Below, piece by piece: positions 1-64,000 of a DNA stretch of 64,000 nt. A program made the translations under genes and the position numbers. The DNA is from Otis tarda (Eukaryota; Chordata; Aves; Otidiformes; Otididae), in assembly GCA_026413225.1 (NCBI GenBank), contig CM048553.1, positions 140,376,690 through 140,440,689 of the forward strand. Reading direction: 5' to 3'. The notes under the pieces were generated by a model. It was not told where the DNA came from. It ran no database searches and saw only the letters and a list, made by a program, of their open reading frames with translations. Position 1 is the stretch's first letter; every line of letters starts with the position of its first letter.

Positions 1-15
1 CCGCCAGCCCCTCAG
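1..15 (+). other. MATN2: Probable end of MATN2 exon 1 (5' UTR)
   Basis: The first 15 bases end in CTCAG followed by a strong splice donor GTAAGC at 16-21, inside the CpG island. The next good MATN2 exon begins at 9029 with untranslated sequence before the ATG. A non-coding first exon is also the arrangement I recall for mammalian MATN2. Only the exon end is in the window, and no transcript evidence was available. Confidence 0.45.
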
Positions 16-420
16 GTAAGCCCGGCTCTGCCGCCCGCCCTGCCCCGCCTCGCCATCGCTGACACCTTCGGGGCACGGCCCGCAGCCTGCGGCCACCCCT
101 GCCCCGGGGCCTCGGCTGAGCGGAGGGACGAGCCTGCCCCGCGGCGGCGGTGCCCCCGTGGGGGCCCCTCCGGGTGAAGAGGGGGGCGGCCTAGGAGGAC
201 CCTGCGGGCGGCGGGGGGGTGCAGCGCGGGCGGCAGGGGCCCGGCGGGCAGCGGGAGGCCGAGGCGAGGGGCGGCGGCGGGGTGCGGGGCTGGGTGCGGT
301 GGTCGCCGGGGCGGTTTGCTGCTCGCGGTTCAGCCGCGTGTTTCGGTCCTTGGGACTGCGTGGGTCTGGGCAAACTCCCCGTGTACCCTCTGCTTCCCAG
401 TTCGTGCTTCGGTGACTCGC
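1..420 (+). promoter_or_regulatory. CpG-rich island at the 5' end of MATN2
   Basis: The first 400 or so bases are very G+C rich and full of CpG, unlike the A+T-rich DNA that follows. There is a GC box (GGGCGG) at 184-189. This fits a CpG-island promoter around the first exon. The transcription start is probably to the left of the window, because exon 1 appears to end at 15. No TATA box is seen. Open frames here (for example 158-415) are an effect of G+C richness. Confidence 0.6.
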
Positions 421-1711
421 TTAACAGTGTCTGTGCTGTAAGGGAAAAAAAAACATGGTATTTTAAAATCAGAGCCGAACTTCACCTAGAAACGTTTGTT
501 CGTGAGTAGCCTGCAGGTGTCTTTGCCAGCTTCCAGCAGGACGGGAAGCCCATCATGTACCCACTGCTCGTCCCCGTGCAGTGGGTACAGCTCTCACCTC
601 TGACATGCAGCTGGGAGCCGCTCGGCCTTCCTGAGAGCAGCGGGTTTACTGGAGATGGAGGGAGTGGGGGACGCTTTGCTGCGTGTGATGTACTTACCCT
701 GGAAACCCAGCCTAGATGGTGCTCTTTAATCTTATAAAAGTTGTTGTGGCATCTTTAACAACCTCCCATACCTCTTTCAGAACCAAGGTCTTTCCATGTC
801 AGACTAGCCGCTGTCACTGTGTAGCCATGGGTTAGCGTGGACTCGCAGGAATGCAACCTGCTGATTTGTGTAATACTTCCTAAATGCTTGAGTCTTCTTT
901 TGGGGCCATTGCTCAAGGAGTGAGTGGTCCTGACTGAGATCTGAGAAGGTGATCTGCTGTGTTACACGTTATAGCTGTGCTACTATCAGGCAGCTGACTG
1001 ACTACTTTAGAAGAAATTATTGTACTGAATCCCATCATAAATTCTCCTTAAATCAAGAGCTTAATAAAATACACGTATGACTTTGCCATAAAATCCTATA
1101 AAATCTACAAAATAATTTTTGAATGATACACTTTTCATGTGTCAGCTTTGTGCACTGGATTTTGTAAACATTTCCTAAGGTACTGTATACCACTGTGATT
1201 GTAAGTTTGATTATAAATTTGATTTATTTTATATCTTAAGAAAACGTAGCACTCAGTTACACAAGGCTGCAGCTAAGATCCTCGATCTTGCACTCAGTGT
1301 TCACACCTAATTACTTTACATGAGTATTTCCATTGGCTTCACTGGGATTTCTCACGAACAAACTAACACACGCTTTAGTGCTTATGAGCTGGGAGCCTGG
1401 GACCCAGCTGCAATAGCAAAAGATGTTGTCGTCTAGGCAAACTAGGGAGAGGCTAATCAGATCTAAATACTCTCCCATGACTTATAAACTATCTTCATGG
1501 GAGGGTAGAACACTAAGCACTGCTATTTAATTGTAATCTGGACATCATTAACAAGCTGTTTTTATATAGTGTACTCATTGTTAGATTGTCTTTTCCTTAT
1601 GAGCAAGGAGTATTTGGAATAGAATGGTTTTAATCCCAAAATTATTGTTTTACACCAATGCTGGTACTGGGGTCAGTGTGGGTTTGCAATTAAGTTTCAG
1701 AACTACCATGC

Positions 1712-1735
1712 TTTTTTTTTTTTTTTAAAAAAAAA
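1712..1735. repeat. Poly-T/poly-A junction
   Basis: A run of 15 T is followed directly by nine A, making a low-complexity self-complementary tract in intron 1. No associated element was recognised. Confidence 0.8.
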
Positions 1736-2204
1736 GCCTTTCTATTTGCAATTAACAGTCTGTTATGGTTTGTGACTGCACTTTACAGAGACAAAACTAA
1801 GCAGCCCAACATACATATTATATGTCATATAATATATGCTTTCTTATAAATACCTACTCTTCATGGTAAAAGTTTCTCAGTTTTCCCATGCTACTCTTCT
1901 GGGAACTTTGTGGAAACTCTAATGTCTAGATCAGATTCAGAACCAGAAAGTACAAATGAGTTTTCCCCAAAAGAACAAGATAATGAAAAGGTCTATTGTC
2001 CAAGTGGGAACTGAAGAAAATCATAACATGGAGATTGATGCTGTCATAAAATAAGAATTCCCACTGCTAAAGCTTGCTGTCTGACCACTGGAAACTATGC
2101 AGAGTAAACCATACTATGGGTGCACTGTTCTACAGCATCACCGTTAAACTTTATATGGTGAGTCTCTGAAGTTACTGAAATGGTCGTCAGCTTCAGCTCT
2201 GACC

Positions 2205-2262
2205 TGATGTGCTACAGAGGTCCTTTCTGACGTACATTATTCCATGATTCTGTAATTTAGGA
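2205..2262 (+). repeat. Decayed CR1 LINE 3' tail (possible)
   Basis: The stretch has the pattern of a CR1 3' end: a short 'gaggtcctttctgac' segment and then a terminal ATTCCATGATTCTGTA motif. It is short and degraded, so the call rests on the terminal octamer-like repeats. Confidence 0.45.
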
Positions 2263-3239
2263 GTTACTAGTTTTACAACAGTGATATCAGGAAGTCTATA
2301 TGTGAATTAGGTAAATGACTTTAAAATGACTAATAGATCCCTTAATGTTTCCCAGCATTAGATTGTGCTCATCTAACCTATTTCATTAAAGTTGTAGAAA
2401 GTTAAGTTATACATGTAGTACATATACTCTAAGCCCTTTAAATAACTGAGTCCGTTGTGTAAAAGTTCTACAGTGATATTTACACCTCCAGTAAAATTTA
2501 ATGCTGATCTTTGCTCTTTCTGATACACCGTATGTTTTGGTGTGTATACTCATAAAGACGTGTGTGTGCTTATCTGACCTCTGTGCTTGGGTAGGCAAGC
2601 TCTTTTTCCCCTATCCCCAACACTCTTCTGACAGCTTCCGGAATGTGGTTGCCCTCCGTATCCTGTAGCACCTTCAGCTACACTCTGCGTATGGGTACTC
2701 ATGTACGGTGTTGGGTTTGTGGGAACATTTGGCTGACTACCAAGTGTCACTCATCTGCCTTCTAGGAACTGCTCGATAATACATTTTGGGTCTTCCCTTT
2801 ACTAAAAGTTTCAAAATCTAAGTTAATTTAGTCCACTGACACCTTTGATTATATTACTTCAGGATGCAACTGAGCTGTGGGCATTTGTAGCAGCAGTCAC
2901 AAGCTGGAAGACTTTGTGAATCTGTGATTGTCATCCTGTTCCCATCACTATGCAGACGTGTCTGGAACAGGCAGATTGCCATCACATGCTAGGATCATGC
3001 CCTTCTGCGGACAAAACAACAACGTGTGGCCGTAAAACTTCCTGTCAGGAAGTAGACCTTCATGGACCCATGCAAAGAATTTGTCCCAGGCTTCTTGTGC
3101 CGGAGTACGCGACTTCTGGTCCTAAACCTACTGCAGATTTGGGTTACTCCTGCTGCCTGGACATTCATTATTTTAGATTCATAAAAGACCGATGTTGCCA
3201 AGTCAGCAGTTTTATCATTGTGGTGGCTTGCTGTGCTAC

Positions 3240-3343
3240 ATCACTTCAGGACATGGTTTAGTAGGCATAGTGGTGTTAGGTTGATGGTTGGACTTGATGA
3301 TCTTGGAGGTCTTTTCCAACCTTAAAGTTTTTATGATTCTGTA
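3240..3343 (+). repeat. CR1 LINE 3' fragment, plus strand
   Basis: It contains the CR1 3' UTR words 'ttcaggacatggtttagt', 'ggttggacttgatgatctt' and 'ggtcttttccaacctt', then ends in TATGATTCTGTA. The same words occur on the opposite strand at 18857-18960, so the two copies belong to one subfamily. It is a 5'-truncated non-LTR retrotransposon fragment with no coding capacity. Confidence 0.85.
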
Positions 3344-5427
3344 CTATGAAAGCTGTTTGCATTTGGGTTGTCTATCTCAAAATAGACCTGAATTACTCAT
3401 GGACTTTTAGGTAATGAGTTTCCCAGAGTCGTCTGATACTACTGACATCATGAATGGCCGAAGTTAGTTTCAAGAGGCTGAAAAATGTGTTAACAAGGCA
3501 GTACCGCTCTGCTATTTTGCAGGACTTGGTGCAGTGGTGGGTAGCTTGATACGCTCGTTTGCACATAGTGCCTGCAATCAGGCTTGAGGAGGAGATGAGG
3601 AATTTACAAACTTAGGGCACCTGCAACCTAGTTCCTTCTTCATTATTTAACCATATCGGTGAGATGCAGTTGACATTCATGCTTTAGGGGAGTTCTACCT
3701 GTCTTGTGCTGCTGAGCCTAGTGAAGCCCTCCTTGTGCAGCAACAAGTCGCAGAAAATCCAGTGCATCATTTGGTGGAACAGAATGACAGTGGAGTGCTC
3801 CTTTGTAAGGATGAAGGCAAGATGGCGCTTCTTGCTAATGTGCTAAGTATCATCCTCCTGATTGTGTCCAGCTGCCCCCACACAACACCCGTGTAGCTGG
3901 GGACAGATATCTTCTGATGTTTGGCTCTGTGGGATTCTAGCTGTTTTTCTGAACTGGAAAATGCCCATGTCAGCAACTCGTCCAGAAAGACGAAGGAAAT
4001 TGTTAATACGCTATGTCCTGATACCCATGCCACACACAGTGATTTTAATGAGTAATGGACCAGTAATGTGTGGATAGTGAAGAAATGCTGGCTTGTGGAC
4101 GGTGAAGTACCTTGAACATGTTGTAACTGGTAGTTAGCAGGGCTTTACAGTGCCTGCTGTCCTGAATTTTTTTAATCTCCGAGATGATGGGATTGAGAAT
4201 GAGATGTTTTGTGGCTTTCATGTAATAAGAGCTCGTGGGTTTTCCGAGTAACTCACTGTGCTTGCTAAGCTGGGGACGTATTGACACATATAGATCACTT
4301 GCAGTTCCTTTAACTTCAGTAAAAGCTTTTGATTTGATCGCAGTTTCCTATTATTTTTTTAAATGGGTAGACAATAAGGAGTGCTGAAAGAACGTCAGAA
4401 TGTTTTCCCTTTTATGCAGTTATGTTCTTTATAACTTAAAACCACTGAAGTTAGATCTACTGGCAGCTTGAAAGTAAATGGCTGTGTCTTTTAACTATTA
4501 AACAAGGAAAGACTGAGAGAGCCTCATAATGGTAACAACCGCTGCCACTGGTGCTTTTTTTGTCTTCCCTTTCCTCCCTGTCTATGGTGAGAAATTATAT
4601 ATAGGGTTCAAGAGAGTGGCTACTATCTGCAGTTACTAAAGATGTTGATGATCCAAGTAACTGCTGAGAATTTCCCCTTCTGTGCATTTTACCAGTTTTG
4701 GTGGCAGCTGGAGAAGATGGAGAGGTTGGGGGTTGTGGAGTTCATGTTTCTTCTGATTTAGCCTCAGAAGGGAACTTGTTCTGCAAGATGAGGAAGGAGA
4801 TGACCCAGAGGAGCAGGAGGCATGAGGTGAAACATATCACTACCCTGGTTTTCCAATTTCTTTTTCAGCATGATCTGCTCAGCAACGACAGGTACATTTT
4901 TAAGGTACCTGAATGAAAAAAAAAGGCAGCCATCCAGCCAATGGAAGGGTTTCCTGATTCTGTGTGGAAGAAATTTCCCTGAAGTGGGATGAGAGATGGA
5001 AGGACACTGACTTCAGCATGAGCCACAGAGCATTTCTTCTCCCTTGACATTATTTAAGAGTTATTGCTGTGAAGAGAACAAATCTTAATAGCATGCACCG
5101 TGCAGTGCAGAAGGTCGTTGATTTATCACCACTGACCCTGAATGTTCAGTAGTGTCTGTCCAAAACAGCATCAATCCCTTATGAGGAGACTTTGCTATTT
5201 GAAAGAGTAGAAACAGGCTTGTGTTGTTTGAGTGCTGTCCAGCAAAGGAAATAGGTATTTTAAAGATGACATCTCAGTTTCATTTTTCAGTATTCTTACA
5301 CTGTAGTTCATGAAAACTGAAAATCCATAATAGTGCATCAGAAAAATTTTTCTGTTGCATGGGTATATAACTAAGCAAGCACAGGTAAAAGTGATAAGAA
5401 AACACCATGGAAATATTTAGCTCTTGA

Positions 5428-6273
5428 CTAGCAGCCAGTTAGGGAGCAAGGGAAGCCTGAAGAGAACAAGAGAGCCTGTCCATTTACTTGCCGTCTTCTA
5501 GGAGGATCTCCTCCTTTACACCAAACTTCTTCAAGCCAGCTGCAGATATTGCAAGCAGTCCTCACCAGATTGTACCTCTGAGCAGCAGTTGCCTGTTCTC
5601 TGTTAGGAATTTCTTCCCATGTCCAGCAGAGCAGGGTGCTGCACTGGCTGCTCCAAGGTTGCTGTAAAAGCCCTGCATCGGACCGTCTTCTTCCTCTCTC
5701 CATGGGTAGGAGAATGGAGCAGCGGAAGCCAGCGCATCTGGTGCTCAACCTGGTTGAGCCCCATGGATTACCACACCTCCTCTTGGTGTCTTTTGCCTTT
5801 GAGGTGTTTGGGATGTTTGTCATATAATGACTTGGTCTTGGGTCTGCCATGGGGAGCTGGCTCCTGATGGTATAATGCTGTATATTCCTGCTGCGACAGC
5901 TGGAATCAAAGTGCTTGAAACATATTTTCCAGGTAGCCACAAAAATACATGTTTGTAAGTTTGGTGCTTTGGGAATGTGTTCGCAGCTGGTAGAGCAAGG
6001 GTTAGCCAGCGATGTGAAGCTAAAATGGGCTGTGCCAGCAGCCTGGCTTAGCCTGCTGGTAAAATGAGGTGTTAAATACCAAATGTGGGGCAATAAACAC
6101 CATCCGACTTCTGGAGTGAGGACAGGGGACCTTGCAGAAGACCCAGAAAATAAGCAGAGAACTGTGGGAGGACTGTATGCAGAGAAGCCGTGCAACCACA
6201 ATACAAACTGGTCATGTAAAAATGCAAGCAGCAGTGGACACAAATATGTACCTGGAGCTAGAGCAAAGCACAC
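5428..6273 (-). other. Long antisense open frame of unknown nature in intron 1
   Basis: The minus strand is open for 281 codons from ATG to stop, which is long for intronic DNA. The predicted peptide is rich in Ser, Cys, Pro, Thr and Arg. I recognise no domain, no signal peptide followed by a coherent fold, and no flanking splice pattern. The segment is G+C richer than its surroundings. It could be a chance open frame, a decayed repeat or an unspliced antisense exon. I do not call it a gene. Confidence 0.2.
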
Positions 6274-9028
6274 AAATCCAGGCTGCCATCACCTCAGGAA
6301 AGCAGCACAGAAGCTTTCAGTGTGGATGAAAGGGTGGCAACAGGCTTGGATCAGTGGCATCTGTTATCAAAGTGTTTTGTGAGGGTAGGAGTGTGTTGAT
6401 AATAGATTTTTTTTTTTTTAAACGAGAACTGGATCTTTTTTTTTGGTGGAACTATAAGTAGCCTTATTTTCTGGTTATCAGACTGGTAAAGATACTGAGA
6501 TCTAAAGATCTAAGGTTTCTGAATCAAAATGAAATACTATTGAACAATAGAAGTTATGTTAAATTTGAATAAAAACATCCCCAGAGAATTAGGCACTATT
6601 ATTGAATGCTTCTGTTTCTTTAGTAGCCCTCCTTTACTTTTCAAATGAACTGGTAAAACCATACAAAACTGAATCAGAATTTGGTGACAGCTATTGAATA
6701 CTTCTGTAGGCATTTTGGTTTATATGATCACTAATCATACGATATTTACGTGCCATATAAACATTTTCCTAACAGAATGCAAAGACTTAAAATCACAGCA
6801 AACAAACACTTTGTTTTTTCTTATTTCTGAAGTTGCCTGGGGACAGTTGTAAGCCTAGTGCATTTGAAAGTGCTACCAAATATCAAAAATTGCTACAAAG
6901 GTATAAAATATGTTAAGTGCCAGCATGTCAGAGGGTTTAGTTTGGGGTACTTTGCAGAGCTGGTAGGACTGTCCTGAGCCACTTCTTTATCTTGGTTTTC
7001 TTTGGCATCGTGCTCTAATGGATGGTTCAGTGACACGTGAAGGTGCTCTGGCACAGTATCTTTGGTTCTCAATGTGCCGTCAGGAACAGGTAAAGTGACT
7101 GTTTAGGATGGATAGGAAGGAGGGATGAGTTAGGGCACTGATAGCTAGGTAACAGCCAGATAGCCCTTTTGAACAAGCTGTTCATACCTGGTTCCTGTGA
7201 CAGCCTTGCAAATAAGTAGGAGAAGTATTTCTCTACGCTCCGTAGCTCTCTGAGCATGGGCTCTGTGTTTCTAAAGCATTGGTGCTAGAACTGGCATGTA
7301 TCCTCAGCGTTCATTTGCCCTGTGTGCTGAAGGAAGAGGCCAAAGAGAAAGGAGGCCGCCTTGCAGAGCGTGCGTGCTGCTGATGTCCAGAGAAGTGAGG
7401 AGACAACCTGGGAGAAGCTTTCATCGTTAGTCAGCAGTAACAACTGTTGCCTCCAGCAACATTTTGTCCTATTTTCAGGGGTGTGTGCTGTTCGTAGTGT
7501 CCATCTGTTTCTGACTAGAGTGCTGGAAATACTCTACCGATAATAACATACAGCTGTCCATGCTGCTAGGGCTCAAAAAATTAAATTTTTGTGGACACTA
7601 TTATAGGTGTCAGCTATTTACATACATCTCTTTCCTAGTTTGAACCTCCTTAAGTCACGTTTTGCCTGTTATTGAATAATATGAAATGTTTAAGCCAGGC
7701 TGGGCATTTCGAGTGCAAAAACTCAGTTCATTTTGCTCTCTGGCATATACACAAGAACATTATGTTCATGTTTGGGGATGCTGAGTAGGATACACAAAAG
7801 GAAAAATAGATTGATAGACAGAAAAATAAATCAATGTGTAATGATTGTGTTGGGATAGCCTGAAGAATAATATATAAAATCCCCTTTTTAGAGAGAAAAT
7901 ATTACTCAGAATATTATATTCTGCCAGTGAGTAAAAAAAAAAAAAAATCAATTATCTTTCTGAACTGAGGCATTTAGTTGCCTTCTGTTATAGATCTGTG
8001 GCTATATCTGTCCTGTGAAAATTGTTACTTAACCAATAATTACTGTTAAAGCGTGTGCTGCTTATAAAGTTTCCACTCAGTTTCAGGTAGAACAGTTCTT
8101 TGTTGTGGAAGTGGGTAGTTTTATCCATCTCTTGTGCACGTAGACTAAGCTTCATTGTATCACCAGTTCCAAGGCTGAACCTAGCTCCTGTGAGATGCTC
8201 TCTTCACAACCCACAACAGTAAAGTTTTTGGGAGAAAATAGACGGAATCGTCATCTGAGGAAGCCCACCAACAGGGGACGTGGCCAGAAGATGAGCCTTC
8301 AGCATGTCCGTCTTAGCTTTCTGTTTGTGAGCAGAGTCAGCAGTGGCTTTTCATGGTGTCTTAGCAAGCTCCTGTGTTGGAATAATCTCTTAGTGTAGGA
8401 ATTTTGCCTGTTAATTTGTTCTTCTGTATGACAAAACTTCTCCATAACCTTTGGCAAGCTCATTGCCAGTCCTCAGAAGTCTCCTTGAGTAAACAAGATT
8501 CATTCTGCACTGTTATCTTCATGCTAGCAACTACAGACATTCTTCTGAAAAGGAAGCATAAGCTGTCACCAGTTCTCATTTATAGTTACTGCTTCTGGAA
8601 TATATTCCTTACTCTTGTTTTAGTTCTTGAAGATTTTCTGAAGCAAGTATCCCTCAGACTACAAAAACCATGAAACTTCTGAAAAAATGCAAGAGTGCTG
8701 AGTAGAATAATGAAAATGTATTTGCGTCCTCCTCGAAGCTGTTTATGCTGACAGACTGACTGAAACAAAATTCCTTTTATTGCTTTAAAAATATTTTATT
8801 ATTATGAATGACTGTTAAAGTTGATATATTTAAAATGTTAACTATGAACTTCAACTAATGATACTTATAAACACTATGCATGGTCTGCTAACTGCTCCTT
8901 GATTATGTAGCTCTTCTTTCTTGAAGGTGTAGGTGTTTTTCCATGCTGGTGTATTTGCATGTTTGTGTCTGACGGTTTGTGTCTTTTGTGTAATCAAAGA
9001 GCTCATCCCCTTCTCTCCTTTATTGCAG

Positions 9029-9197
9029 TTTCACATCCTTGAATGTTCTTCTGTTTCTTCAAAAATGAAGAAAATGATTGCTTGCTTCTTTTTGCTACTT
9101 GGACATACTCTGCTTTCTGCTGTCTCTGTCACGGCAAAAGATCTCCTTAGAGGACATTTCACCCGACGAAGGGATGTTAACTCACTGTCTCTACTAG
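9029..9197 (+). CDS. MATN2: MATN2 exon 2: 5' UTR end, start codon, signal peptide
   Basis: The acceptor is tattgCAG at 9028 and the donor GTAAGT at 9198. The first ATG is at 9065, with A at -3. A second in-frame ATG follows three codons later. I choose the first because the known human protein also begins M-x-K-M. The reading frame has no stop between the acceptor and the ATG, but no ATG either. The exon encodes residues 1-44: MKK, a hydrophobic core ([16 protein letters not shown]), a likely cleavage site after VTA (about residue 24), then a basic segment with RRR. It ends in phase 1. Confidence 0.93.
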
Positions 9198-12100
9198 GTA
9201 AGTTAAAAAAAAAAAAAAAACCCAAACACCACCACCAAAGGCCATCTCAAATACCAGCAATAAAAGGCGCGAGCGGCTGACTGAACCTTGGCTGAGTTAG
9301 TTTATAATGAAAAGGAGATTGCCATTTGCAAGCAGGAATATGAGAAGGTTTGTTGAAAGAGGGTGTTTACTTTTGGAGTACCAGATCTACTTTATGTAAG
9401 TGGTATGAAATAAATATTTACTACAGCATTAGTGTCTTGGGAGAAGGACCTTATTTTCACTGTTTAGAGAAAATCTGGATTGGTCCACGGAGGTTTTGTC
9501 AAAGCTGCCTTTTACCGTGCCAGCAAGTTTTAGCTGTCTATGTGTAGGTGCTGTGCACAATGATGATTGAATGGAATCAGAGGGTTGTCATTACATTACT
9601 TGATGTTAAGCCTTTGATTTGGTCAGGTTAATTTTATTTATAATGAGTAGCTCATTTTTCTCTTTTGCCAAAAATCTGAGGAGAGGACCTAGCAGTTTTA
9701 GCTTGCGACTGTCATATTTTAAAACATAAGTTTCATCTCTCTCTCATTGATAGTTGCCTGTGTGTCATCAAGCAATTTGCTGGTCAACTTTTTCGTCTGC
9801 TAACAGTTCATGACTTAGAATAGTTTTCTTTTGCTCATTGTTTAAAGTAATTGTCAGATGATGAAAATATAGCATGGATGGGGCTTTGGACACGGCCCAT
9901 CGTTAGGGATTCATGATACACATCAGCAGTAGATCTACTCAGATATCTCTCTCCAGCCACTGGGAGACGTTAAGTGGGCTCTTCCCTGGAAAGGTGACCT
10001 AACCTAGGTGAACATGAGGAATGTGACATGTCCTGCAGAAGATATATTTGGAAGAAAGAAAAAGAAAGCAAGCCAGAACATGGGAGAATGGGTGTCAGAG
10101 AGGGGAGCACCAAGTTTTATGAGTGAAACTCTTCTCCAGACAAAATCTAATCTTTTAAATATGTAAAGCTCTGTGAAGTACCATTCACAATCTGTCCTTT
10201 ATGAACTTAAAACCATTGGTTTTCAATTCCTGTAGAAGAAAGTTAAGCCAAATTACAACAGATTTCCCTTTCTTATTCGTGTTTCTCAAAACTAATACAT
10301 GTGATCTTGAGACACTTGAGGTTTTGCAACTGAAGGCTGAAAACCACAGCTCTGGAGATCTAGTCCGTCAAAAAATATGAGTGTGGAACAGCAAAGAGAA
10401 AGACTCGCATTCAGACCTTACTGAGCGAGGCTCTCAAACTTTCTAAAATCCTAAATTCTAAAATGTAATTAAACAACAGCCACTTCAATATTTTAGGATT
10501 CTCAGCAAATACTCTAAGTGAGCTTGTTTAAGAAATAAACTATTTGTCTTTCTAGAAAATGAACACAGTGGCAAGGTGTTATCTGGAGAAACTGAAACGT
10601 ATTCTGTTTCTCAGCTTGCCTTTTTTCCCTATGATTTTTTAAATTGCTTTTATAGCCTCTTTTTCTTATTTTAAATAGTGGAAAATATATCAAAAGAATT
10701 AGCACTCGATATAAATCAAAATGTATAGATTAGATTATTTCTTTCTTTCTTCAAAAGCCAAGAGATTTGTGCCCTATATTTGGAAAATTCTGGATCCCCG
10801 AATAGTTTGGCATGTGCAGGATGCAAACAATTCTGGCAGCTCTGGCTGAAAGAACCTTTTCAAGACATTAAATGATGCAAGAAACTTGGGACATTCTCTG
10901 GTCCAGCCCATAAAAGTACGTGGCAGTCTGGAGTCAGACTCTTGGGCCTTGCATTCTGTTAGAATAAATTAGGTCACCTACTTCAGATTCAGCAGCACAT
11001 ATAAACAGTGGCATGGTTAAAACGTGCCTCTCTGTAAAGAACAGAATGTGTAAAATGCATGCCACTCTGCTGGAAAGCTGTAGTGTTCCTTAAGTGACAT
11101 GAGAAAGAACGGGGCCAAAGCGTGATCTCAGTGACATGAAGTCTATTGACTTAATAAAATAACTCCAGAATTAACAGCAATTTAACAGGGATTAGAAGCT
11201 GTCCCATTCTATATAATATGTATATTATAAATAATGGTGGCAATGACAGTTGCTACTGTTGTGGAAAGACTTGGTTGGCAGGCAAAAGTGAGCAGTATAA
11301 CTGCAAAGAACCACAGATACCTGGAAAAGTAATAAAAGTTCAGGTTGAGTTTTTTTGGAGGGGAGGGAGGACAGGGTCTCTATATTTTTAGGATTAAAAT
11401 GGAGGATTGTGCTATGTAAATGTTAGTAGTGTTAAAATAATTTTATCCCTTTTTTCTTCATTTTACCAATTTTTAAAACAAGTGTACTGCTGTGCTAACT
11501 ATTTACTGGTAAAATACTAGCAGTGTCCATGTACAGAAGTAAAAATCCTTGCTCCAGGAAGCTGATAACACAAGTAAGCAAAATGGAATGGACAAAAACT
11601 CCTGTGGGATTGTCCACATAGAGATAAAAGTACATTGGCATCCAGCTTTAGGAGGATTAAATTTTTCGGCAGCCATACAGCAATACTTCATAGATTTCTT
11701 AATTGTCTTTTGAGGGCTAATAACTTATATGTTTTAGAAAAGGTTTCAGAAGGAATGAGCTATGTCTTTTTGATGTTTTTCTTATCTCCAGTCTTTCTGC
11801 TAAACCTCAACATGTGTTGTTTTAATTTGGCAGATCTTTGCATCACTTATTATTATTTAAAATTTTTATTACCAGAGCTAATAATTTCCATTAAAGATCT
11901 AAAATCTTTTGTGCAAAGATCGATTGGACGTTATATTTTTGGAACTCTCTCTTTGTGGCCCTTGAAAGCCAAACTGCTTTGCAGGTTTTTCTTCCTTTAA
12001 ACATCGAAACAAACTTCAAAGTAGTTAAAACTTGTCAATTGTGACCATTTAATTAAATTCTTAACATTTTCTTAAATCTTTCTTGCAACATATTAGTTGT

Positions 12101-15100
12101 AGAACATGTGTAGTTGATTTAGAGATAGAAAATGTACATTTATTTCTTGTAATAATAGAATTTGTATTAGATTGCTGTTTTAGTGTAGGTGTATTTATGT
12201 TTTATGTTTTAAAGGATCATTTCCATAGTCCTACAAGATTTTGTGAAGTAACAGAAAGAAAGAGGATGGTCCTTTTGTCTTTCCTGTGTCAGAGGACAGT
12301 CGCCTCTGCCCTTACATGGTATATGGACTAAATTTTGCCTTCTCTTTCCCCTCATCAGTAATTTGACCCTAAGTATTGGATCTTTGGCCTTATCCTTATT
12401 CCTTAAAGGAAAATAATCTCTTGGTTTAGAATCTTCTTTTTTAAAGGCTTTATCAGAGCTCTGAAAAGTTTTTACTTAGCTCTCTGATGAAATCATTGTT
12501 CCTGCTGAGCACAGCTGCTTTGTTAGATTACACACAGATCATTGAAAGCACAGTTTGGCAGCATAGCGTTGCTTTTTGGATACTAAAGAGAAGCAGTAAT
12601 GGAAATATACTTGGCTACATGGTTTTAAAGATAGAATGATGTCTATTACATTAGCTAATTCCCTTCAGATATAACCTAAACAGACTGATGAAGGGCTGCT
12701 TCAGTTGTCCAGAGTGGAGATTTCCATGGTGTGATTTCAAGGCCATGGTCAGAGGTCCACAGTATCTATCAGGAGGTTCCGTGTTCAGATGCAATATGTG
12801 CCCAGTCTTTATAAGATGTAGCTTTTTTTGATGATTGATGTTGTGGGGTTTTTTGGTGGAGCAAATTTGGGACTTACGCCCTACTGCATCTTCATCATTT
12901 ATAATAAAACAAAGCAAAGCAAAATTTCAACATTGTGGAAAAAACACAAGTTTTTCTAATTTTTTTTTTTTTCTTGGTGAGCTCTGTTCTTGTAAACTGG
13001 GCATGTATTTCATGTCACATGGGCATACTTATTTGGAGAACTCTGACGTGGATGCATGGGAATAATTGAATAAGCTGTAGGATAATGTTCTAAGCAGTAA
13101 TGTTCCTTCTGTTCCTTAGGAATGTAAAACACACGCCTACCTGTTTTTGAAAATAACTATTTGTATGAGGAGAAGAGCTAATTTAAGGGACATTGCTTTA
13201 GCTACTGCATGATACCAGAAGAAATAAACTACAAGTGATTAACTGATACTGCACAAAATTGAAACAGAGAGGGGAAAGGAGGCCAAGAAGGAAATGTACT
13301 TGGCTCCTGTTCAGTAAAAACTGCTGCTAAATGCGAATATCCCTGTCTGTTTTAAATTATGTTTTGCAACAAAATATATAATGATTTATCTCTCAGTTAT
13401 ATATATACGATTCCACTAATAATAAGAAGGGAAGTAACATGAAGTACACACAATGCTCACTAAATTTATTAATCACTTGCTACAGTCAGTTAAAATTGTT
13501 CCAAACATTCTTATATTTAACTCAGTTCTTAAACTTGTGTGTATGTAACTTTAGGGCTCAAGAACTTTTTTATCAGGTTAACCATTCTGCATTAAATTTT
13601 AGCCGCAAATCGGAGGGGAAGATATGTGACAAAACCGAGCCTGATCCATGATGCTTCTGTGGAGTGCAAATAAGACTTCTGTTTAGTTTTGGTTTAATTT
13701 ATTGTACATTTGTACACTAAGAACTGTCCAGAGATCTCTAAATCCTGCTAATGTGGACTGCTGAACCACCATGGGATGATAACTGCTGTAAGAAACTCAT
13801 TCACAGCCTCAGCATATGTGTGTATATGTTATTTCTTCACATAAATGCAACCCTGCCAAGTTTTTTTGTCCTCGAATATGTTAAGTACTCGTTGTAACAG
13901 AAGTCTGCATTGCAGTGGAAGTCACCATTGTGTCGTGATAACTACACCATGTATTTGACATGCTATGCTGTTATAGTATTTGGGGATATCAAAACTATTC
14001 CAGGCAGTAGATAAAGGTAGGAAGAGGTTGCAAATTACATCTTTTGAGTTATCATGTATGTAGTTAAAATATAAGCAAAATCCTAACCAAACTTTTATAA
14101 GAATACAAGGTAATCAAATAGGTATCAATTGAGACTCTCTCTAATCTAAACATTAAATTGCCATATAAATAGAGATGTGTTATATTTGGAAAGAGAGAGA
14201 GCAAAGCGTTTTACAGTCTGTGAAATCAGCTGTTTCTTCCTTCTGAGGTGTGTGGGTACATCTTACAATCGTTGTGCCTCAAGGCAATGTTAGCAATTGC
14301 GTGCTTTGCTTCCCAGCAGTGGTTGTCTCAATAGCTGAGGGGTCTCCTGTGGACTTTATGCCAAGGCTGGAAAATTCAGCTTTCACCTTAATCTCTCAGC
14401 TGTCAGCCTCTCCTCTGCAGTAGCTGTTGTCCATTATTTAACTGGCTGGGGTCTAAAACAGCAGCAAGAAAGGTTGCACTTGCTCAGACCACTCTGCTCT
14501 TTGAGGTTTCTGGGTTTCGTTCACAGTGGTAGACCCTCTCGCTGTGGCTCTGAGGCTTGGTAGCCTGGCTTCTGCTAAGGCTGTGCCTCCCCAGCCCCTA
14601 AAAGAGAGGGATCCCAGAGTCTGAGAAGGTGAGATCTGAACAGCGATCCTGTCCCTGCCTGGCCAGTTGTTTCCTGCAGAAGCTGTTATCCCTTGAAACG
14701 GCCCACAGACCTCAGGGATTTGCATCCTATTCTGAGTGTGCTCATCTGCAGCCAATTATCACGGAGATCAGAAAGTGTGGATTTGGTCTGTGTTAGCAAT
14801 TTTTAGCCACATAACAACATTATGCTTGCCAACTGTCATATTTAGTATTCATTATTAATTTTCGAGTAATGTATCAAAACAGCATTAACTTTTAAGCTGC
14901 TTGAAGGGCAATTTAGTAATTGATGTTTTATGCGATTTAATTCTATTTCTAGCAGCACAATAAATTTTGTTGTATTTCTTTAATGTGCAAATATTTTTTC
15001 TAACAAAGCCTTTTATTTTCCCTCCTTCCTCTCTTCTCTCTTCTGTTTTCTTATTCTTTTTCCTTTTTTTTTCTCTTCTCTTTTTCCTTTTCCTTTTTTT

Positions 15101-18100
15101 TAAGTGATTTTTAAGTTTTCCACAAGAAGAAGAGTATCTGCTGCTACTGAAAAAACTGAGTCATGTACTAAACTGCAAATACTCTTTATATTTCTGAAAC
15201 TGTTTGTTACAACCCCCACAAATTACTGTGAAATACCAGTTCTGTTTGAAAACAAGTTTGTCTTGACAGTAATTCACTGAGTAAAATTACAAACTCAATT
15301 TTTATGTGTATATTCTCAAAGCGCTCAAAGCCTCCTCTCTGTATTTTGTCTTGAAGGAAGACCAGGCCAAAAGACAGAACACTGCATGTTCGAAAGTGTG
15401 GTGGTTTTGGCTTCATTGTGGGTACTTTAGCCTAATAATTAAAAAAGCACATATGTGCAAAATTAACTTGAAAATCCTGGAAACAGCATTTGCATAACCT
15501 AAGGAACATCTCATGTTATAGGCATGTGAATTAAGAGGAACATGCTCCTTAAATTGCTTTGGAAGCTGGAAGAAGCTGTCTACTTATTTAAGTACTGTTT
15601 GAGTGGTAGAACTAGTGGTTTGCCAGTGGGCATGATGTCCCATGCATTTTTGGGGGCAGTGGTACATGGCACCATCCCATGGTGCCGTTTCTGAAACTAT
15701 TCTGGAAAAGAGTAATGCTTTGACTGTTACCAATGGATATATGTGGTTTCAGGTCAGTTGGTGAATGAGTAATGTTGAAGTTGCTAACAGCTTTTCTCGT
15801 AAACAAAGACATGGGTGGCTTTAAAAAAACAGTATGGAGAGGAGTTTTTAAAACGTTAAGCTCATGTCCTGAAAGGAGAACAGCACGAACTCATTAAGGT
15901 CACTTTTTTCACTAAATCTTCTACACTGTTGCTAATGGCTATTTACTTTTTATCTCTGTTCCTTCTCTAATAATTTCTGTGTCCTTCCAACAGTGCCCCA
16001 AGTAGCTCAGGCAAGATAAGGGTTTCAGATCGTCAAGGCAAAAGATGCAAAGATCATCTTCTGCCATGCAGCCACCTTTTTTTGTTTGTGTTGGATGTGA
16101 TTTGTTGTTTTATAGATACGTACAGGAAAAGACAAGAGTCACAGGCAGAGTTAATGCCTCCAGACTCTCTGTGGGAACTGGATTCAAAGTAGCGTTAACT
16201 GTGTGTACTGTGAGGCTTCTCCTTTATGGCTCAGAAAATGAATTCCTCTCCTCTGGTGGGTGTGAGCTGCACTCAGCTGAGGGCACGTAACATTTGTTTC
16301 TGTTAGGAAGTGGTGGGTAGATGTTGATGCTGCCAGGACTCACATAGGGTTATCAGGATGCTGCATCCCTCTGTCCAGGTGTTCTCCTGCCTGCAAGGGA
16401 AAGCAACCCACTCCTTGGTCCTCCTGACCATGAAAGTTTTGATTCCTGGCAGGAAACTCAACAGTTTCCGTCTCAGAACAGCTGGAATATGCAAAAAGAC
16501 CTAAGAAACTTAAGAGTATCCCTCTATCCCTACACCATACTTTGGCTTCATACCAGGGACAGCACCAGTCTCAGTAAAGAAATGGAGAAATACTAGGAGT
16601 CACTTTTGGGACTCTGGAATTAGAGAGACTTTATTTTAATAATGACCTTGTTATTTTGGAAAGGATGACAAGGAAGGAGTAGAAATAGTGAGGTGAAATG
16701 AGAACAAGGTAATAGACCCACCTGCAGTGACTAATAATGGAGCATTTGCATGTAGAAGGAAATGGAAATCTGTGGACAAGAGCCTACCTCTGTACAGTTC
16801 TCCCAGAAGTTTTGGAAGTTCAGAAAAGATTTTGTCAGAGGCAAGAAAGAAATATCTGGAGGCTGTGTTGCATTTAGAGAGTGTTCCCAGATGAAGAAAT
16901 TTGTAAGGAGGAATGGATGAGCTGCCAAACTCATTGTGAATCTCTGGGTTAGGGCCAGAGGCTTGTGAGTTTGGGGAAGGGCTCAGAGCAAGGATGGGGC
17001 CAGGGAGCACGGGGGCAGGTCTGGGACCCAGGGTCTGTGTGAGAACTGGTGAGAGGTGGAGCAAAACTGGCAAAACCGAGTGCAGCATGTATGTGTGCCA
17101 GGAAAGGGGTGCTGTGCAGTTTCTAACATTTACTTCAGGAACTAGGTATGATTGTTATCTGAAATGCATCATATCGTCCTTTGCCCTTCTTTGAATTAAA
17201 ATGAGAAGAGGAAAAAAAAAAGAGATGGAAGTTAACTTGCACAAAATGTCCCACTAGAGTAAGGAGTCCTTGGAATTACTGCTATTCTTCATTTACTCTT
17301 GGCAACAACCACAAAATGTGTTTTCCAAACAGGAAAAATGATACATGAACTGCTGTGTACTTCATGCTTCATCTGTGCAAATGAAGCTACTGCAGTTTCC
17401 TAGGAGATATATGTAAGTAATGCATACATATGTCTTTCTTCCCATCAGAGTGTTTTGCTCTTGGTATATTTGTGAATGAATTGCAAATCTGAGTATTCTT
17501 TACTTATATAATTGTATGGCAAGAAGATTAAACCTTCACGATGAACTGAGAAATCTTTTGGAAATATCTGAGAACCTGTCAATGTCAAACCCTGTCTTTC
17601 TGGCTGGATACTTAGCCAGGGAAAACCAGAAATTTTTACTCTAAGAATGAATATTTGACACCCAGCAAGTTTGTACATTTTGAGACAAATTTGATAGGAG
17701 TTATACTGAGATTTATAAAGAAAGAAGCTGTAAATAAAAGAGAGATAAGTAAGGATGAGGGCTAGAGGGAAAAAAAATAAAATGGCGAAGAAAGAAGAGA
17801 AATTTAGGAAGAAGTTTTATAATGTGCTAGCTGGGAGAATAATTTTCTCCTCTTTTATTCAATTCTGAGTAAGATTTTTGTTCTGTTGTTCAAAGATAAA
17901 ATCTACAAATAAACCTGGTATTATTGCTGCCAATATCACAGCACATGTAATTTTTTATATATACATTACTGTGGAGTGAGCTAAGAAACACAGTATATTG
18001 AGTCTTAAAATTGCTATTCATGCATTACCTGCTCAGGCAATAATTTTTGTATGATCTCATTTTTTCCTAAGTGATCTCATCCTTCCTTTTTCCTTAAATT

Positions 18101-21100
18101 GTCTTACTCTATAACAAAATCTTAATGAAACTAATATTTACTTGTTATAAATTACTTACTGAATGTCTTAACTTTGCTGTAGTATTGATCAAATTGAGCT
18201 CGCCTCCTTTTGCTTTGCGTACAGCAGTAGCCGTCTTTAACATTTATCCATTCTCATGTCTTAGAATAAAGACCTACATAACCAAATAAGTAATATCCAG
18301 ATTAAAATTAAGTATTAAGGAGTCATAAAGACGTAGGTTAACAATATAAATTAAATAACTAGTTTTTAAACGATCAATCTTTTCAAGGGACCTGGCTTGC
18401 AAAAACCTTTGAAAAATCACCATCTGAAACTTGGATCCTTTGAGTGTGTTCAGTTTGAATATCCCAAAATTGAAATGTTTGAAGAAATTAAACAGTGCCA
18501 GGGGATATTCTTGGGCATTGAGACTCCACCGTTATTGTTGCTGTTAAATTGCTGGAACTGTCTCTGGCCCGCAGTGATTAGCACTCCCCAGGCGATCCCT
18601 GTGTGTGGTTCGGAGGCTGCAGGGGGACAGGGATTATTCCCTGTAGGCAGTTTGTATAGAGTCGCTCTGTTGTAGTGGAAAGGTGAGTTTGATACTGTGG
18701 ATGCAGGCCAGCTGGCATCTGAGCTCAGCTTGTATCTTAGACTGTTCTCTGGCACTGAGACCAGGGCTATAAAATGGCTGCTTCTGTTCTGCTAAATACG
18801 CTGAGCTTACAGAGTGGTTGCATCTACGTTGTTTATTAGGATGGGTCTCTGGCTTGTCATAGAATCATAGAATCTTCAAGGTTGGAAAAGACCTCCAAGA
18901 TCATCAAGTCCAACTGTCAACCTAACACCACCATGTTCACTAAACCATGTCCTGAAGTGCCATATCTACATGTTTTTTGAACATCTCGAGGGATGTGTTG
19001 GCATCCTGGAGGCATTCAAAACAGGCTTCTTTTGGCAGCCTGTTCCGGTGCCTGACCACTCTTTCAGTAAAGAAATTTTTCGTAATATCCAATCTAAACC
19101 TCCCCTGCTGCTACTTGAGGCCATTTCTTCTTGTCCTATCACTAGTTATGTGGGAGAAGAGACCAACACCCACCTTCCTACAACCTCCTTTCAGGTAGTT
19201 GTAGAGATCGATGAGGTCTCCCCTCAGCCTCCTCTTCTCCAGACTAAACAACACCAGTTCTCTCAGCTGCTTCTCATAAGACTTGTTCTCCAGACCCCTC
19301 ACCAGCTTCATTGCACTTCTCTGGATGTGCTCCAGCGACTCAACGTCCTTCTTGTACTGAGGGGCCCAAAACTGCACACAGTGTTCGAGGTGTGGCCTCA
19401 CCAGTGCCGAGTACAGGGGCACGATCACTTCCCTACTCCTGCTGGCCACACTGTTTCTGATACAAGCCAGGATGCTGTTGGCCTTCTTGGCCACCTGGGC
19501 ACACTGCTGGCTCATGTTCAGCCGGCTGCTTCCCATATCATGCCTGAGGGTTGTTTGAGAAAATGTTAATTGTCGTAGGCCAAAAAATACTAGGAATTGT
19601 TCTAATGACTTCACAGCCTAGAACAGTCAATTCCCATGCCCAGGAAAATTCCCCGGCATTGCTTTAGTTATATTAAGGCAATGTAGTTTTAGTTAGGAAT
19701 AAGCTGAGAGGGTACAAACACGCTCTCAGACAGAGACCCTGGGTGGGTGAGCTTCATCAAAGCCAAAATAGGAGGTTCAGGACTGAGCATAATTTGCTTT
19801 GAGGAACAAGCAGAAGGAAACCTGCAGGGATCAGATAAATTAATTTAATAGGATTTTCAGCTTTAGAGGAAATTAAGATGCTCAACGTGAAATATTCTTT
19901 TAAGCTTTGTTATATGTATCTGTCAGTAATTGGATCCCAGCTGGATTCTTCCAGGGAGAACTGAAATTTCTTTATGTTGTTAATTTTTGCGAAGGTGGCA
20001 TCACTGTAACTGTCATTTATAGACAAACCCGATACTGAGTGGAGCAGGAGAACATATTTACTATTGGCTTGGCCTTCCTGTTGCTGGCCTTGTCTGTCCT
20101 TGTCTTGCCTGTCCTGTCTGCGCCGTGCCTTTGGATAACACAGCTCACACCGAGGGGTTTTTTTTACTTTTGTGTTGGCAATACACAATCCTCTGCTGAC
20201 TTAGAAGCAGGTTTATGGATGAGTAGCTTTTTTCAATGAATCTGTCACGTTTCATAAGAAGAGTGGAAGGGTACGTACTTTGGGTATGAGAATGTTTGCT
20301 GAAGTTGTGAGAAAGTTCTCTTTTTAAGATGAGAGCTGGTATGAGGAAGAGGTGATAGTTGAGAGGGCAAGTGCAAAAGCATGCAACTGCTGAGAAAATA
20401 TCACTGAAGGTTTATCTGAGGGGATGAGTGTTCAGATCTGTGAGTCATTGCTGATCGCCACTCCTCAAAATACCACCCAGCTGGAGTTTTGCTTAGCAAA
20501 AGAGTTTCATTTTGTTTTTCATGGAGTCCATCTCAGCTAAATCGACTTTAATAATTACAAAGTTATTTAAAATCCCTGCCAAGTCAGAAGACAAAGATTT
20601 TAAATACATTTTAATTTGTAAATGTTTGGTATTTCTATAGATAGAATTTTGCTAATGAAAGTAGTTTTGAAATATATTGTACTTAATTCAGGCTGATAGA
20701 TTTTTCTTAAGTAATTTAGTACAATGGGGTGTGTTTCTGGTAATGCATCCAGGTGTTTTCCCACCTGGCTTCAAAATAAATAACTGAGTCTCTTCAGACT
20801 GGGATCCAAATCTTTATATTCAAGCTAAAAGGATTCAACAGCATTGCTCTAGTTTTTACTTGTTTTAAGGGAAATAAAGTAGCAGTCATTTTACCCTTCT
20901 CCATCCTTCCCCTCGTGTGTCACATTCTTAGCCTTTTTTTTTCTGTAATTATCTTTCTCTCCTCTTGCTCTGCTCCCACAAATTGTATCTTAGCATTATC
21001 TTTGTATTACAACCATGCTGGAATATTTCTTGTTATATTAGTAAAAACAATTAATAATTAGATATGCCACTAAGATAATAAGAGGGAAAATAGTTAATCT

Positions 21101-24100
21101 GTCAGGATGTCTGTATCCCATTCGAACTGGAATTTTTTTTCTGCTCAATTTGGCTTGCATTCAACATCCTCTGATTTTGGAACAATATTGCTACGCTTAT
21201 GAATAAAGCCATGCTGTAGGCTGCACATGAATAAGTCCAGGCAGTCATTTTTATTGTCTTCAAAGAGCATTTTTATTCTGTGCCCACAAATGTTCTTGGT
21301 AATCTATGAAAGAGGCCTCTGAGTTAACAAGTGAAAGTGGGCATCTTTCTCACCCCTTGCCTTGGCAGAAGGACATAGTCAGCATTCATCAGCAGTCACA
21401 ATGAACTCGTGTAAAGGCTTGTCTACAAACAGATGTTTTTCCAGTTGGATCTTTGATTGGCCCACTTCTACTTGTGCAGTATGACATGACCTTTAGTTAT
21501 ACAGTCAAATGCTACTTTTCCACTGAGCATCTGCCTCATTCAGCGCGCAAGATGGATGAGAGTTTGTGCATTGAATTGCGTGAGGCAATAAGGGAGATTG
21601 CTACTGGTTAGGGGTATCTCAGCTTGGTAAGAGGAGGATACCACTGCAGTTTAATGAGCTTTCTTACCACCTTTAATCTTTCAAGCCAAGCAGACAAATA
21701 GGCAGTTAGCTACCTCACAGTTTTATTCATAGCCACAGGAATTTAGGAACAGGAGCAAACACACTGATTGAAGGCATGGTCTATCTAACCCTAACACTGT
21801 CCTGGCTCAGACAGCAGTCAAAAGTGGATGCATAGGAGAAAGTTTAAGAACAAGACAATAGTACCTGCAAGTGTTCCCCTAACTGCCATGCTTTTGTCGC
21901 TCGGGGATTTTCTGATCTGTAGGGATCTTTAATGTAAATATTAAACAGCTGATTTCTCTTCACCAGCGTCCCATTAAGCCCTTTAAATGGAAGGGCTTTT
22001 GCCATATGCTGCCTTCTGTGCCAAGGCTCGTGACTCGCCTCCCTCTGCTCGCCTTAAGCCTGCCGTGTGCTGGCTTTCTGTGAATGATTGGTCCCTGTCC
22101 ATTCTCATCATGCAACTCATGCACATGTCTCATATTCTTTCAAAACAGAAGGATGTTGAGCAGAAGCCAGGGGATGTGTACCCAGAGTCCCAGAGAGCTG
22201 GTAGCATGCCCAGGAGGCAGGCAGCCTTCACTTCTGCTGTTATCCATGATGGCTTGGCCTGCCCGCCTGTGCAGTTGTCAGATACAGACATACCCTGTGG
22301 CACTTCTGCTTCTGTGGCTCTTGGGAAAAAAAAAAAGACTGTTGATGGTTGAAACAGAAGATTTTAGGAAGTGTGTGAGTGGTCTTTTGGCCAATTTGAA
22401 TGCCACTGTAGACAACAGGATTTTCTCTCTGATGCAGCCACAGAATTTCTGTGTGATGCTGAGCTGGTCCAATAGACGAGACTTTTCCAAGATGGCCATT
22501 AATTATGCATTTGAAATCATGGGGTTTTATTTGCAGAAGAACTCACAGCTGCAGTTGATGTCATTGAGAGCTGTACTTTGTACATGCAAAGTGCTACTTA
22601 ATGCCAAATTCCCTGAAAAATCAGCCCCTTCATGTCTCGTATCGGTCACTGCAATTAACAGATGCTTTTGACCTGAATTTCTATGGGTTCTGTTTCCCTC
22701 TTTGTAAAGGAGGACTGATGCCACCCCGCCTCATCGGGGTGTTACATTTCTAAATTCTCAGGCACTACCACAAAAAGCATTACAGTGCACTGCTCTCAAA
22801 TACTAACTATGTAATTCAAAGAGGGTTTCCATCCCACATGAGGTATGAGGTCAACATCTCAACAACGATGACAAAACTGGGTACAGCACAAGTATCTACC
22901 CATTCCACTGCCATTAGCCATTCTGGTCACTGCTCCCACAAAAAAAAAAATTAAAAACCAACAATAACAAATACTGATCATGTAATAGACAGCTGTTGTT
23001 GTTTACCGGAGGCCAAATTTATATTGCCCAAGTAGCCTTTGTTCTGGCATCTCCTGTTTTTCCTGTATTCTTGCAGCACTTGTCAGTGTGTTTGTTTAGA
23101 CAGTATGTTTAAGAGATCAGGTCAACCTGAACTGATTTGCACTTTGAAATTCTGGTAAAGTATTTTTATTTGCATTTTATCTTCCAGAAAATACTTGCAA
23201 CAACAAACGTCTGGACCTTGTCTTCATCATTGACAGCTCTCGCAGTGTGCGTCCTTATGACTTTGAAAAAGTGAAGGAGTTCATTTTAACCATCTTGCAG
23301 TTTCTGGACATCAGTACTGATGCCACTCGAGTAGGTCTGATTCAGTATGGCAGCACAGTCAAACATGAGTTCTCGCTGAAGACATTCAGAAGGAAGCAGG
23401 ATATTGAAAGAGCAGTGAAAAGGATGATGCACCTGGCAACTGGCACCATGACTGGACTGGCTATTCAGTACGCAGTGAACATTGCATTTTCAGAGTCAGA
23501 AGGAGCTCGACCTCTGAAGCAGAATGTACCCCGAATTATCATGATAGTGACAGATGGGAGACCTCAGGATCCAGTGGCGGAGATTGCTGCTAAAGCTCGT
23601 AACTCGGGTATCCTGATTTTTGCCATTGGAGTGGGAAGAGTAGATATGAACACGCTGAAGTCCATTGGGAGTGAACCACATGAAGAGCATGTGTTCCTGG
23701 TTGCTAATTTCAGTCAGATTGAAACACTGACCTCTGCCTTCCAGACTAAACTTTGTGGTAAGATTTTTGTATAGAGATTTGAATGCATAGATGAAAGTAA
23801 AACAGAGAACAAAATATGCAGGATGATTAAACTTTTTTTTTACATGGAACTTTCTTTGTTAGAATATGTACATTGAAAAAGGGGAGACTAGCCAAACAAC
23901 ATTCAGAACAGCAGTCATACATATGTGGAAAAACTAATTCTACTGCTAAGTGCCATAAAATGTGATCTAATTCCTAGTGATCATAAGCAGTGAGGCAAAC
24001 ACACATATTAGGATTTTCCTAGGCATTGCGTAATAGCAATAAATTTACTACCCTCTGCTATTTGAATATTAGATAAGTTTTTTCATCTACTGATTTAGAT

Positions 24101-27100
24101 GTGATCTCCCTTAGTACTGAAACTTAAAATTGATAAACAGTCTTGGTTATTAAAAAAATTCTGTGGTGTTCATGTATTTCTCTTCCAAAACTTACATATT
24201 AATTGTATGCAAACAATTATCTCTGTGCATGCCTTGTGACTGGAAGTGAGACACAGAAACATGGTATTGTTTTTATTCCATTCATTTTAAATACAGAAAC
24301 TTAGGAAAAGCCATTACAGTTACATTTATTCATACAATAAAATAAATATTATTTTAATAGGTATTAATTCACACAGAGAAATCACTTCCATCTGTGATTC
24401 TCTGATAAGAAATTACATTTTACAAGTATCATGGCATACATAATTCTTTTTATTCCAATCTGTGTACTTCATATAATTTTCTTTTTTAGTTTTTCCTGAG
24501 GTAAATATGAAAGATTTTCTTACAGATTTGGCATTAAGCTGAGGCGTTTTCAACAGAGTTCAGAAAAAGACTGCATGGTGAGATTCAGTTCTCACTCATC
24601 TCTAGGGATGCTTTTGCCAGAAAAGAACTGGGGCTTATTGTCAGGATAGTCTGGGGAATTTTCCTTACTTGGTCTTTTCCAAAATTGTTTCAAACAGCAA
24701 AGGGCTCCAGCTGAACTGTATCAGCGCAGAACACCATCAGACATTCATCAGATAATAGATTTTTTCCTGTTTCTTCCTTGCCATATTATTAGCTGGCATA
24801 GTAAGATACATTTGCAAATCAAGAAAGAGTAAACTAAACATGGACTGAGAGTTTAAATGGAATGAACAGCAAATGCTTCAAAACTTTGTCTTACTGGATT
24901 TTTTTATTGCATTTTAGAAACAAATCCTGTATAAATACCACTTACTCTTTTTTTTTTTTTCTGGCTAGGCAGTGTCCAGTAAATGTTTTAGAGTTTTGTA
25001 GCTCACTTTTAATCCAGATACATGTGATCCTCAGTAAAACCATCCTCCCTGCAGATGGAGGAATATGGAGGTGACAAGGATTGCTGCTGCCTCCTTTTCT
25101 CAGGGAATGCCTCCACAACAGTTGCTGTGTCAGGAACTGAAGGTGAGATCCAAAAACACACTTAGAAACTCAGGCCCATATGCATCAGAGAATTTAAACT
25201 GTTAGATTCTTATGGATTTCAACTTAAGGGACTAAATTGCCGATAGGATCCTTAATGTTTTATTGAGTCTGGGCTGTGAAGCAGTGGTCAGCATGCTGCA
25301 TTTCAAGAGAGCGATCTAAGCATTTCATAGCCTCTGCTCCCTAGAGCATCTACATTGTTTCTGGGAAATACAATTATTTTTTTAAAATTCCTCCTCAGTG
25401 TGGACATAGAGGCAATATCATTGTAGCCAAGTTGAACATCTGAGCGCTTTGTTTCTTTGCTAGAGAAATTCAAGGCACCGCTCTGGTCAAGTCTCGTGGC
25501 ACGCAGTCTGGTGGGCTTCATGCTGTGGGAAAAGGCCTTGGCACCTGAGCTGCTGTTGTGTCTGTGAGAATGCGCCTTCATGGTTCCTGTGAAGATGAGA
25601 GAAGAACCTGGCCAAGTGATGAAGCTTGGTGGGGAAAAGAAAAAAGACACTGAATTAACTGCTGTTTACTCATGGATGACAGAGATTACCCAGTGCCTAG
25701 CAGCTATATTCTCAGAAGAATCTGTGTAAACTGGCTGTGCTCCATCCCCTGCTAAGTCAGACTTTCCCTAAAGTTGCTGCCTCTGGCTGCTAAAGATTTG
25801 GAGGTGTCAGAAACAGCAGTTGAAGCCAGGGGATCCCAGGGGCCTCATTTTATTACCAGCCAGCAAGGTAAAAGAGGAGCAAACAGTATCCTGAGAAATC
25901 AAAGGCATGAGGAGTGAGACAAGAATTGAAAACTCAGAAGAAGAGGAACAGAAATGAGGACAGAATCCAGAAAGGGAGGTGGAGATTGGATAGAAGAAGA
26001 GTGAGAAAGGCAGAAGTTGAGATGGAGCAGTCAGGAGCAAATAAAGTCTTTATTATCTCCTGTAAAGTGGATAGTGGTGGTGTCATCCCCATTTTACATT
26101 GGAGGAACAGAGGCACAGAAACAGGGCTAAGACTATCAAGATCACCCACTAACTTTAAATATTTGATTCAGTGCAATCCCTGGTCTGATTTTCTGGGACA
26201 TGTAGCATTTTTAGAGTAATATAACATACCATTCAGCTCTACAGCCTTCACTTGCAGATGAGAGCACTCTGCATGCTTGCAAATCCAGGTTCAGGTGTCT
26301 CTAGCTGAACACACACAGTGTGAAGGTTGATGCTTGCTTGAACATACTACTGGCTTGCCCAAAATCACATAAGGACCTTGTGACACAGACATAGGTAAAA
26401 TCTAATTCCCAAGGCTTGCATTCAAATTCCTTAACTATGAGATCACCCTTTTTTATTACTTCAGTCCCTGGCTGTGTCCACCAAACACCTCCTGCGACAA
26501 ATGAGGTTGCAGGAATCATGCAGGCAGCAGCCTCCTTCACCACAGAAATCTGACTGATGTCCAGAGTACCACTGATTCTTTGACATCTGGACCCCAAAGA
26601 CACTTTGGAAAAAAATTTATGTGATAGTGTATCTGAAGATTAGTAACAGATGGTAACAATATATTCTTACAAGGGACTGAGTTACTGGGATGCCTAAAAT
26701 TGGATGCTTTCTTTTTGTTCATTTTTTAGTACTCTGTTTTGTAACCTTATGTTCTTTTGATATGGGAGCACTGACTGTTTTTGGAGTAATGTTCTATAGG
26801 TTCACATTCTATAGCATTCGTATATGGTTAGATTTTCTGACACTTAAACTACTGAAATGAGTAGTGTATTTTTCACTTATCATGTTTGAAAGTGCTTCTT
26901 TGGTCATAATAAGCTGATGTTGAAAGCTAGTGAAATATAGCCAGGAGGAAAATTCTGTTCAGAAAGTATCAGAGGTTATAAACTTCATTTTCAGAATGAC
27001 AGAAGGATGAAAAGTCCAAGCAGATCTGTATTTGTATAAATAAAAGTACTTGAGAAGTTTTATTACAGCAAAAATTATGAGATCCAAAAAGCTGATGAAG

Positions 27101-30100
27101 AGATTTGGGAATTGTGGTGGTTTGTATATTAGTAATAAATGTGTAACTCTGATAATCATTCCAAAGACCAGATAAATAGCATGTATCTCAAAACCACGTT
27201 TTTTTTTTTTCCACAAGTACCACACATACCACATCTTAAGTTATTTATCAGGCTTCTGTTGTGGCTGCTAGAAGAAGGTTATTGTTAATATCTATTCCCT
27301 AAATTTTGAGCTTTGTCAGCCTAGCACAATAAGGAGCACATCAATCCCTAGTGGTTGTTGAGCAATATAGATTATTTTCCACATAATGTTCTCTGAGAAG
27401 TAATTAACCTATATATTATAGAAGTCACATACAAGCAATGCTCCAGTGGAAAGAAAACATCAAGGAGATTTCTTAATTCCCGAATACTGATCTGGAGAAA
27501 ATTCAGCAATGAATTTGACAGAATGGGTCCACTATTCTTTTTCTTTCTTACTGTCTCAGTCTGTTGTGTTTTACTGCTTACTATTAGAGACATAAAATAC
27601 AAACAGATTAAAAGTAGAGTCAGAAAGACTTGTAGTGCAGAGTGTAGCTCGGGTCAGCTCCCAAGTACTGAACTTCGGAGATGCATGACCTCAGTGTTGT
27701 CATATATTGCTTGTATGTTCCTCAACATTGATAACCAAGCAAGCAAGATTCTTCATCAAATTGTTTTCTAGTAATTCTTCTTTAGTATTGTACTGTGTGG
27801 TGATTTTCTTCATTCAAGAAATTGAATGTTCTCTAGAACGGTTTGTACTTAAATTCCACTTATTTTCTAAATTTGAATGTAGTAGATTAGTTTCATTGTC
27901 TTCTTGGGACCACTAAGTAATTATTGTTTCCAGATACTCTATTGTGGTTTTTTAATTTTTTTTATATTTCCATTCCACATGTAATTTCATGTCCAAAAAC
28001 ATGCCACTGATGTCAACCAGACAGAAAACACCTAAATTCCTACTTTTTTTTTTAGGAATAAATCTGTAGTACTTTTTGTTAAGGATTTTTTTTACAATAT
28101 TACAGGCTTAAGCTTCCATTTTTGTCTTTGCTGTCAACACTTAATTTGAAATGTCTAAATTACTTCAGTAAAATTTTCTACACCTTTTTTTTTTTAAGTT
28201 ATGGCCACAAATAAGTAAGATCGACAGTTAATAACCATTTTCTTTTTTTTTTTCTTTCAGTGCCCCATATGTGCAGTACAGTTGAACATCACTGTGATCA
28301 CTTCTGCATAAACACTCCTGGCTCCTATGTATGCAGATGTAAACAAGGATACATTCTCAATGCTGACCAGAAGACTTGCAGCAGTATGTTATCTTTCTTA
28401 ACTTTTCTGCTTCGTGCTCCCAAAAAGTGCTTAACATCACATACTCTTTCTGTTGAGCTTATAAAGAAGGACTGAGCTCACTATATAATTAATGGTAATA
28501 ATTGAAAGAGTCTGAAAAGGTGAAGCTGTAATTCTTTTTCTTTTTTTAATGTAAATGAAGTTCTCTTAAAACTTTCTGAAATACATCAAGCTCATTTTTA
28601 TACACAGCTCTGCAGAGGTACAGTGTAACTACATAAAATTGCATTTGAATTTTATTGGTGTAATAACTTTAACAATGAAGCAACAATCAAAGAAAGAACT
28701 ACTTTATTATCTCACATGAAATGAATCCAGCTACTTTAGTAACTTCTCTAGATAGCAACCAGGACTAAATAGTACAGAGAGGTGCAATGAACCCCATACT
28801 AGAGAACTGTGAAATAACTTGCCATTTTAGAAAGCTCTTCCTGTTTGCTACTTGAAGCATAAGGGTTTGCAATCATTCAAAGAATAGTTTCAAAAATCTT
28901 GCTTATGCTTTATTTTCCTACTTTAAAAGGATTGACTTTTTTCAGTTTTAAGTAATTGGCTTTGTAGTTTATAATAACAAACTGTACTTCACTTTAATTG
29001 TGATCTTTGTAAGCAGCATTTCTTTTTGTCCATTTTAACTTGCTTCCTCGTAATTAACAGCAGGCTACATCAGATGGGTATGCCAAATTTATTTCTGTAT
29101 CCACCGTTATTTTACAGAAGTTATGTAATACTATTTTTAATTACTTGTGGAAAATGTACTTGCTAAAAATACAGTTTCTTATCCCGTGACAGTGCATGGA
29201 TTCAAGTGACATTTACCAAACTGGTTTTAGCCAGAAGAAAAATTTTGGAAAACGTCTCTTCAAAAAGCTGGAGGAGACAGTCATGGTGAGAGCATAGGAT
29301 GTACGCCTCACAACTGATAATTTAAAATTAAGGTGAAGGATGCAGGCTGGAATCCTATCCTTGTGTTTGAACTCGCACATGTTCCACATCTCAGGAGAGT
29401 GCTGTAAAACAATCAGGTAGCTTGGGATGAGAGGGTTCTTAGTCTCTCTTGCTTAGTGTTGTATTTTATATCAAATACTGAGCACTGAAACAGCAAGAGT
29501 GTATCAGTACCTGAGGTGACTCTGCTGCTTGGGGATTAGTGTCCTTACATGCGCAGTGAAACACACGGGTTCAGTCAGAGCGTCAGTATATAGGAATGGG
29601 AACAAAAGAGTGTTGGCACCGGAGTGATTTGGGCATTCTTGCAGCGCTGCATGGAAGTGTCTTCAGACCCTTTGGGCTACAGTAGGAAACTGCTTTTGGG
29701 CTGTTCACCTCCTATGCTGTTGAGCTGTGGGATGAGTTACTTTTAGGAATCTCTGTTTTCTAGTCCTTCTCACCAGCATCCTTCACCAAATGTAGACGTT
29801 TATCATATGCATGTCTGTGAATTGTAGGGGAATGTTTTGTGTTAAGTGGAACAAATGTAACACTTTATTTGTGTTTTTGTTTCCTCCAGAAGATGAAAAA
29901 AAAAAAAAAAATCAATCCAATCTGGAATATTTCCTAATTATTATTTGGTTTAGCAGCTGAGCCAAGACAAGAATAGTGACAAGAACAATTTTTCACACAG
30001 GCTGTTTTCTCAGCTTCCACATATTTGCTATAGCTCTTCAGAAAGAGAGAGGTCAGAATCCCAAATGATGGCTCCAGCTATGTAATCACATTTCAATAAT

Positions 30101-33100
30101 GTTCTCTAACCTATTATTTTCATTGTGTCCTTCTTAAAATGCTTCTAATTTAAAACTTTTTTATCCTTCAAACTTTTCTTTTAAACTCTCCTCATACTAT
30201 TAATTTTCTTAAAGAATTTTTAAGAAAAAAATTCTTTTGCTTTCAGTTTTCTGTAAATTATTTGAAATTCAGTTTCTCTCTTTTCGTAATTTCCTCTCAC
30301 ACGTTTTCCTCATCCTCAGCCCAATATAAATTTTGACAATTGAAATTTTTCTTGTGAGTTATTTTTTAAAAAAATAATTACAAGTATTAAAAATTCTTTC
30401 TTTATTGTGTCTTCTTTTTTATTGTGTTACATTTCCGTAGTTTTTATCAGCCAGTAGTTCGCCTTTTGGGCACTGCAGTACTTCAAATTACAGATTAATT
30501 TCCAGTAGAGTTTTGGAATTGTAGTTGTAGTTTTCCTACTGGTGACTCATGCACAGTAGCCCTCAGTATGTTCCCCTTCTGCCATTTTTTTAAGCCCATA
30601 GCTGCATTGCTTTACTTTTTTTTTTTTACCTATGACTCAGTGTTGTATTGGTTTTTCCAACTTACCTGTCACACGTTTTGCTTGACTGTGTACTTGCTTT
30701 GATCATCAATCAGATGATACTAGATTGCAGTTTGCTAAATAGTAAAGGAGAAATGAGTAATTCAGTGTGTTTGTAGCCTACTTCTATTGGACTTTTTTCT
30801 ATGTCACCAAACCATAAACTAATTTTAGCAATTAGCACTGGAAATCTAATATTGAGAGCCATCAAACTGGCCTTAAATATGGCTAGGATGGTGCAAATCA
30901 AGACAAGTAACAGAGTTCATGAGGAAAGAGGACCAAGCCTGGACAAGCTGGACAGCTTATGTCTGGAGGTTAGGGGAAGCATGGTGATAGAAAAACCCGT
31001 GATCTGTGACCATTTTAGTTACCTTCATTGGCTGCTGAGTGTCCACAACTGCACAGAGATAACATGTTCCTCAGTTGACCTCTAAATAAAATAGATCTTT
31101 GCCATGTTTATGTTTAGTGCAATCAACATAAACCAGATGTATTTAAGGTTTGGATGTATGTCAGCTCTTTCACGAGCAAGTAGTTTCCTTACAGATATAT
31201 TTTAACACTTTAAGTTCTTAAAAGCCGTTAACCAAATGGCTTCAATCAGCAAAGAATTGACAACTTTGCTTCAGGCTGAAAAAGGGTGCATTCTCTTTTG
31301 AACAGATGGTAGTTTTGTTCCTTGATACATTTCGTTATAACACTATTTCTGAAAAAAAAAATTTTCCTTGCGTTGAAGGAAAACAATCTACTGTATTGGT
31401 GATTTGTTGTTTTCCACTTGAAAAAAAAAACCAACCAAAATCCCAACTCGACTATCTTTCAGAACAAAACTAGGGAAAAAAAAAAGTTGTTTTGTTTGAC
31501 TTGAAATAGTCTTACATTTATTTCTTTAGGATGGTTTTGCATCCATGCAAAGGATGCTCCTTTCACGTACTCTGGTCTAACTTTTCTAGAGAAGAGTGGA
31601 TGTGTCAGATAATGGCTGTTCTTTAGTCACTACACTGTACTTGTTTGTTTAACAATCTCCTCTGTTCTTCTCTAGAGATACTAAAATCTTACATTAATAC
31701 ACAATATAGTACAAAAGAGGAAATATAGCTGAAACAAGCTGGGAAATTATCTATTTATGAGTGTTTATACTGGAACAAGAGAGCTGGATGAATGTTTATG
31801 CTGTTCATCATGCCGCTTGATATGAAGCAGACAGCTATAAAAGAAAATTCGTATTTTCTTGACTAGTTTCCTTAAACATGTTTCAAAATCCTTTTTTTTT
31901 TGTAGCTGTAAGTGATCATTTATGTGTTGAGCAGTCTTTGGGCCTGATCCTGAGCAACACAAACTACTCTGCTTTCCAGCGATTTCACCGGGGAGACTTG
32001 GGGTTCTCAGAAAGCTTTAGTCTGTTGAAAAGAAAGCCCGATGTGCTTCATTCAGTCAGGTGCTGAACTGACTTTGTTTGTTGTAGTAATTTTTCTAATG
32101 ATGTCTTTTGCTTGGCAGGGGTAACTTGCTATGGTATTTTGCACAAAAATGAAAAATTATAAAACTCAGAAATGAAATATCCCTAAGTCTTTTGGTGTCG
32201 TGTTTTCCTTTTCTTTCCCTTTCCCAACCTCATTATCATTTATCTGGGAGGTTTATGTAAAAAAGGAAAAAAAGAGAGAAATAAACCAAATTTTTTTTCT
32301 TTTTCTTTTTTTTTTGTTTCAAAAAACCCTGAAGAATACCCTTCAAACTTTTCAGAGAAACATACAGTCAAGCAACTCTACTAGGCACCATTGGCCCATC
32401 AATGGTTGTTGCTTTCAGCTGAAGGAATGAGCTCCTCAGCTTTGAGTGATCGTTCCTGCTGACGTAAGAGTTTCACTGTTTGACGGAACATTGGCATGAT
32501 TTCTCCTAAAATTAGCTCGTCTCTAAAGAGCTGTTTATAGCTTCCTGAAATTTATTTTTGATATATAGTCTACCCATGCATTATAGAAGGTCAAAGGTTT
32601 TCATATTCGTGCAATTATGTTTTGTAGCTCAGGACCTTTGTGCTGTGGAGAACCATGCCTGTGAGCAGATTTGTGTGAACACACCTGGGTCTTACGTCTG
32701 TCAGTGTTATGAAGGATATGAGCTTGATGCAAATGGAAAGAATTGTGTCGGTGAGTATGAGTTTAGCAATTCACATTTATCTCTTGACACAAACCAAAGG
32801 GAAATTCAGTGTAAACTGACATCTAGTTTAGCCATAGACAATGATGGGAAGCTGTCTTCTCCTGTATAAGTGGTAGATAAGGAAGAGTACAAATTAGCAT
32901 GTTCATAGGCCTTTACTAATAATGAATGGTGACTTGGGAAAATTGCACCAACTAATTTCACACAGAAAGTAACATTGCTGTTTTGAAACAACACACCAGA
33001 TATTTTATTCTAGATCCGTGTAGGTGGCCAGCAATGTACTGGCATGATTTATGTGGCCATTAAAAAACAAACAACGCCAGACAAACTCAGTAGCTCCTCT

Positions 33101-36100
33101 TCAGACAGAAGTTATATATGGAAAAAATTGAAAGAGGACAATTTCTTGCCGTTTCTCACTTGGTTTCATGGTCATGCCAGGAGAGATTTCAAACTCTTTT
33201 TAGGAAGATGACTTTAAGGAAAGTTTAGCCCTTCTTAAGAACCCATTCACTACATGCCTTTAATTTTTGCTATGGGCAGTAAAGAAGCAAACATCAGCTC
33301 TAAGCATTACAACTCAAAAGAGTGAATGTGGAAACACAGTATAATAATTTTTTTAAACACAAAACATACTTCACTTTCTATTACCATATAAGTATCTCAG
33401 TCTTGTTCCCTCTTTATACACGGTAAATACCTTTAGGATAATCTTTGTGACTAGTCTGTTAGCCTTCTCATAAACTTTGCATCCCATGCTACGTTTTGGG
33501 AAAATAGTGTCTTCTGGTATCCACCACAAAAAAAAACTTTAGTGAGTCCTTGGAAAAAAATCACCTTATTTATTAGGTATTCTCTTCAGGCAAGCACTTA
33601 AATGCATACTTATTTGCAAACACATGCTGCAGTCCCATGGAAGTGAATCCAAGTGAATCCTTGGCCCCAAATCTGCCACAGGCCACCACAATGCTTTTGT
33701 CCAACAACTCTTTCTTAATATAATTATATTAATTTATATAATATATATTATATAATATATATATTTTATAATATTATATATATATAATATAACTCTAACA
33801 TAATATCTGTCTCTTATTACCTTCACAGAGCTATTACCTTGCAGGATAATTCTATTTTGAGATGCAAAATAGATGACAGTTTATGGAACAGAACTTTCTG
33901 CATGTAGTTTCACATGGGACACACGAATGAGCTTTTGAGGTTTTGAAGACCTAGAATAACGTGCAGTTTTGAAGAATACTCTGTACTTACTCTTCAGAAA
34001 TGTTTCCCTTACTTGTAGCTTCATGATTTCAGTATAGGAGTGTTTAAATTTCTCAACATAATTTATCCTCAGCATAATTTGGCCACTAATATACCTTTTT
34101 AAGAATCTGCTTTATGAAGCTGAATTATTTTGAAAATGCAGCTAATAATGGCTATTTAGGCAAGAAGGTCTGTTAGATGTTCTGGTCCAAAACACTCCAC
34201 AGAACTTCATCCAGTTACCTTAGCTAATCCTCATGACCTTTACCTGTATTAGGATAAAGCATGTATTTCTCTGCTATTGTTTTGACTATATCCTAAGGCA
34301 GAAAATTCATGACTTCTGTTGGTGGGTTCTTTCATTCTCAGTTCTTTCCTACCATGTATTCTGATCCGAAATACTAATGCTTAGTGTCATCATTGATACT
34401 TTTTTCTCTCTATTAAGTTGAGGTGTCCTTTATAGCCCAGGATATTCTTACCAGGAAGGTAGCTACCATAGCTTCATAGGGACAAAAATAAATTTTGATG
34501 AAATCCTCTGTATGTCAAATCTAATATTATCCTCTATAATAAGTACAAAGTCTGGGTTTTTTATTAAAAGCTTCAAAATATTTCTGTGCCATTTATTCAA
34601 TGTCTTACAGTGGCACTTGTTTTTTGCCTGTTAATAATTTCTCTGCCAAGCCTGAAGAGAGGTATTTAGAGGTGAGATGCATCTTTAACCTTTTTTTTCT
34701 ACCTCTTCACTGACTCTCTTTGGCTTTGAGAGATGTGGGACTATTATGAGCTCTATTCATGACATGTGAAGCTTTCATATTCTCAATTATTTTCATTTAT
34801 TTTCAAAATACAGTTCATGCATGGGGTCACTATGGTATCTTGCCTTTTATAGCTCTTTTTCCTCTCCACTTGATTTCTGTTCATTTATACCTAGTTTAGC
34901 AAAACCCATGAACTTATGCCATTCATACCCCTGCAATAATTAGCAGTATTAATTGTGATTTTAAAGCACAATATTAGCACTCCTGTTTTTCAATTTTCTT
35001 TTGCATTTATTTGACCATTTAACATTCTCATTTCTTACTGATACATCAGTGGTTCAGTGTATATTAATTATGTTTTACCCATGCAGAACTTAGCCTCTCT
35101 ACATTTCCTGAACAGGAAAAGATTGTCTGGGTAATTTGTGGTTTTGATGCTAATTTGTCTGCAAATCCTATTAGCTTTCAGTTTCCAGAATCTGGCTTTT
35201 CAGATTTGAACAATTTGAGATTTTTGAGGAATATGCTACTACAAAGAATGTGCAGCTTCTGCAGATATGATCACCAATGAATAATTATCCTTGCTGGAAA
35301 ATCTTGTAAAGGAGACTATTTATAGTACTGAATTAGTTGTGATAAATCTCGGCTTTCATTAGTCTTAAGCTAGTTAACCATTCCTTTCTGTGAAGTATTT
35401 ATTATCAAATCAGTAGGACCAGAAGAAAGATCTTGATGTATATATATACCAGAGAGCACTGAGTACAATGACAATTTTGCGAAAAGCAGTGACTTCATTA
35501 AGGTTACTCTCTCCTCTTCATCCAGAGAATGGAGAGAGATTTTCGGTTAGGACATACACATCACAGTTCTCTCAAAGAGCCAAAGGTTTCTCTCTAAGCT
35601 AGCTAAGACTTCTAAAATTCTAACTCCAGCAACGGAGTGAGAAAGTGCAGAAAACTAATTTCAGAGGCAGGTTTGTTAAGTTCTCTTCCTCCTTTCTGAT
35701 GGGCTAATTTCTCTGGTTAAGGATCAAAGGCAATACTAGTTGCTTTATTGACACATATGTCAGCCAGTTACCTGAATGGCAATAATTAATAAATCTCACA
35801 ACCAGCAGCTCACAGTATCCATTCAAAGTGACCACTGAAGGGCCAACCACTCTGAGTGTTTGGAACACACAGTTCATTAACAAACTTGTAGACCAAACAA
35901 TATTTGAAACTGCCTGTTCAATTATAAGTAGAGCTGGCAGAGCATTATCACTTTGCCTTTTTAATTAGCTTTTCATGTTAACTGCCCTCCTTTCACATGA
36001 ACAAAATCCTGTCTGTTAGAGTTTGGTGGTAATGAGCCATTCTTTCTCCATCATGCTTCAGGACATTCAGTCTCTCCACCTTCTTGATGTTGCTGGACAT

Positions 36101-39100
36101 GCTGTCCTGTCTTTCCTGGCACTGGTGCTAGACTGTCTCAGTATTGCTACAGCTGTTGGGCTTGGGACCTCTTCTCCTGGCAGTGGTTTGGCTGCTGGCA
36201 CCTCTCTCCAGACCTGGCACTAGATTTTTTTGGCTGCTTTCTAGGTTCTTACAAGTCTTCCATGAGTCTGCTGTACTCTTCTCTCACATTCTTTTTCATC
36301 CTCCTTCTGCCTTTACTTATTCTGTCACCTTTTCTTCCTACCCTTTTCTTCTACCTTTCTCCTTAACTTACTTCGTTCTCCTAAGCCTGAATAACCTAGG
36401 TAAACATGATAGGAGTAAAACAGCAATACAAGAGAAAGGTGATCCGTGCTGTCCACAGTTCAGAGAAGGTAATGTAAGCACCCAGGGTGCAGAACGGGTG
36501 ACTGGAAGTAAGAGATGCCTCTCATCACTTACCAACTAATTCCCAGCAAGAAAAAAAAGTGTGAAACAAACATGGGGAGACAATTGAATTAATTGCATGC
36601 TCACTAAAAGGTCATTAATTCACCCTTTAGAAAAGTTTCATATTGAAATAGGAGGGGGCTGACATTAACAACAGTGAGACCTCTAAGTGTTCATGTTCTA
36701 ATGTATATCTCATGACTTAGTACAGTAATATGAAAGTATTCTAAAAATAGGAAAATATTATTCTGCTTTGCTGTTATACAAACTTTGTCAATTTTCTGCA
36801 TACCAACTAAAGGATTACAGTACTTCAATATAAGAAATATAGATTTATAATTTTTCTCAGTCTTTTCAGGAAGATTTAACTCCATGGGCAACTTACCTAC
36901 TTGCTGAGTGGAATGCTGTTGACAAATTTCCCACTTAAGCAAGTGCTACCAAAATGAAGCTAAAAGTGAAATGAATTTGTAGGTCAATTACTAATGCCAG
37001 TCTGCAAGGCTAAACCTGCCTGGAATTAGGGCAATTTGTATACAAAAACTATTGAAAAAAGGAACTAACACTTATCTCCAAAAGCAACTGTCAAGAGAAT
37101 GTTCTCACTTCTTAACTGTGTTAGTGGAAAGGCATTATTTAAATTGATATGCTCATTATTCTTGCAGGCCAACAGACATGCTTCTGTGAGTAAGACGTCT
37201 CCAGAATGCTTCAAATGGAAAAAAGCAAGCATGGAAAAATTAGTTAGTTATTTCATTGGATTTTTTTCCTGTCTGTCCACAGTATATTAGCAGCTGCATA
37301 GCTATAAGAAGGAACTGTTCTTCCCTCAAGAGACTGTAATCTGAAAGCGCTTAGGGTCCTAGTTGCTCAGATGTTGATAATAAAGCATTCTAGGACCTGT
37401 TCAGTTGTCTCTCAAACAACAAGGCTGGTCAAAGGGCTAGAAGGAGTGCCCTGTGAGGAGCGGCTAGGGACTCTGGGCTTGTCTGGTTTGGAGAAAAGGA
37501 GGCTGAGGGGCGACCTCATTGCTCTCTACAGCTTCCTGAGAAGCAGGAAGCAGAGAGCGAGGTGCTGATCTCTTCTCTCTGGTATCCAGCGATAGGACGT
37601 GTGGAAATGGTTCAAAGTTGCACCAGGGGAGGTTTAGACTGGACATTAGGAAGCATTTCTTTACCAAGAGGGTGGTCAAACACTGGAACAGGCTTCCTGG
37701 AGAGGTGGTTGGTGCCCCAAGCCTGTCAGGGTTTAAGAGACATTTGGACAATGCCCTTAATAACATGCTTTAACTTTTGGTCAGCCCTGAAGTGGTCAGG
37801 CAGTTGGACTAGATGATCATTGTAGGTCCCTTACAACTGAAATATTCTATTCTGTTTTACTGTATTCTATTCTGAAATTTATAATCTTTAGTTGGGCAGT
37901 TCCAGGTATTGTGGTAGAAATGCAATTCATTAGGGTTTAAACGCAGAAGAGGAAACGACTTTATGGAGCGATCCATATGGGCTGTTTCCCAGGTATGATG
38001 CTAGATAGAAAAAAAAATTATATATTCTTTGGCCTACTTGTTTCTTAATAAGTCTTTTAAAACACTTCAGGAAAACACCACATGTGGTTAGAATTAATTT
38101 AAGAGGAAAGCTGACTAATTGTATGACACATTATATCCTTGAAATATATATTCAGTAAATCCATTTTTATATGAAGCTCTTCAATCTGGAAACAGGAAGG
38201 CGCTTGCCAGGAAAATGGTCTCACATAGCAGCCAATAAGTAGTCTAATGTGACTTGATTCAATACCAATATTCTGAAGGGTTAAAAGAAGCTCTTTCAAA
38301 TGGATTATCCACTTTCCTGACTAGATGACCTTCACTAAATATCTTAGCATACCTGAGTATACACATGATTTGCAAAGGCAGGGCTATTGAAGAAGGAACT
38401 GATTTCATTAAAATGAATTACTGCCTCTAAAAGCAATTCGGGAGGCTCAGCAGTATAAAGTGATGAAAAAATTACTCAGTTGGCAAAGAAGGGGAACGTG
38501 TCTCGTTAAATGTCTGTGTGAAGCTGAGCACATTGCTGTCTTCTGCAGAAAGAATCAGGTAAACTTGCTTAATGTAGGCCTGGCACCTCTTTGGGGACAC
38601 AACACCTGCTTTGTGACTTATCTTTAATTTCTTGTAAGATTTTCTTTGTGAAGAAACAGCTTAACCTGCAAAGAAATTAAAAAAAAAAAATTAACTTCTT
38701 TAGCAATTTTGAATGGGCTTGACTGAGTAAACTCTAAAGTATTGCCCTATTACCATTTAGAGGTCTATCCTGTAAATATGGGTTTGTGTAATAAATTACT
38801 GGAATTACGAAATAAGTGACTGGACTAGCTGTGATATTTTATTTCTCTAATACAAAAAGGCGTTATATAAGCAAAATATCAGTGGTGAATATCAGCCTGA
38901 AGCTTTCAGGCTTCATAGCTGCAGCTGCTTTGTACAGGATGAATCTGCATCACTTTAGAGGGAATGAATGTACTGTGACAGTCCTCCATGTAGAAAGTGT
39001 TGCCATGGGTCTTCTGTATACTCAGGCTATGGGAACAGCTCTTGAGAACTAATACGGCTGGGAGGGAACTAAGGAAAAGTAGAGCACTTCCAGGACTGGG

Positions 39101-42100
39101 ACTGGAGAGACAGAAGACAGAACTAAATCAAACAAACTTTGCTACGCCCTGGTCTGCAGTGTGAACATCTGGACAGAGTTACTGACTGAGGCATGGTTTC
39201 CAGGTCTGAGAAAACATGTTGAGAAGGCTCCTGACAATCTGAGAGCTGACAAATGTTCAAAGGGTAGGAGAAATGATCCAAAACTCGTATCAAATCTGAT
39301 TTACAAACTGGTATTGAAAGTGCACTTCTTTTTGCAGAAAGGCACTTCAGGACAGAAATTATGTCAACTCTTTGGATTTTTATAGCTACTGTGTGTGACT
39401 AGTACCATAATATCTATGCATAATAGTTCTAGTTTTGTTTTTCTAATTGTACATGTTGGTCTTGTTCTTTTTCAGTTGTAGACTACTGTGCTTTGGATAA
39501 CCAAGGTTGCCAGCATGAATGTGTTAACACTGAGGACTCCTATTACTGTAGATGCCACCCAGGGTTCATTTTAAATCCAGACAAAAGAACTTGCAGAAGT
39601 AAGTTGTGATAAGGTTTAATTATGAACAGTTTGTACTACTTCTGTCTTCCAGTTCTCAGCAGTAATGCTCCCACTGGTCCTGGGAACACTCAATAATGTG
39701 TCAAGTATAGAAAATGTTGGAGTGCCCTGGAAGCCAAAGGTCTTGAAAGCAATGCAAGTTGTTTTGGGGGGTAGTTTGCCTTTTTGGGGGAGGAGGTAAG
39801 GGTAGGGGTCTCGCCTAAGAGCAGGAAGCTTTTAACATGAAACCAAGCTCCTTTTCAACAGTAAAATCCAAAAGCTTTATCTTGCATAGACTCTCTGATT
39901 ATCCAGATTTTTCAGTTGGAATATCATCTCCCTAGCTCTGTGAACACGCAAGTCTGTACAAGACAATTTATAATGAACCTGGTTTGTAAGACAAGCTAAA
40001 ATTAAACAGAGTAGTTCCACAATCAGAGGAAACATTGCAGCCTATTTTCCTATGGATTTTTCTCAAGAGGAATTTCTTTGATAGTGTGCCAAATACTATA
40101 CTGGCAATATCACTATCTTCTACCAAGCTTCCATGTTTCCACCAGGTTATAACAACTTAATTGTTTGCTTGTTTGTCAAATTTGATTGATACGAGGCTAA
40201 CAAGCTAAAAAATTCCTAGACTTAGGAGTTGGAGACTTCTACTATCTGTTTGTAGAAAGCCTTTTTCACTGCATCCTTTTGGTTGGGTGAGGTAACAGAC
40301 TCCACCACCGCATTCCCAGTGTCATTTCCCCTCTGATCTTGACCAGAAACTCTCAGCAGGCACATCTGTGGTTTCATGTTGGATCTCTGTGGAATGGAGA
40401 TCTTTAACATATAACAAAAAGTACACTGCTTCTCAAGGGAGTACAAGCTGGGAGCCAAAGATGGCTACAAGGCAAGCAGGGTCAGTAACCCCTCTGATAA
40501 GGCCTTTGGTCCCAAAGTACCCAAAGAAGAACAAAACAGGTCCTATGACAGTAACCAGGCTCAGCCAACAGTTCAGTGATCACCAAACAAGTCCATAGTT
40601 TCAAGAGAGGTCTATATTCCATTCAGGAAATCAAGTCAGCCAGTCAGCAGGTCGGGATCAGCAAAACACAACGCTAGGCACAGGCATACCTACCACAGAG
40701 CTCAGGCCAAACCAAGCGTGAGAGCCTAACATTAAATGCAGCTCCGAAGCCAAGGGGCAGATGCCACAGACAAGGCTCCTCACAGCTCTTTGCATCTCTG
40801 CCAGGTTAACTGCATTTTGTTTTGTACTAAATGCTTTAAATTGGTTTAAAATTAAGGGAGAAAATTCCATCAGGTTGCAATTAGGTAAAAATAAAGTGAC
40901 TGGGCATGGTAGGCCATAGAGATTGATTCAGAAGGAGTAGTCAGGGAGGAATGAGCAAATACTATGTCAAATCATTCTCTTTCAAGGTGCATGTCCTGAA
41001 TCTAAGCATCAGTAGAACCTACTAAGCCACTTTTCCTTACACTTGAAATCTTCAGAGCCTTGTTAATAAAATTATGCGGAATGAAAGAACTGTGTAGCTC
41101 TTTGTGCTGCAAAAGTCAAGACACCATGAAAGCTCTTCAGAGCGAAAGTGTCCCCCACGTCCCATATGTTACGAATCATGCTGTCTTGAGTCAGAAACAA
41201 ACTTCAGATCACTGGATTTAAAATGTTTGTAAATTTAAGACCTTTAACGTAAATGTCTATGTATTTGGCTTATGTACTGAATCTCCAGGGTGATCGCCAA
41301 CTAGCCAAGACTCATGCTCACGCCAGACCACAGGCCTGGGCCTGGGGCGCCAGCTCCCAAAATCTTGTGATTGTCTCAGAATCCTGACTTTCCTTTCAAA
41401 AACAGAAAGTAAGCTGTCATGCTCATGGCTACAAAGAAAAGCTTGAAAACGTAAATGTTATCAGTACGGTCATGCGTAACTGACAAATGTTTTCCCTGGG
41501 AATTACTCCCAACTTCTTAGAATGAAATACAAGAAACACGGCTCATGAGGGCAACCCTGCCAGCACCAGCAGTACACTCTATGGAAAGGACTGGAAGAGA
41601 GCAGCAAGTTCAGATGATCAGTGAGGCAGGTAGAGGTCATTCCTAAGTTAACTATTAAGGGGACTTTTGCCAGTTTTGCTGCTCCTCTCAAGACGACAGA
41701 TGGTAGCTTCTGCTTGTACTTAGGGGTGCTGAGCCTCAACTGTTGTTCTTTAGGGAAGGCCCTTGTTTGAGTTGTGAATGGGTTCACATGAGCTGTAGCT
41801 GGTAGAGGCCACCTGTTAGTGTCCTTAATTTGGGCTGTATTAATGAAGCCCTGTGAAACGTGTTTTTAGTGTTCCCAACATAACTATTATGTTCAAGGTT
41901 CCAACTAAGGTAATAATATATGTTTTCCTAATCCTGTGGTCATCTTCAGAATCGGTTACCCAGGAAAAGCCTGTTCTGCACGTTTGAGTTGGCAAGGATT
42001 TGAGCAGGTAAATGCAACACTGAGTAGGTCCAAAAATCATACAGCTCTGTTCCTCTGGTGCACACACGAGACTTTATGGTTTCTCTTTCTTCAAGTGCAC

Positions 42101-45100
42101 TTTTGAACAAACCGTATTTTCTAATTATCTTTCTTAGTAAACAGGTAAGATATCCCTGTGTCATGTATATGTGTATGTACATATACTGTCATAAAAAGCT
42201 TTTGGTAAAGGAAATGTTCTGTAAATATATGAAGTGGACTTCATAAATAATAAAATACTCCTCTCAGGTTTTCTTGAAGTTATATTCCACTTTGTCTGTC
42301 CTGAAAATATAGGTGGTCTATTATTGCTAAGTGCTTTCATCATATATAAAGGCTCAATTGCATTAGCCCACCACACATACAAGGAAAGAACAGTTCCTGC
42401 CTCAGGAAGCCAATTACCCCTGGGAATAACAACCTCTGAATGTCACTTTTCAGGTTGTGTAATGAGGGGCGGAAAAGTGCCTGAATGTATTTAAAAGTGT
42501 GACTTACTTGATTTGTGACTTATTTATCTATTGTTAGCAGTGCTGAGGGGTTAAGACCATTCTTTCACTTGTATAAATTAATTAACTACACTGACATAAA
42601 ACTAAAAGTGATGGCCAGACACTGTATCTAAATGAATGTCAGGTTCTTTGACTTCATCAATAATGGTAAACACTGTGATAAATATCCCAGTGCTTACTGT
42701 ACAATTACTTTCTTTTTTAAGGTACTTTATACACAAGTAGTAGCTGTTTCTAGACTGCTCGTCTTCCCTTTCATGAGCTTTTTAAATGGAAAAACCACAT
42801 AGCAAACACCCAGAGCTGTTAAAACACTAAAACTCCTGATGACTTGATTGTCCTGCTTTGATCTAATTAACAGCATTCAAAAGCCTGTTTGTGTATTTAT
42901 TACAGATAATATCCAACTTGCTCTGAGTAAAATAAAGAGGCAGTTTTGATCAGAGAATGTATAGGACTTAGCTGCAAAATGTTAAGAAATAGTTAAGAAT
43001 CCAACTTCTATACTGCATGTAGTACATGTTGACATGCTGGAGGGAAGGGATGCCATCCAGAGGGGCCCTGCCAGGCTCGAGAGGTGGGCCTGTGCAAACC
43101 TCATGAAGTTCAACCAGGCCAAGCGCAAAGTCCTGCACATGGATGAGGACAATCCCAGGCACAAATACAGGCTGGGCGGAGAATGGATTGAGAGCAGCCC
43201 TGAGGAGAAGAACTTGAGAGTGCTGGTGGATGACAAGCTCAACATGAGCCAGCAATATGTGCTTGCAGCCCAGAAAGCCAACCGCATCCTGGTCTGCATC
43301 AAAAGAAGCGTGGCCAGCAGTTCAAGAGAGGTGATTCTGCCCCTCTGCTCCACTCTGTTGTGACCCCACCCTGGGTACTGCATCCAGCGCTGGAGCCCCT
43401 AACATAAGAAGGACGTGTATCTATTGGAGCACGTCCAGAGGAGGGCCCCAAAGATGATAAGAGGGCTGGAGCACCTCTCCTATGAAGACAGACTGAGAGA
43501 GTTGGGGCTGTTCAGCCTAGAGAAGAGAAGGCTCCGGGGAGACCTTATAGTGGCCTTCTACTACCTAAAGGGGGCTCATAAGAAGGATGGGGAGAAACTC
43601 TTCAGCAGGGCCTGTTGTGACAGGACAAGGGGTAATGGTTTTAAAATAGAGGGAGGTAGATTCAGACTCTGTATAAGGCAGAAATTTTTTACGATGAGGG
43701 TGGTGGAACACTGCCACAGGTTGCCCAGAGAGGTGGTTGATGCCCCATCCCTGGAAACATTCAAGGCCAGGTTGGATGGGGTTCTGAGCAACCTGATCTG
43801 GTTGAAGATGTCCCTGTTCCTTGCAAGGAGGTTGGACTAGGTGACCTTTAAAGATCCCTTCCAACCCTAACTATTCTATGATTCTGTGATTCTTTGTGCT
43901 CTGGAAGAATTCATTGAATTATAAATATCAGGTATACCTAAGTACAGCAGATAACTGGAAAAAAAAGGAACATTTTATTTTCATAGTTTGAAACAATATG
44001 GCAGAAAGTCAGACTGGTGCCTAGAAAAAGAAAAGGATAAAGAGAAGAAAACAAAGTAACTGGTTTTTACTTAGCTTATTTCTGAGGAATTATATTCCTC
44101 ACTGACACCATTTTTTTTCCCATTTAGGACCAGACTATTGTGCTCTTCAGGACCATGGCTGTGAACAGGAATGTGTTAATACAGATGATTCCTATTTCTG
44201 TCAATGCCAAGAAGGGTTTAGACTTAATCCAGATAAGAAAACATGCAAAAGTGAGTAATCCTTTGGACATAATAAAGTTCATCTGCTTTTATTTCTTAAA
44301 CCTGCTGTGAATGGTTTCCCTTCTGAAAGGATGAAAGTTTTCTCTATAGTTAGGGTTGAAACAAATCTTTCTTTATAAACTTGAATTTTAACCGGGGCAG
44401 CCATGCTGGAAAAATATACTGTTTGCTATTTTGTAGACTAGATTGTATATTAGACGTTTTCTGAAGAGATTTATGGAAACCTGAGAAGTAATATAGGAAT
44501 CAGAGTGGGTCAAAAACAAGTTCATTACTTATTTGAAACTTTCTGACCTTGTCTTGTGGAGGCACAAACAGCTTAAAAAAACTGAAATTCACCTTGCTTT
44601 GCCCAGTTTGTTTAGCCAAGGACAGATGTATTTCATAAGCTTGGGAAAGTACTAGATAGGTATTAACATGGCTATTAAAATCAACTTAAAGTCACACACT
44701 AAATCTCAGTTTCTTAAAATACTGTAAAACCAGCGTCAGCAATGCCAGGGTTCTAAACCAATCACACATACTATCTATTTTAAAAATACTTTCATGTTAC
44801 AGCTCTTCTTGAGTGGGGTCCTGGAATCACAGCAGATTTTCAGTGTAATGTTGTTAAAGTTAAGGAGAATGTATTCAGCAAAATAAACTAGCCTGATCTG
44901 GTGACTCAGTTCCTGGAGGGGAGAATTGTACTGCTGATATTTTATGAATAAGAAGTTTGCCTGGAGCAAATAATTCTATTTCTAGACACTCATAAAATTT
45001 ATCTAGGTTTGGAACTGTATTTTCTTTCAATCTTACAGATATATTCTCATGAAGCATCTTTGCCTACACAGTGCCATCTTTACAGCAATCCGTGCTATTC

Positions 45101-48100
45101 TGGTTTTTATTATTTATATGGTATTTTAATACATTCAAGTTTTTATAGATCGGATGTGCCTTGGTGAGTATAGGAGCAAAAGAACAGCATTGTGTAGAAT
45201 ATTTATTGCCAAGGATGTAATTGTGAATTAAAGGCAAATTATAATTCCTATTTGGGGTATTTTTCCTTAGCCTTAGGGGGCTTTGGATTTGGCTGTAAAC
45301 CTGGTGACATTTCCGGAATTAAGCTCCTGTTCCAAATCTTGTTATAACAAGGCTCGTGTTAGGTAAACTTGTAAAATAAAGCAGAACATTTGCATATATG
45401 CCCTCTTTATAAGTCAGGGAGAATGCGTCACTGGTGACTAACACCAGGCATTCCTCCTTCACCACGATGCATGACATCTGATGACTACAGAAGCAGGTCT
45501 ATGGGAGTCAACATGAGGTCTTGCGTAGCCAAGTATTTGCAATCTACTCTCAATTCCTCAGCTCACTATCAGCTTTAACAGGTGTCCAAAGCTCAAAATC
45601 CAGTATCGTTTAAGAAAAGTGAGTGGTTTTTAAGCCATTTTACTTCAGAAACCCTCATGGCTAGCTTGAATCTCTGCTGTTTTTCTCTTCACAGAAGTAA
45701 ACTTCTGTGCTTTAGGTCAGCATGACTGTGAACATGAATGTGTTAACATGGTAGAGTCATTTGTGTGCAAATGTCATCCTGGATACACCCAAGGACTTGA
45801 TGGCCATACGTGCAGAGTGTGTCTCATGAACTGCAGCAACTAGTCACTGCAGTGAGGCGAGGTGTGAACAGAATGAGAAAACACTCCTGGGTTCCTTTTG
45901 AGATCTTTCTCAGCTGTGCAAACCAATGTTACTGTGAAGTGCACCATGAGCCAGGCCTAGTGAAGTAATGCTATAGCAGGATCCCTGATCTCACTGATCT
46001 CTTTTAATAAGAATGTTAGTAAATGAAGGATCAGTGTTGCACCAGAAAAACCCAACAACATTGGCCACTTGATGTCACCCAGTTTTCAGAAGGTAACTTT
46101 TATTGCAGAGAACCATTTTGCACATAATCTAAAATATTAGCAGCATTTTTCCCTGATGTACTTATGACATATTTTTCCAAATGAACATTCTGTCACTGCA
46201 ATTTAAAGAAGTTGATAAGTCAGGGAGTAATTATTTTTAAATAAACTGTTTGTGATAAAGCCATATTTAAGGAAATTTGGATGTGTTGCAAGAGCTCAGA
46301 GCTTTTTAACAATTATGCATTTAGGCTATCACAAGTTGAATATCTGAAAATTAATATATCCCAGGACACTCATTGTTTTTAAAAATACTGCGCCTTCCCC
46401 TGTCTTACACTTTTTTTTACACATGTAGTGAAGCACACATGATAACCAAATTTGCAGTTATACTGATTTCTAAAGCCTGGTAATTAGCAGCTTTGTGATT
46501 ACTCCGCTCTAGTGTGTTAAAAGATTCTGCACGATAGCCCAAAGTATTTAAATGTTAAAATTCACGTTAGTGTGGCTGTTTGTGTTGTAAAAGGTGGTGA
46601 CAAACAGATGCAGTTTTTCACAGAGAATACTGGGGGTTTTTCTTTTCTTTTTTTTTTCTTCCCCACATTTTTTGTGTGTTCTGAGAAGTCACACAAGCCT
46701 GTTCATGATGATGTAAAGCCTTGGAAAAAGAAGAATGTTCCAGCTGGAACTTGCTTTAGCTAGTAAAAACCGACACCTCAGCTTCACTTGTTCAAGCCAA
46801 GGTTATCTCTATCTATGTGTAATGGCAAATCTGGACCGATTACTGCAAACTCTTTGCTTAGTTAAATAAACTAACAAACAGCAATAGTTAGAACTAAGTA
46901 ATTTTACCTTAAGTACAGATTTTTTAAAATATAATCAAATAGCTGCAGATATGCAGATGTTCACATCTGTAAATGATTTGCAAATAGAGACATACAAGAC
47001 TGTGTTTGTGTCTGAGGGAACTCCACTACTTTTGATCAAGTTAAGCTAAAGTGATTTGGGCTTACAGAACTAAAAATAGCCATTAACAAGTTGGCAATAA
47101 AATATTACGAGGAAGTTCAGCATAAAGCTTTTTTTCCAAAAATGTGCTCTTTCTGTACTTACAGAGCCAGCAGATTACATAGTACATCTGCAAGTGCACG
47201 TAGCTCATCTTGCTGCTTTGCTGTTCACTCTATGAGACAATATAATTTTTAAATCAAATTCACATCTCTCTCTTCCTTCCCTCACCCTTTATTTTTCACA
47301 CAACCAGTTGCATACAAGACAAAAATTTCTATTTTATCTTATTTGGAATAGGTAAATCAAAGAAAAGGAACATATTAAGACACTCTGACACTCATCATTT
47401 GTATCTGTCCCCCACTAGGCTTTAACTGCTTGAACCTCTTGGCAGGTTAAAATTTGAAATTGGTGATTTCTCATCCTGTTGAAAAATAATTTACTGTTTA
47501 TGAAATAATCTGAAAGCCACAATTTCTGTTTCAAGAGTTACTAATATTTATACTTTCTCTCTGAGAAAATTTTATGGTGAACAAGAGAAAGAAAGAATGA
47601 TTCTGCAGGTAAGACCAGGCGAGACTTCAAGGTTCTCCCTTCACTTTGCATTAGTTTTCCTTTGGAATTTTTGGCAAAGGCAAGCTGCACTTCATCAAGT
47701 TCGTTATCTGCCGAATAGGGTTGTTGTATTCATCTCACTTAGGTGTTGTTAATTAACTCGAGTTACTCAAATAAGTGGGGATACTGCATAAATAAAAGCT
47801 GTACTGGTCTTTTTCCCTTGTTCTGCAAAGGCATTGTGTACTAACTGCAGTGTCATAGTGTATGTATTTAAGGCTCCGGTGTGATTTCTGCAATTATTAA
47901 CACAAATCAATAGGAGTGAACCACTGTGCTGAAAGCAATCATGGCTGTGAGCAACTGTGCCTCAATACTGATGACTCCTACGTCTGCCAGTGCTCTGAAG
48001 GATTTGTCATCAATGAGGACCTAAAAACCTGCACGCGTAAGTCTTGTGAGAACCTCCTTGATCTCAGCTTGGGAAAATTTTCTGTTTTCATACAGGGAAG

Positions 48101-51100
48101 AGGATACACCTTAAATTTATTCTTACAGTCTGCATTTTGATAATACTTTTAACAATGAATTGAAAGCAGAAACAGGCAGAAAAAATTACTTAGGAAAGGA
48201 TACTTGTCAAGATGAGTGTAAATCCTCACATATTCAGAAAAGTTTTGGAAGATCTGTTCACCCCCAGGTGTTGAGGACAGTTTTTTAGTTACATGACAAA
48301 TGTATCTGACTGACTGGTCATTTTGACAGCAGCATCCCCAAGCAAACTGCGTGAGCTTACTGGGGCAGGAGATGTGGGAGTACGTCACTGAGCTTTGCAT
48401 TTTGCGTGGGAACTCTTAATAAGTGAGCAAAAGTTATTCTGACAGCTCTCCAGTGTTTATAAATGAAATTGTCATTGAGAATCATTGCAGTTTTACAAAC
48501 AACCAAATTGCCTCCTTTACTGGAAAAATAATATATAGAAAAGGCCAGAAGAAGAGGAATGTGGATGTCTGTTGACTTTTCCGGGACCTCTCTGGTGAGG
48601 TTTTGACTGTTTTTTCTACAGATTTTGGAGGTACATTACTTTTTAAGGTTGTTGAGTGATGGAGCAGCTCCACAGTTTGCTCCTTTTCATGCAGTCAGGC
48701 AACACAGTTTCAACAGGAGTCAAAGAGCAAGTGCTCAGACAAAAAAAATGATGTAGGGGAAAGGGAGGCAAATCAGCAAAAGCAATTTGTCTTTAACCTA
48801 CATACTAAGCTTTTTAGCCCCGTCAAATACCTGGACAGGCTTTACTTCTGTCTACCACTGCAGCTCTCTAAAAAGTAATGCAAAAGCAGAACAAGTGAAC
48901 ATGTGACAGGGATAGGGTCTACTAGAAAAAAATGATCTAGACATTTCTCTAAAAGAACCACTGGAAATGTAGAAACATCCAAACTGTGGAGTTTTATCAG
49001 TTTGCAAATGGAAAATCCATTTTCCTTTGTAGCAAAAAGAGTTGGTTTTTTTCCCTCTGAGTTATTTTCCTTCAGGCTGTACTTGGAGACCTCTCAGCAG
49101 CGTTAAAACAGTGCTGCGGCTTCTGGAATCCCTCTGTGCAATGGAACAGCCCTTCTGAATAGCTCTTCTTCTCGCCAGCATACCCCTCTCCTCATATATG
49201 TTTAGGAAAGAGATTTATACTATTCCTGAGCTCCAGATAAGTTGTTGAAACCCTGTGGACATTTTTAGACTGTCATGAAAAGAGTTCTGGCACTTTGGGA
49301 TTTCCTGAATGAGCAGCTGAATGGAAGGGATTAGCATTTAACATATACCACTCCTAATGGGAAAACATCTGGGAATTACAATTCTGGTGTCATATACACA
49401 GGCATAAGTATGTTAAGACAGCTGTGGGAACACCTGAATGATAAAGAGATTTCTACTCTAACAACTAATTACATAGAAGTGAGCAACACTGTATGTGCAG
49501 CCAATGCACAGTAGCAAGCACTGTCTGCAGAATCGCAGGGGTCTCTGTGTTACAGAGAAGAAACACTTAGGAAACTTGAGAAGAAAAATGGACCATATTT
49601 GACAGTACTTATCATTTGCAATTCTTTGCAAAAGCTTGAATATTCTAAGGCAAAGCCCGCTGAGGTCCCTGAGAGGTTTTCTGCTTGCTCCCACAGCAGC
49701 TGGGTCAGGTGCAGAAGTGAGTTCTGGGGACTGCCACCTACACATCAGGCCAGTTAGAGACTGGATTTAAAGAATGTTCACAAGGTAGCTTTGCCAGCAT
49801 CTTACATAAAATCATTGCTGAAGTGTTTTGTTTGCTTTTTTTCAAGTTAAATTTCTAAGTACTGAGATGTGGACTCTGTTGAGCTATGTCAAACATAGGA
49901 AAGTGTGATTTCTCAACTCTGCTTAAAGCAGCCAATGGAAAGTACACCACAAGGCTGACTTACATTTTATTGACGGTATATGTAGGTGTGTATTATCAGA
50001 TAAGGAACTGGATTATTTTTAAGCAGTTCAGTGTATTTATATTTACTTGCTTATATACCTGGAGAAGAGAAGGCTCCGGGGAGACCTTATAGCGCTCTTC
50101 CAGTACTTAAAGGGGGCTTTATAGGAAAGACAGGGAGAAACTCTTCAGCAGGGCCTGTTGTGACAGGACAAGGGGTAATGGTTTTAAAATAGAGGGAGTA
50201 GATTCAGACTTGATACAAGGAAAAAAATTTTCACAATGAGGGTGGTGGAACACTGCCACAGGTTGCCCAGAGAGGTGGTTGATGCCCCATCTCTGGAAAC
50301 ATTCAAGGCCAGGTTGGACGGGGCTCTGAGCAACCTGATCTGGTTGGAGATGTCCCTGGTCTTTGCAGGGGGCTGGACTAGATGACCTTCAAAGGTCCCT
50401 TCCAACACAAACCATTCTATGATTCTGTGAAAATACTAGGGATGAAAAATAATTGATTCATTATTTGTTACATTTTTTAAAATAATTTCAATTACTTCCA
50501 CAGGAGTTGACTATTGTGCTCTGAGTGATCATGGCTGTGAACATCTGTGTGTAAATGGTGACAGATCTTATACTTGTCAGTGTTTTGAAGGATACAGGCT
50601 TCGTAATGATGGGAAAACATGTAAACGTAAGTTATTGTTCGGCATCTCACACTTAGGTTTTTATTGCGCACATAGAAGAAATCTGTAAGGTAGGATTTGA
50701 TTGCCTAAACGTTGCCATCCAATGTCGTTTTAAATGCTCAAAGATTCCAAAAGTTCAGTTTCCTTTTTCATGTTGTATTTGTCAGCAGTATGTCAGTATC
50801 TTGGATACTCTAGGGCATCTACAGTTGCACTGGATGCATACTTCTAGGCACTCGAATTGTGCTCTAAATGTCTGTGCCATTTCAAAAGTATCCCTGAAAT
50901 TGGACTGTTGTGAATCCAAAACTGTTTCATTCTGACTTACGTCCTTATATGGAACAACTGTAATTTTCTTCTCAGATCATGGCAAAAATATGTAATCTTT
51001 CTAAAGTCTTATACAGCATGAATAAGCTTGCAATATTATTAATGGAAAGTTCATTTATTTGTCCAGCATGGGATGAGGAGGATTTCAAAAGAGAGATCAT

Positions 51101-54100
51101 AATTGCATTACATATTTGACTATATTATGCACGTACTATCAGTGGCAAATATATAAAAAACCCATGGCAGTTTTTTCTCCACTTTTGTAGTTTTGATCAC
51201 TAAGTGATCAAAGAAAGTGATTTACAGAAAAAAAAAAAGTAAAGCCATCCAAATACTACGATGACAAATGAAAAGCTCCTTATTATCACTTTGTGTATCA
51301 CAACAACACCCTACTTTGTTAGTCCATGCAGACAGAGACAAATTTTCATTGTATGAAAAAGTATTGACACTCCAGTGTTGCTAAAAGCAAGTGAAATTTT
51401 CTGTCCATGCAGAAGTCCTTACAGGAAAATTAAGAGTGTGGGAAAGAAAGCGAAAGCAAGATGTTAGTTTGTCTAATATTAATTAATAGGTTGTATTTTA
51501 TTTTATTTTGAAATATGAATTGTAGCTAAATTCTGTATCAGAAAACCCCACTGAAAATCTGCTTAACCAACTATAGTTGACAATTTGCCAGAATTTTGCA
51601 GCAGGATCATACAATCTGTCTTTCTCACTACCCATAAATACTACATACACTGAACTTTTGCAAACCTGCTTTGCAAAAAAAATGACAAACACCTTCTGAA
51701 CTTAAGCACAGGGAAAAAAAGAATAATTGTTTCAGGTTTGAGCAAGTTTATTACTGAAGATAAAAAGAAGATGGTAGAAAGATCTGTTTCACATCAGAAA
51801 GTTTACTTGAAATGTGGATGTGGGATTATATGCCTTTGGAAATCCCTGTGGGTCACTGATCTGCATGCTAGGGACACGTGGCAGTCTACAAACTCTAGAA
51901 CTGGAACAGTGCACTTTTCCATAATAGTAAGCTTGGAAAATTGGCAGGACAAAGACGTACCTTTTTGTTACAACAAAAAGAGACAGCAGGTACTCTAAAT
52001 TATTTGCAGGATTGAGTCCAGTATACTAGCAAGGGCAAGAACATCCAGTAACTGAGAATTGTAAGACTTTGAACATCTTGCCCTTAATTAACACAATTTT
52101 TTATCTATTAAATTATTCCCAGGTAAAAATATCTGCAAATCAGTCAATCATGGCTGTGAGCATATTTGTGTTAGTTCTGACAATTCCTACGTCTGCAAGT
52201 GTCGTGAGGGATTCGTATTGAGAGAAGATGGCAAGACATGCAGAAGTGAGTGACTGGTATCTATTGAACATTTTTGCATGTGCATCAGGCAAGGAAAGAA
52301 AGGAGTCTATCTCTTCTTACTGGCAAAAAACATCCTTTTGAGATCTACATTTTTGAACATGTTTTCATTCAAAACCTGTGTTCATATCATTGATTACCAG
52401 GACAAGACATCTGCAAATTAGTCAGCCATGACTGTGAACATATTTGTGTTAATGAAGATGACTCATATGTTTGCAAGTGTCATGAGGGTTTCCTGCTGAG
52501 AGAAGATGGGAAAACATGCAAAAGTAAGTACTCTGGTAATTCCTGGTAGACTTTAGGTATGTAGATTTGTAGCTTTTAGGTATGTGAAAATGTTCTAACA
52601 AATACCACTTTCGTCGTTTGCTGTTATAATACAGTAGTGTTGTTACACCTGCCAGAAACTTGTACGAGACTCTGTGGACAGAAATAGTGTGTTTTAATAG
52701 CCAGACTCATATGACTGGAGACAAAGACTCACAGTTTTTCAGGTATCAAGAGTTAGCAGTGTTTGCTGCCTAAATTTTTGCCCATTTCTTCCGATTATAT
52801 CTGTAGACCTAATAAAAGCTATTACTTCTCCCTGCATGATACATTTGCTGTAGATCTGCTTTAACCAAACACCATCAACTATTCTCAGATAAAGACATTT
52901 GCAGTTCAGTTGACCATGGCTGTGAACATGTTTGTGTTAATGCTGATGAGTCGTACATCTGCCAGTGTTATGAGGGATTTGCACTAAGGGAAGATGGAAA
53001 AACATGTAGAAGTAAGTATCCTTATCTTTAATAGAAGATTTCCTTTATAATCTGTGCATTGATAGACGTGTTTTAAATACTGGCAACTTTTTTTTTTTTT
53101 TTTTTCCCCAGATAAAGACGTTTGCAATTCTGTTGACCATGGCTGTGAGCATGTTTGTGTGAATACTGATGGTTCATACATTTGCCAGTGCTATGAGGGT
53201 TTTGTATTGAGGGAAGATGAGAAAACATGTAAAAGTAAGTTATTTGATGTTGCTGGGGTTTTTTTTTGCACTCGGGGATCTACTGAAGAAACATATTGTG
53301 GTAGAGGTAGGCCTTCTTGCAAGGGGATTTTACCTGACAAGGAGGATAAATTCTTTATTTACTAGGAGCTTATTACATTTAGCCTTGGAAATGTTTTGGA
53401 AATGTCCTCATTCATCAAACTGCAGTAAATAAAATCTAAATTATTCCTAGATAAGGACATCTGCAAATCACTCAATCATGGCTGTGAACATCTTTGTGTT
53501 AACGGTGACGATTCATACACTTGCCAATGCAATGATGGATTTGTTCTGAGGCAAGATGGGAAAACATGCCGAAGTAAGTAGCTTATGAATAAAAGAAGAA
53601 ATTTCATTTTTCTTTTATTAGGAGATTATTCGCTGATTCATAGTGGTCAGGACAGAATATTCTTCTCTATCAATCATAAGATTTCTGTGAGTTAACTATT
53701 GTTTAGAGTAAGGATATATTTCAGAAAATCAGCCAATTTTAAGGTTTGAATGTAGCTTTTAAAATGAAAACTTCATGTCTAGATTGAGTATATCGAATTT
53801 TAATCTTGAGTGTAGGATGTCGTTGCATTTTACTTTGATGTTTTGAAGTCCTAACTGCTGCTGTGTTGTTCTGTGTATATTCACGCAGACCATGACTTAA
53901 CCTGTTCCTTAGCCTCTTAATGTGTCTTTGTGTAAATGATAAGCAGATTAAACTCCTTCAGGCTCTTTATATGTTTTTCAGTCTTTTCACAAGTTTCTTC
54001 TTGCTACCCTAAGACCTCTGCTATTTATCAGCATCCTTGTGGGGACACCACAATAGGACAAAGTCTTTTGTTAGAAGATGGGTCCAGGGTAGAGGAGCTG

Positions 54101-57100
54101 TAACCCGCCTAATTCTTATTCGAATCTACCTATCTTTTTTTAATCTTTTGGTTTTTTTATTTTAATCTGTCTTTTTTATGACCAAAGATAGCATTAGTCT
54201 GTGACCAAAATATTCTGCTAGCACTCGTGTTCAGCCAGTTATCTATTTACCATGATCATAAGCCACTTAAGACTCTCAGTCACATAGATGTCCCACATCC
54301 TGTAAATGCAGCCTTCATTCTTTGTTTCTAAATGTATCACCTTAGTTCTGGCTGTCTTAATATACATATGGTTTGCTGTTATCCAGCTTGCAAAAAGATT
54401 CATGTCTCCTTATATTAGCAGCTGTTCTATTTTTATTTGCCATTCTCTCAAAATTGGAGTAACCTACAAACTTTGTCAGTAATTATATTGTATTTTCTTT
54501 TGGGTTGTTCATAAAAATATTAAGTATTAGAGGAGGAGGGCAAATTCTTAGAAAGCAAGCCACTTGATGTTCCCCCATTTACAATTTATTCTGAAGACCT
54601 CTCTAGCCAGTGTTTATCCATATAATGTTGATTCTGTGGCCTATTTCTTAATCAAAATACATACCAAGACTGCTGCCTTACTGAATGCTCCCTTGTATGA
54701 ACAGCGTGAGCTTTATGAACCAGCCTCATAATCAATTTTAAAAGATACTTATGTAATTCTTCAGGATTGATATTATTTTTTGTTATTTGATTTTAGTCTG
54801 AATAAAGTTTCACATTGTCTAGTCCATTATTTTAATGCAGATCAATGTCAGACTGACAGGCTTACAGTGAACTACTCATCCTTTTCAAACAGTGCAACAA
54901 CAGTATTTTTTCTGTGCATGTGCACGCATTGGGGATGGAAACTGCTCAGTCTTTTGGGGCTTCCTCAGAGTTCTGAGAGTTACTGAAAAATAACACTAAG
55001 CATCCAAGGTGTTCATCAGACAGCCGTTTTACAGCTCTTCACTGCAAGTTATCTGGAGTTACCGAGTTAAAAATGTGGGTGTTCAGTAGGTGCTGTGTGA
55101 CCTACTTCTTGGCTGATGAAACTCTTTGACAGTATCATCAGTAGCCTATTTCATAAGTTCAGATGTGAACATACTAAATACCTTTGCCATTTCTGCATTA
55201 AGATTGGCATTTCTACCATTTCTATCTAATAGTTAACTACACATTATTAGAAAGCTTTTTGTTTCTAATAGTCTTTAACTCACTCATACTATCCTTTATT
55301 TTGTTGACCATGCATCCGCTTGTCCTTTATCTTACTATTTCAATGTTTTCCAATTCCTAATATTTTCATGTTCAGTAAATACTGTGAATAGTCCTTTCTT
55401 TCAATCATTATTGAAATCTTACAGCTGTTTTCTATTGTAATTTCTAAATAAGGTTGCTTTTTTAGATCTATTCTTTTAGATCATGGAACTACATTTTTGG
55501 GAGTATCTATTAAAATAAATACTACCATCATCATTCACTATTTTTTAATTATTTCCCCTCCCATCTCAAAATATTTTGGCAAAATACTTTGGCTTTCAGC
55601 ATGTAAAATTCATCCTTTTGAAGTAATTTCCATATCTCCTGCTGGTTTGTATTTGATTCTGTTTATAAATAATAAGTGTATTTGAGTGGCACACAGCTGT
55701 GTATAAGCTGATCATTTCTTCTTTGTTTGCTATAACAGCATCTAGATTAGATTGCTGTCTTGAATGTAATGCTTGTTGAGTTAGAAGATTGTCCTCTGTA
55801 ATATTTTTTGACATTTTTGTATTGCCAGCATGAGACCTCCAGGTGATTTGGCTCAGACTGAAGTTCTTGTGAAAATAGTTTTTCTTCCCTACACATTAAA
55901 TCTAGGTGTTTTGCTGAAGAGTCAGTCTGAACTTGGCTGTCAGTAGTGTTCTACTTTCTATGTAAAGGTAGTTCTCCATTAGCAATTGGAAATAATTTCT
56001 TTTGTGTTGCAGTGAAAAAGAAACAGGGAATGCTGATAGATGGCTCCATTTCCTCCTGTTCTTTCTCCTCATCTGTCCTTCTTGAAGTTTTAACCAACGG
56101 GTTTTAACATTGCAGTCATATAAATCCCTCCATCAATTTTCAGCAATAACAGTTAGATATTATTTACCCTCTTAGTAGTTCCTATTCTTCTGGGGTTTGT
56201 TTATGGAGACTCTTGGCATTGATGTAAGAACCTTAAAGAATTCTTTTGCTTCATGTCCTGTGGTATTTTGCTTAATTTTCTTTTCACCAGCATGAATTTG
56301 TGCTAAATGACTGTACTAAATTATTCCCTCCTTTCATTCTTACTGCTTTTAATGTAAAGTCTTCCTCCTTAATGTAATCAGATTAATCCTAAAATGACTT
56401 ATTGTCAGTGGGAGGCCATCCAAACTGTGCAGTTCTTTCTGCTCAGATGGTAGAAAACTCATGCTCCACGTAAGCTAAACTGCCTGTCATTTAACTAGTC
56501 AGAGATTTGCTTTCAGTTTGCAGGCTTCCATATTTCTTTGCTTACAGGATTATCCCTGCAGTCTTTGTATTTATTAAAAAAAAAAGTTTAACTAGCAAAC
56601 CACATTAAATATTATCTGACTGTTCCCAGGCAAGGATATTTGCAAATCAGTTAACCATGGCTGTGAACATGCTTGTGTTAACGCTGGTGATTCATTTGTT
56701 TGTAAGTGTCAGGAGGGATTTCTGCTAAGAGAAGATGGAAAAACATGCAAAAGTAAGTAGCCTGATATTTATCAGCATACTTTTTATCTGCAGCTCATGC
56801 TCATGTAGAAATGCATTAACCAGCAAGAGCTGTCATCTGTTTTCAGATAAAGATCTCTGCAAATCAGTCAACCATGGCTGTGAACATATTTGTGTTAATA
56901 TTGATGATTCGTATATCTGCAAATGCCGTGATGGCTTCCTACTGAGGGAAGATGGGAAAACCTGCAGAAGTAAGTAGCTTGAGAACTTAATTTGATGAAT
57001 TACACATACAATCGAGGCCTTTGCTGATAGATGTTGACTGCCAACTGTTCCGTTTGCAGACAAGAATGTTTGCAATTCAGTCAACCACGGCTGTGAACAA

Positions 57101-60100
57101 GTTTGTGTGAATACTGAAGATTCCTACATGTGCAAGTGTCATGAAAAATTCATACTGAAGGAAGACGGAAAGACATGTAGATGTGAGTAGCCTGAGCTAT
57201 AAAAATATGTTTTTATTTGAAGCTTTTAAGTGTTGTGTCTGTGAGTGTTTGCACATCTGTATGTTTATTTGTAATTTCCAAACATTTGAGCTGGTTAATA
57301 AAAGATATTATCTCTCCCTAACGAACCTCACCTCACAAACACCATCCACTCTTCTCAGATAAAGATGTTTGCAACTCAGTTGACCATGGCTGTGAACATA
57401 TTTGTGTTAATACTGATGATTCCTATATTTGCAAGTGTCATGAGGACTTCATGCTGAGGGAAGATGGAAAAAGTTGTAGGAGTAAGTTGTTTAATCTTTG
57501 TTTTGTACTTCTTGATCTGTTAATGAAACACACTATGCAATAGAAGTGTGTTATTTGTGTCTTTAATATAGAACAGTTCATGGAAGTGAGCTCCTTCTTA
57601 GAAGAGTATTGCCATATTTTTTACATTTTGTGAAAGCTATTTGCCTAGCTAACTGTGCTAAATACAATTTTCATTATTCCAAGGTAAAAATATCTGCAAA
57701 ACAGTCAACCATGGTTGTGAACATGTCTGTGTTCCAACTGGCGATTCATACACGTGTCAGTGTCACGAGGGATTTATATTGAGGCGGGACAAGAAAACAT
57801 GCAAGAGTGAGTAGCTGAAACTTTTATGGGGAATGTTTTTTTCAGTCATAAAAGAAGTAACAGACTTAATTTTACTCAAAGCTTGTTCATGCCAGTTTTG
57901 CATTTGAGAAATGGTCTAACAAGGAAATTCTCTTAACAATTCTCAGATAAAGACCTGTGTAAGTCCATTGACCATGGCTGTGAACATGTGTGCATTAATA
58001 ATAACAATTCATACAGCTGTCAGTGCAATGAGGGTTTTATCCTGCGACAAGATGGGAAAACATGTCGAAGTAAGTAACTGCATATGTCTGTCAGCCTCTC
58101 TTCTCTGGCATTGCTACGTAAACGAACAAAGATGCTATACTCCTTTGCCATACATTTTTCAAGTATCATGTTTGGAGTCTTTGAATTTATAAATATGTTA
58201 AATAGAATACATACAAATATTTCTATTTTTCCTAGATCAAGATGTCTGCAAATCAGTTGCCCATGGTTGTGAACATATTTGTGTTAATAATGACAATTCT
58301 TACATCTGCAAATGCCAGGAGGGATATGTACTAAAAGAGGATCAGAAAACATGCAGAAGTAAGTACATTTTATTTAGAAAGCATTTGTTTCTTTGATTCC
58401 AAAATTACTTGACCTCACTTCAAATGACTCACTTAAAAAATGCCTCATTTCAAAAATGATAAAATATCTGAAAGCCCAAACCATATGTGAAGTGTGATGG
58501 AAAATGTCTTGGATAATTAACATGATGCTCTCATAAGCAAAAAACTAACAAATTGGAACAGTTGTTTTGGTATAGCATCAAGTACAATAATAATTCTTTC
58601 CAAACATCAGGAAAAAAGCCAAAGTGAAATCTTATTATCAAGGAATGTGCACTTTAATCTGCTTCATATACTGTAGAGCTTCTATCTTTATATACTCCTT
58701 TTAAAAATATCATTAATTCTATTTGCTTATCTTCTAACATGACATGCTTTGAGTCTGACATGCCTTTACCTCATCACCCCTTAATACTTGGAGGAGAAAC
58801 TCTTACTGGAACTCAGTAAAAACATTTATTCTGCAAAAAAATGGATGCCTTAGCTGGGGAGACTATTAAGACCAAAAGAATGGTAGCATATTAGTAGCTG
58901 ATCTCAATCCTAACTAAAATAATTCACCGTGAACTGCTGCCCTATTTTGACTTATGCAATGATATTGAGGCCGTTCTGATACTCATGTTCACTGCATTTC
59001 CATCACCTGAGTGCATGTGACACATCTTTTCCTCATATGACTGCAGAAAGGAATTATTGAACAGCAGTTCTAAAATAGAGTTATTCTCTAAGAAGAAAAG
59101 CCCAGGCTTTAAAGCTGAAAATTCCTTATTTCTACACTGACTTGGTAACAGACATCTTCAATAATTTCTGCAGTCAAAGCAGAAATAAATGTGGAAAGAA
59201 TGTATGTGGAGTTCTCTTTTATGGCAGATCTACTCTGATAGCTTTCACTTTTGAGGTATCTAAAGATCCAAAATCCTCTCTTAAGGCCCTCCAGACAATC
59301 ACCTTCAGGATCTGTTAGTCTACTCTGCAGTCAGCTTAAATAATAAGAAATGTTACAGACATTTCCAGTTACCCTGTACAACACAGAGGTATTTAGAAAT
59401 CTTAGAAACCAGAAGAAAAAAGCTTTGCTTTTTTGTTTCCATGATAGAAGGCAGAGATGTAGAGCACTTGCAGCAGCTTTGAGAAGTAATCTAGCTCATG
59501 GCATATGCTTGAGGCAGAATCATAATATATGTATCTAATAATATCTGATAGATGTTTCAGTAATGTTTCAAAAACTCTCTAATGACAGAGTACGATTGCA
59601 GTGTTCCCGGTAGTTTGTTATCATGCTGTTACCTTTATAATGTTTTTTTCCCTAACAAGCAGATGTCTTTGCAGGAGATGAAGCCATTTGCTGCCTTTTC
59701 TGTTCAATGAGAACAACAGATTTATTGTCTTGTTTAAAACAATACCCTTATACATCTTGGAATGGTGTTATCATGCTTCATATACATCTTTCCTTTCCTT
59801 AAGCAAACAATCTCTGCTCCTTCAAGCTTTCTTCATCTGTCTTGCTTTCTAAATATCTCATTGCTCTTGCTCTGAAGCTGGGGACTCTCCAGTTTGTCTT
59901 TAAGGGTGATACTCAAAGCTTAGCACTGTATGCATCTGAGATGTACAAATTACTGAACACAGCTGCACAATTCTCTCTTGTATTGTGCTTACGGCATTCT
60001 TACTATACAAACATCAGAGATGAGTGGAGGTCAAAGTTCATTTGGTCCCTTAGTATGGCAAATTCCCCCTGGAAGTTACAGTGATCAAATAGGAGCTAAG

Positions 60101-61605
60101 CCTCTCTGCAGCCAGCCCCTTGCACAAAGCACACTAGTCTGTGTCTGCTGGATGCAATTGCTTTCCAGAATTAAAAACACCTGGCAGAACCAGCCCATCT
60201 GCAGCTTCAGAGACATTATGCAGTCCCTAAATTCCCTAACCTTGTTATGGATGCAGGATGCCTACAAACTACTTCAAATTCACATGTGCACTTGCCAAAA
60301 AGTATAAGAACTCCCAAATTTGTCAGTCTCCTGGATTCTCTCCCAGCTTTAATGGGTAAACCAGAAAAGGTTAATTGCAGCAATATATTAGCCTTCTAAT
60401 TACACAATTGTTAGCGAATTACAAGCAAAACAACATATATAAACAATTCTGATCCAAGTTTAGTAGCTAGGCACATTTCTGCCATTCACTCTCTCACCTA
60501 TATTTTTTTAGCTGTTTTTCTGCCACTAGAGGTTTCAGTTTGTGCTATAAAAACATGTGAATTGTTTGAATTTTGTCCCCAGACTTGAACCTCATCCTAA
60601 GCTGTAGGGAAGGCTACCCTTCTCTTCTTGCTCAGCCTTACCCAAGGTATTTGGCTTTTGCCTCACTCTTCCCTGCCACTCGAAACATGATTCATTTCTT
60701 TGTACCACCTTTACCCTTTTTCTGCAACATGAATACAGCTCCAGTGATTCTCTTCCATGTCTTTAAGAGCTGGTCACCTACACAAGTGTAAAGTTCGCAT
60801 GCTGGTCTATCCCTGGAAGAAAATTATGGCAACTCTGTCTCTATATCCTTGCTATGTTCTTCAGTTATACAGTTCTCTCTGCTTAACAGTCGTCCTTAGA
60901 ATTTGCTGGTTGTTACTTGTGTTTTTAGGAGTTGTAGTATTGTTCAAAGCAGTATGTCTCAGTAAGTATTCACTGTGATTTTAGTTTTGTTAAACTTGGG
61001 GTCATAGGCACACTCTTAGCTTTTGATATAGACTGTACACAACAGCTTTAGACACACTGGCAAGGCTGGGTGAGCCAGGAACAAGGTACTCTAGATGATC
61101 TCTGAGTCTTGCAGTCCCTGGGTATCTAGGTCCCTTTGCCAGCTTTGTGGAGATTTTTCATGATCTGAACATTCTGCTGCTTATTTCACAGCATGCACTG
61201 AAGGCCCAGTTGACCTGGTATTTGTGATTGATGGATCAAAAAGTCTCGGAGAGGATAATTTTGAAATTGTAAAACAATTTGTCTCAGGAATCTTGGATTC
61301 ACTTGAGATTTCACCCAAAGATGCTCGAGTTGGTTTGCTTCAGTATTCCACTGAAGTTCGCACAGAGTTTACGTTAAGGCAGTTCAGCTCAGCCAAAGAC
61401 ATGAAGAAAGCTGTATCACAAATGAAATACATGGGGCGAGGTTCCATGACAGGACTGGCTCTGAAGCAAATGTTTGAGAGAAGCTTCACAGAAGCAGAAG
61501 GAGCAAGACCATTGTCAGCAAATGTCCCTCGAATCGCCATTGTGTTTACGGATGGACGAGCCCAAGATGAAGTCTCTGAGTGGGCTGCTAGAGCAAAGCA
61601 AAATG
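9065..61605 (+). CDS. MATN2: Matrilin-2 (MATN2), 5' and central part, 22 coding exons; incomplete at right edge
   Basis: Secreted extracellular-matrix adaptor. Family knowledge: matrilins oligomerise through a C-terminal coiled coil and bridge collagens and other matrix proteins through vWA domains. Joining the exons listed below gives, in order: signal peptide (about residues 1-24), a short basic linker, vWA1 (about 45-234), nineteen EGF-like modules of 41 residues (235-1013), then the start of vWA2 (1014-1151). The order vWA - EGF array - vWA identifies matrilin-2 rather than matrilin-1, -3 or -4, which have few EGF modules. Both vWA domains keep complete MIDAS residues. All 123-nt exons and both vWA exon ends are phase 1, so modules can be added or skipped without frame change. 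I recall human matrilin-2 as about 956 residues with ten EGF modules; nineteen would make this one roughly 370 residues longer. The 3' part of vWA2, the unique region and the coiled coil are outside the window. The only exon boundary problem is the EGF5 donor. Confidence 0.95.
15007..15103 (+). repeat. Polypyrimidine (CT-rich) tract
   Basis: About 100 bases consist almost entirely of C and T on the plus strand, a degenerate (TTTTCC)n/(CTCTT)n low-complexity tract inside intron 2. Confidence 0.8.
18857..19540 (-). mobile_element. CR1 LINE fragment, minus strand (ORF2 C-terminus and 3' UTR)
   Basis: Read on the minus strand, the 3' end is at 18857 with two ATTCTATGA repeats, preceded by the CR1 3' UTR words also seen at 3240-3343. 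Upstream, from about 19540 down to 19111, the minus strand keeps an open frame with typical CR1 ORF2 C-terminal motifs: [32 protein letters not shown] and [20 protein letters not shown]. The element is 5' truncated, lacking endonuclease and most of the reverse transcriptase, so it is a dead copy. The long plus-strand frame at 18970-19569 is its shadow. Confidence 0.92.
23188..23757 (+). CDS. MATN2: MATN2 exon 3: first von Willebrand A domain (vWA1)
   Basis: This 570-nt exon, phase 1 at both ends, encodes residues 45-234. The acceptor is cttccAG (23187) and the donor GTAAGA (23758). The domain begins ENTC and reads into [12 protein letters not shown]. The MIDAS metal site is complete: DSSRS (residues 60-64), Thr133 in GTMTGLA and Asp167 in VTDGRPQD. 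Conserved core strands are [18 protein letters not shown] and EHVFLVANF. One Cys sits near each end of the domain (ENTC at the start, KLC at the end), the usual closing pair. By family knowledge this domain binds matrix ligands through a metal ion. The frame is open throughout. Confidence 0.96.
25303..25650 (-). other. Antisense open frame with acceptor-like junction; possible exon or retrocopy remnant
   Basis: On the minus strand a pyrimidine-rich run ending in ACAG (AG at 25588-25587) opens into about 68 codons of Ser-, Arg- and Lys-rich peptide, beginning near [14 protein letters not shown] and including [18 protein letters not shown]. It then reaches a seven-base A-run (plus 25377-25383) and stops at 25303. 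The composition looks more like real protein than most intronic frames here, but I do not recognise the family. It may be chance, a decayed retrocopy or an antisense exon. Confidence 0.25.
26080..26150 (+). repeat. MIR-like ancient SINE fragment (possible)
   Basis: The segment reads 'ccccattttaca..ggaggaacagaggcacagaaa', the well-known core of MIR/L3-type repeats ('cattttacagatgaggaaactgaggcacag'). It is degraded and short. Confidence 0.5.
26350..26450 (+). repeat. MIR-like ancient SINE fragment, second part (possible)
   Basis: The segment reads 'cttgcccaaaatcacata...gacacagac' and then 'aaggcttgcattcaaattcc', like the distal part of MIR-type repeats ('cttgcccaaggtcacacag...'). It lies about 200 bases after the first fragment in the same orientation, so the two could be one element split by an insertion. 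Confidence 0.45.
28261..28383 (+). CDS. MATN2: MATN2 EGF-like module 1 exon
   Basis: 123 nt, phase 1/1, residues 235-275. Acceptor ttctttCAG (28260), donor GTATGT (28384). Six Cys are in EGF order: MC, HC, FC, VC, RC, TC. It contains [16 protein letters not shown], with the classic Gly-Ser-Tyr turn. Its start ([11 protein letters not shown]) matches the known first EGF of mammalian matrilin-2 closely, which anchors the module numbering. Confidence 0.96.
28384..32627 (+). other. MATN2: Intron between EGF1 and EGF2 (4.2 kb)
   Basis: A+T-rich with many T and A runs (for example the A-run near 29897-29910 and the T-rich tract near 32290-32315). No exon or clear mobile element was found. The acceptor is tttgtAG at 32627. 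Confidence 0.65.
32628..32750 (+). CDS. MATN2: MATN2 EGF-like module 2 exon
   Basis: 123 nt, phase 1/1, residues 276-316. Acceptor tttgtAG (32627), donor GTGAGT (32751). The module reads [20 protein letters not shown], then [19 protein letters not shown], with all six Cys. The QDLCA start is shared with the second EGF module of mammalian matrilin-2. Confidence 0.96.
33715..33793. repeat. (TA)n-rich microsatellite
   Basis: About 80 bases are almost purely A and T with repeated TATA and ATAT units interrupted by TT. Likely variable in length. Confidence 0.85.
36278..36372 (+). repeat. Pyrimidine-rich tract
   Basis: A C/T-rich low-complexity stretch (ttctttttcatcctcctt, ttcttctaccttt and similar words). 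Nothing else was recognised in it. Confidence 0.6.
37420..37876 (+). mobile_element. CR1 LINE 3' fragment, plus strand
   Basis: The order matches CR1 ORF2 end and 3' UTR: a [16 protein letters not shown]...[17 protein letters not shown] reading near 37430-37545, then 'gaggtttagactggacattaggaag' words, 'ggacaatgcccttaataacatg', 'ggactagatgatcattgtaggtccc', and a 3' end with repeated ATTCTATTCTG. The frame is broken by stops. 5' truncated and inactive. Confidence 0.9.
39476..39598 (+). CDS. MATN2: MATN2 EGF-like module 3 exon
   Basis: 123 nt, phase 1/1, residues 317-357. Acceptor ttttCAG (39475), donor GTAAGT (39599). It begins [18 protein letters not shown] and ends LNPDKRTC. The V-D-Y-C-A start and LNPDK end are typical of matrilin-2 modules 3-5. 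Confidence 0.96.
39599..44127 (+). other. MATN2: Intron between EGF3 and EGF4 (4.5 kb)
   Basis: It holds a long plus-strand CR1 at 43026-43893. The segment at about 40540-40760 has repeated 'cagtcagcaggtc' and 'aggcacaggcat' words and may be an unidentified repeat, but I could not assign it. No exon was found elsewhere. Confidence 0.6.
43026..43893 (+). mobile_element. CR1 LINE fragment, plus strand (about 870 bp)
   Basis: The plus strand reads the C-terminal end of CR1 ORF2: [39 protein letters not shown] and [14 protein letters not shown] break follows near 43363, then [28 protein letters not shown] and [19 protein letters not shown]. The 3' UTR closes with 'aggttggactaggtgacc', 'cccttccaaccctaa' and two ATTCTATG/ATTCTGTG repeats. 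Two open segments in different frames show a frameshifted, inactive copy. It is the most complete CR1 in the window. Confidence 0.95.
44128..44250 (+). CDS. MATN2: MATN2 EGF-like module 4 exon
   Basis: 123 nt, phase 1/1, residues 358-398. Acceptor catttAG (44127), donor GTGAGT (44251). It begins [17 protein letters not shown] and ends LNPDKKTC, with all six Cys. It ends with a single A, so direct joining to EGF6 would also give Arg and stay in frame. Confidence 0.96.
44251..45694 (+). other. MATN2: Intron between EGF4 and EGF5 (1.4 kb)
   Basis: Ordinary A+T-rich intron with no repeat or exon recognised. It ends in ctcttcacAG at 45694. Confidence 0.7.
45695..45817 (+). CDS. MATN2: MATN2 EGF-like module 5 exon with defective splice donor
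   Basis: The acceptor tcttcacAG (45694) is good and the module is intact: [17 protein letters not shown], then FVCKCHPGY and DGHTC, six Cys, residues 399-439 if used. At the expected end (45817) the next bases are TGTGTCTC, not GT. A GT one base earlier (45817) would make a 122-nt exon and shift the frame, giving GAG-TGA on joining to EGF6. The only in-frame GT before the stop codon TAG (45842) is at 45821 (GTCTCA, weak), and joining it to the usual EGF6 acceptor would create TGA. The exon may therefore be skipped, spliced with the alternative EGF6 acceptor, or affected by a one-base deletion or assembly error. Confidence 0.75.
45818..47913 (+). other. MATN2: Intron between EGF5 and EGF6 (2.1 kb)
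   Basis: A+T-rich, with no exon or clear mobile element. The 3' end lacks a strong polypyrimidine tract and finishes 'aaatcaaTAG' at 47913, followed at once by GAG. Confidence 0.65.
47914..48036 (+). CDS. MATN2: MATN2 EGF-like module 6 exon
   Basis: 123 nt, phase 1/1, residues 440-480. Donor GTAAGT (48037). The acceptor TAG (47913) is followed by GAG (47914-47916), a NAGNAG arrangement. It begins [17 protein letters not shown] and contains [16 protein letters not shown]. The CEQLCLNT and INEDLKTC words match module 6 of mammalian matrilin-2. Confidence 0.95.
48037..50503 (+). other. MATN2: Intron between EGF6 and EGF7 (2.5 kb)
   Basis: It contains a plus-strand CR1 3' fragment (50058-50430) close to the acceptor. 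Nothing else was recognised. The acceptor is cttccacAG at 50503. Confidence 0.65.
50058..50430 (+). mobile_element. CR1 LINE 3' fragment, plus strand
   Basis: The sequence closely repeats the last 380 bases of the CR1 at 43026-43893, from 'ggagaagagaaggctccggggagaccttata' words to the terminal ATTCTATGATTCTGTGA. It is 5' truncated and ends only 74 bases before the EGF7 exon. Confidence 0.95.
50504..50626 (+). CDS. MATN2: MATN2 EGF-like module 7 exon
   Basis: 123 nt, phase 1/1, residues 481-521. Acceptor ccacAG (50503), donor GTAAGT (50627). It begins [19 protein letters not shown] and contains DRSYTCQC, matching module 7 of mammalian matrilin-2 by its LSDHGCE and DRS words. It is the last of the widely spaced modules. 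Confidence 0.96.
50627..52122 (+). other. MATN2: Intron between EGF7 and EGF8 (1.5 kb)
   Basis: No exon or mobile element was recognised. It contains a perfect 10-bp inverted repeat with a one-base spacer (51192-51212). The acceptor is attcccAG at 52122. Confidence 0.65.
51192..51212. repeat. Short perfect inverted repeat
   Basis: TTTGATCACT and AGTGATCAAA are exact reverse complements separated by one A. No function is implied. Confidence 0.8.
52123..52245 (+). CDS. MATN2: MATN2 EGF-like module 8 exon
   Basis: 123 nt, phase 1/1, residues 522-562. Acceptor tcccAG (52122), donor GTGAGT (52246). Module: [19 protein letters not shown], then [11 protein letters not shown] and REDGKTC. CVSS in place of the usual CVN is also, as I recall, found in mammalian module 8, supporting orthology. 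It is the first module of the dense cluster; the next intron is only 155 bp. Confidence 0.96.
52401..52523 (+). CDS. MATN2: MATN2 EGF-like module 9 exon
   Basis: 123 nt, phase 1/1, residues 563-603. Acceptor gattaccAG (52400), donor GTAAGT (52524). Module: [19 protein letters not shown], then [11 protein letters not shown] and REDGKTC. HDC replaces the usual HGC before the second Cys. A 365-bp intron follows. Confidence 0.96.
52889..53011 (+). CDS. MATN2: MATN2 EGF-like module 10 exon
   Basis: 123 nt, phase 1/1, residues 604-644. Acceptor attctcAG (52888), donor GTAAGT (53012). Module: [19 protein letters not shown], then [11 protein letters not shown] and REDGKTC. It differs from EGF11 at about 7 of 41 residues, making it a close tandem copy. 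Its upstream intron resembles that upstream of EGF16. Confidence 0.96.
53112..53234 (+). CDS. MATN2: MATN2 EGF-like module 11 exon
   Basis: 123 nt, phase 1/1, residues 645-685. The preceding intron is only 100 bp and ends in an 18-T run plus CCCCAG (53111). Donor GTAAGT (53235). Module: [19 protein letters not shown], then [11 protein letters not shown] and REDEKTC, with Glu in place of Gly in the DGKTC word. Closest relative is EGF10. Confidence 0.96.
53451..53573 (+). CDS. MATN2: MATN2 EGF-like module 12 exon
   Basis: 123 nt, phase 1/1, residues 686-726. Acceptor ttcctAG (53450), donor GTAAGT (53574). Module: [19 protein letters not shown], then [11 protein letters not shown] and LRQDGKTC. 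The CQCN and LRQD words are shared only with EGF18. This is the last exon of the first dense cluster. Confidence 0.96.
53574..56629 (+). other. MATN2: Intron between EGF12 and EGF13 (3.1 kb), largely ancient repeat
   Basis: No EGF exon is hidden here: I see no Cys-rich 'catggctgtgaa' word. Much of it looks like a decayed antisense LINE (about 54780-55330, perhaps wider), followed by T-rich repeat-like sequence to about 56000. It splits the two dense EGF clusters, whose other introns are 90-365 bp. Confidence 0.6.
54780..55330 (-). repeat. Decayed CR1/L3-type LINE, reverse-transcriptase part, minus strand
   Basis: Plus-strand words such as 'cagactgacaggc', 'tgcaagttatctgga' and 'tttgccatttctgcatt', then 'atttctaccatttctatctaatag', match in order the antisense of an old CR1/L3-type LINE that is common in reptile genomes, including the antisense of its GPDNLHP-type reverse-transcriptase stretch. 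The coding frame is destroyed. The recognition is from memory and the ends are uncertain. Confidence 0.55.
56630..56752 (+). CDS. MATN2: MATN2 EGF-like module 13 exon
   Basis: 123 nt, phase 1/1, residues 727-767. Acceptor gttcccAG (56629), donor GTAAGT (56753). Module: [19 protein letters not shown], then [11 protein letters not shown] and REDGKTC. CKCQEG is shared with EGF19. It opens the second dense cluster; a 94-bp intron follows. Confidence 0.96.
56847..56969 (+). CDS. MATN2: MATN2 EGF-like module 14 exon
   Basis: 123 nt, phase 1/1, residues 768-808. Acceptor ttttcAG (56846), donor GTAAGT (56970). Module: [19 protein letters not shown], then [11 protein letters not shown] and REDGKTC. 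The CKCR word is shared with EGF8. A 90-bp intron follows, the shortest in the window. Confidence 0.96.
57060..57182 (+). CDS. MATN2: MATN2 EGF-like module 15 exon
   Basis: 123 nt, phase 1/1, residues 809-849. Acceptor gtttgcAG (57059), donor GTGAGT (57183). Module: [19 protein letters not shown], then [11 protein letters not shown] and KEDGKTC. The conserved EGF Gly in C-x-x-G-aromatic is Lys here (CHEKF). It ends with T rather than A, so the residue shared with EGF16 becomes Tyr. Confidence 0.96.
57359..57481 (+). CDS. MATN2: MATN2 EGF-like module 16 exon
   Basis: 123 nt, phase 1/1, residues 850-890. Acceptor cttctcAG (57358), donor GTAAGT (57482). Module: [19 protein letters not shown], then [11 protein letters not shown] and REDGKSC. 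The usual Gly is Asp (CHEDF). The 70 bases upstream resemble those upstream of EGF10. Confidence 0.96.
57684..57806 (+). CDS. MATN2: MATN2 EGF-like module 17 exon
   Basis: 123 nt, phase 1/1, residues 891-931. Acceptor attccaAG (57683), donor GTGAGT (57807). Module: [19 protein letters not shown], then [11 protein letters not shown] and RRDKKTC. CVPT replaces the usual CVN. Its first 17 bases are identical to those of EGF8. Confidence 0.96.
57947..58069 (+). CDS. MATN2: MATN2 EGF-like module 18 exon
   Basis: 123 nt, phase 1/1, residues 932-972. Acceptor attctcAG (57946), donor GTAAGT (58070). Module: [19 protein letters not shown], then [11 protein letters not shown] and LRQDGKTC. The CQCN and LRQD words pair it with EGF12. 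Confidence 0.96.
58236..58358 (+). CDS. MATN2: MATN2 EGF-like module 19 exon (last)
   Basis: 123 nt, phase 1/1, residues 973-1013. Acceptor ttcctAG (58235), donor GTAAGT (58359). Module: [19 protein letters not shown], then [11 protein letters not shown] and KEDQKTC. The [16 protein letters not shown] word matches the last (tenth) EGF of mammalian matrilin-2 as I recall it, so it is probably the ortholog of that module. It joins vWA2 through a Thr codon. Confidence 0.96.
58359..61191 (+). other. MATN2: Intron between EGF19 and vWA2 (2.8 kb)
   Basis: No further EGF exon was found. The stretch at about 59640-60000 looks like an old antisense CR1/L3-type LINE. The rest is A+T-rich without recognised features. 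The acceptor is tatttcacAG at 61191. Confidence 0.6.
59640..60000 (-). repeat. Decayed CR1/L3-type LINE 3' part, minus strand
   Basis: The plus strand shows, in order, degraded forms of well-known CR1/L3 antisense words: 'ttggaatggtgttatcatgc', then 'ttaagcaaacaat', 'tcattgctcttgctctgaa' and 'actctccagtttgtcttt'. These correspond to the antisense of the last part of the LINE ORF2. No frame survives. The ends are approximate. Confidence 0.55.
61192..61605 (+). CDS. MATN2: MATN2 exon: first part of second von Willebrand A domain (vWA2)
   Basis: 414 nt, phase 1/1, residues 1014-1151. Acceptor tttcacAG (61191), donor GTAAGT (61606). It begins [17 protein letters not shown] and carries the complete MIDAS set: DGSKS (residues 1027-1031), Thr1100 in GSMTGLA and Asp1134 in FTDGRAQD. 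It ends at AKQNG, the point where the known mammalian vWA2 is interrupted by an intron. The remaining strands of the domain are not found before the window ends. Confidence 0.96.
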
Positions 61606-64000
61606 GTAAGTGAAGATGTTTTTCACTCATTCTAAAAGGCAAATATTGTTAGATGTGGTAATAGTATGGGTGTGCTACATTACGTGCTAATCAAGAGAGC
61701 TTTTGCCATAGCAGTCTGACTAATATGGTGACCACTGCAGCAGAACACCGGATCTTTGGTGTTCACAGGAGCCTTTGCTGCAAGGCAGGTACGTCATCCC
61801 TAGTGCGGCATCCATGATGAGTGTCTCACCACTGGGGTTCTCTGCCATCCACAAGCAGTGATACTACCCACCTGGCATGCCAGGCAGTGCCCTGGACATA
61901 CCTGCTAAGGACAGATATTCGATATAGAGATTTGGGAACACTAGGAACGTCATCAAAAATTCTAAGAAAACGATTAAAAAAAATCTCAAACCTATCTCTT
62001 CAAAATACAGAAATCTATCCTCCTGAGAAATACAATGGTAATAATTGGTTATATTATATTTTTATTTACATATATTCTGTATTTTTAACCAATTTTATAG
62101 TGCCGATGGTGTTCTGGAAGGAAAATGTGTCCCCTTTACAAAAGGATGTAGCTGTAGTGATGTCTGCCTTTCTGTTTCTATGTGCCTTGTCGGATGATAT
62201 GCTGAAATATAACTGAAAACTGGTGACTTTTCATTTAAAGTATGTCTGGGCAGACATCCATCCTCTAGGACATCTGTACCACAAATCAGAAACTTTTCAG
62301 TTGTTTAGCAGAATCAACTGAAAATTTCCAAAACTTTTCAAGAAAATAAAAGATCCCTCTCTTCTTTGCAAAACATTTTCTATTTTATGATAGCCTGCCT
62401 TAAGAACCATGGCTGATGGCCCACAACACAGAGAAAATAGCCACACGTTAGAAGATACTGCATATCTTTTTTTCTGTTCTTGTTTTAGTGACTTGATACA
62501 TCAGTCATAACTTGATACATGATTATCTCAAGGGTGCCATTACAATGAAATATAAATGAGAGTGGTGGAAGACTGGATCAGGTTGCCCAGAGAGGTGGTA
62601 GGTGTCCCATCCCTGGAACCATTCAAGGACAGGTTGGACAGGGCTCTGAGCAACCTGATCTGGTTGGAGATGTCCCTGCTCCTTGCAGGGGGGTTGGACT
62701 AGATGACCTTTAAAGGTCCCTTCCAACCCAAACTATTCTATGATTCTATAAAGAAAGTGGTTTAAAAATATTAAAAACAAAACCAAAGATTTATACACTA
62801 ACTAGTGAGATCAGAGAAAGTACTTGGAGGATTTACAGGACTGAAGAAGGAAAGTACAAGCCAACCTTGCTTACTTGCTGAATGAAGCCTCCATTCTAGA
62901 TTGCTTACACTGATATTTGTAATGCTACAAGCCAAATCCATCCCCTGTGTAATTGCAGTGTATGCTATGTAGTAATGCTGAATATGAAATTGGCCTTGAA
63001 TGCTTTATCACTGGTATCTCCAAGTCTTTAAAAAGCAACAGACCTCAGCATGACTGTTCCATTCATTAAATTGAATCAGCTTCTGGTGAATATTTTACTT
63101 TTCTGCAGTGGTAGGCAGATTCATGATGAAAAGTAAGGAGATGCTTACGTTAAACGTTGAAGAGATGGCAAATGCATATTTTATGATGTTATCAGGCCCA
63201 GGATTCTTCAGCAAAAAGGTTAAAGTTGCAGTTTAGTATGTAGCTGTTATTACCCCATGATAACAAAGAGATATCAAACCTCCTCACCCTGAAACCAACC
63301 AGCTGAGAAGGCAGCTTCTGCTCTTGAATCTTATGAAAGAGCATGAAATACTATAAAGCTAATAGTTTTATTACGAATCACAAAATCAGTACTAGTTGTG
63401 GACACTTTCTAAGCCAGAACTGATACAAAAAGAAATGTTGTATCAGAGCATATCTTCACAATAATAAATAAAACAATTATTAACAACTGCTGGAAAAGGG
63501 AATATTGACAATCACTATGTTTTGTATTCATCGCTTGTTTAAAATCTTTCCAGTGAGAGGGCTGTGAACCACTTCCTCCTGCCCTGCTTTCAAAGTGAAG
63601 AAAACTATGAATCCTCTTTTACTTTCTCCCTAGCACCTCTGCTGGGGAAATGCTTGTCCTGAGTATCCCTGTTGTAAGGCTCCTTCTCTCCTAGCCCCAC
63701 AAATTATTTCTTTTCCCCTATTTTTCTTATCCTTGTAGGTCTAGGTGCCTTTGCAGTGCCTCCCAGCCCACTTAGAGTCCCTTAGAGTGCAAGAATCTCC
63801 TCTCAATGTGCTCTGAGAATTTTGATGAAACACAAGTACTTTCATTTTTCTAAAAAATCACTGCCATGTTTCAGGATTCTGCCCCATTTGCCGATACATA
63901 ACACGTCTCCACATCAATCTGGTAATCAGCTTTATTGCACACACACACAAACCAGGCACTTTCAGTACAACTCTGAGGCTGCCTTTTGTGATTCTCTTGG
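61606..64000 (+). other. MATN2: Intron within vWA2, incomplete
   Basis: It contains a plus-strand CR1 3' fragment (62558-62750) and otherwise unremarkable A+T-rich DNA. No exon encoding the rest of vWA2 (expected to begin near an I-x-M-Y-A-V-G-V-G-type strand) was seen, so the next exon lies beyond 64000. Confidence 0.65.
62558..62750 (+). mobile_element. CR1 LINE 3' end fragment, plus strand
   Basis: It contains 'ggttgcccagagaggtggt', 'aggttggacagggctctgag', 'ggttggactagatgacctt' and the terminal TATTCTATGATTCTATA. Same subfamily as 43026-43893 and 50058-50430, strongly 5' truncated. Confidence 0.93.

What the first reader, a model, noticed from the sequence alone, without database searches (positions are those of the whole stretch)
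28261..58358. MATN2 with nineteen EGF modules instead of the ten known in mammals
Nineteen exons of exactly 123 nt, each with six EGF cysteines and phase 1/1, lie between the two vWA exons (EGF5 counted at its expected end). All have clean acceptors, and all except EGF5 have clean GT donors. I recall ten in human and mouse matrilin-2. Judged by signature words, EGF1-8 and EGF19 pair one-to-one with mammalian modules 1-8 and 10, so about nine modules are extra and of the module-9 type. The predicted rod between the vWA domains would be nearly twice as long, which could change the spacing between ligand-binding sites in the matrix.
Basis: partly seen in the sequence, partly recalled or inferred. 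Interest (0 to 1): 0.82.

Follow-up and report, generated by a model that had tools for sequence, protein, structure and literature searches.

The report
Bird-like matrilin-2 with doubled EGF rod
In this bird-like genome the gene for matrilin-2, a connective-tissue linker protein, carries nineteen copies of a small building block where mammals have ten, through old copying of the last few blocks that selection has kept intact.

Summary
Nineteen phase 1/1, six-cysteine EGF exons of 123 nt lie on the + strand between the two vWA exons of a matrilin-2 gene. EGF5 alone lacks a usable in-frame donor. The gene continues past the window to its coiled-coil end. The other matrilins of the same genome have ordinary counts, 4, 4 and 1, so the expansion is confined to MATN2. 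Mammalian matrilin-2 has ten modules in print (PMC6271824, passages).

EGF8-19 form one clade in the exon DNA tree, though not in the weaker protein tree. Their exons are 64-85% identical, their introns mostly not alignable, and median dN/dS is about 0.13. That speaks against a recent false duplication and for old tandem exon duplication kept by purifying selection.

One correction: against recalled mammalian sequence, EGF8 does not pair with module 8. EGF8-19 all look like modules 9/10, so the change is about 2 to 12. The copies differ about as much as bird and mammal do at EGF1-7, so the array is probably older than living birds. Other birds, reptiles and transcripts could not be tested. It is a new variant of a known protein; the longer rod is inferred.

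The parts
9065..9197 (+). first coding exon: ATG, signal-peptide-like stretch, ends G|GTAAGT (phase 1)
   Evidence: read; the choice of ATG is inferred, no transcript seen
23188..23757 (+). vWA1 exon (570 nt, phase 1/1)
   Evidence: Pfam VWA E 6.8e-55; boundaries
28261..28383 (+). EGF1 exon
   Evidence: Pfam FXa_inhibition 6.5e-14
32628..32750 (+). EGF2 exon
39476..39598 (+). EGF3 exon
44128..44250 (+). EGF4 exon
45695..45817 (+). EGF5 exon; no GT at its expected end, only a weak in-frame GT at 126 nt
47914..48036 (+). EGF6 exon
50504..50626 (+). EGF7 exon
52123..52245 (+). EGF8 exon, first of the expanded clade
52401..52523 (+). EGF9 exon, expanded clade
52889..53011 (+). EGF10 exon, expanded clade
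   Evidence: Pfam FXa_inhibition 3e-11
53112..53234 (+). EGF11 exon, expanded clade
53451..53573 (+). EGF12 exon, expanded clade
56630..56752 (+). EGF13 exon, expanded clade
56847..56969 (+). EGF14 exon, expanded clade
57060..57182 (+). EGF15 exon, expanded clade
57359..57481 (+). EGF16 exon, expanded clade
57684..57806 (+). EGF17 exon, expanded clade
57947..58069 (+). EGF18 exon, expanded clade
58236..58358 (+). EGF19 exon, expanded clade
   Evidence: Pfam FXa_inhibition 6e-12
61192..61605 (+). first exon of vWA2 (414 nt, phase 1/1); the rest of the gene lies beyond the window in the same contig
   Evidence: Pfam VWA 2.3e-42; boundaries

Best explanation
This is a real, intact-looking matrilin-2 gene of a bird-like genome. 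Its EGF array grew from about ten to nineteen modules by repeated tandem duplication of one- and two-exon units at the 3' end of the array. Every unit is a symmetric phase 1/1 exon of 123 nt, so unequal crossing-over in the short introns adds a module without breaking the frame. All twelve units EGF8-19 descend from the stock that in mammals gives modules 9 and 10. The duplications are old, and purifying selection has since kept the modules open. The likely product is a matrilin-2 arm whose EGF rod between vWA1 and vWA2 is nearly twice the mammalian length (18 modules if EGF5 is skipped), joined into oligomers by the usual coiled coil, so that the outer vWA ligand site sits farther from the hub. 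Shown: exon anatomy, one DNA clade, selection, restriction to MATN2. Inferred: duplication mechanism and age, splicing, longer rod, effect on ligand spacing.
For: 19 exons, 0 in 60 random windows. EGF8-19 are one clade in the exon DNA tree, 98/97. 66 of 66 pairs have dN below dS (17 of these with saturated dS), median ratio 0.13 over the other 49; mismatches per codon position 0.21/0.14/0.41. A crude neutral simulation gives 0.00225 per exon for staying open with six cysteines, yet all 19 copies that an HMM finds are intact. Exons are 64-85% identical, while only 4 of 45 intron pairs exceed z 3. Five self-matches run exon-intron-exon, for example EGF10-11 with EGF13-14 (72.8% over 367) and EGF11-12 with EGF16-17 (67.8% over 491); intron pairs 11/16 (z 4.0) and 10/14 (z 3.7) agree. 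MATN4, MATN3 and MATN1 loci of the same genome have 4, 4 and 1 EGF exons. The EGF8-12 block matches nothing outside this locus (10 of 10 matches inside).
Against: No transcript or protein was seen. EGF5's donor is bad, so splicing around it may be disturbed. The protein trees do not recover EGF8-19 as a clade (long row M4_4 falls inside), and with recalled mammalian modules the split EGF8-19 + 8-10 against the rest also fails; 40 columns resolve little. The age estimate rests on saturated dS and on recalled mammalian sequence; gene conversion or relaxed constraint could bias it either way.
Confidence: 0.87

Rival explanations
1. Assembly artefact: haplotype copies or a mis-joined tandem repeat inflated the exon number.
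For: Tandem arrays are classic places for misassembly; read depth could not be examined. EGF5's lost donor could be a one-base error.
Against: No two copies exceed 85.4% nt identity, and introns are mostly unalignable (4 of 45 pairs with z over 3), whereas false copies would be nearly identical. TRF finds no exon-length array there. The contig is 164.8 Mb long, and the 10 genome matches to the block all lie in this locus.
Confidence: 0.02
2. The exons are genomic but mostly not used: alternative or constitutive skipping leaves a matrilin-2 of about ten modules.
For: All are symmetric 1/1 exons, so skipping keeps the frame; EGF5 has no good donor; introns of 90-365 nt between neighbours.
Against: Purifying selection on all of EGF8-19 and intact splice signals: donors of the 18 other exons match 5-8 of 9 consensus positions. 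Unused exons would decay.
Confidence: 0.08
3. Not an expansion in this lineage but a loss in mammals: the amniote ancestor already had a long array and mammals trimmed it to ten.
For: Mean aa identity among EGF8-19 is 0.685, near the 201 of 280 (0.72) between EGF1-7 and recalled mammalian modules 1-7; median dS is 1.25, minimum 0.63. Recalled modules 9 and 10 pair with each other inside an unresolved EGF8-19 cluster (89/85).
Against: Needs outgroups that I could not reach. Divergence among paralogues can run faster than among orthologues.
Confidence: 0.25

Closest known systems
Mammalian matrilin-2 (MATN2)
   Same: vWA1, EGF array, vWA2, coiled coil; EGF1, 2, 6 and 7 are reciprocal best matches of the recalled mammalian modules 1, 2, 6 and 7
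   Different: nineteen EGF exons instead of ten (ten: PMC6271824, passages); twelve module-9/10-type modules instead of two; no one-to-one partner found for mammalian module 8
Matrilin-4, -3 and -1 loci of the same genome
   Same: same EGF exon size and phase, six cysteines, vWA exons
   Different: 4, 4 and 1 EGF exons; names assigned by vWA similarity, EGF counts and recalled synteny. Printed counts: matrilin-3 four, matrilin-1 one (PMC2427018, passages)
Tenascins (precedent for changing EGF numbers)
   Same: predicted EGF counts differ between vertebrates, e.g. TNC 13 in a newt, 15 in the whale shark, 18 in a lungfish (PMC11401434, passages)
   Different: other gene family and other EGF type

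Membership tests
matrilin-2 | two vWA domains flanking an EGF array | tested here: met
   Pfam VWA on both sides, 19 EGF exons between
matrilin-2 | C-terminal coiled-coil segment | tested here: met
   two exons with heptad-like text ending in a stop about 8 kb past the window, on the same strand; read by eye, no coiled-coil predictor run
matrilin-2 | unique segment between vWA2 and coiled coil | not tested
   exons between about 64.45 and 69.5 kb were not modelled
matrilin-2 | ten EGF modules as in mammals | tested here: not met
   nineteen. The family as a whole has a variable number (PMC7013758, passages), so this separates the variant from the mammalian form, not from the family
matrilin-2 | module order and identity orthologous to mammalian MATN2 | tested here: inconclusive
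   supported for modules 1, 2, 6, 7, partly for 3-5, not for 8, ambiguous for 9 and 10; mammalian sequence recalled, not retrieved
EGF module (Pfam FXa_inhibition / EGF) | six cysteines with EGF spacing and profile match | tested here: met
   six cysteines in 19 of 19; Pfam scanned for 3 of 19 (EGF1, 10, 19), all above the FXa_inhibition cut-off
calcium-binding EGF | D/N-x-D/N-E/Q before the first cysteine (recalled consensus) | tested here: not met
   residues before the first cysteine read by eye, such as K-D-I-C, lack E/Q there (listing); EGF_CA is below its cut-off for EGF10 but above it for EGF1 and EGF19

The most novel reading that the evidence does not exclude
A long matrilin-2 with about twelve module-9/10-type EGF repeats is the ancestral sauropsid form, older than crown birds and perhaps as old as amniotes, so that the ten-module mammalian protein, the only one studied, is the shortened or unexpanded form and bird matrix uses a matrilin-2 with nearly double reach.
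Probability: 0.5. Interest if true: 0.55.

Novelty: new variant of a known kind. Interest (0 to 1): 0.42.

Why it matters
Matrilin-2 is the largest matrilin and joins collagen and non-collagen matrix proteins. A rod nearly doubled by old, selected exon duplication is a natural experiment on how spacer length between ligand-binding vWA domains matters. It also warns that mammalian domain counts do not carry over to birds. In print the number of EGF repeats does not affect matrilin assembly (PMC2427018, passages), which points to reach rather than oligomerisation as the property changed. The nine paper searches made here listed no paper that describes a bird or reptile matrilin-2 with this many modules. 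Predicted proteins in sequence databases, which I could not search, may already show it.

Tried and rejected
Decayed or hidden further EGF exons: none found by tblastn or nhmmer. Recent duplication or assembly doubling: rejected on divergence. A clean module-by-module history of EGF8-19: the DNA tree resolves only weak pairs inside the clade (EGF9/13, 12/18, 15/16), so no order of events is claimed. Solved structures: the EGF and vWA queries matched LDL-receptor-family, coagulation-factor, collagen VI and integrin chains, with no matrilin among the rows shown. The content of the 3-kb gap between EGF12 and EGF13 was asked of the genome three times and never answered. A paper on hen uterus lists chicken MATN2 among calcium-binding EGF proteins but gives no module count in the passages seen (PMC3999959).

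Full report
What is there. That it is a bird is my inference from the CR1-like reverse-transcriptase frames and from size; no call names it. A matrilin-2 gene runs along the + strand: a signal-peptide-like first exon (9065-9197), one vWA1 exon (23188-23757), nineteen EGF exons (28261-58358) and the first vWA2 exon (61192-61605). Past the window come the second vWA2 exon (about 64.3 kb) and two coiled-coil exons (about 69.5 and 72.3 kb, ending in a stop). All boundaries from vWA1 through vWA2 are phase 1.

The count. A scan with splice signals and six cysteines gives 19 places on + and none on -; at exactly 123 nt with GT it gives 19, 0, and 0 in 60 random windows. For EGF5 that strict hit uses a reading shifted by three bases. 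At its expected end EGF5 runs into TGTGTC; the in-frame GT at 126 nt matches 2 of 9 consensus positions, while the better-looking ones at 122 (6 of 9) and 124 (5 of 9) shift the frame. So 19 exons are encoded, 18 with sound signals. EGF5 may be skipped in frame, spliced weakly, or carry a one-base error or real mutation. Its coding part is open to 45817 with all six cysteines.

Internal control. The vWA2 exon found 34 matches in the genome. I fetched three loci that I take to be MATN4 (C21), MATN3 (C3) and MATN1 (C24), by vWA similarity and recalled synteny, and the scanner found 4, 4 and 1 EGF exons there. Four for matrilin-3 and one for matrilin-1 are printed (PMC2427018, passages); four for matrilin-4 is recalled. 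Ten for matrilin-2 is printed (PMC6271824, passages). The surplus is therefore specific to MATN2.

How it arose. In the exon DNA tree of 28 modules (19 here, 9 from the three other loci) EGF8-19 are one side of a branch with 98/97 support. The protein tree of the same 28 does not recover this, because a long matrilin-4 row falls inside; 40 columns resolve little. Introns EGF7-8 to EGF18-19 were considered: the ten under 600 nt are 90-365 nt long, and of their 45 pairs 4 exceed z 3. Some self-matches run through exon-intron-exon (five by my reading), and intron pairs 11/16 and 10/14 support two of them, so units of one and two exons with their introns were copied in tandem. The order of events is not resolved.

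Selection and age. Among the 66 pairs of EGF8-19, dN is below dS in all (17 of them with saturated dS), the median ratio is 0.13 over the other 49, and third codon positions differ at 0.41 against 0.21 and 0.14. Median dS of the 49 is 1.25, minimum 0.63. Exon identity is 0.64-0.85, mean 0.745; amino-acid identity 0.525-0.825, mean 0.685. EGF1-7 and mammalian modules 1-7 as I recall them agree at 201 of 280 residues (0.72), taking EGF3 with module 4 and EGF4 with module 3. Copies inside the array thus differ about as much as bird and mammal do. With recalled neutral rates of about 2e-9 per site and year even the least diverged pair would be over 100 million years old. This suggests an array older than living birds; gene conversion would make the true age greater, relaxed constraint smaller.

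Which modules are extra. Against recalled mammalian modules (a lead, not a test), reciprocal best pairs exist for 1, 2, 6 and 7. EGF5's best is module 5, but module 5's best is EGF3. EGF3 and EGF4 cross with modules 4 and 3. All twelve of EGF8-19 have module 9 (7 of 12) or 10 (5 of 12) as best; module 8's best is EGF7, and EGF8 ranks fourth for it. A better wording: seven N-terminal modules are shared, mammals then have module 8 plus two of the 9/10 type, and this gene has twelve of that type. In the tree the group EGF8-19 with modules 8-10 needs three changes, with module 8 among the EGF3-7 types.

What it does. Inferred: matrilin arms meet in a coiled coil, and vWA domains bind ligands. Nine more EGF modules lengthen the link between vWA1 and the hub. 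Printed work says EGF number does not affect matrilin assembly (PMC2427018, passages), so reach and flexibility are the likelier effect. By eye, calcium ligands before the first cysteine look incomplete, so the rod may be more flexible than a fibrillin-type rod; Pfam's EGF_CA is nonetheless above its cut-off for EGF1 and EGF19. The Asx-hydroxylation pattern (recalled) is met by 17 of 19 modules.

Novelty. EGF number differs between vertebrates in tenascins (PMC11401434, passages), so this kind of change is familiar. Nine paper searches listed no description of this variant; most subscription journals and all protein databases of birds were out of reach. I file it as a new variant of a known kind, quite possibly already visible in automatic annotation.

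Noticed in passing
window 19111-19617 (-) and 42986-43840 (+): Open frames that read like CR1 LINE reverse-transcriptase fragments (recognised from memory), one in the intron before vWA1 and one between EGF3 and EGF4.
   Followed up: no
window 45695-45850: EGF5 lacks a sound in-frame donor although its coding part is open: exon loss in progress, a real splice mutation, or a one-base sequence error.
   Followed up: partly
window 53574-56629: A 3,056-nt intron splits the otherwise tight EGF8-19 cluster into 5 and 7 exons; no decayed EGF exon was found in it, and its origin is unknown (searches unanswered).
   Followed up: partly
genome C3 near 115783868, loci L025-L026: The four EGF modules of the matrilin-3 locus are alike in their C-terminal halves (YEGYTLNPDK or FEGYTLNPDK in all four), which hints at later duplication or gene conversion there too.
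   Followed up: no
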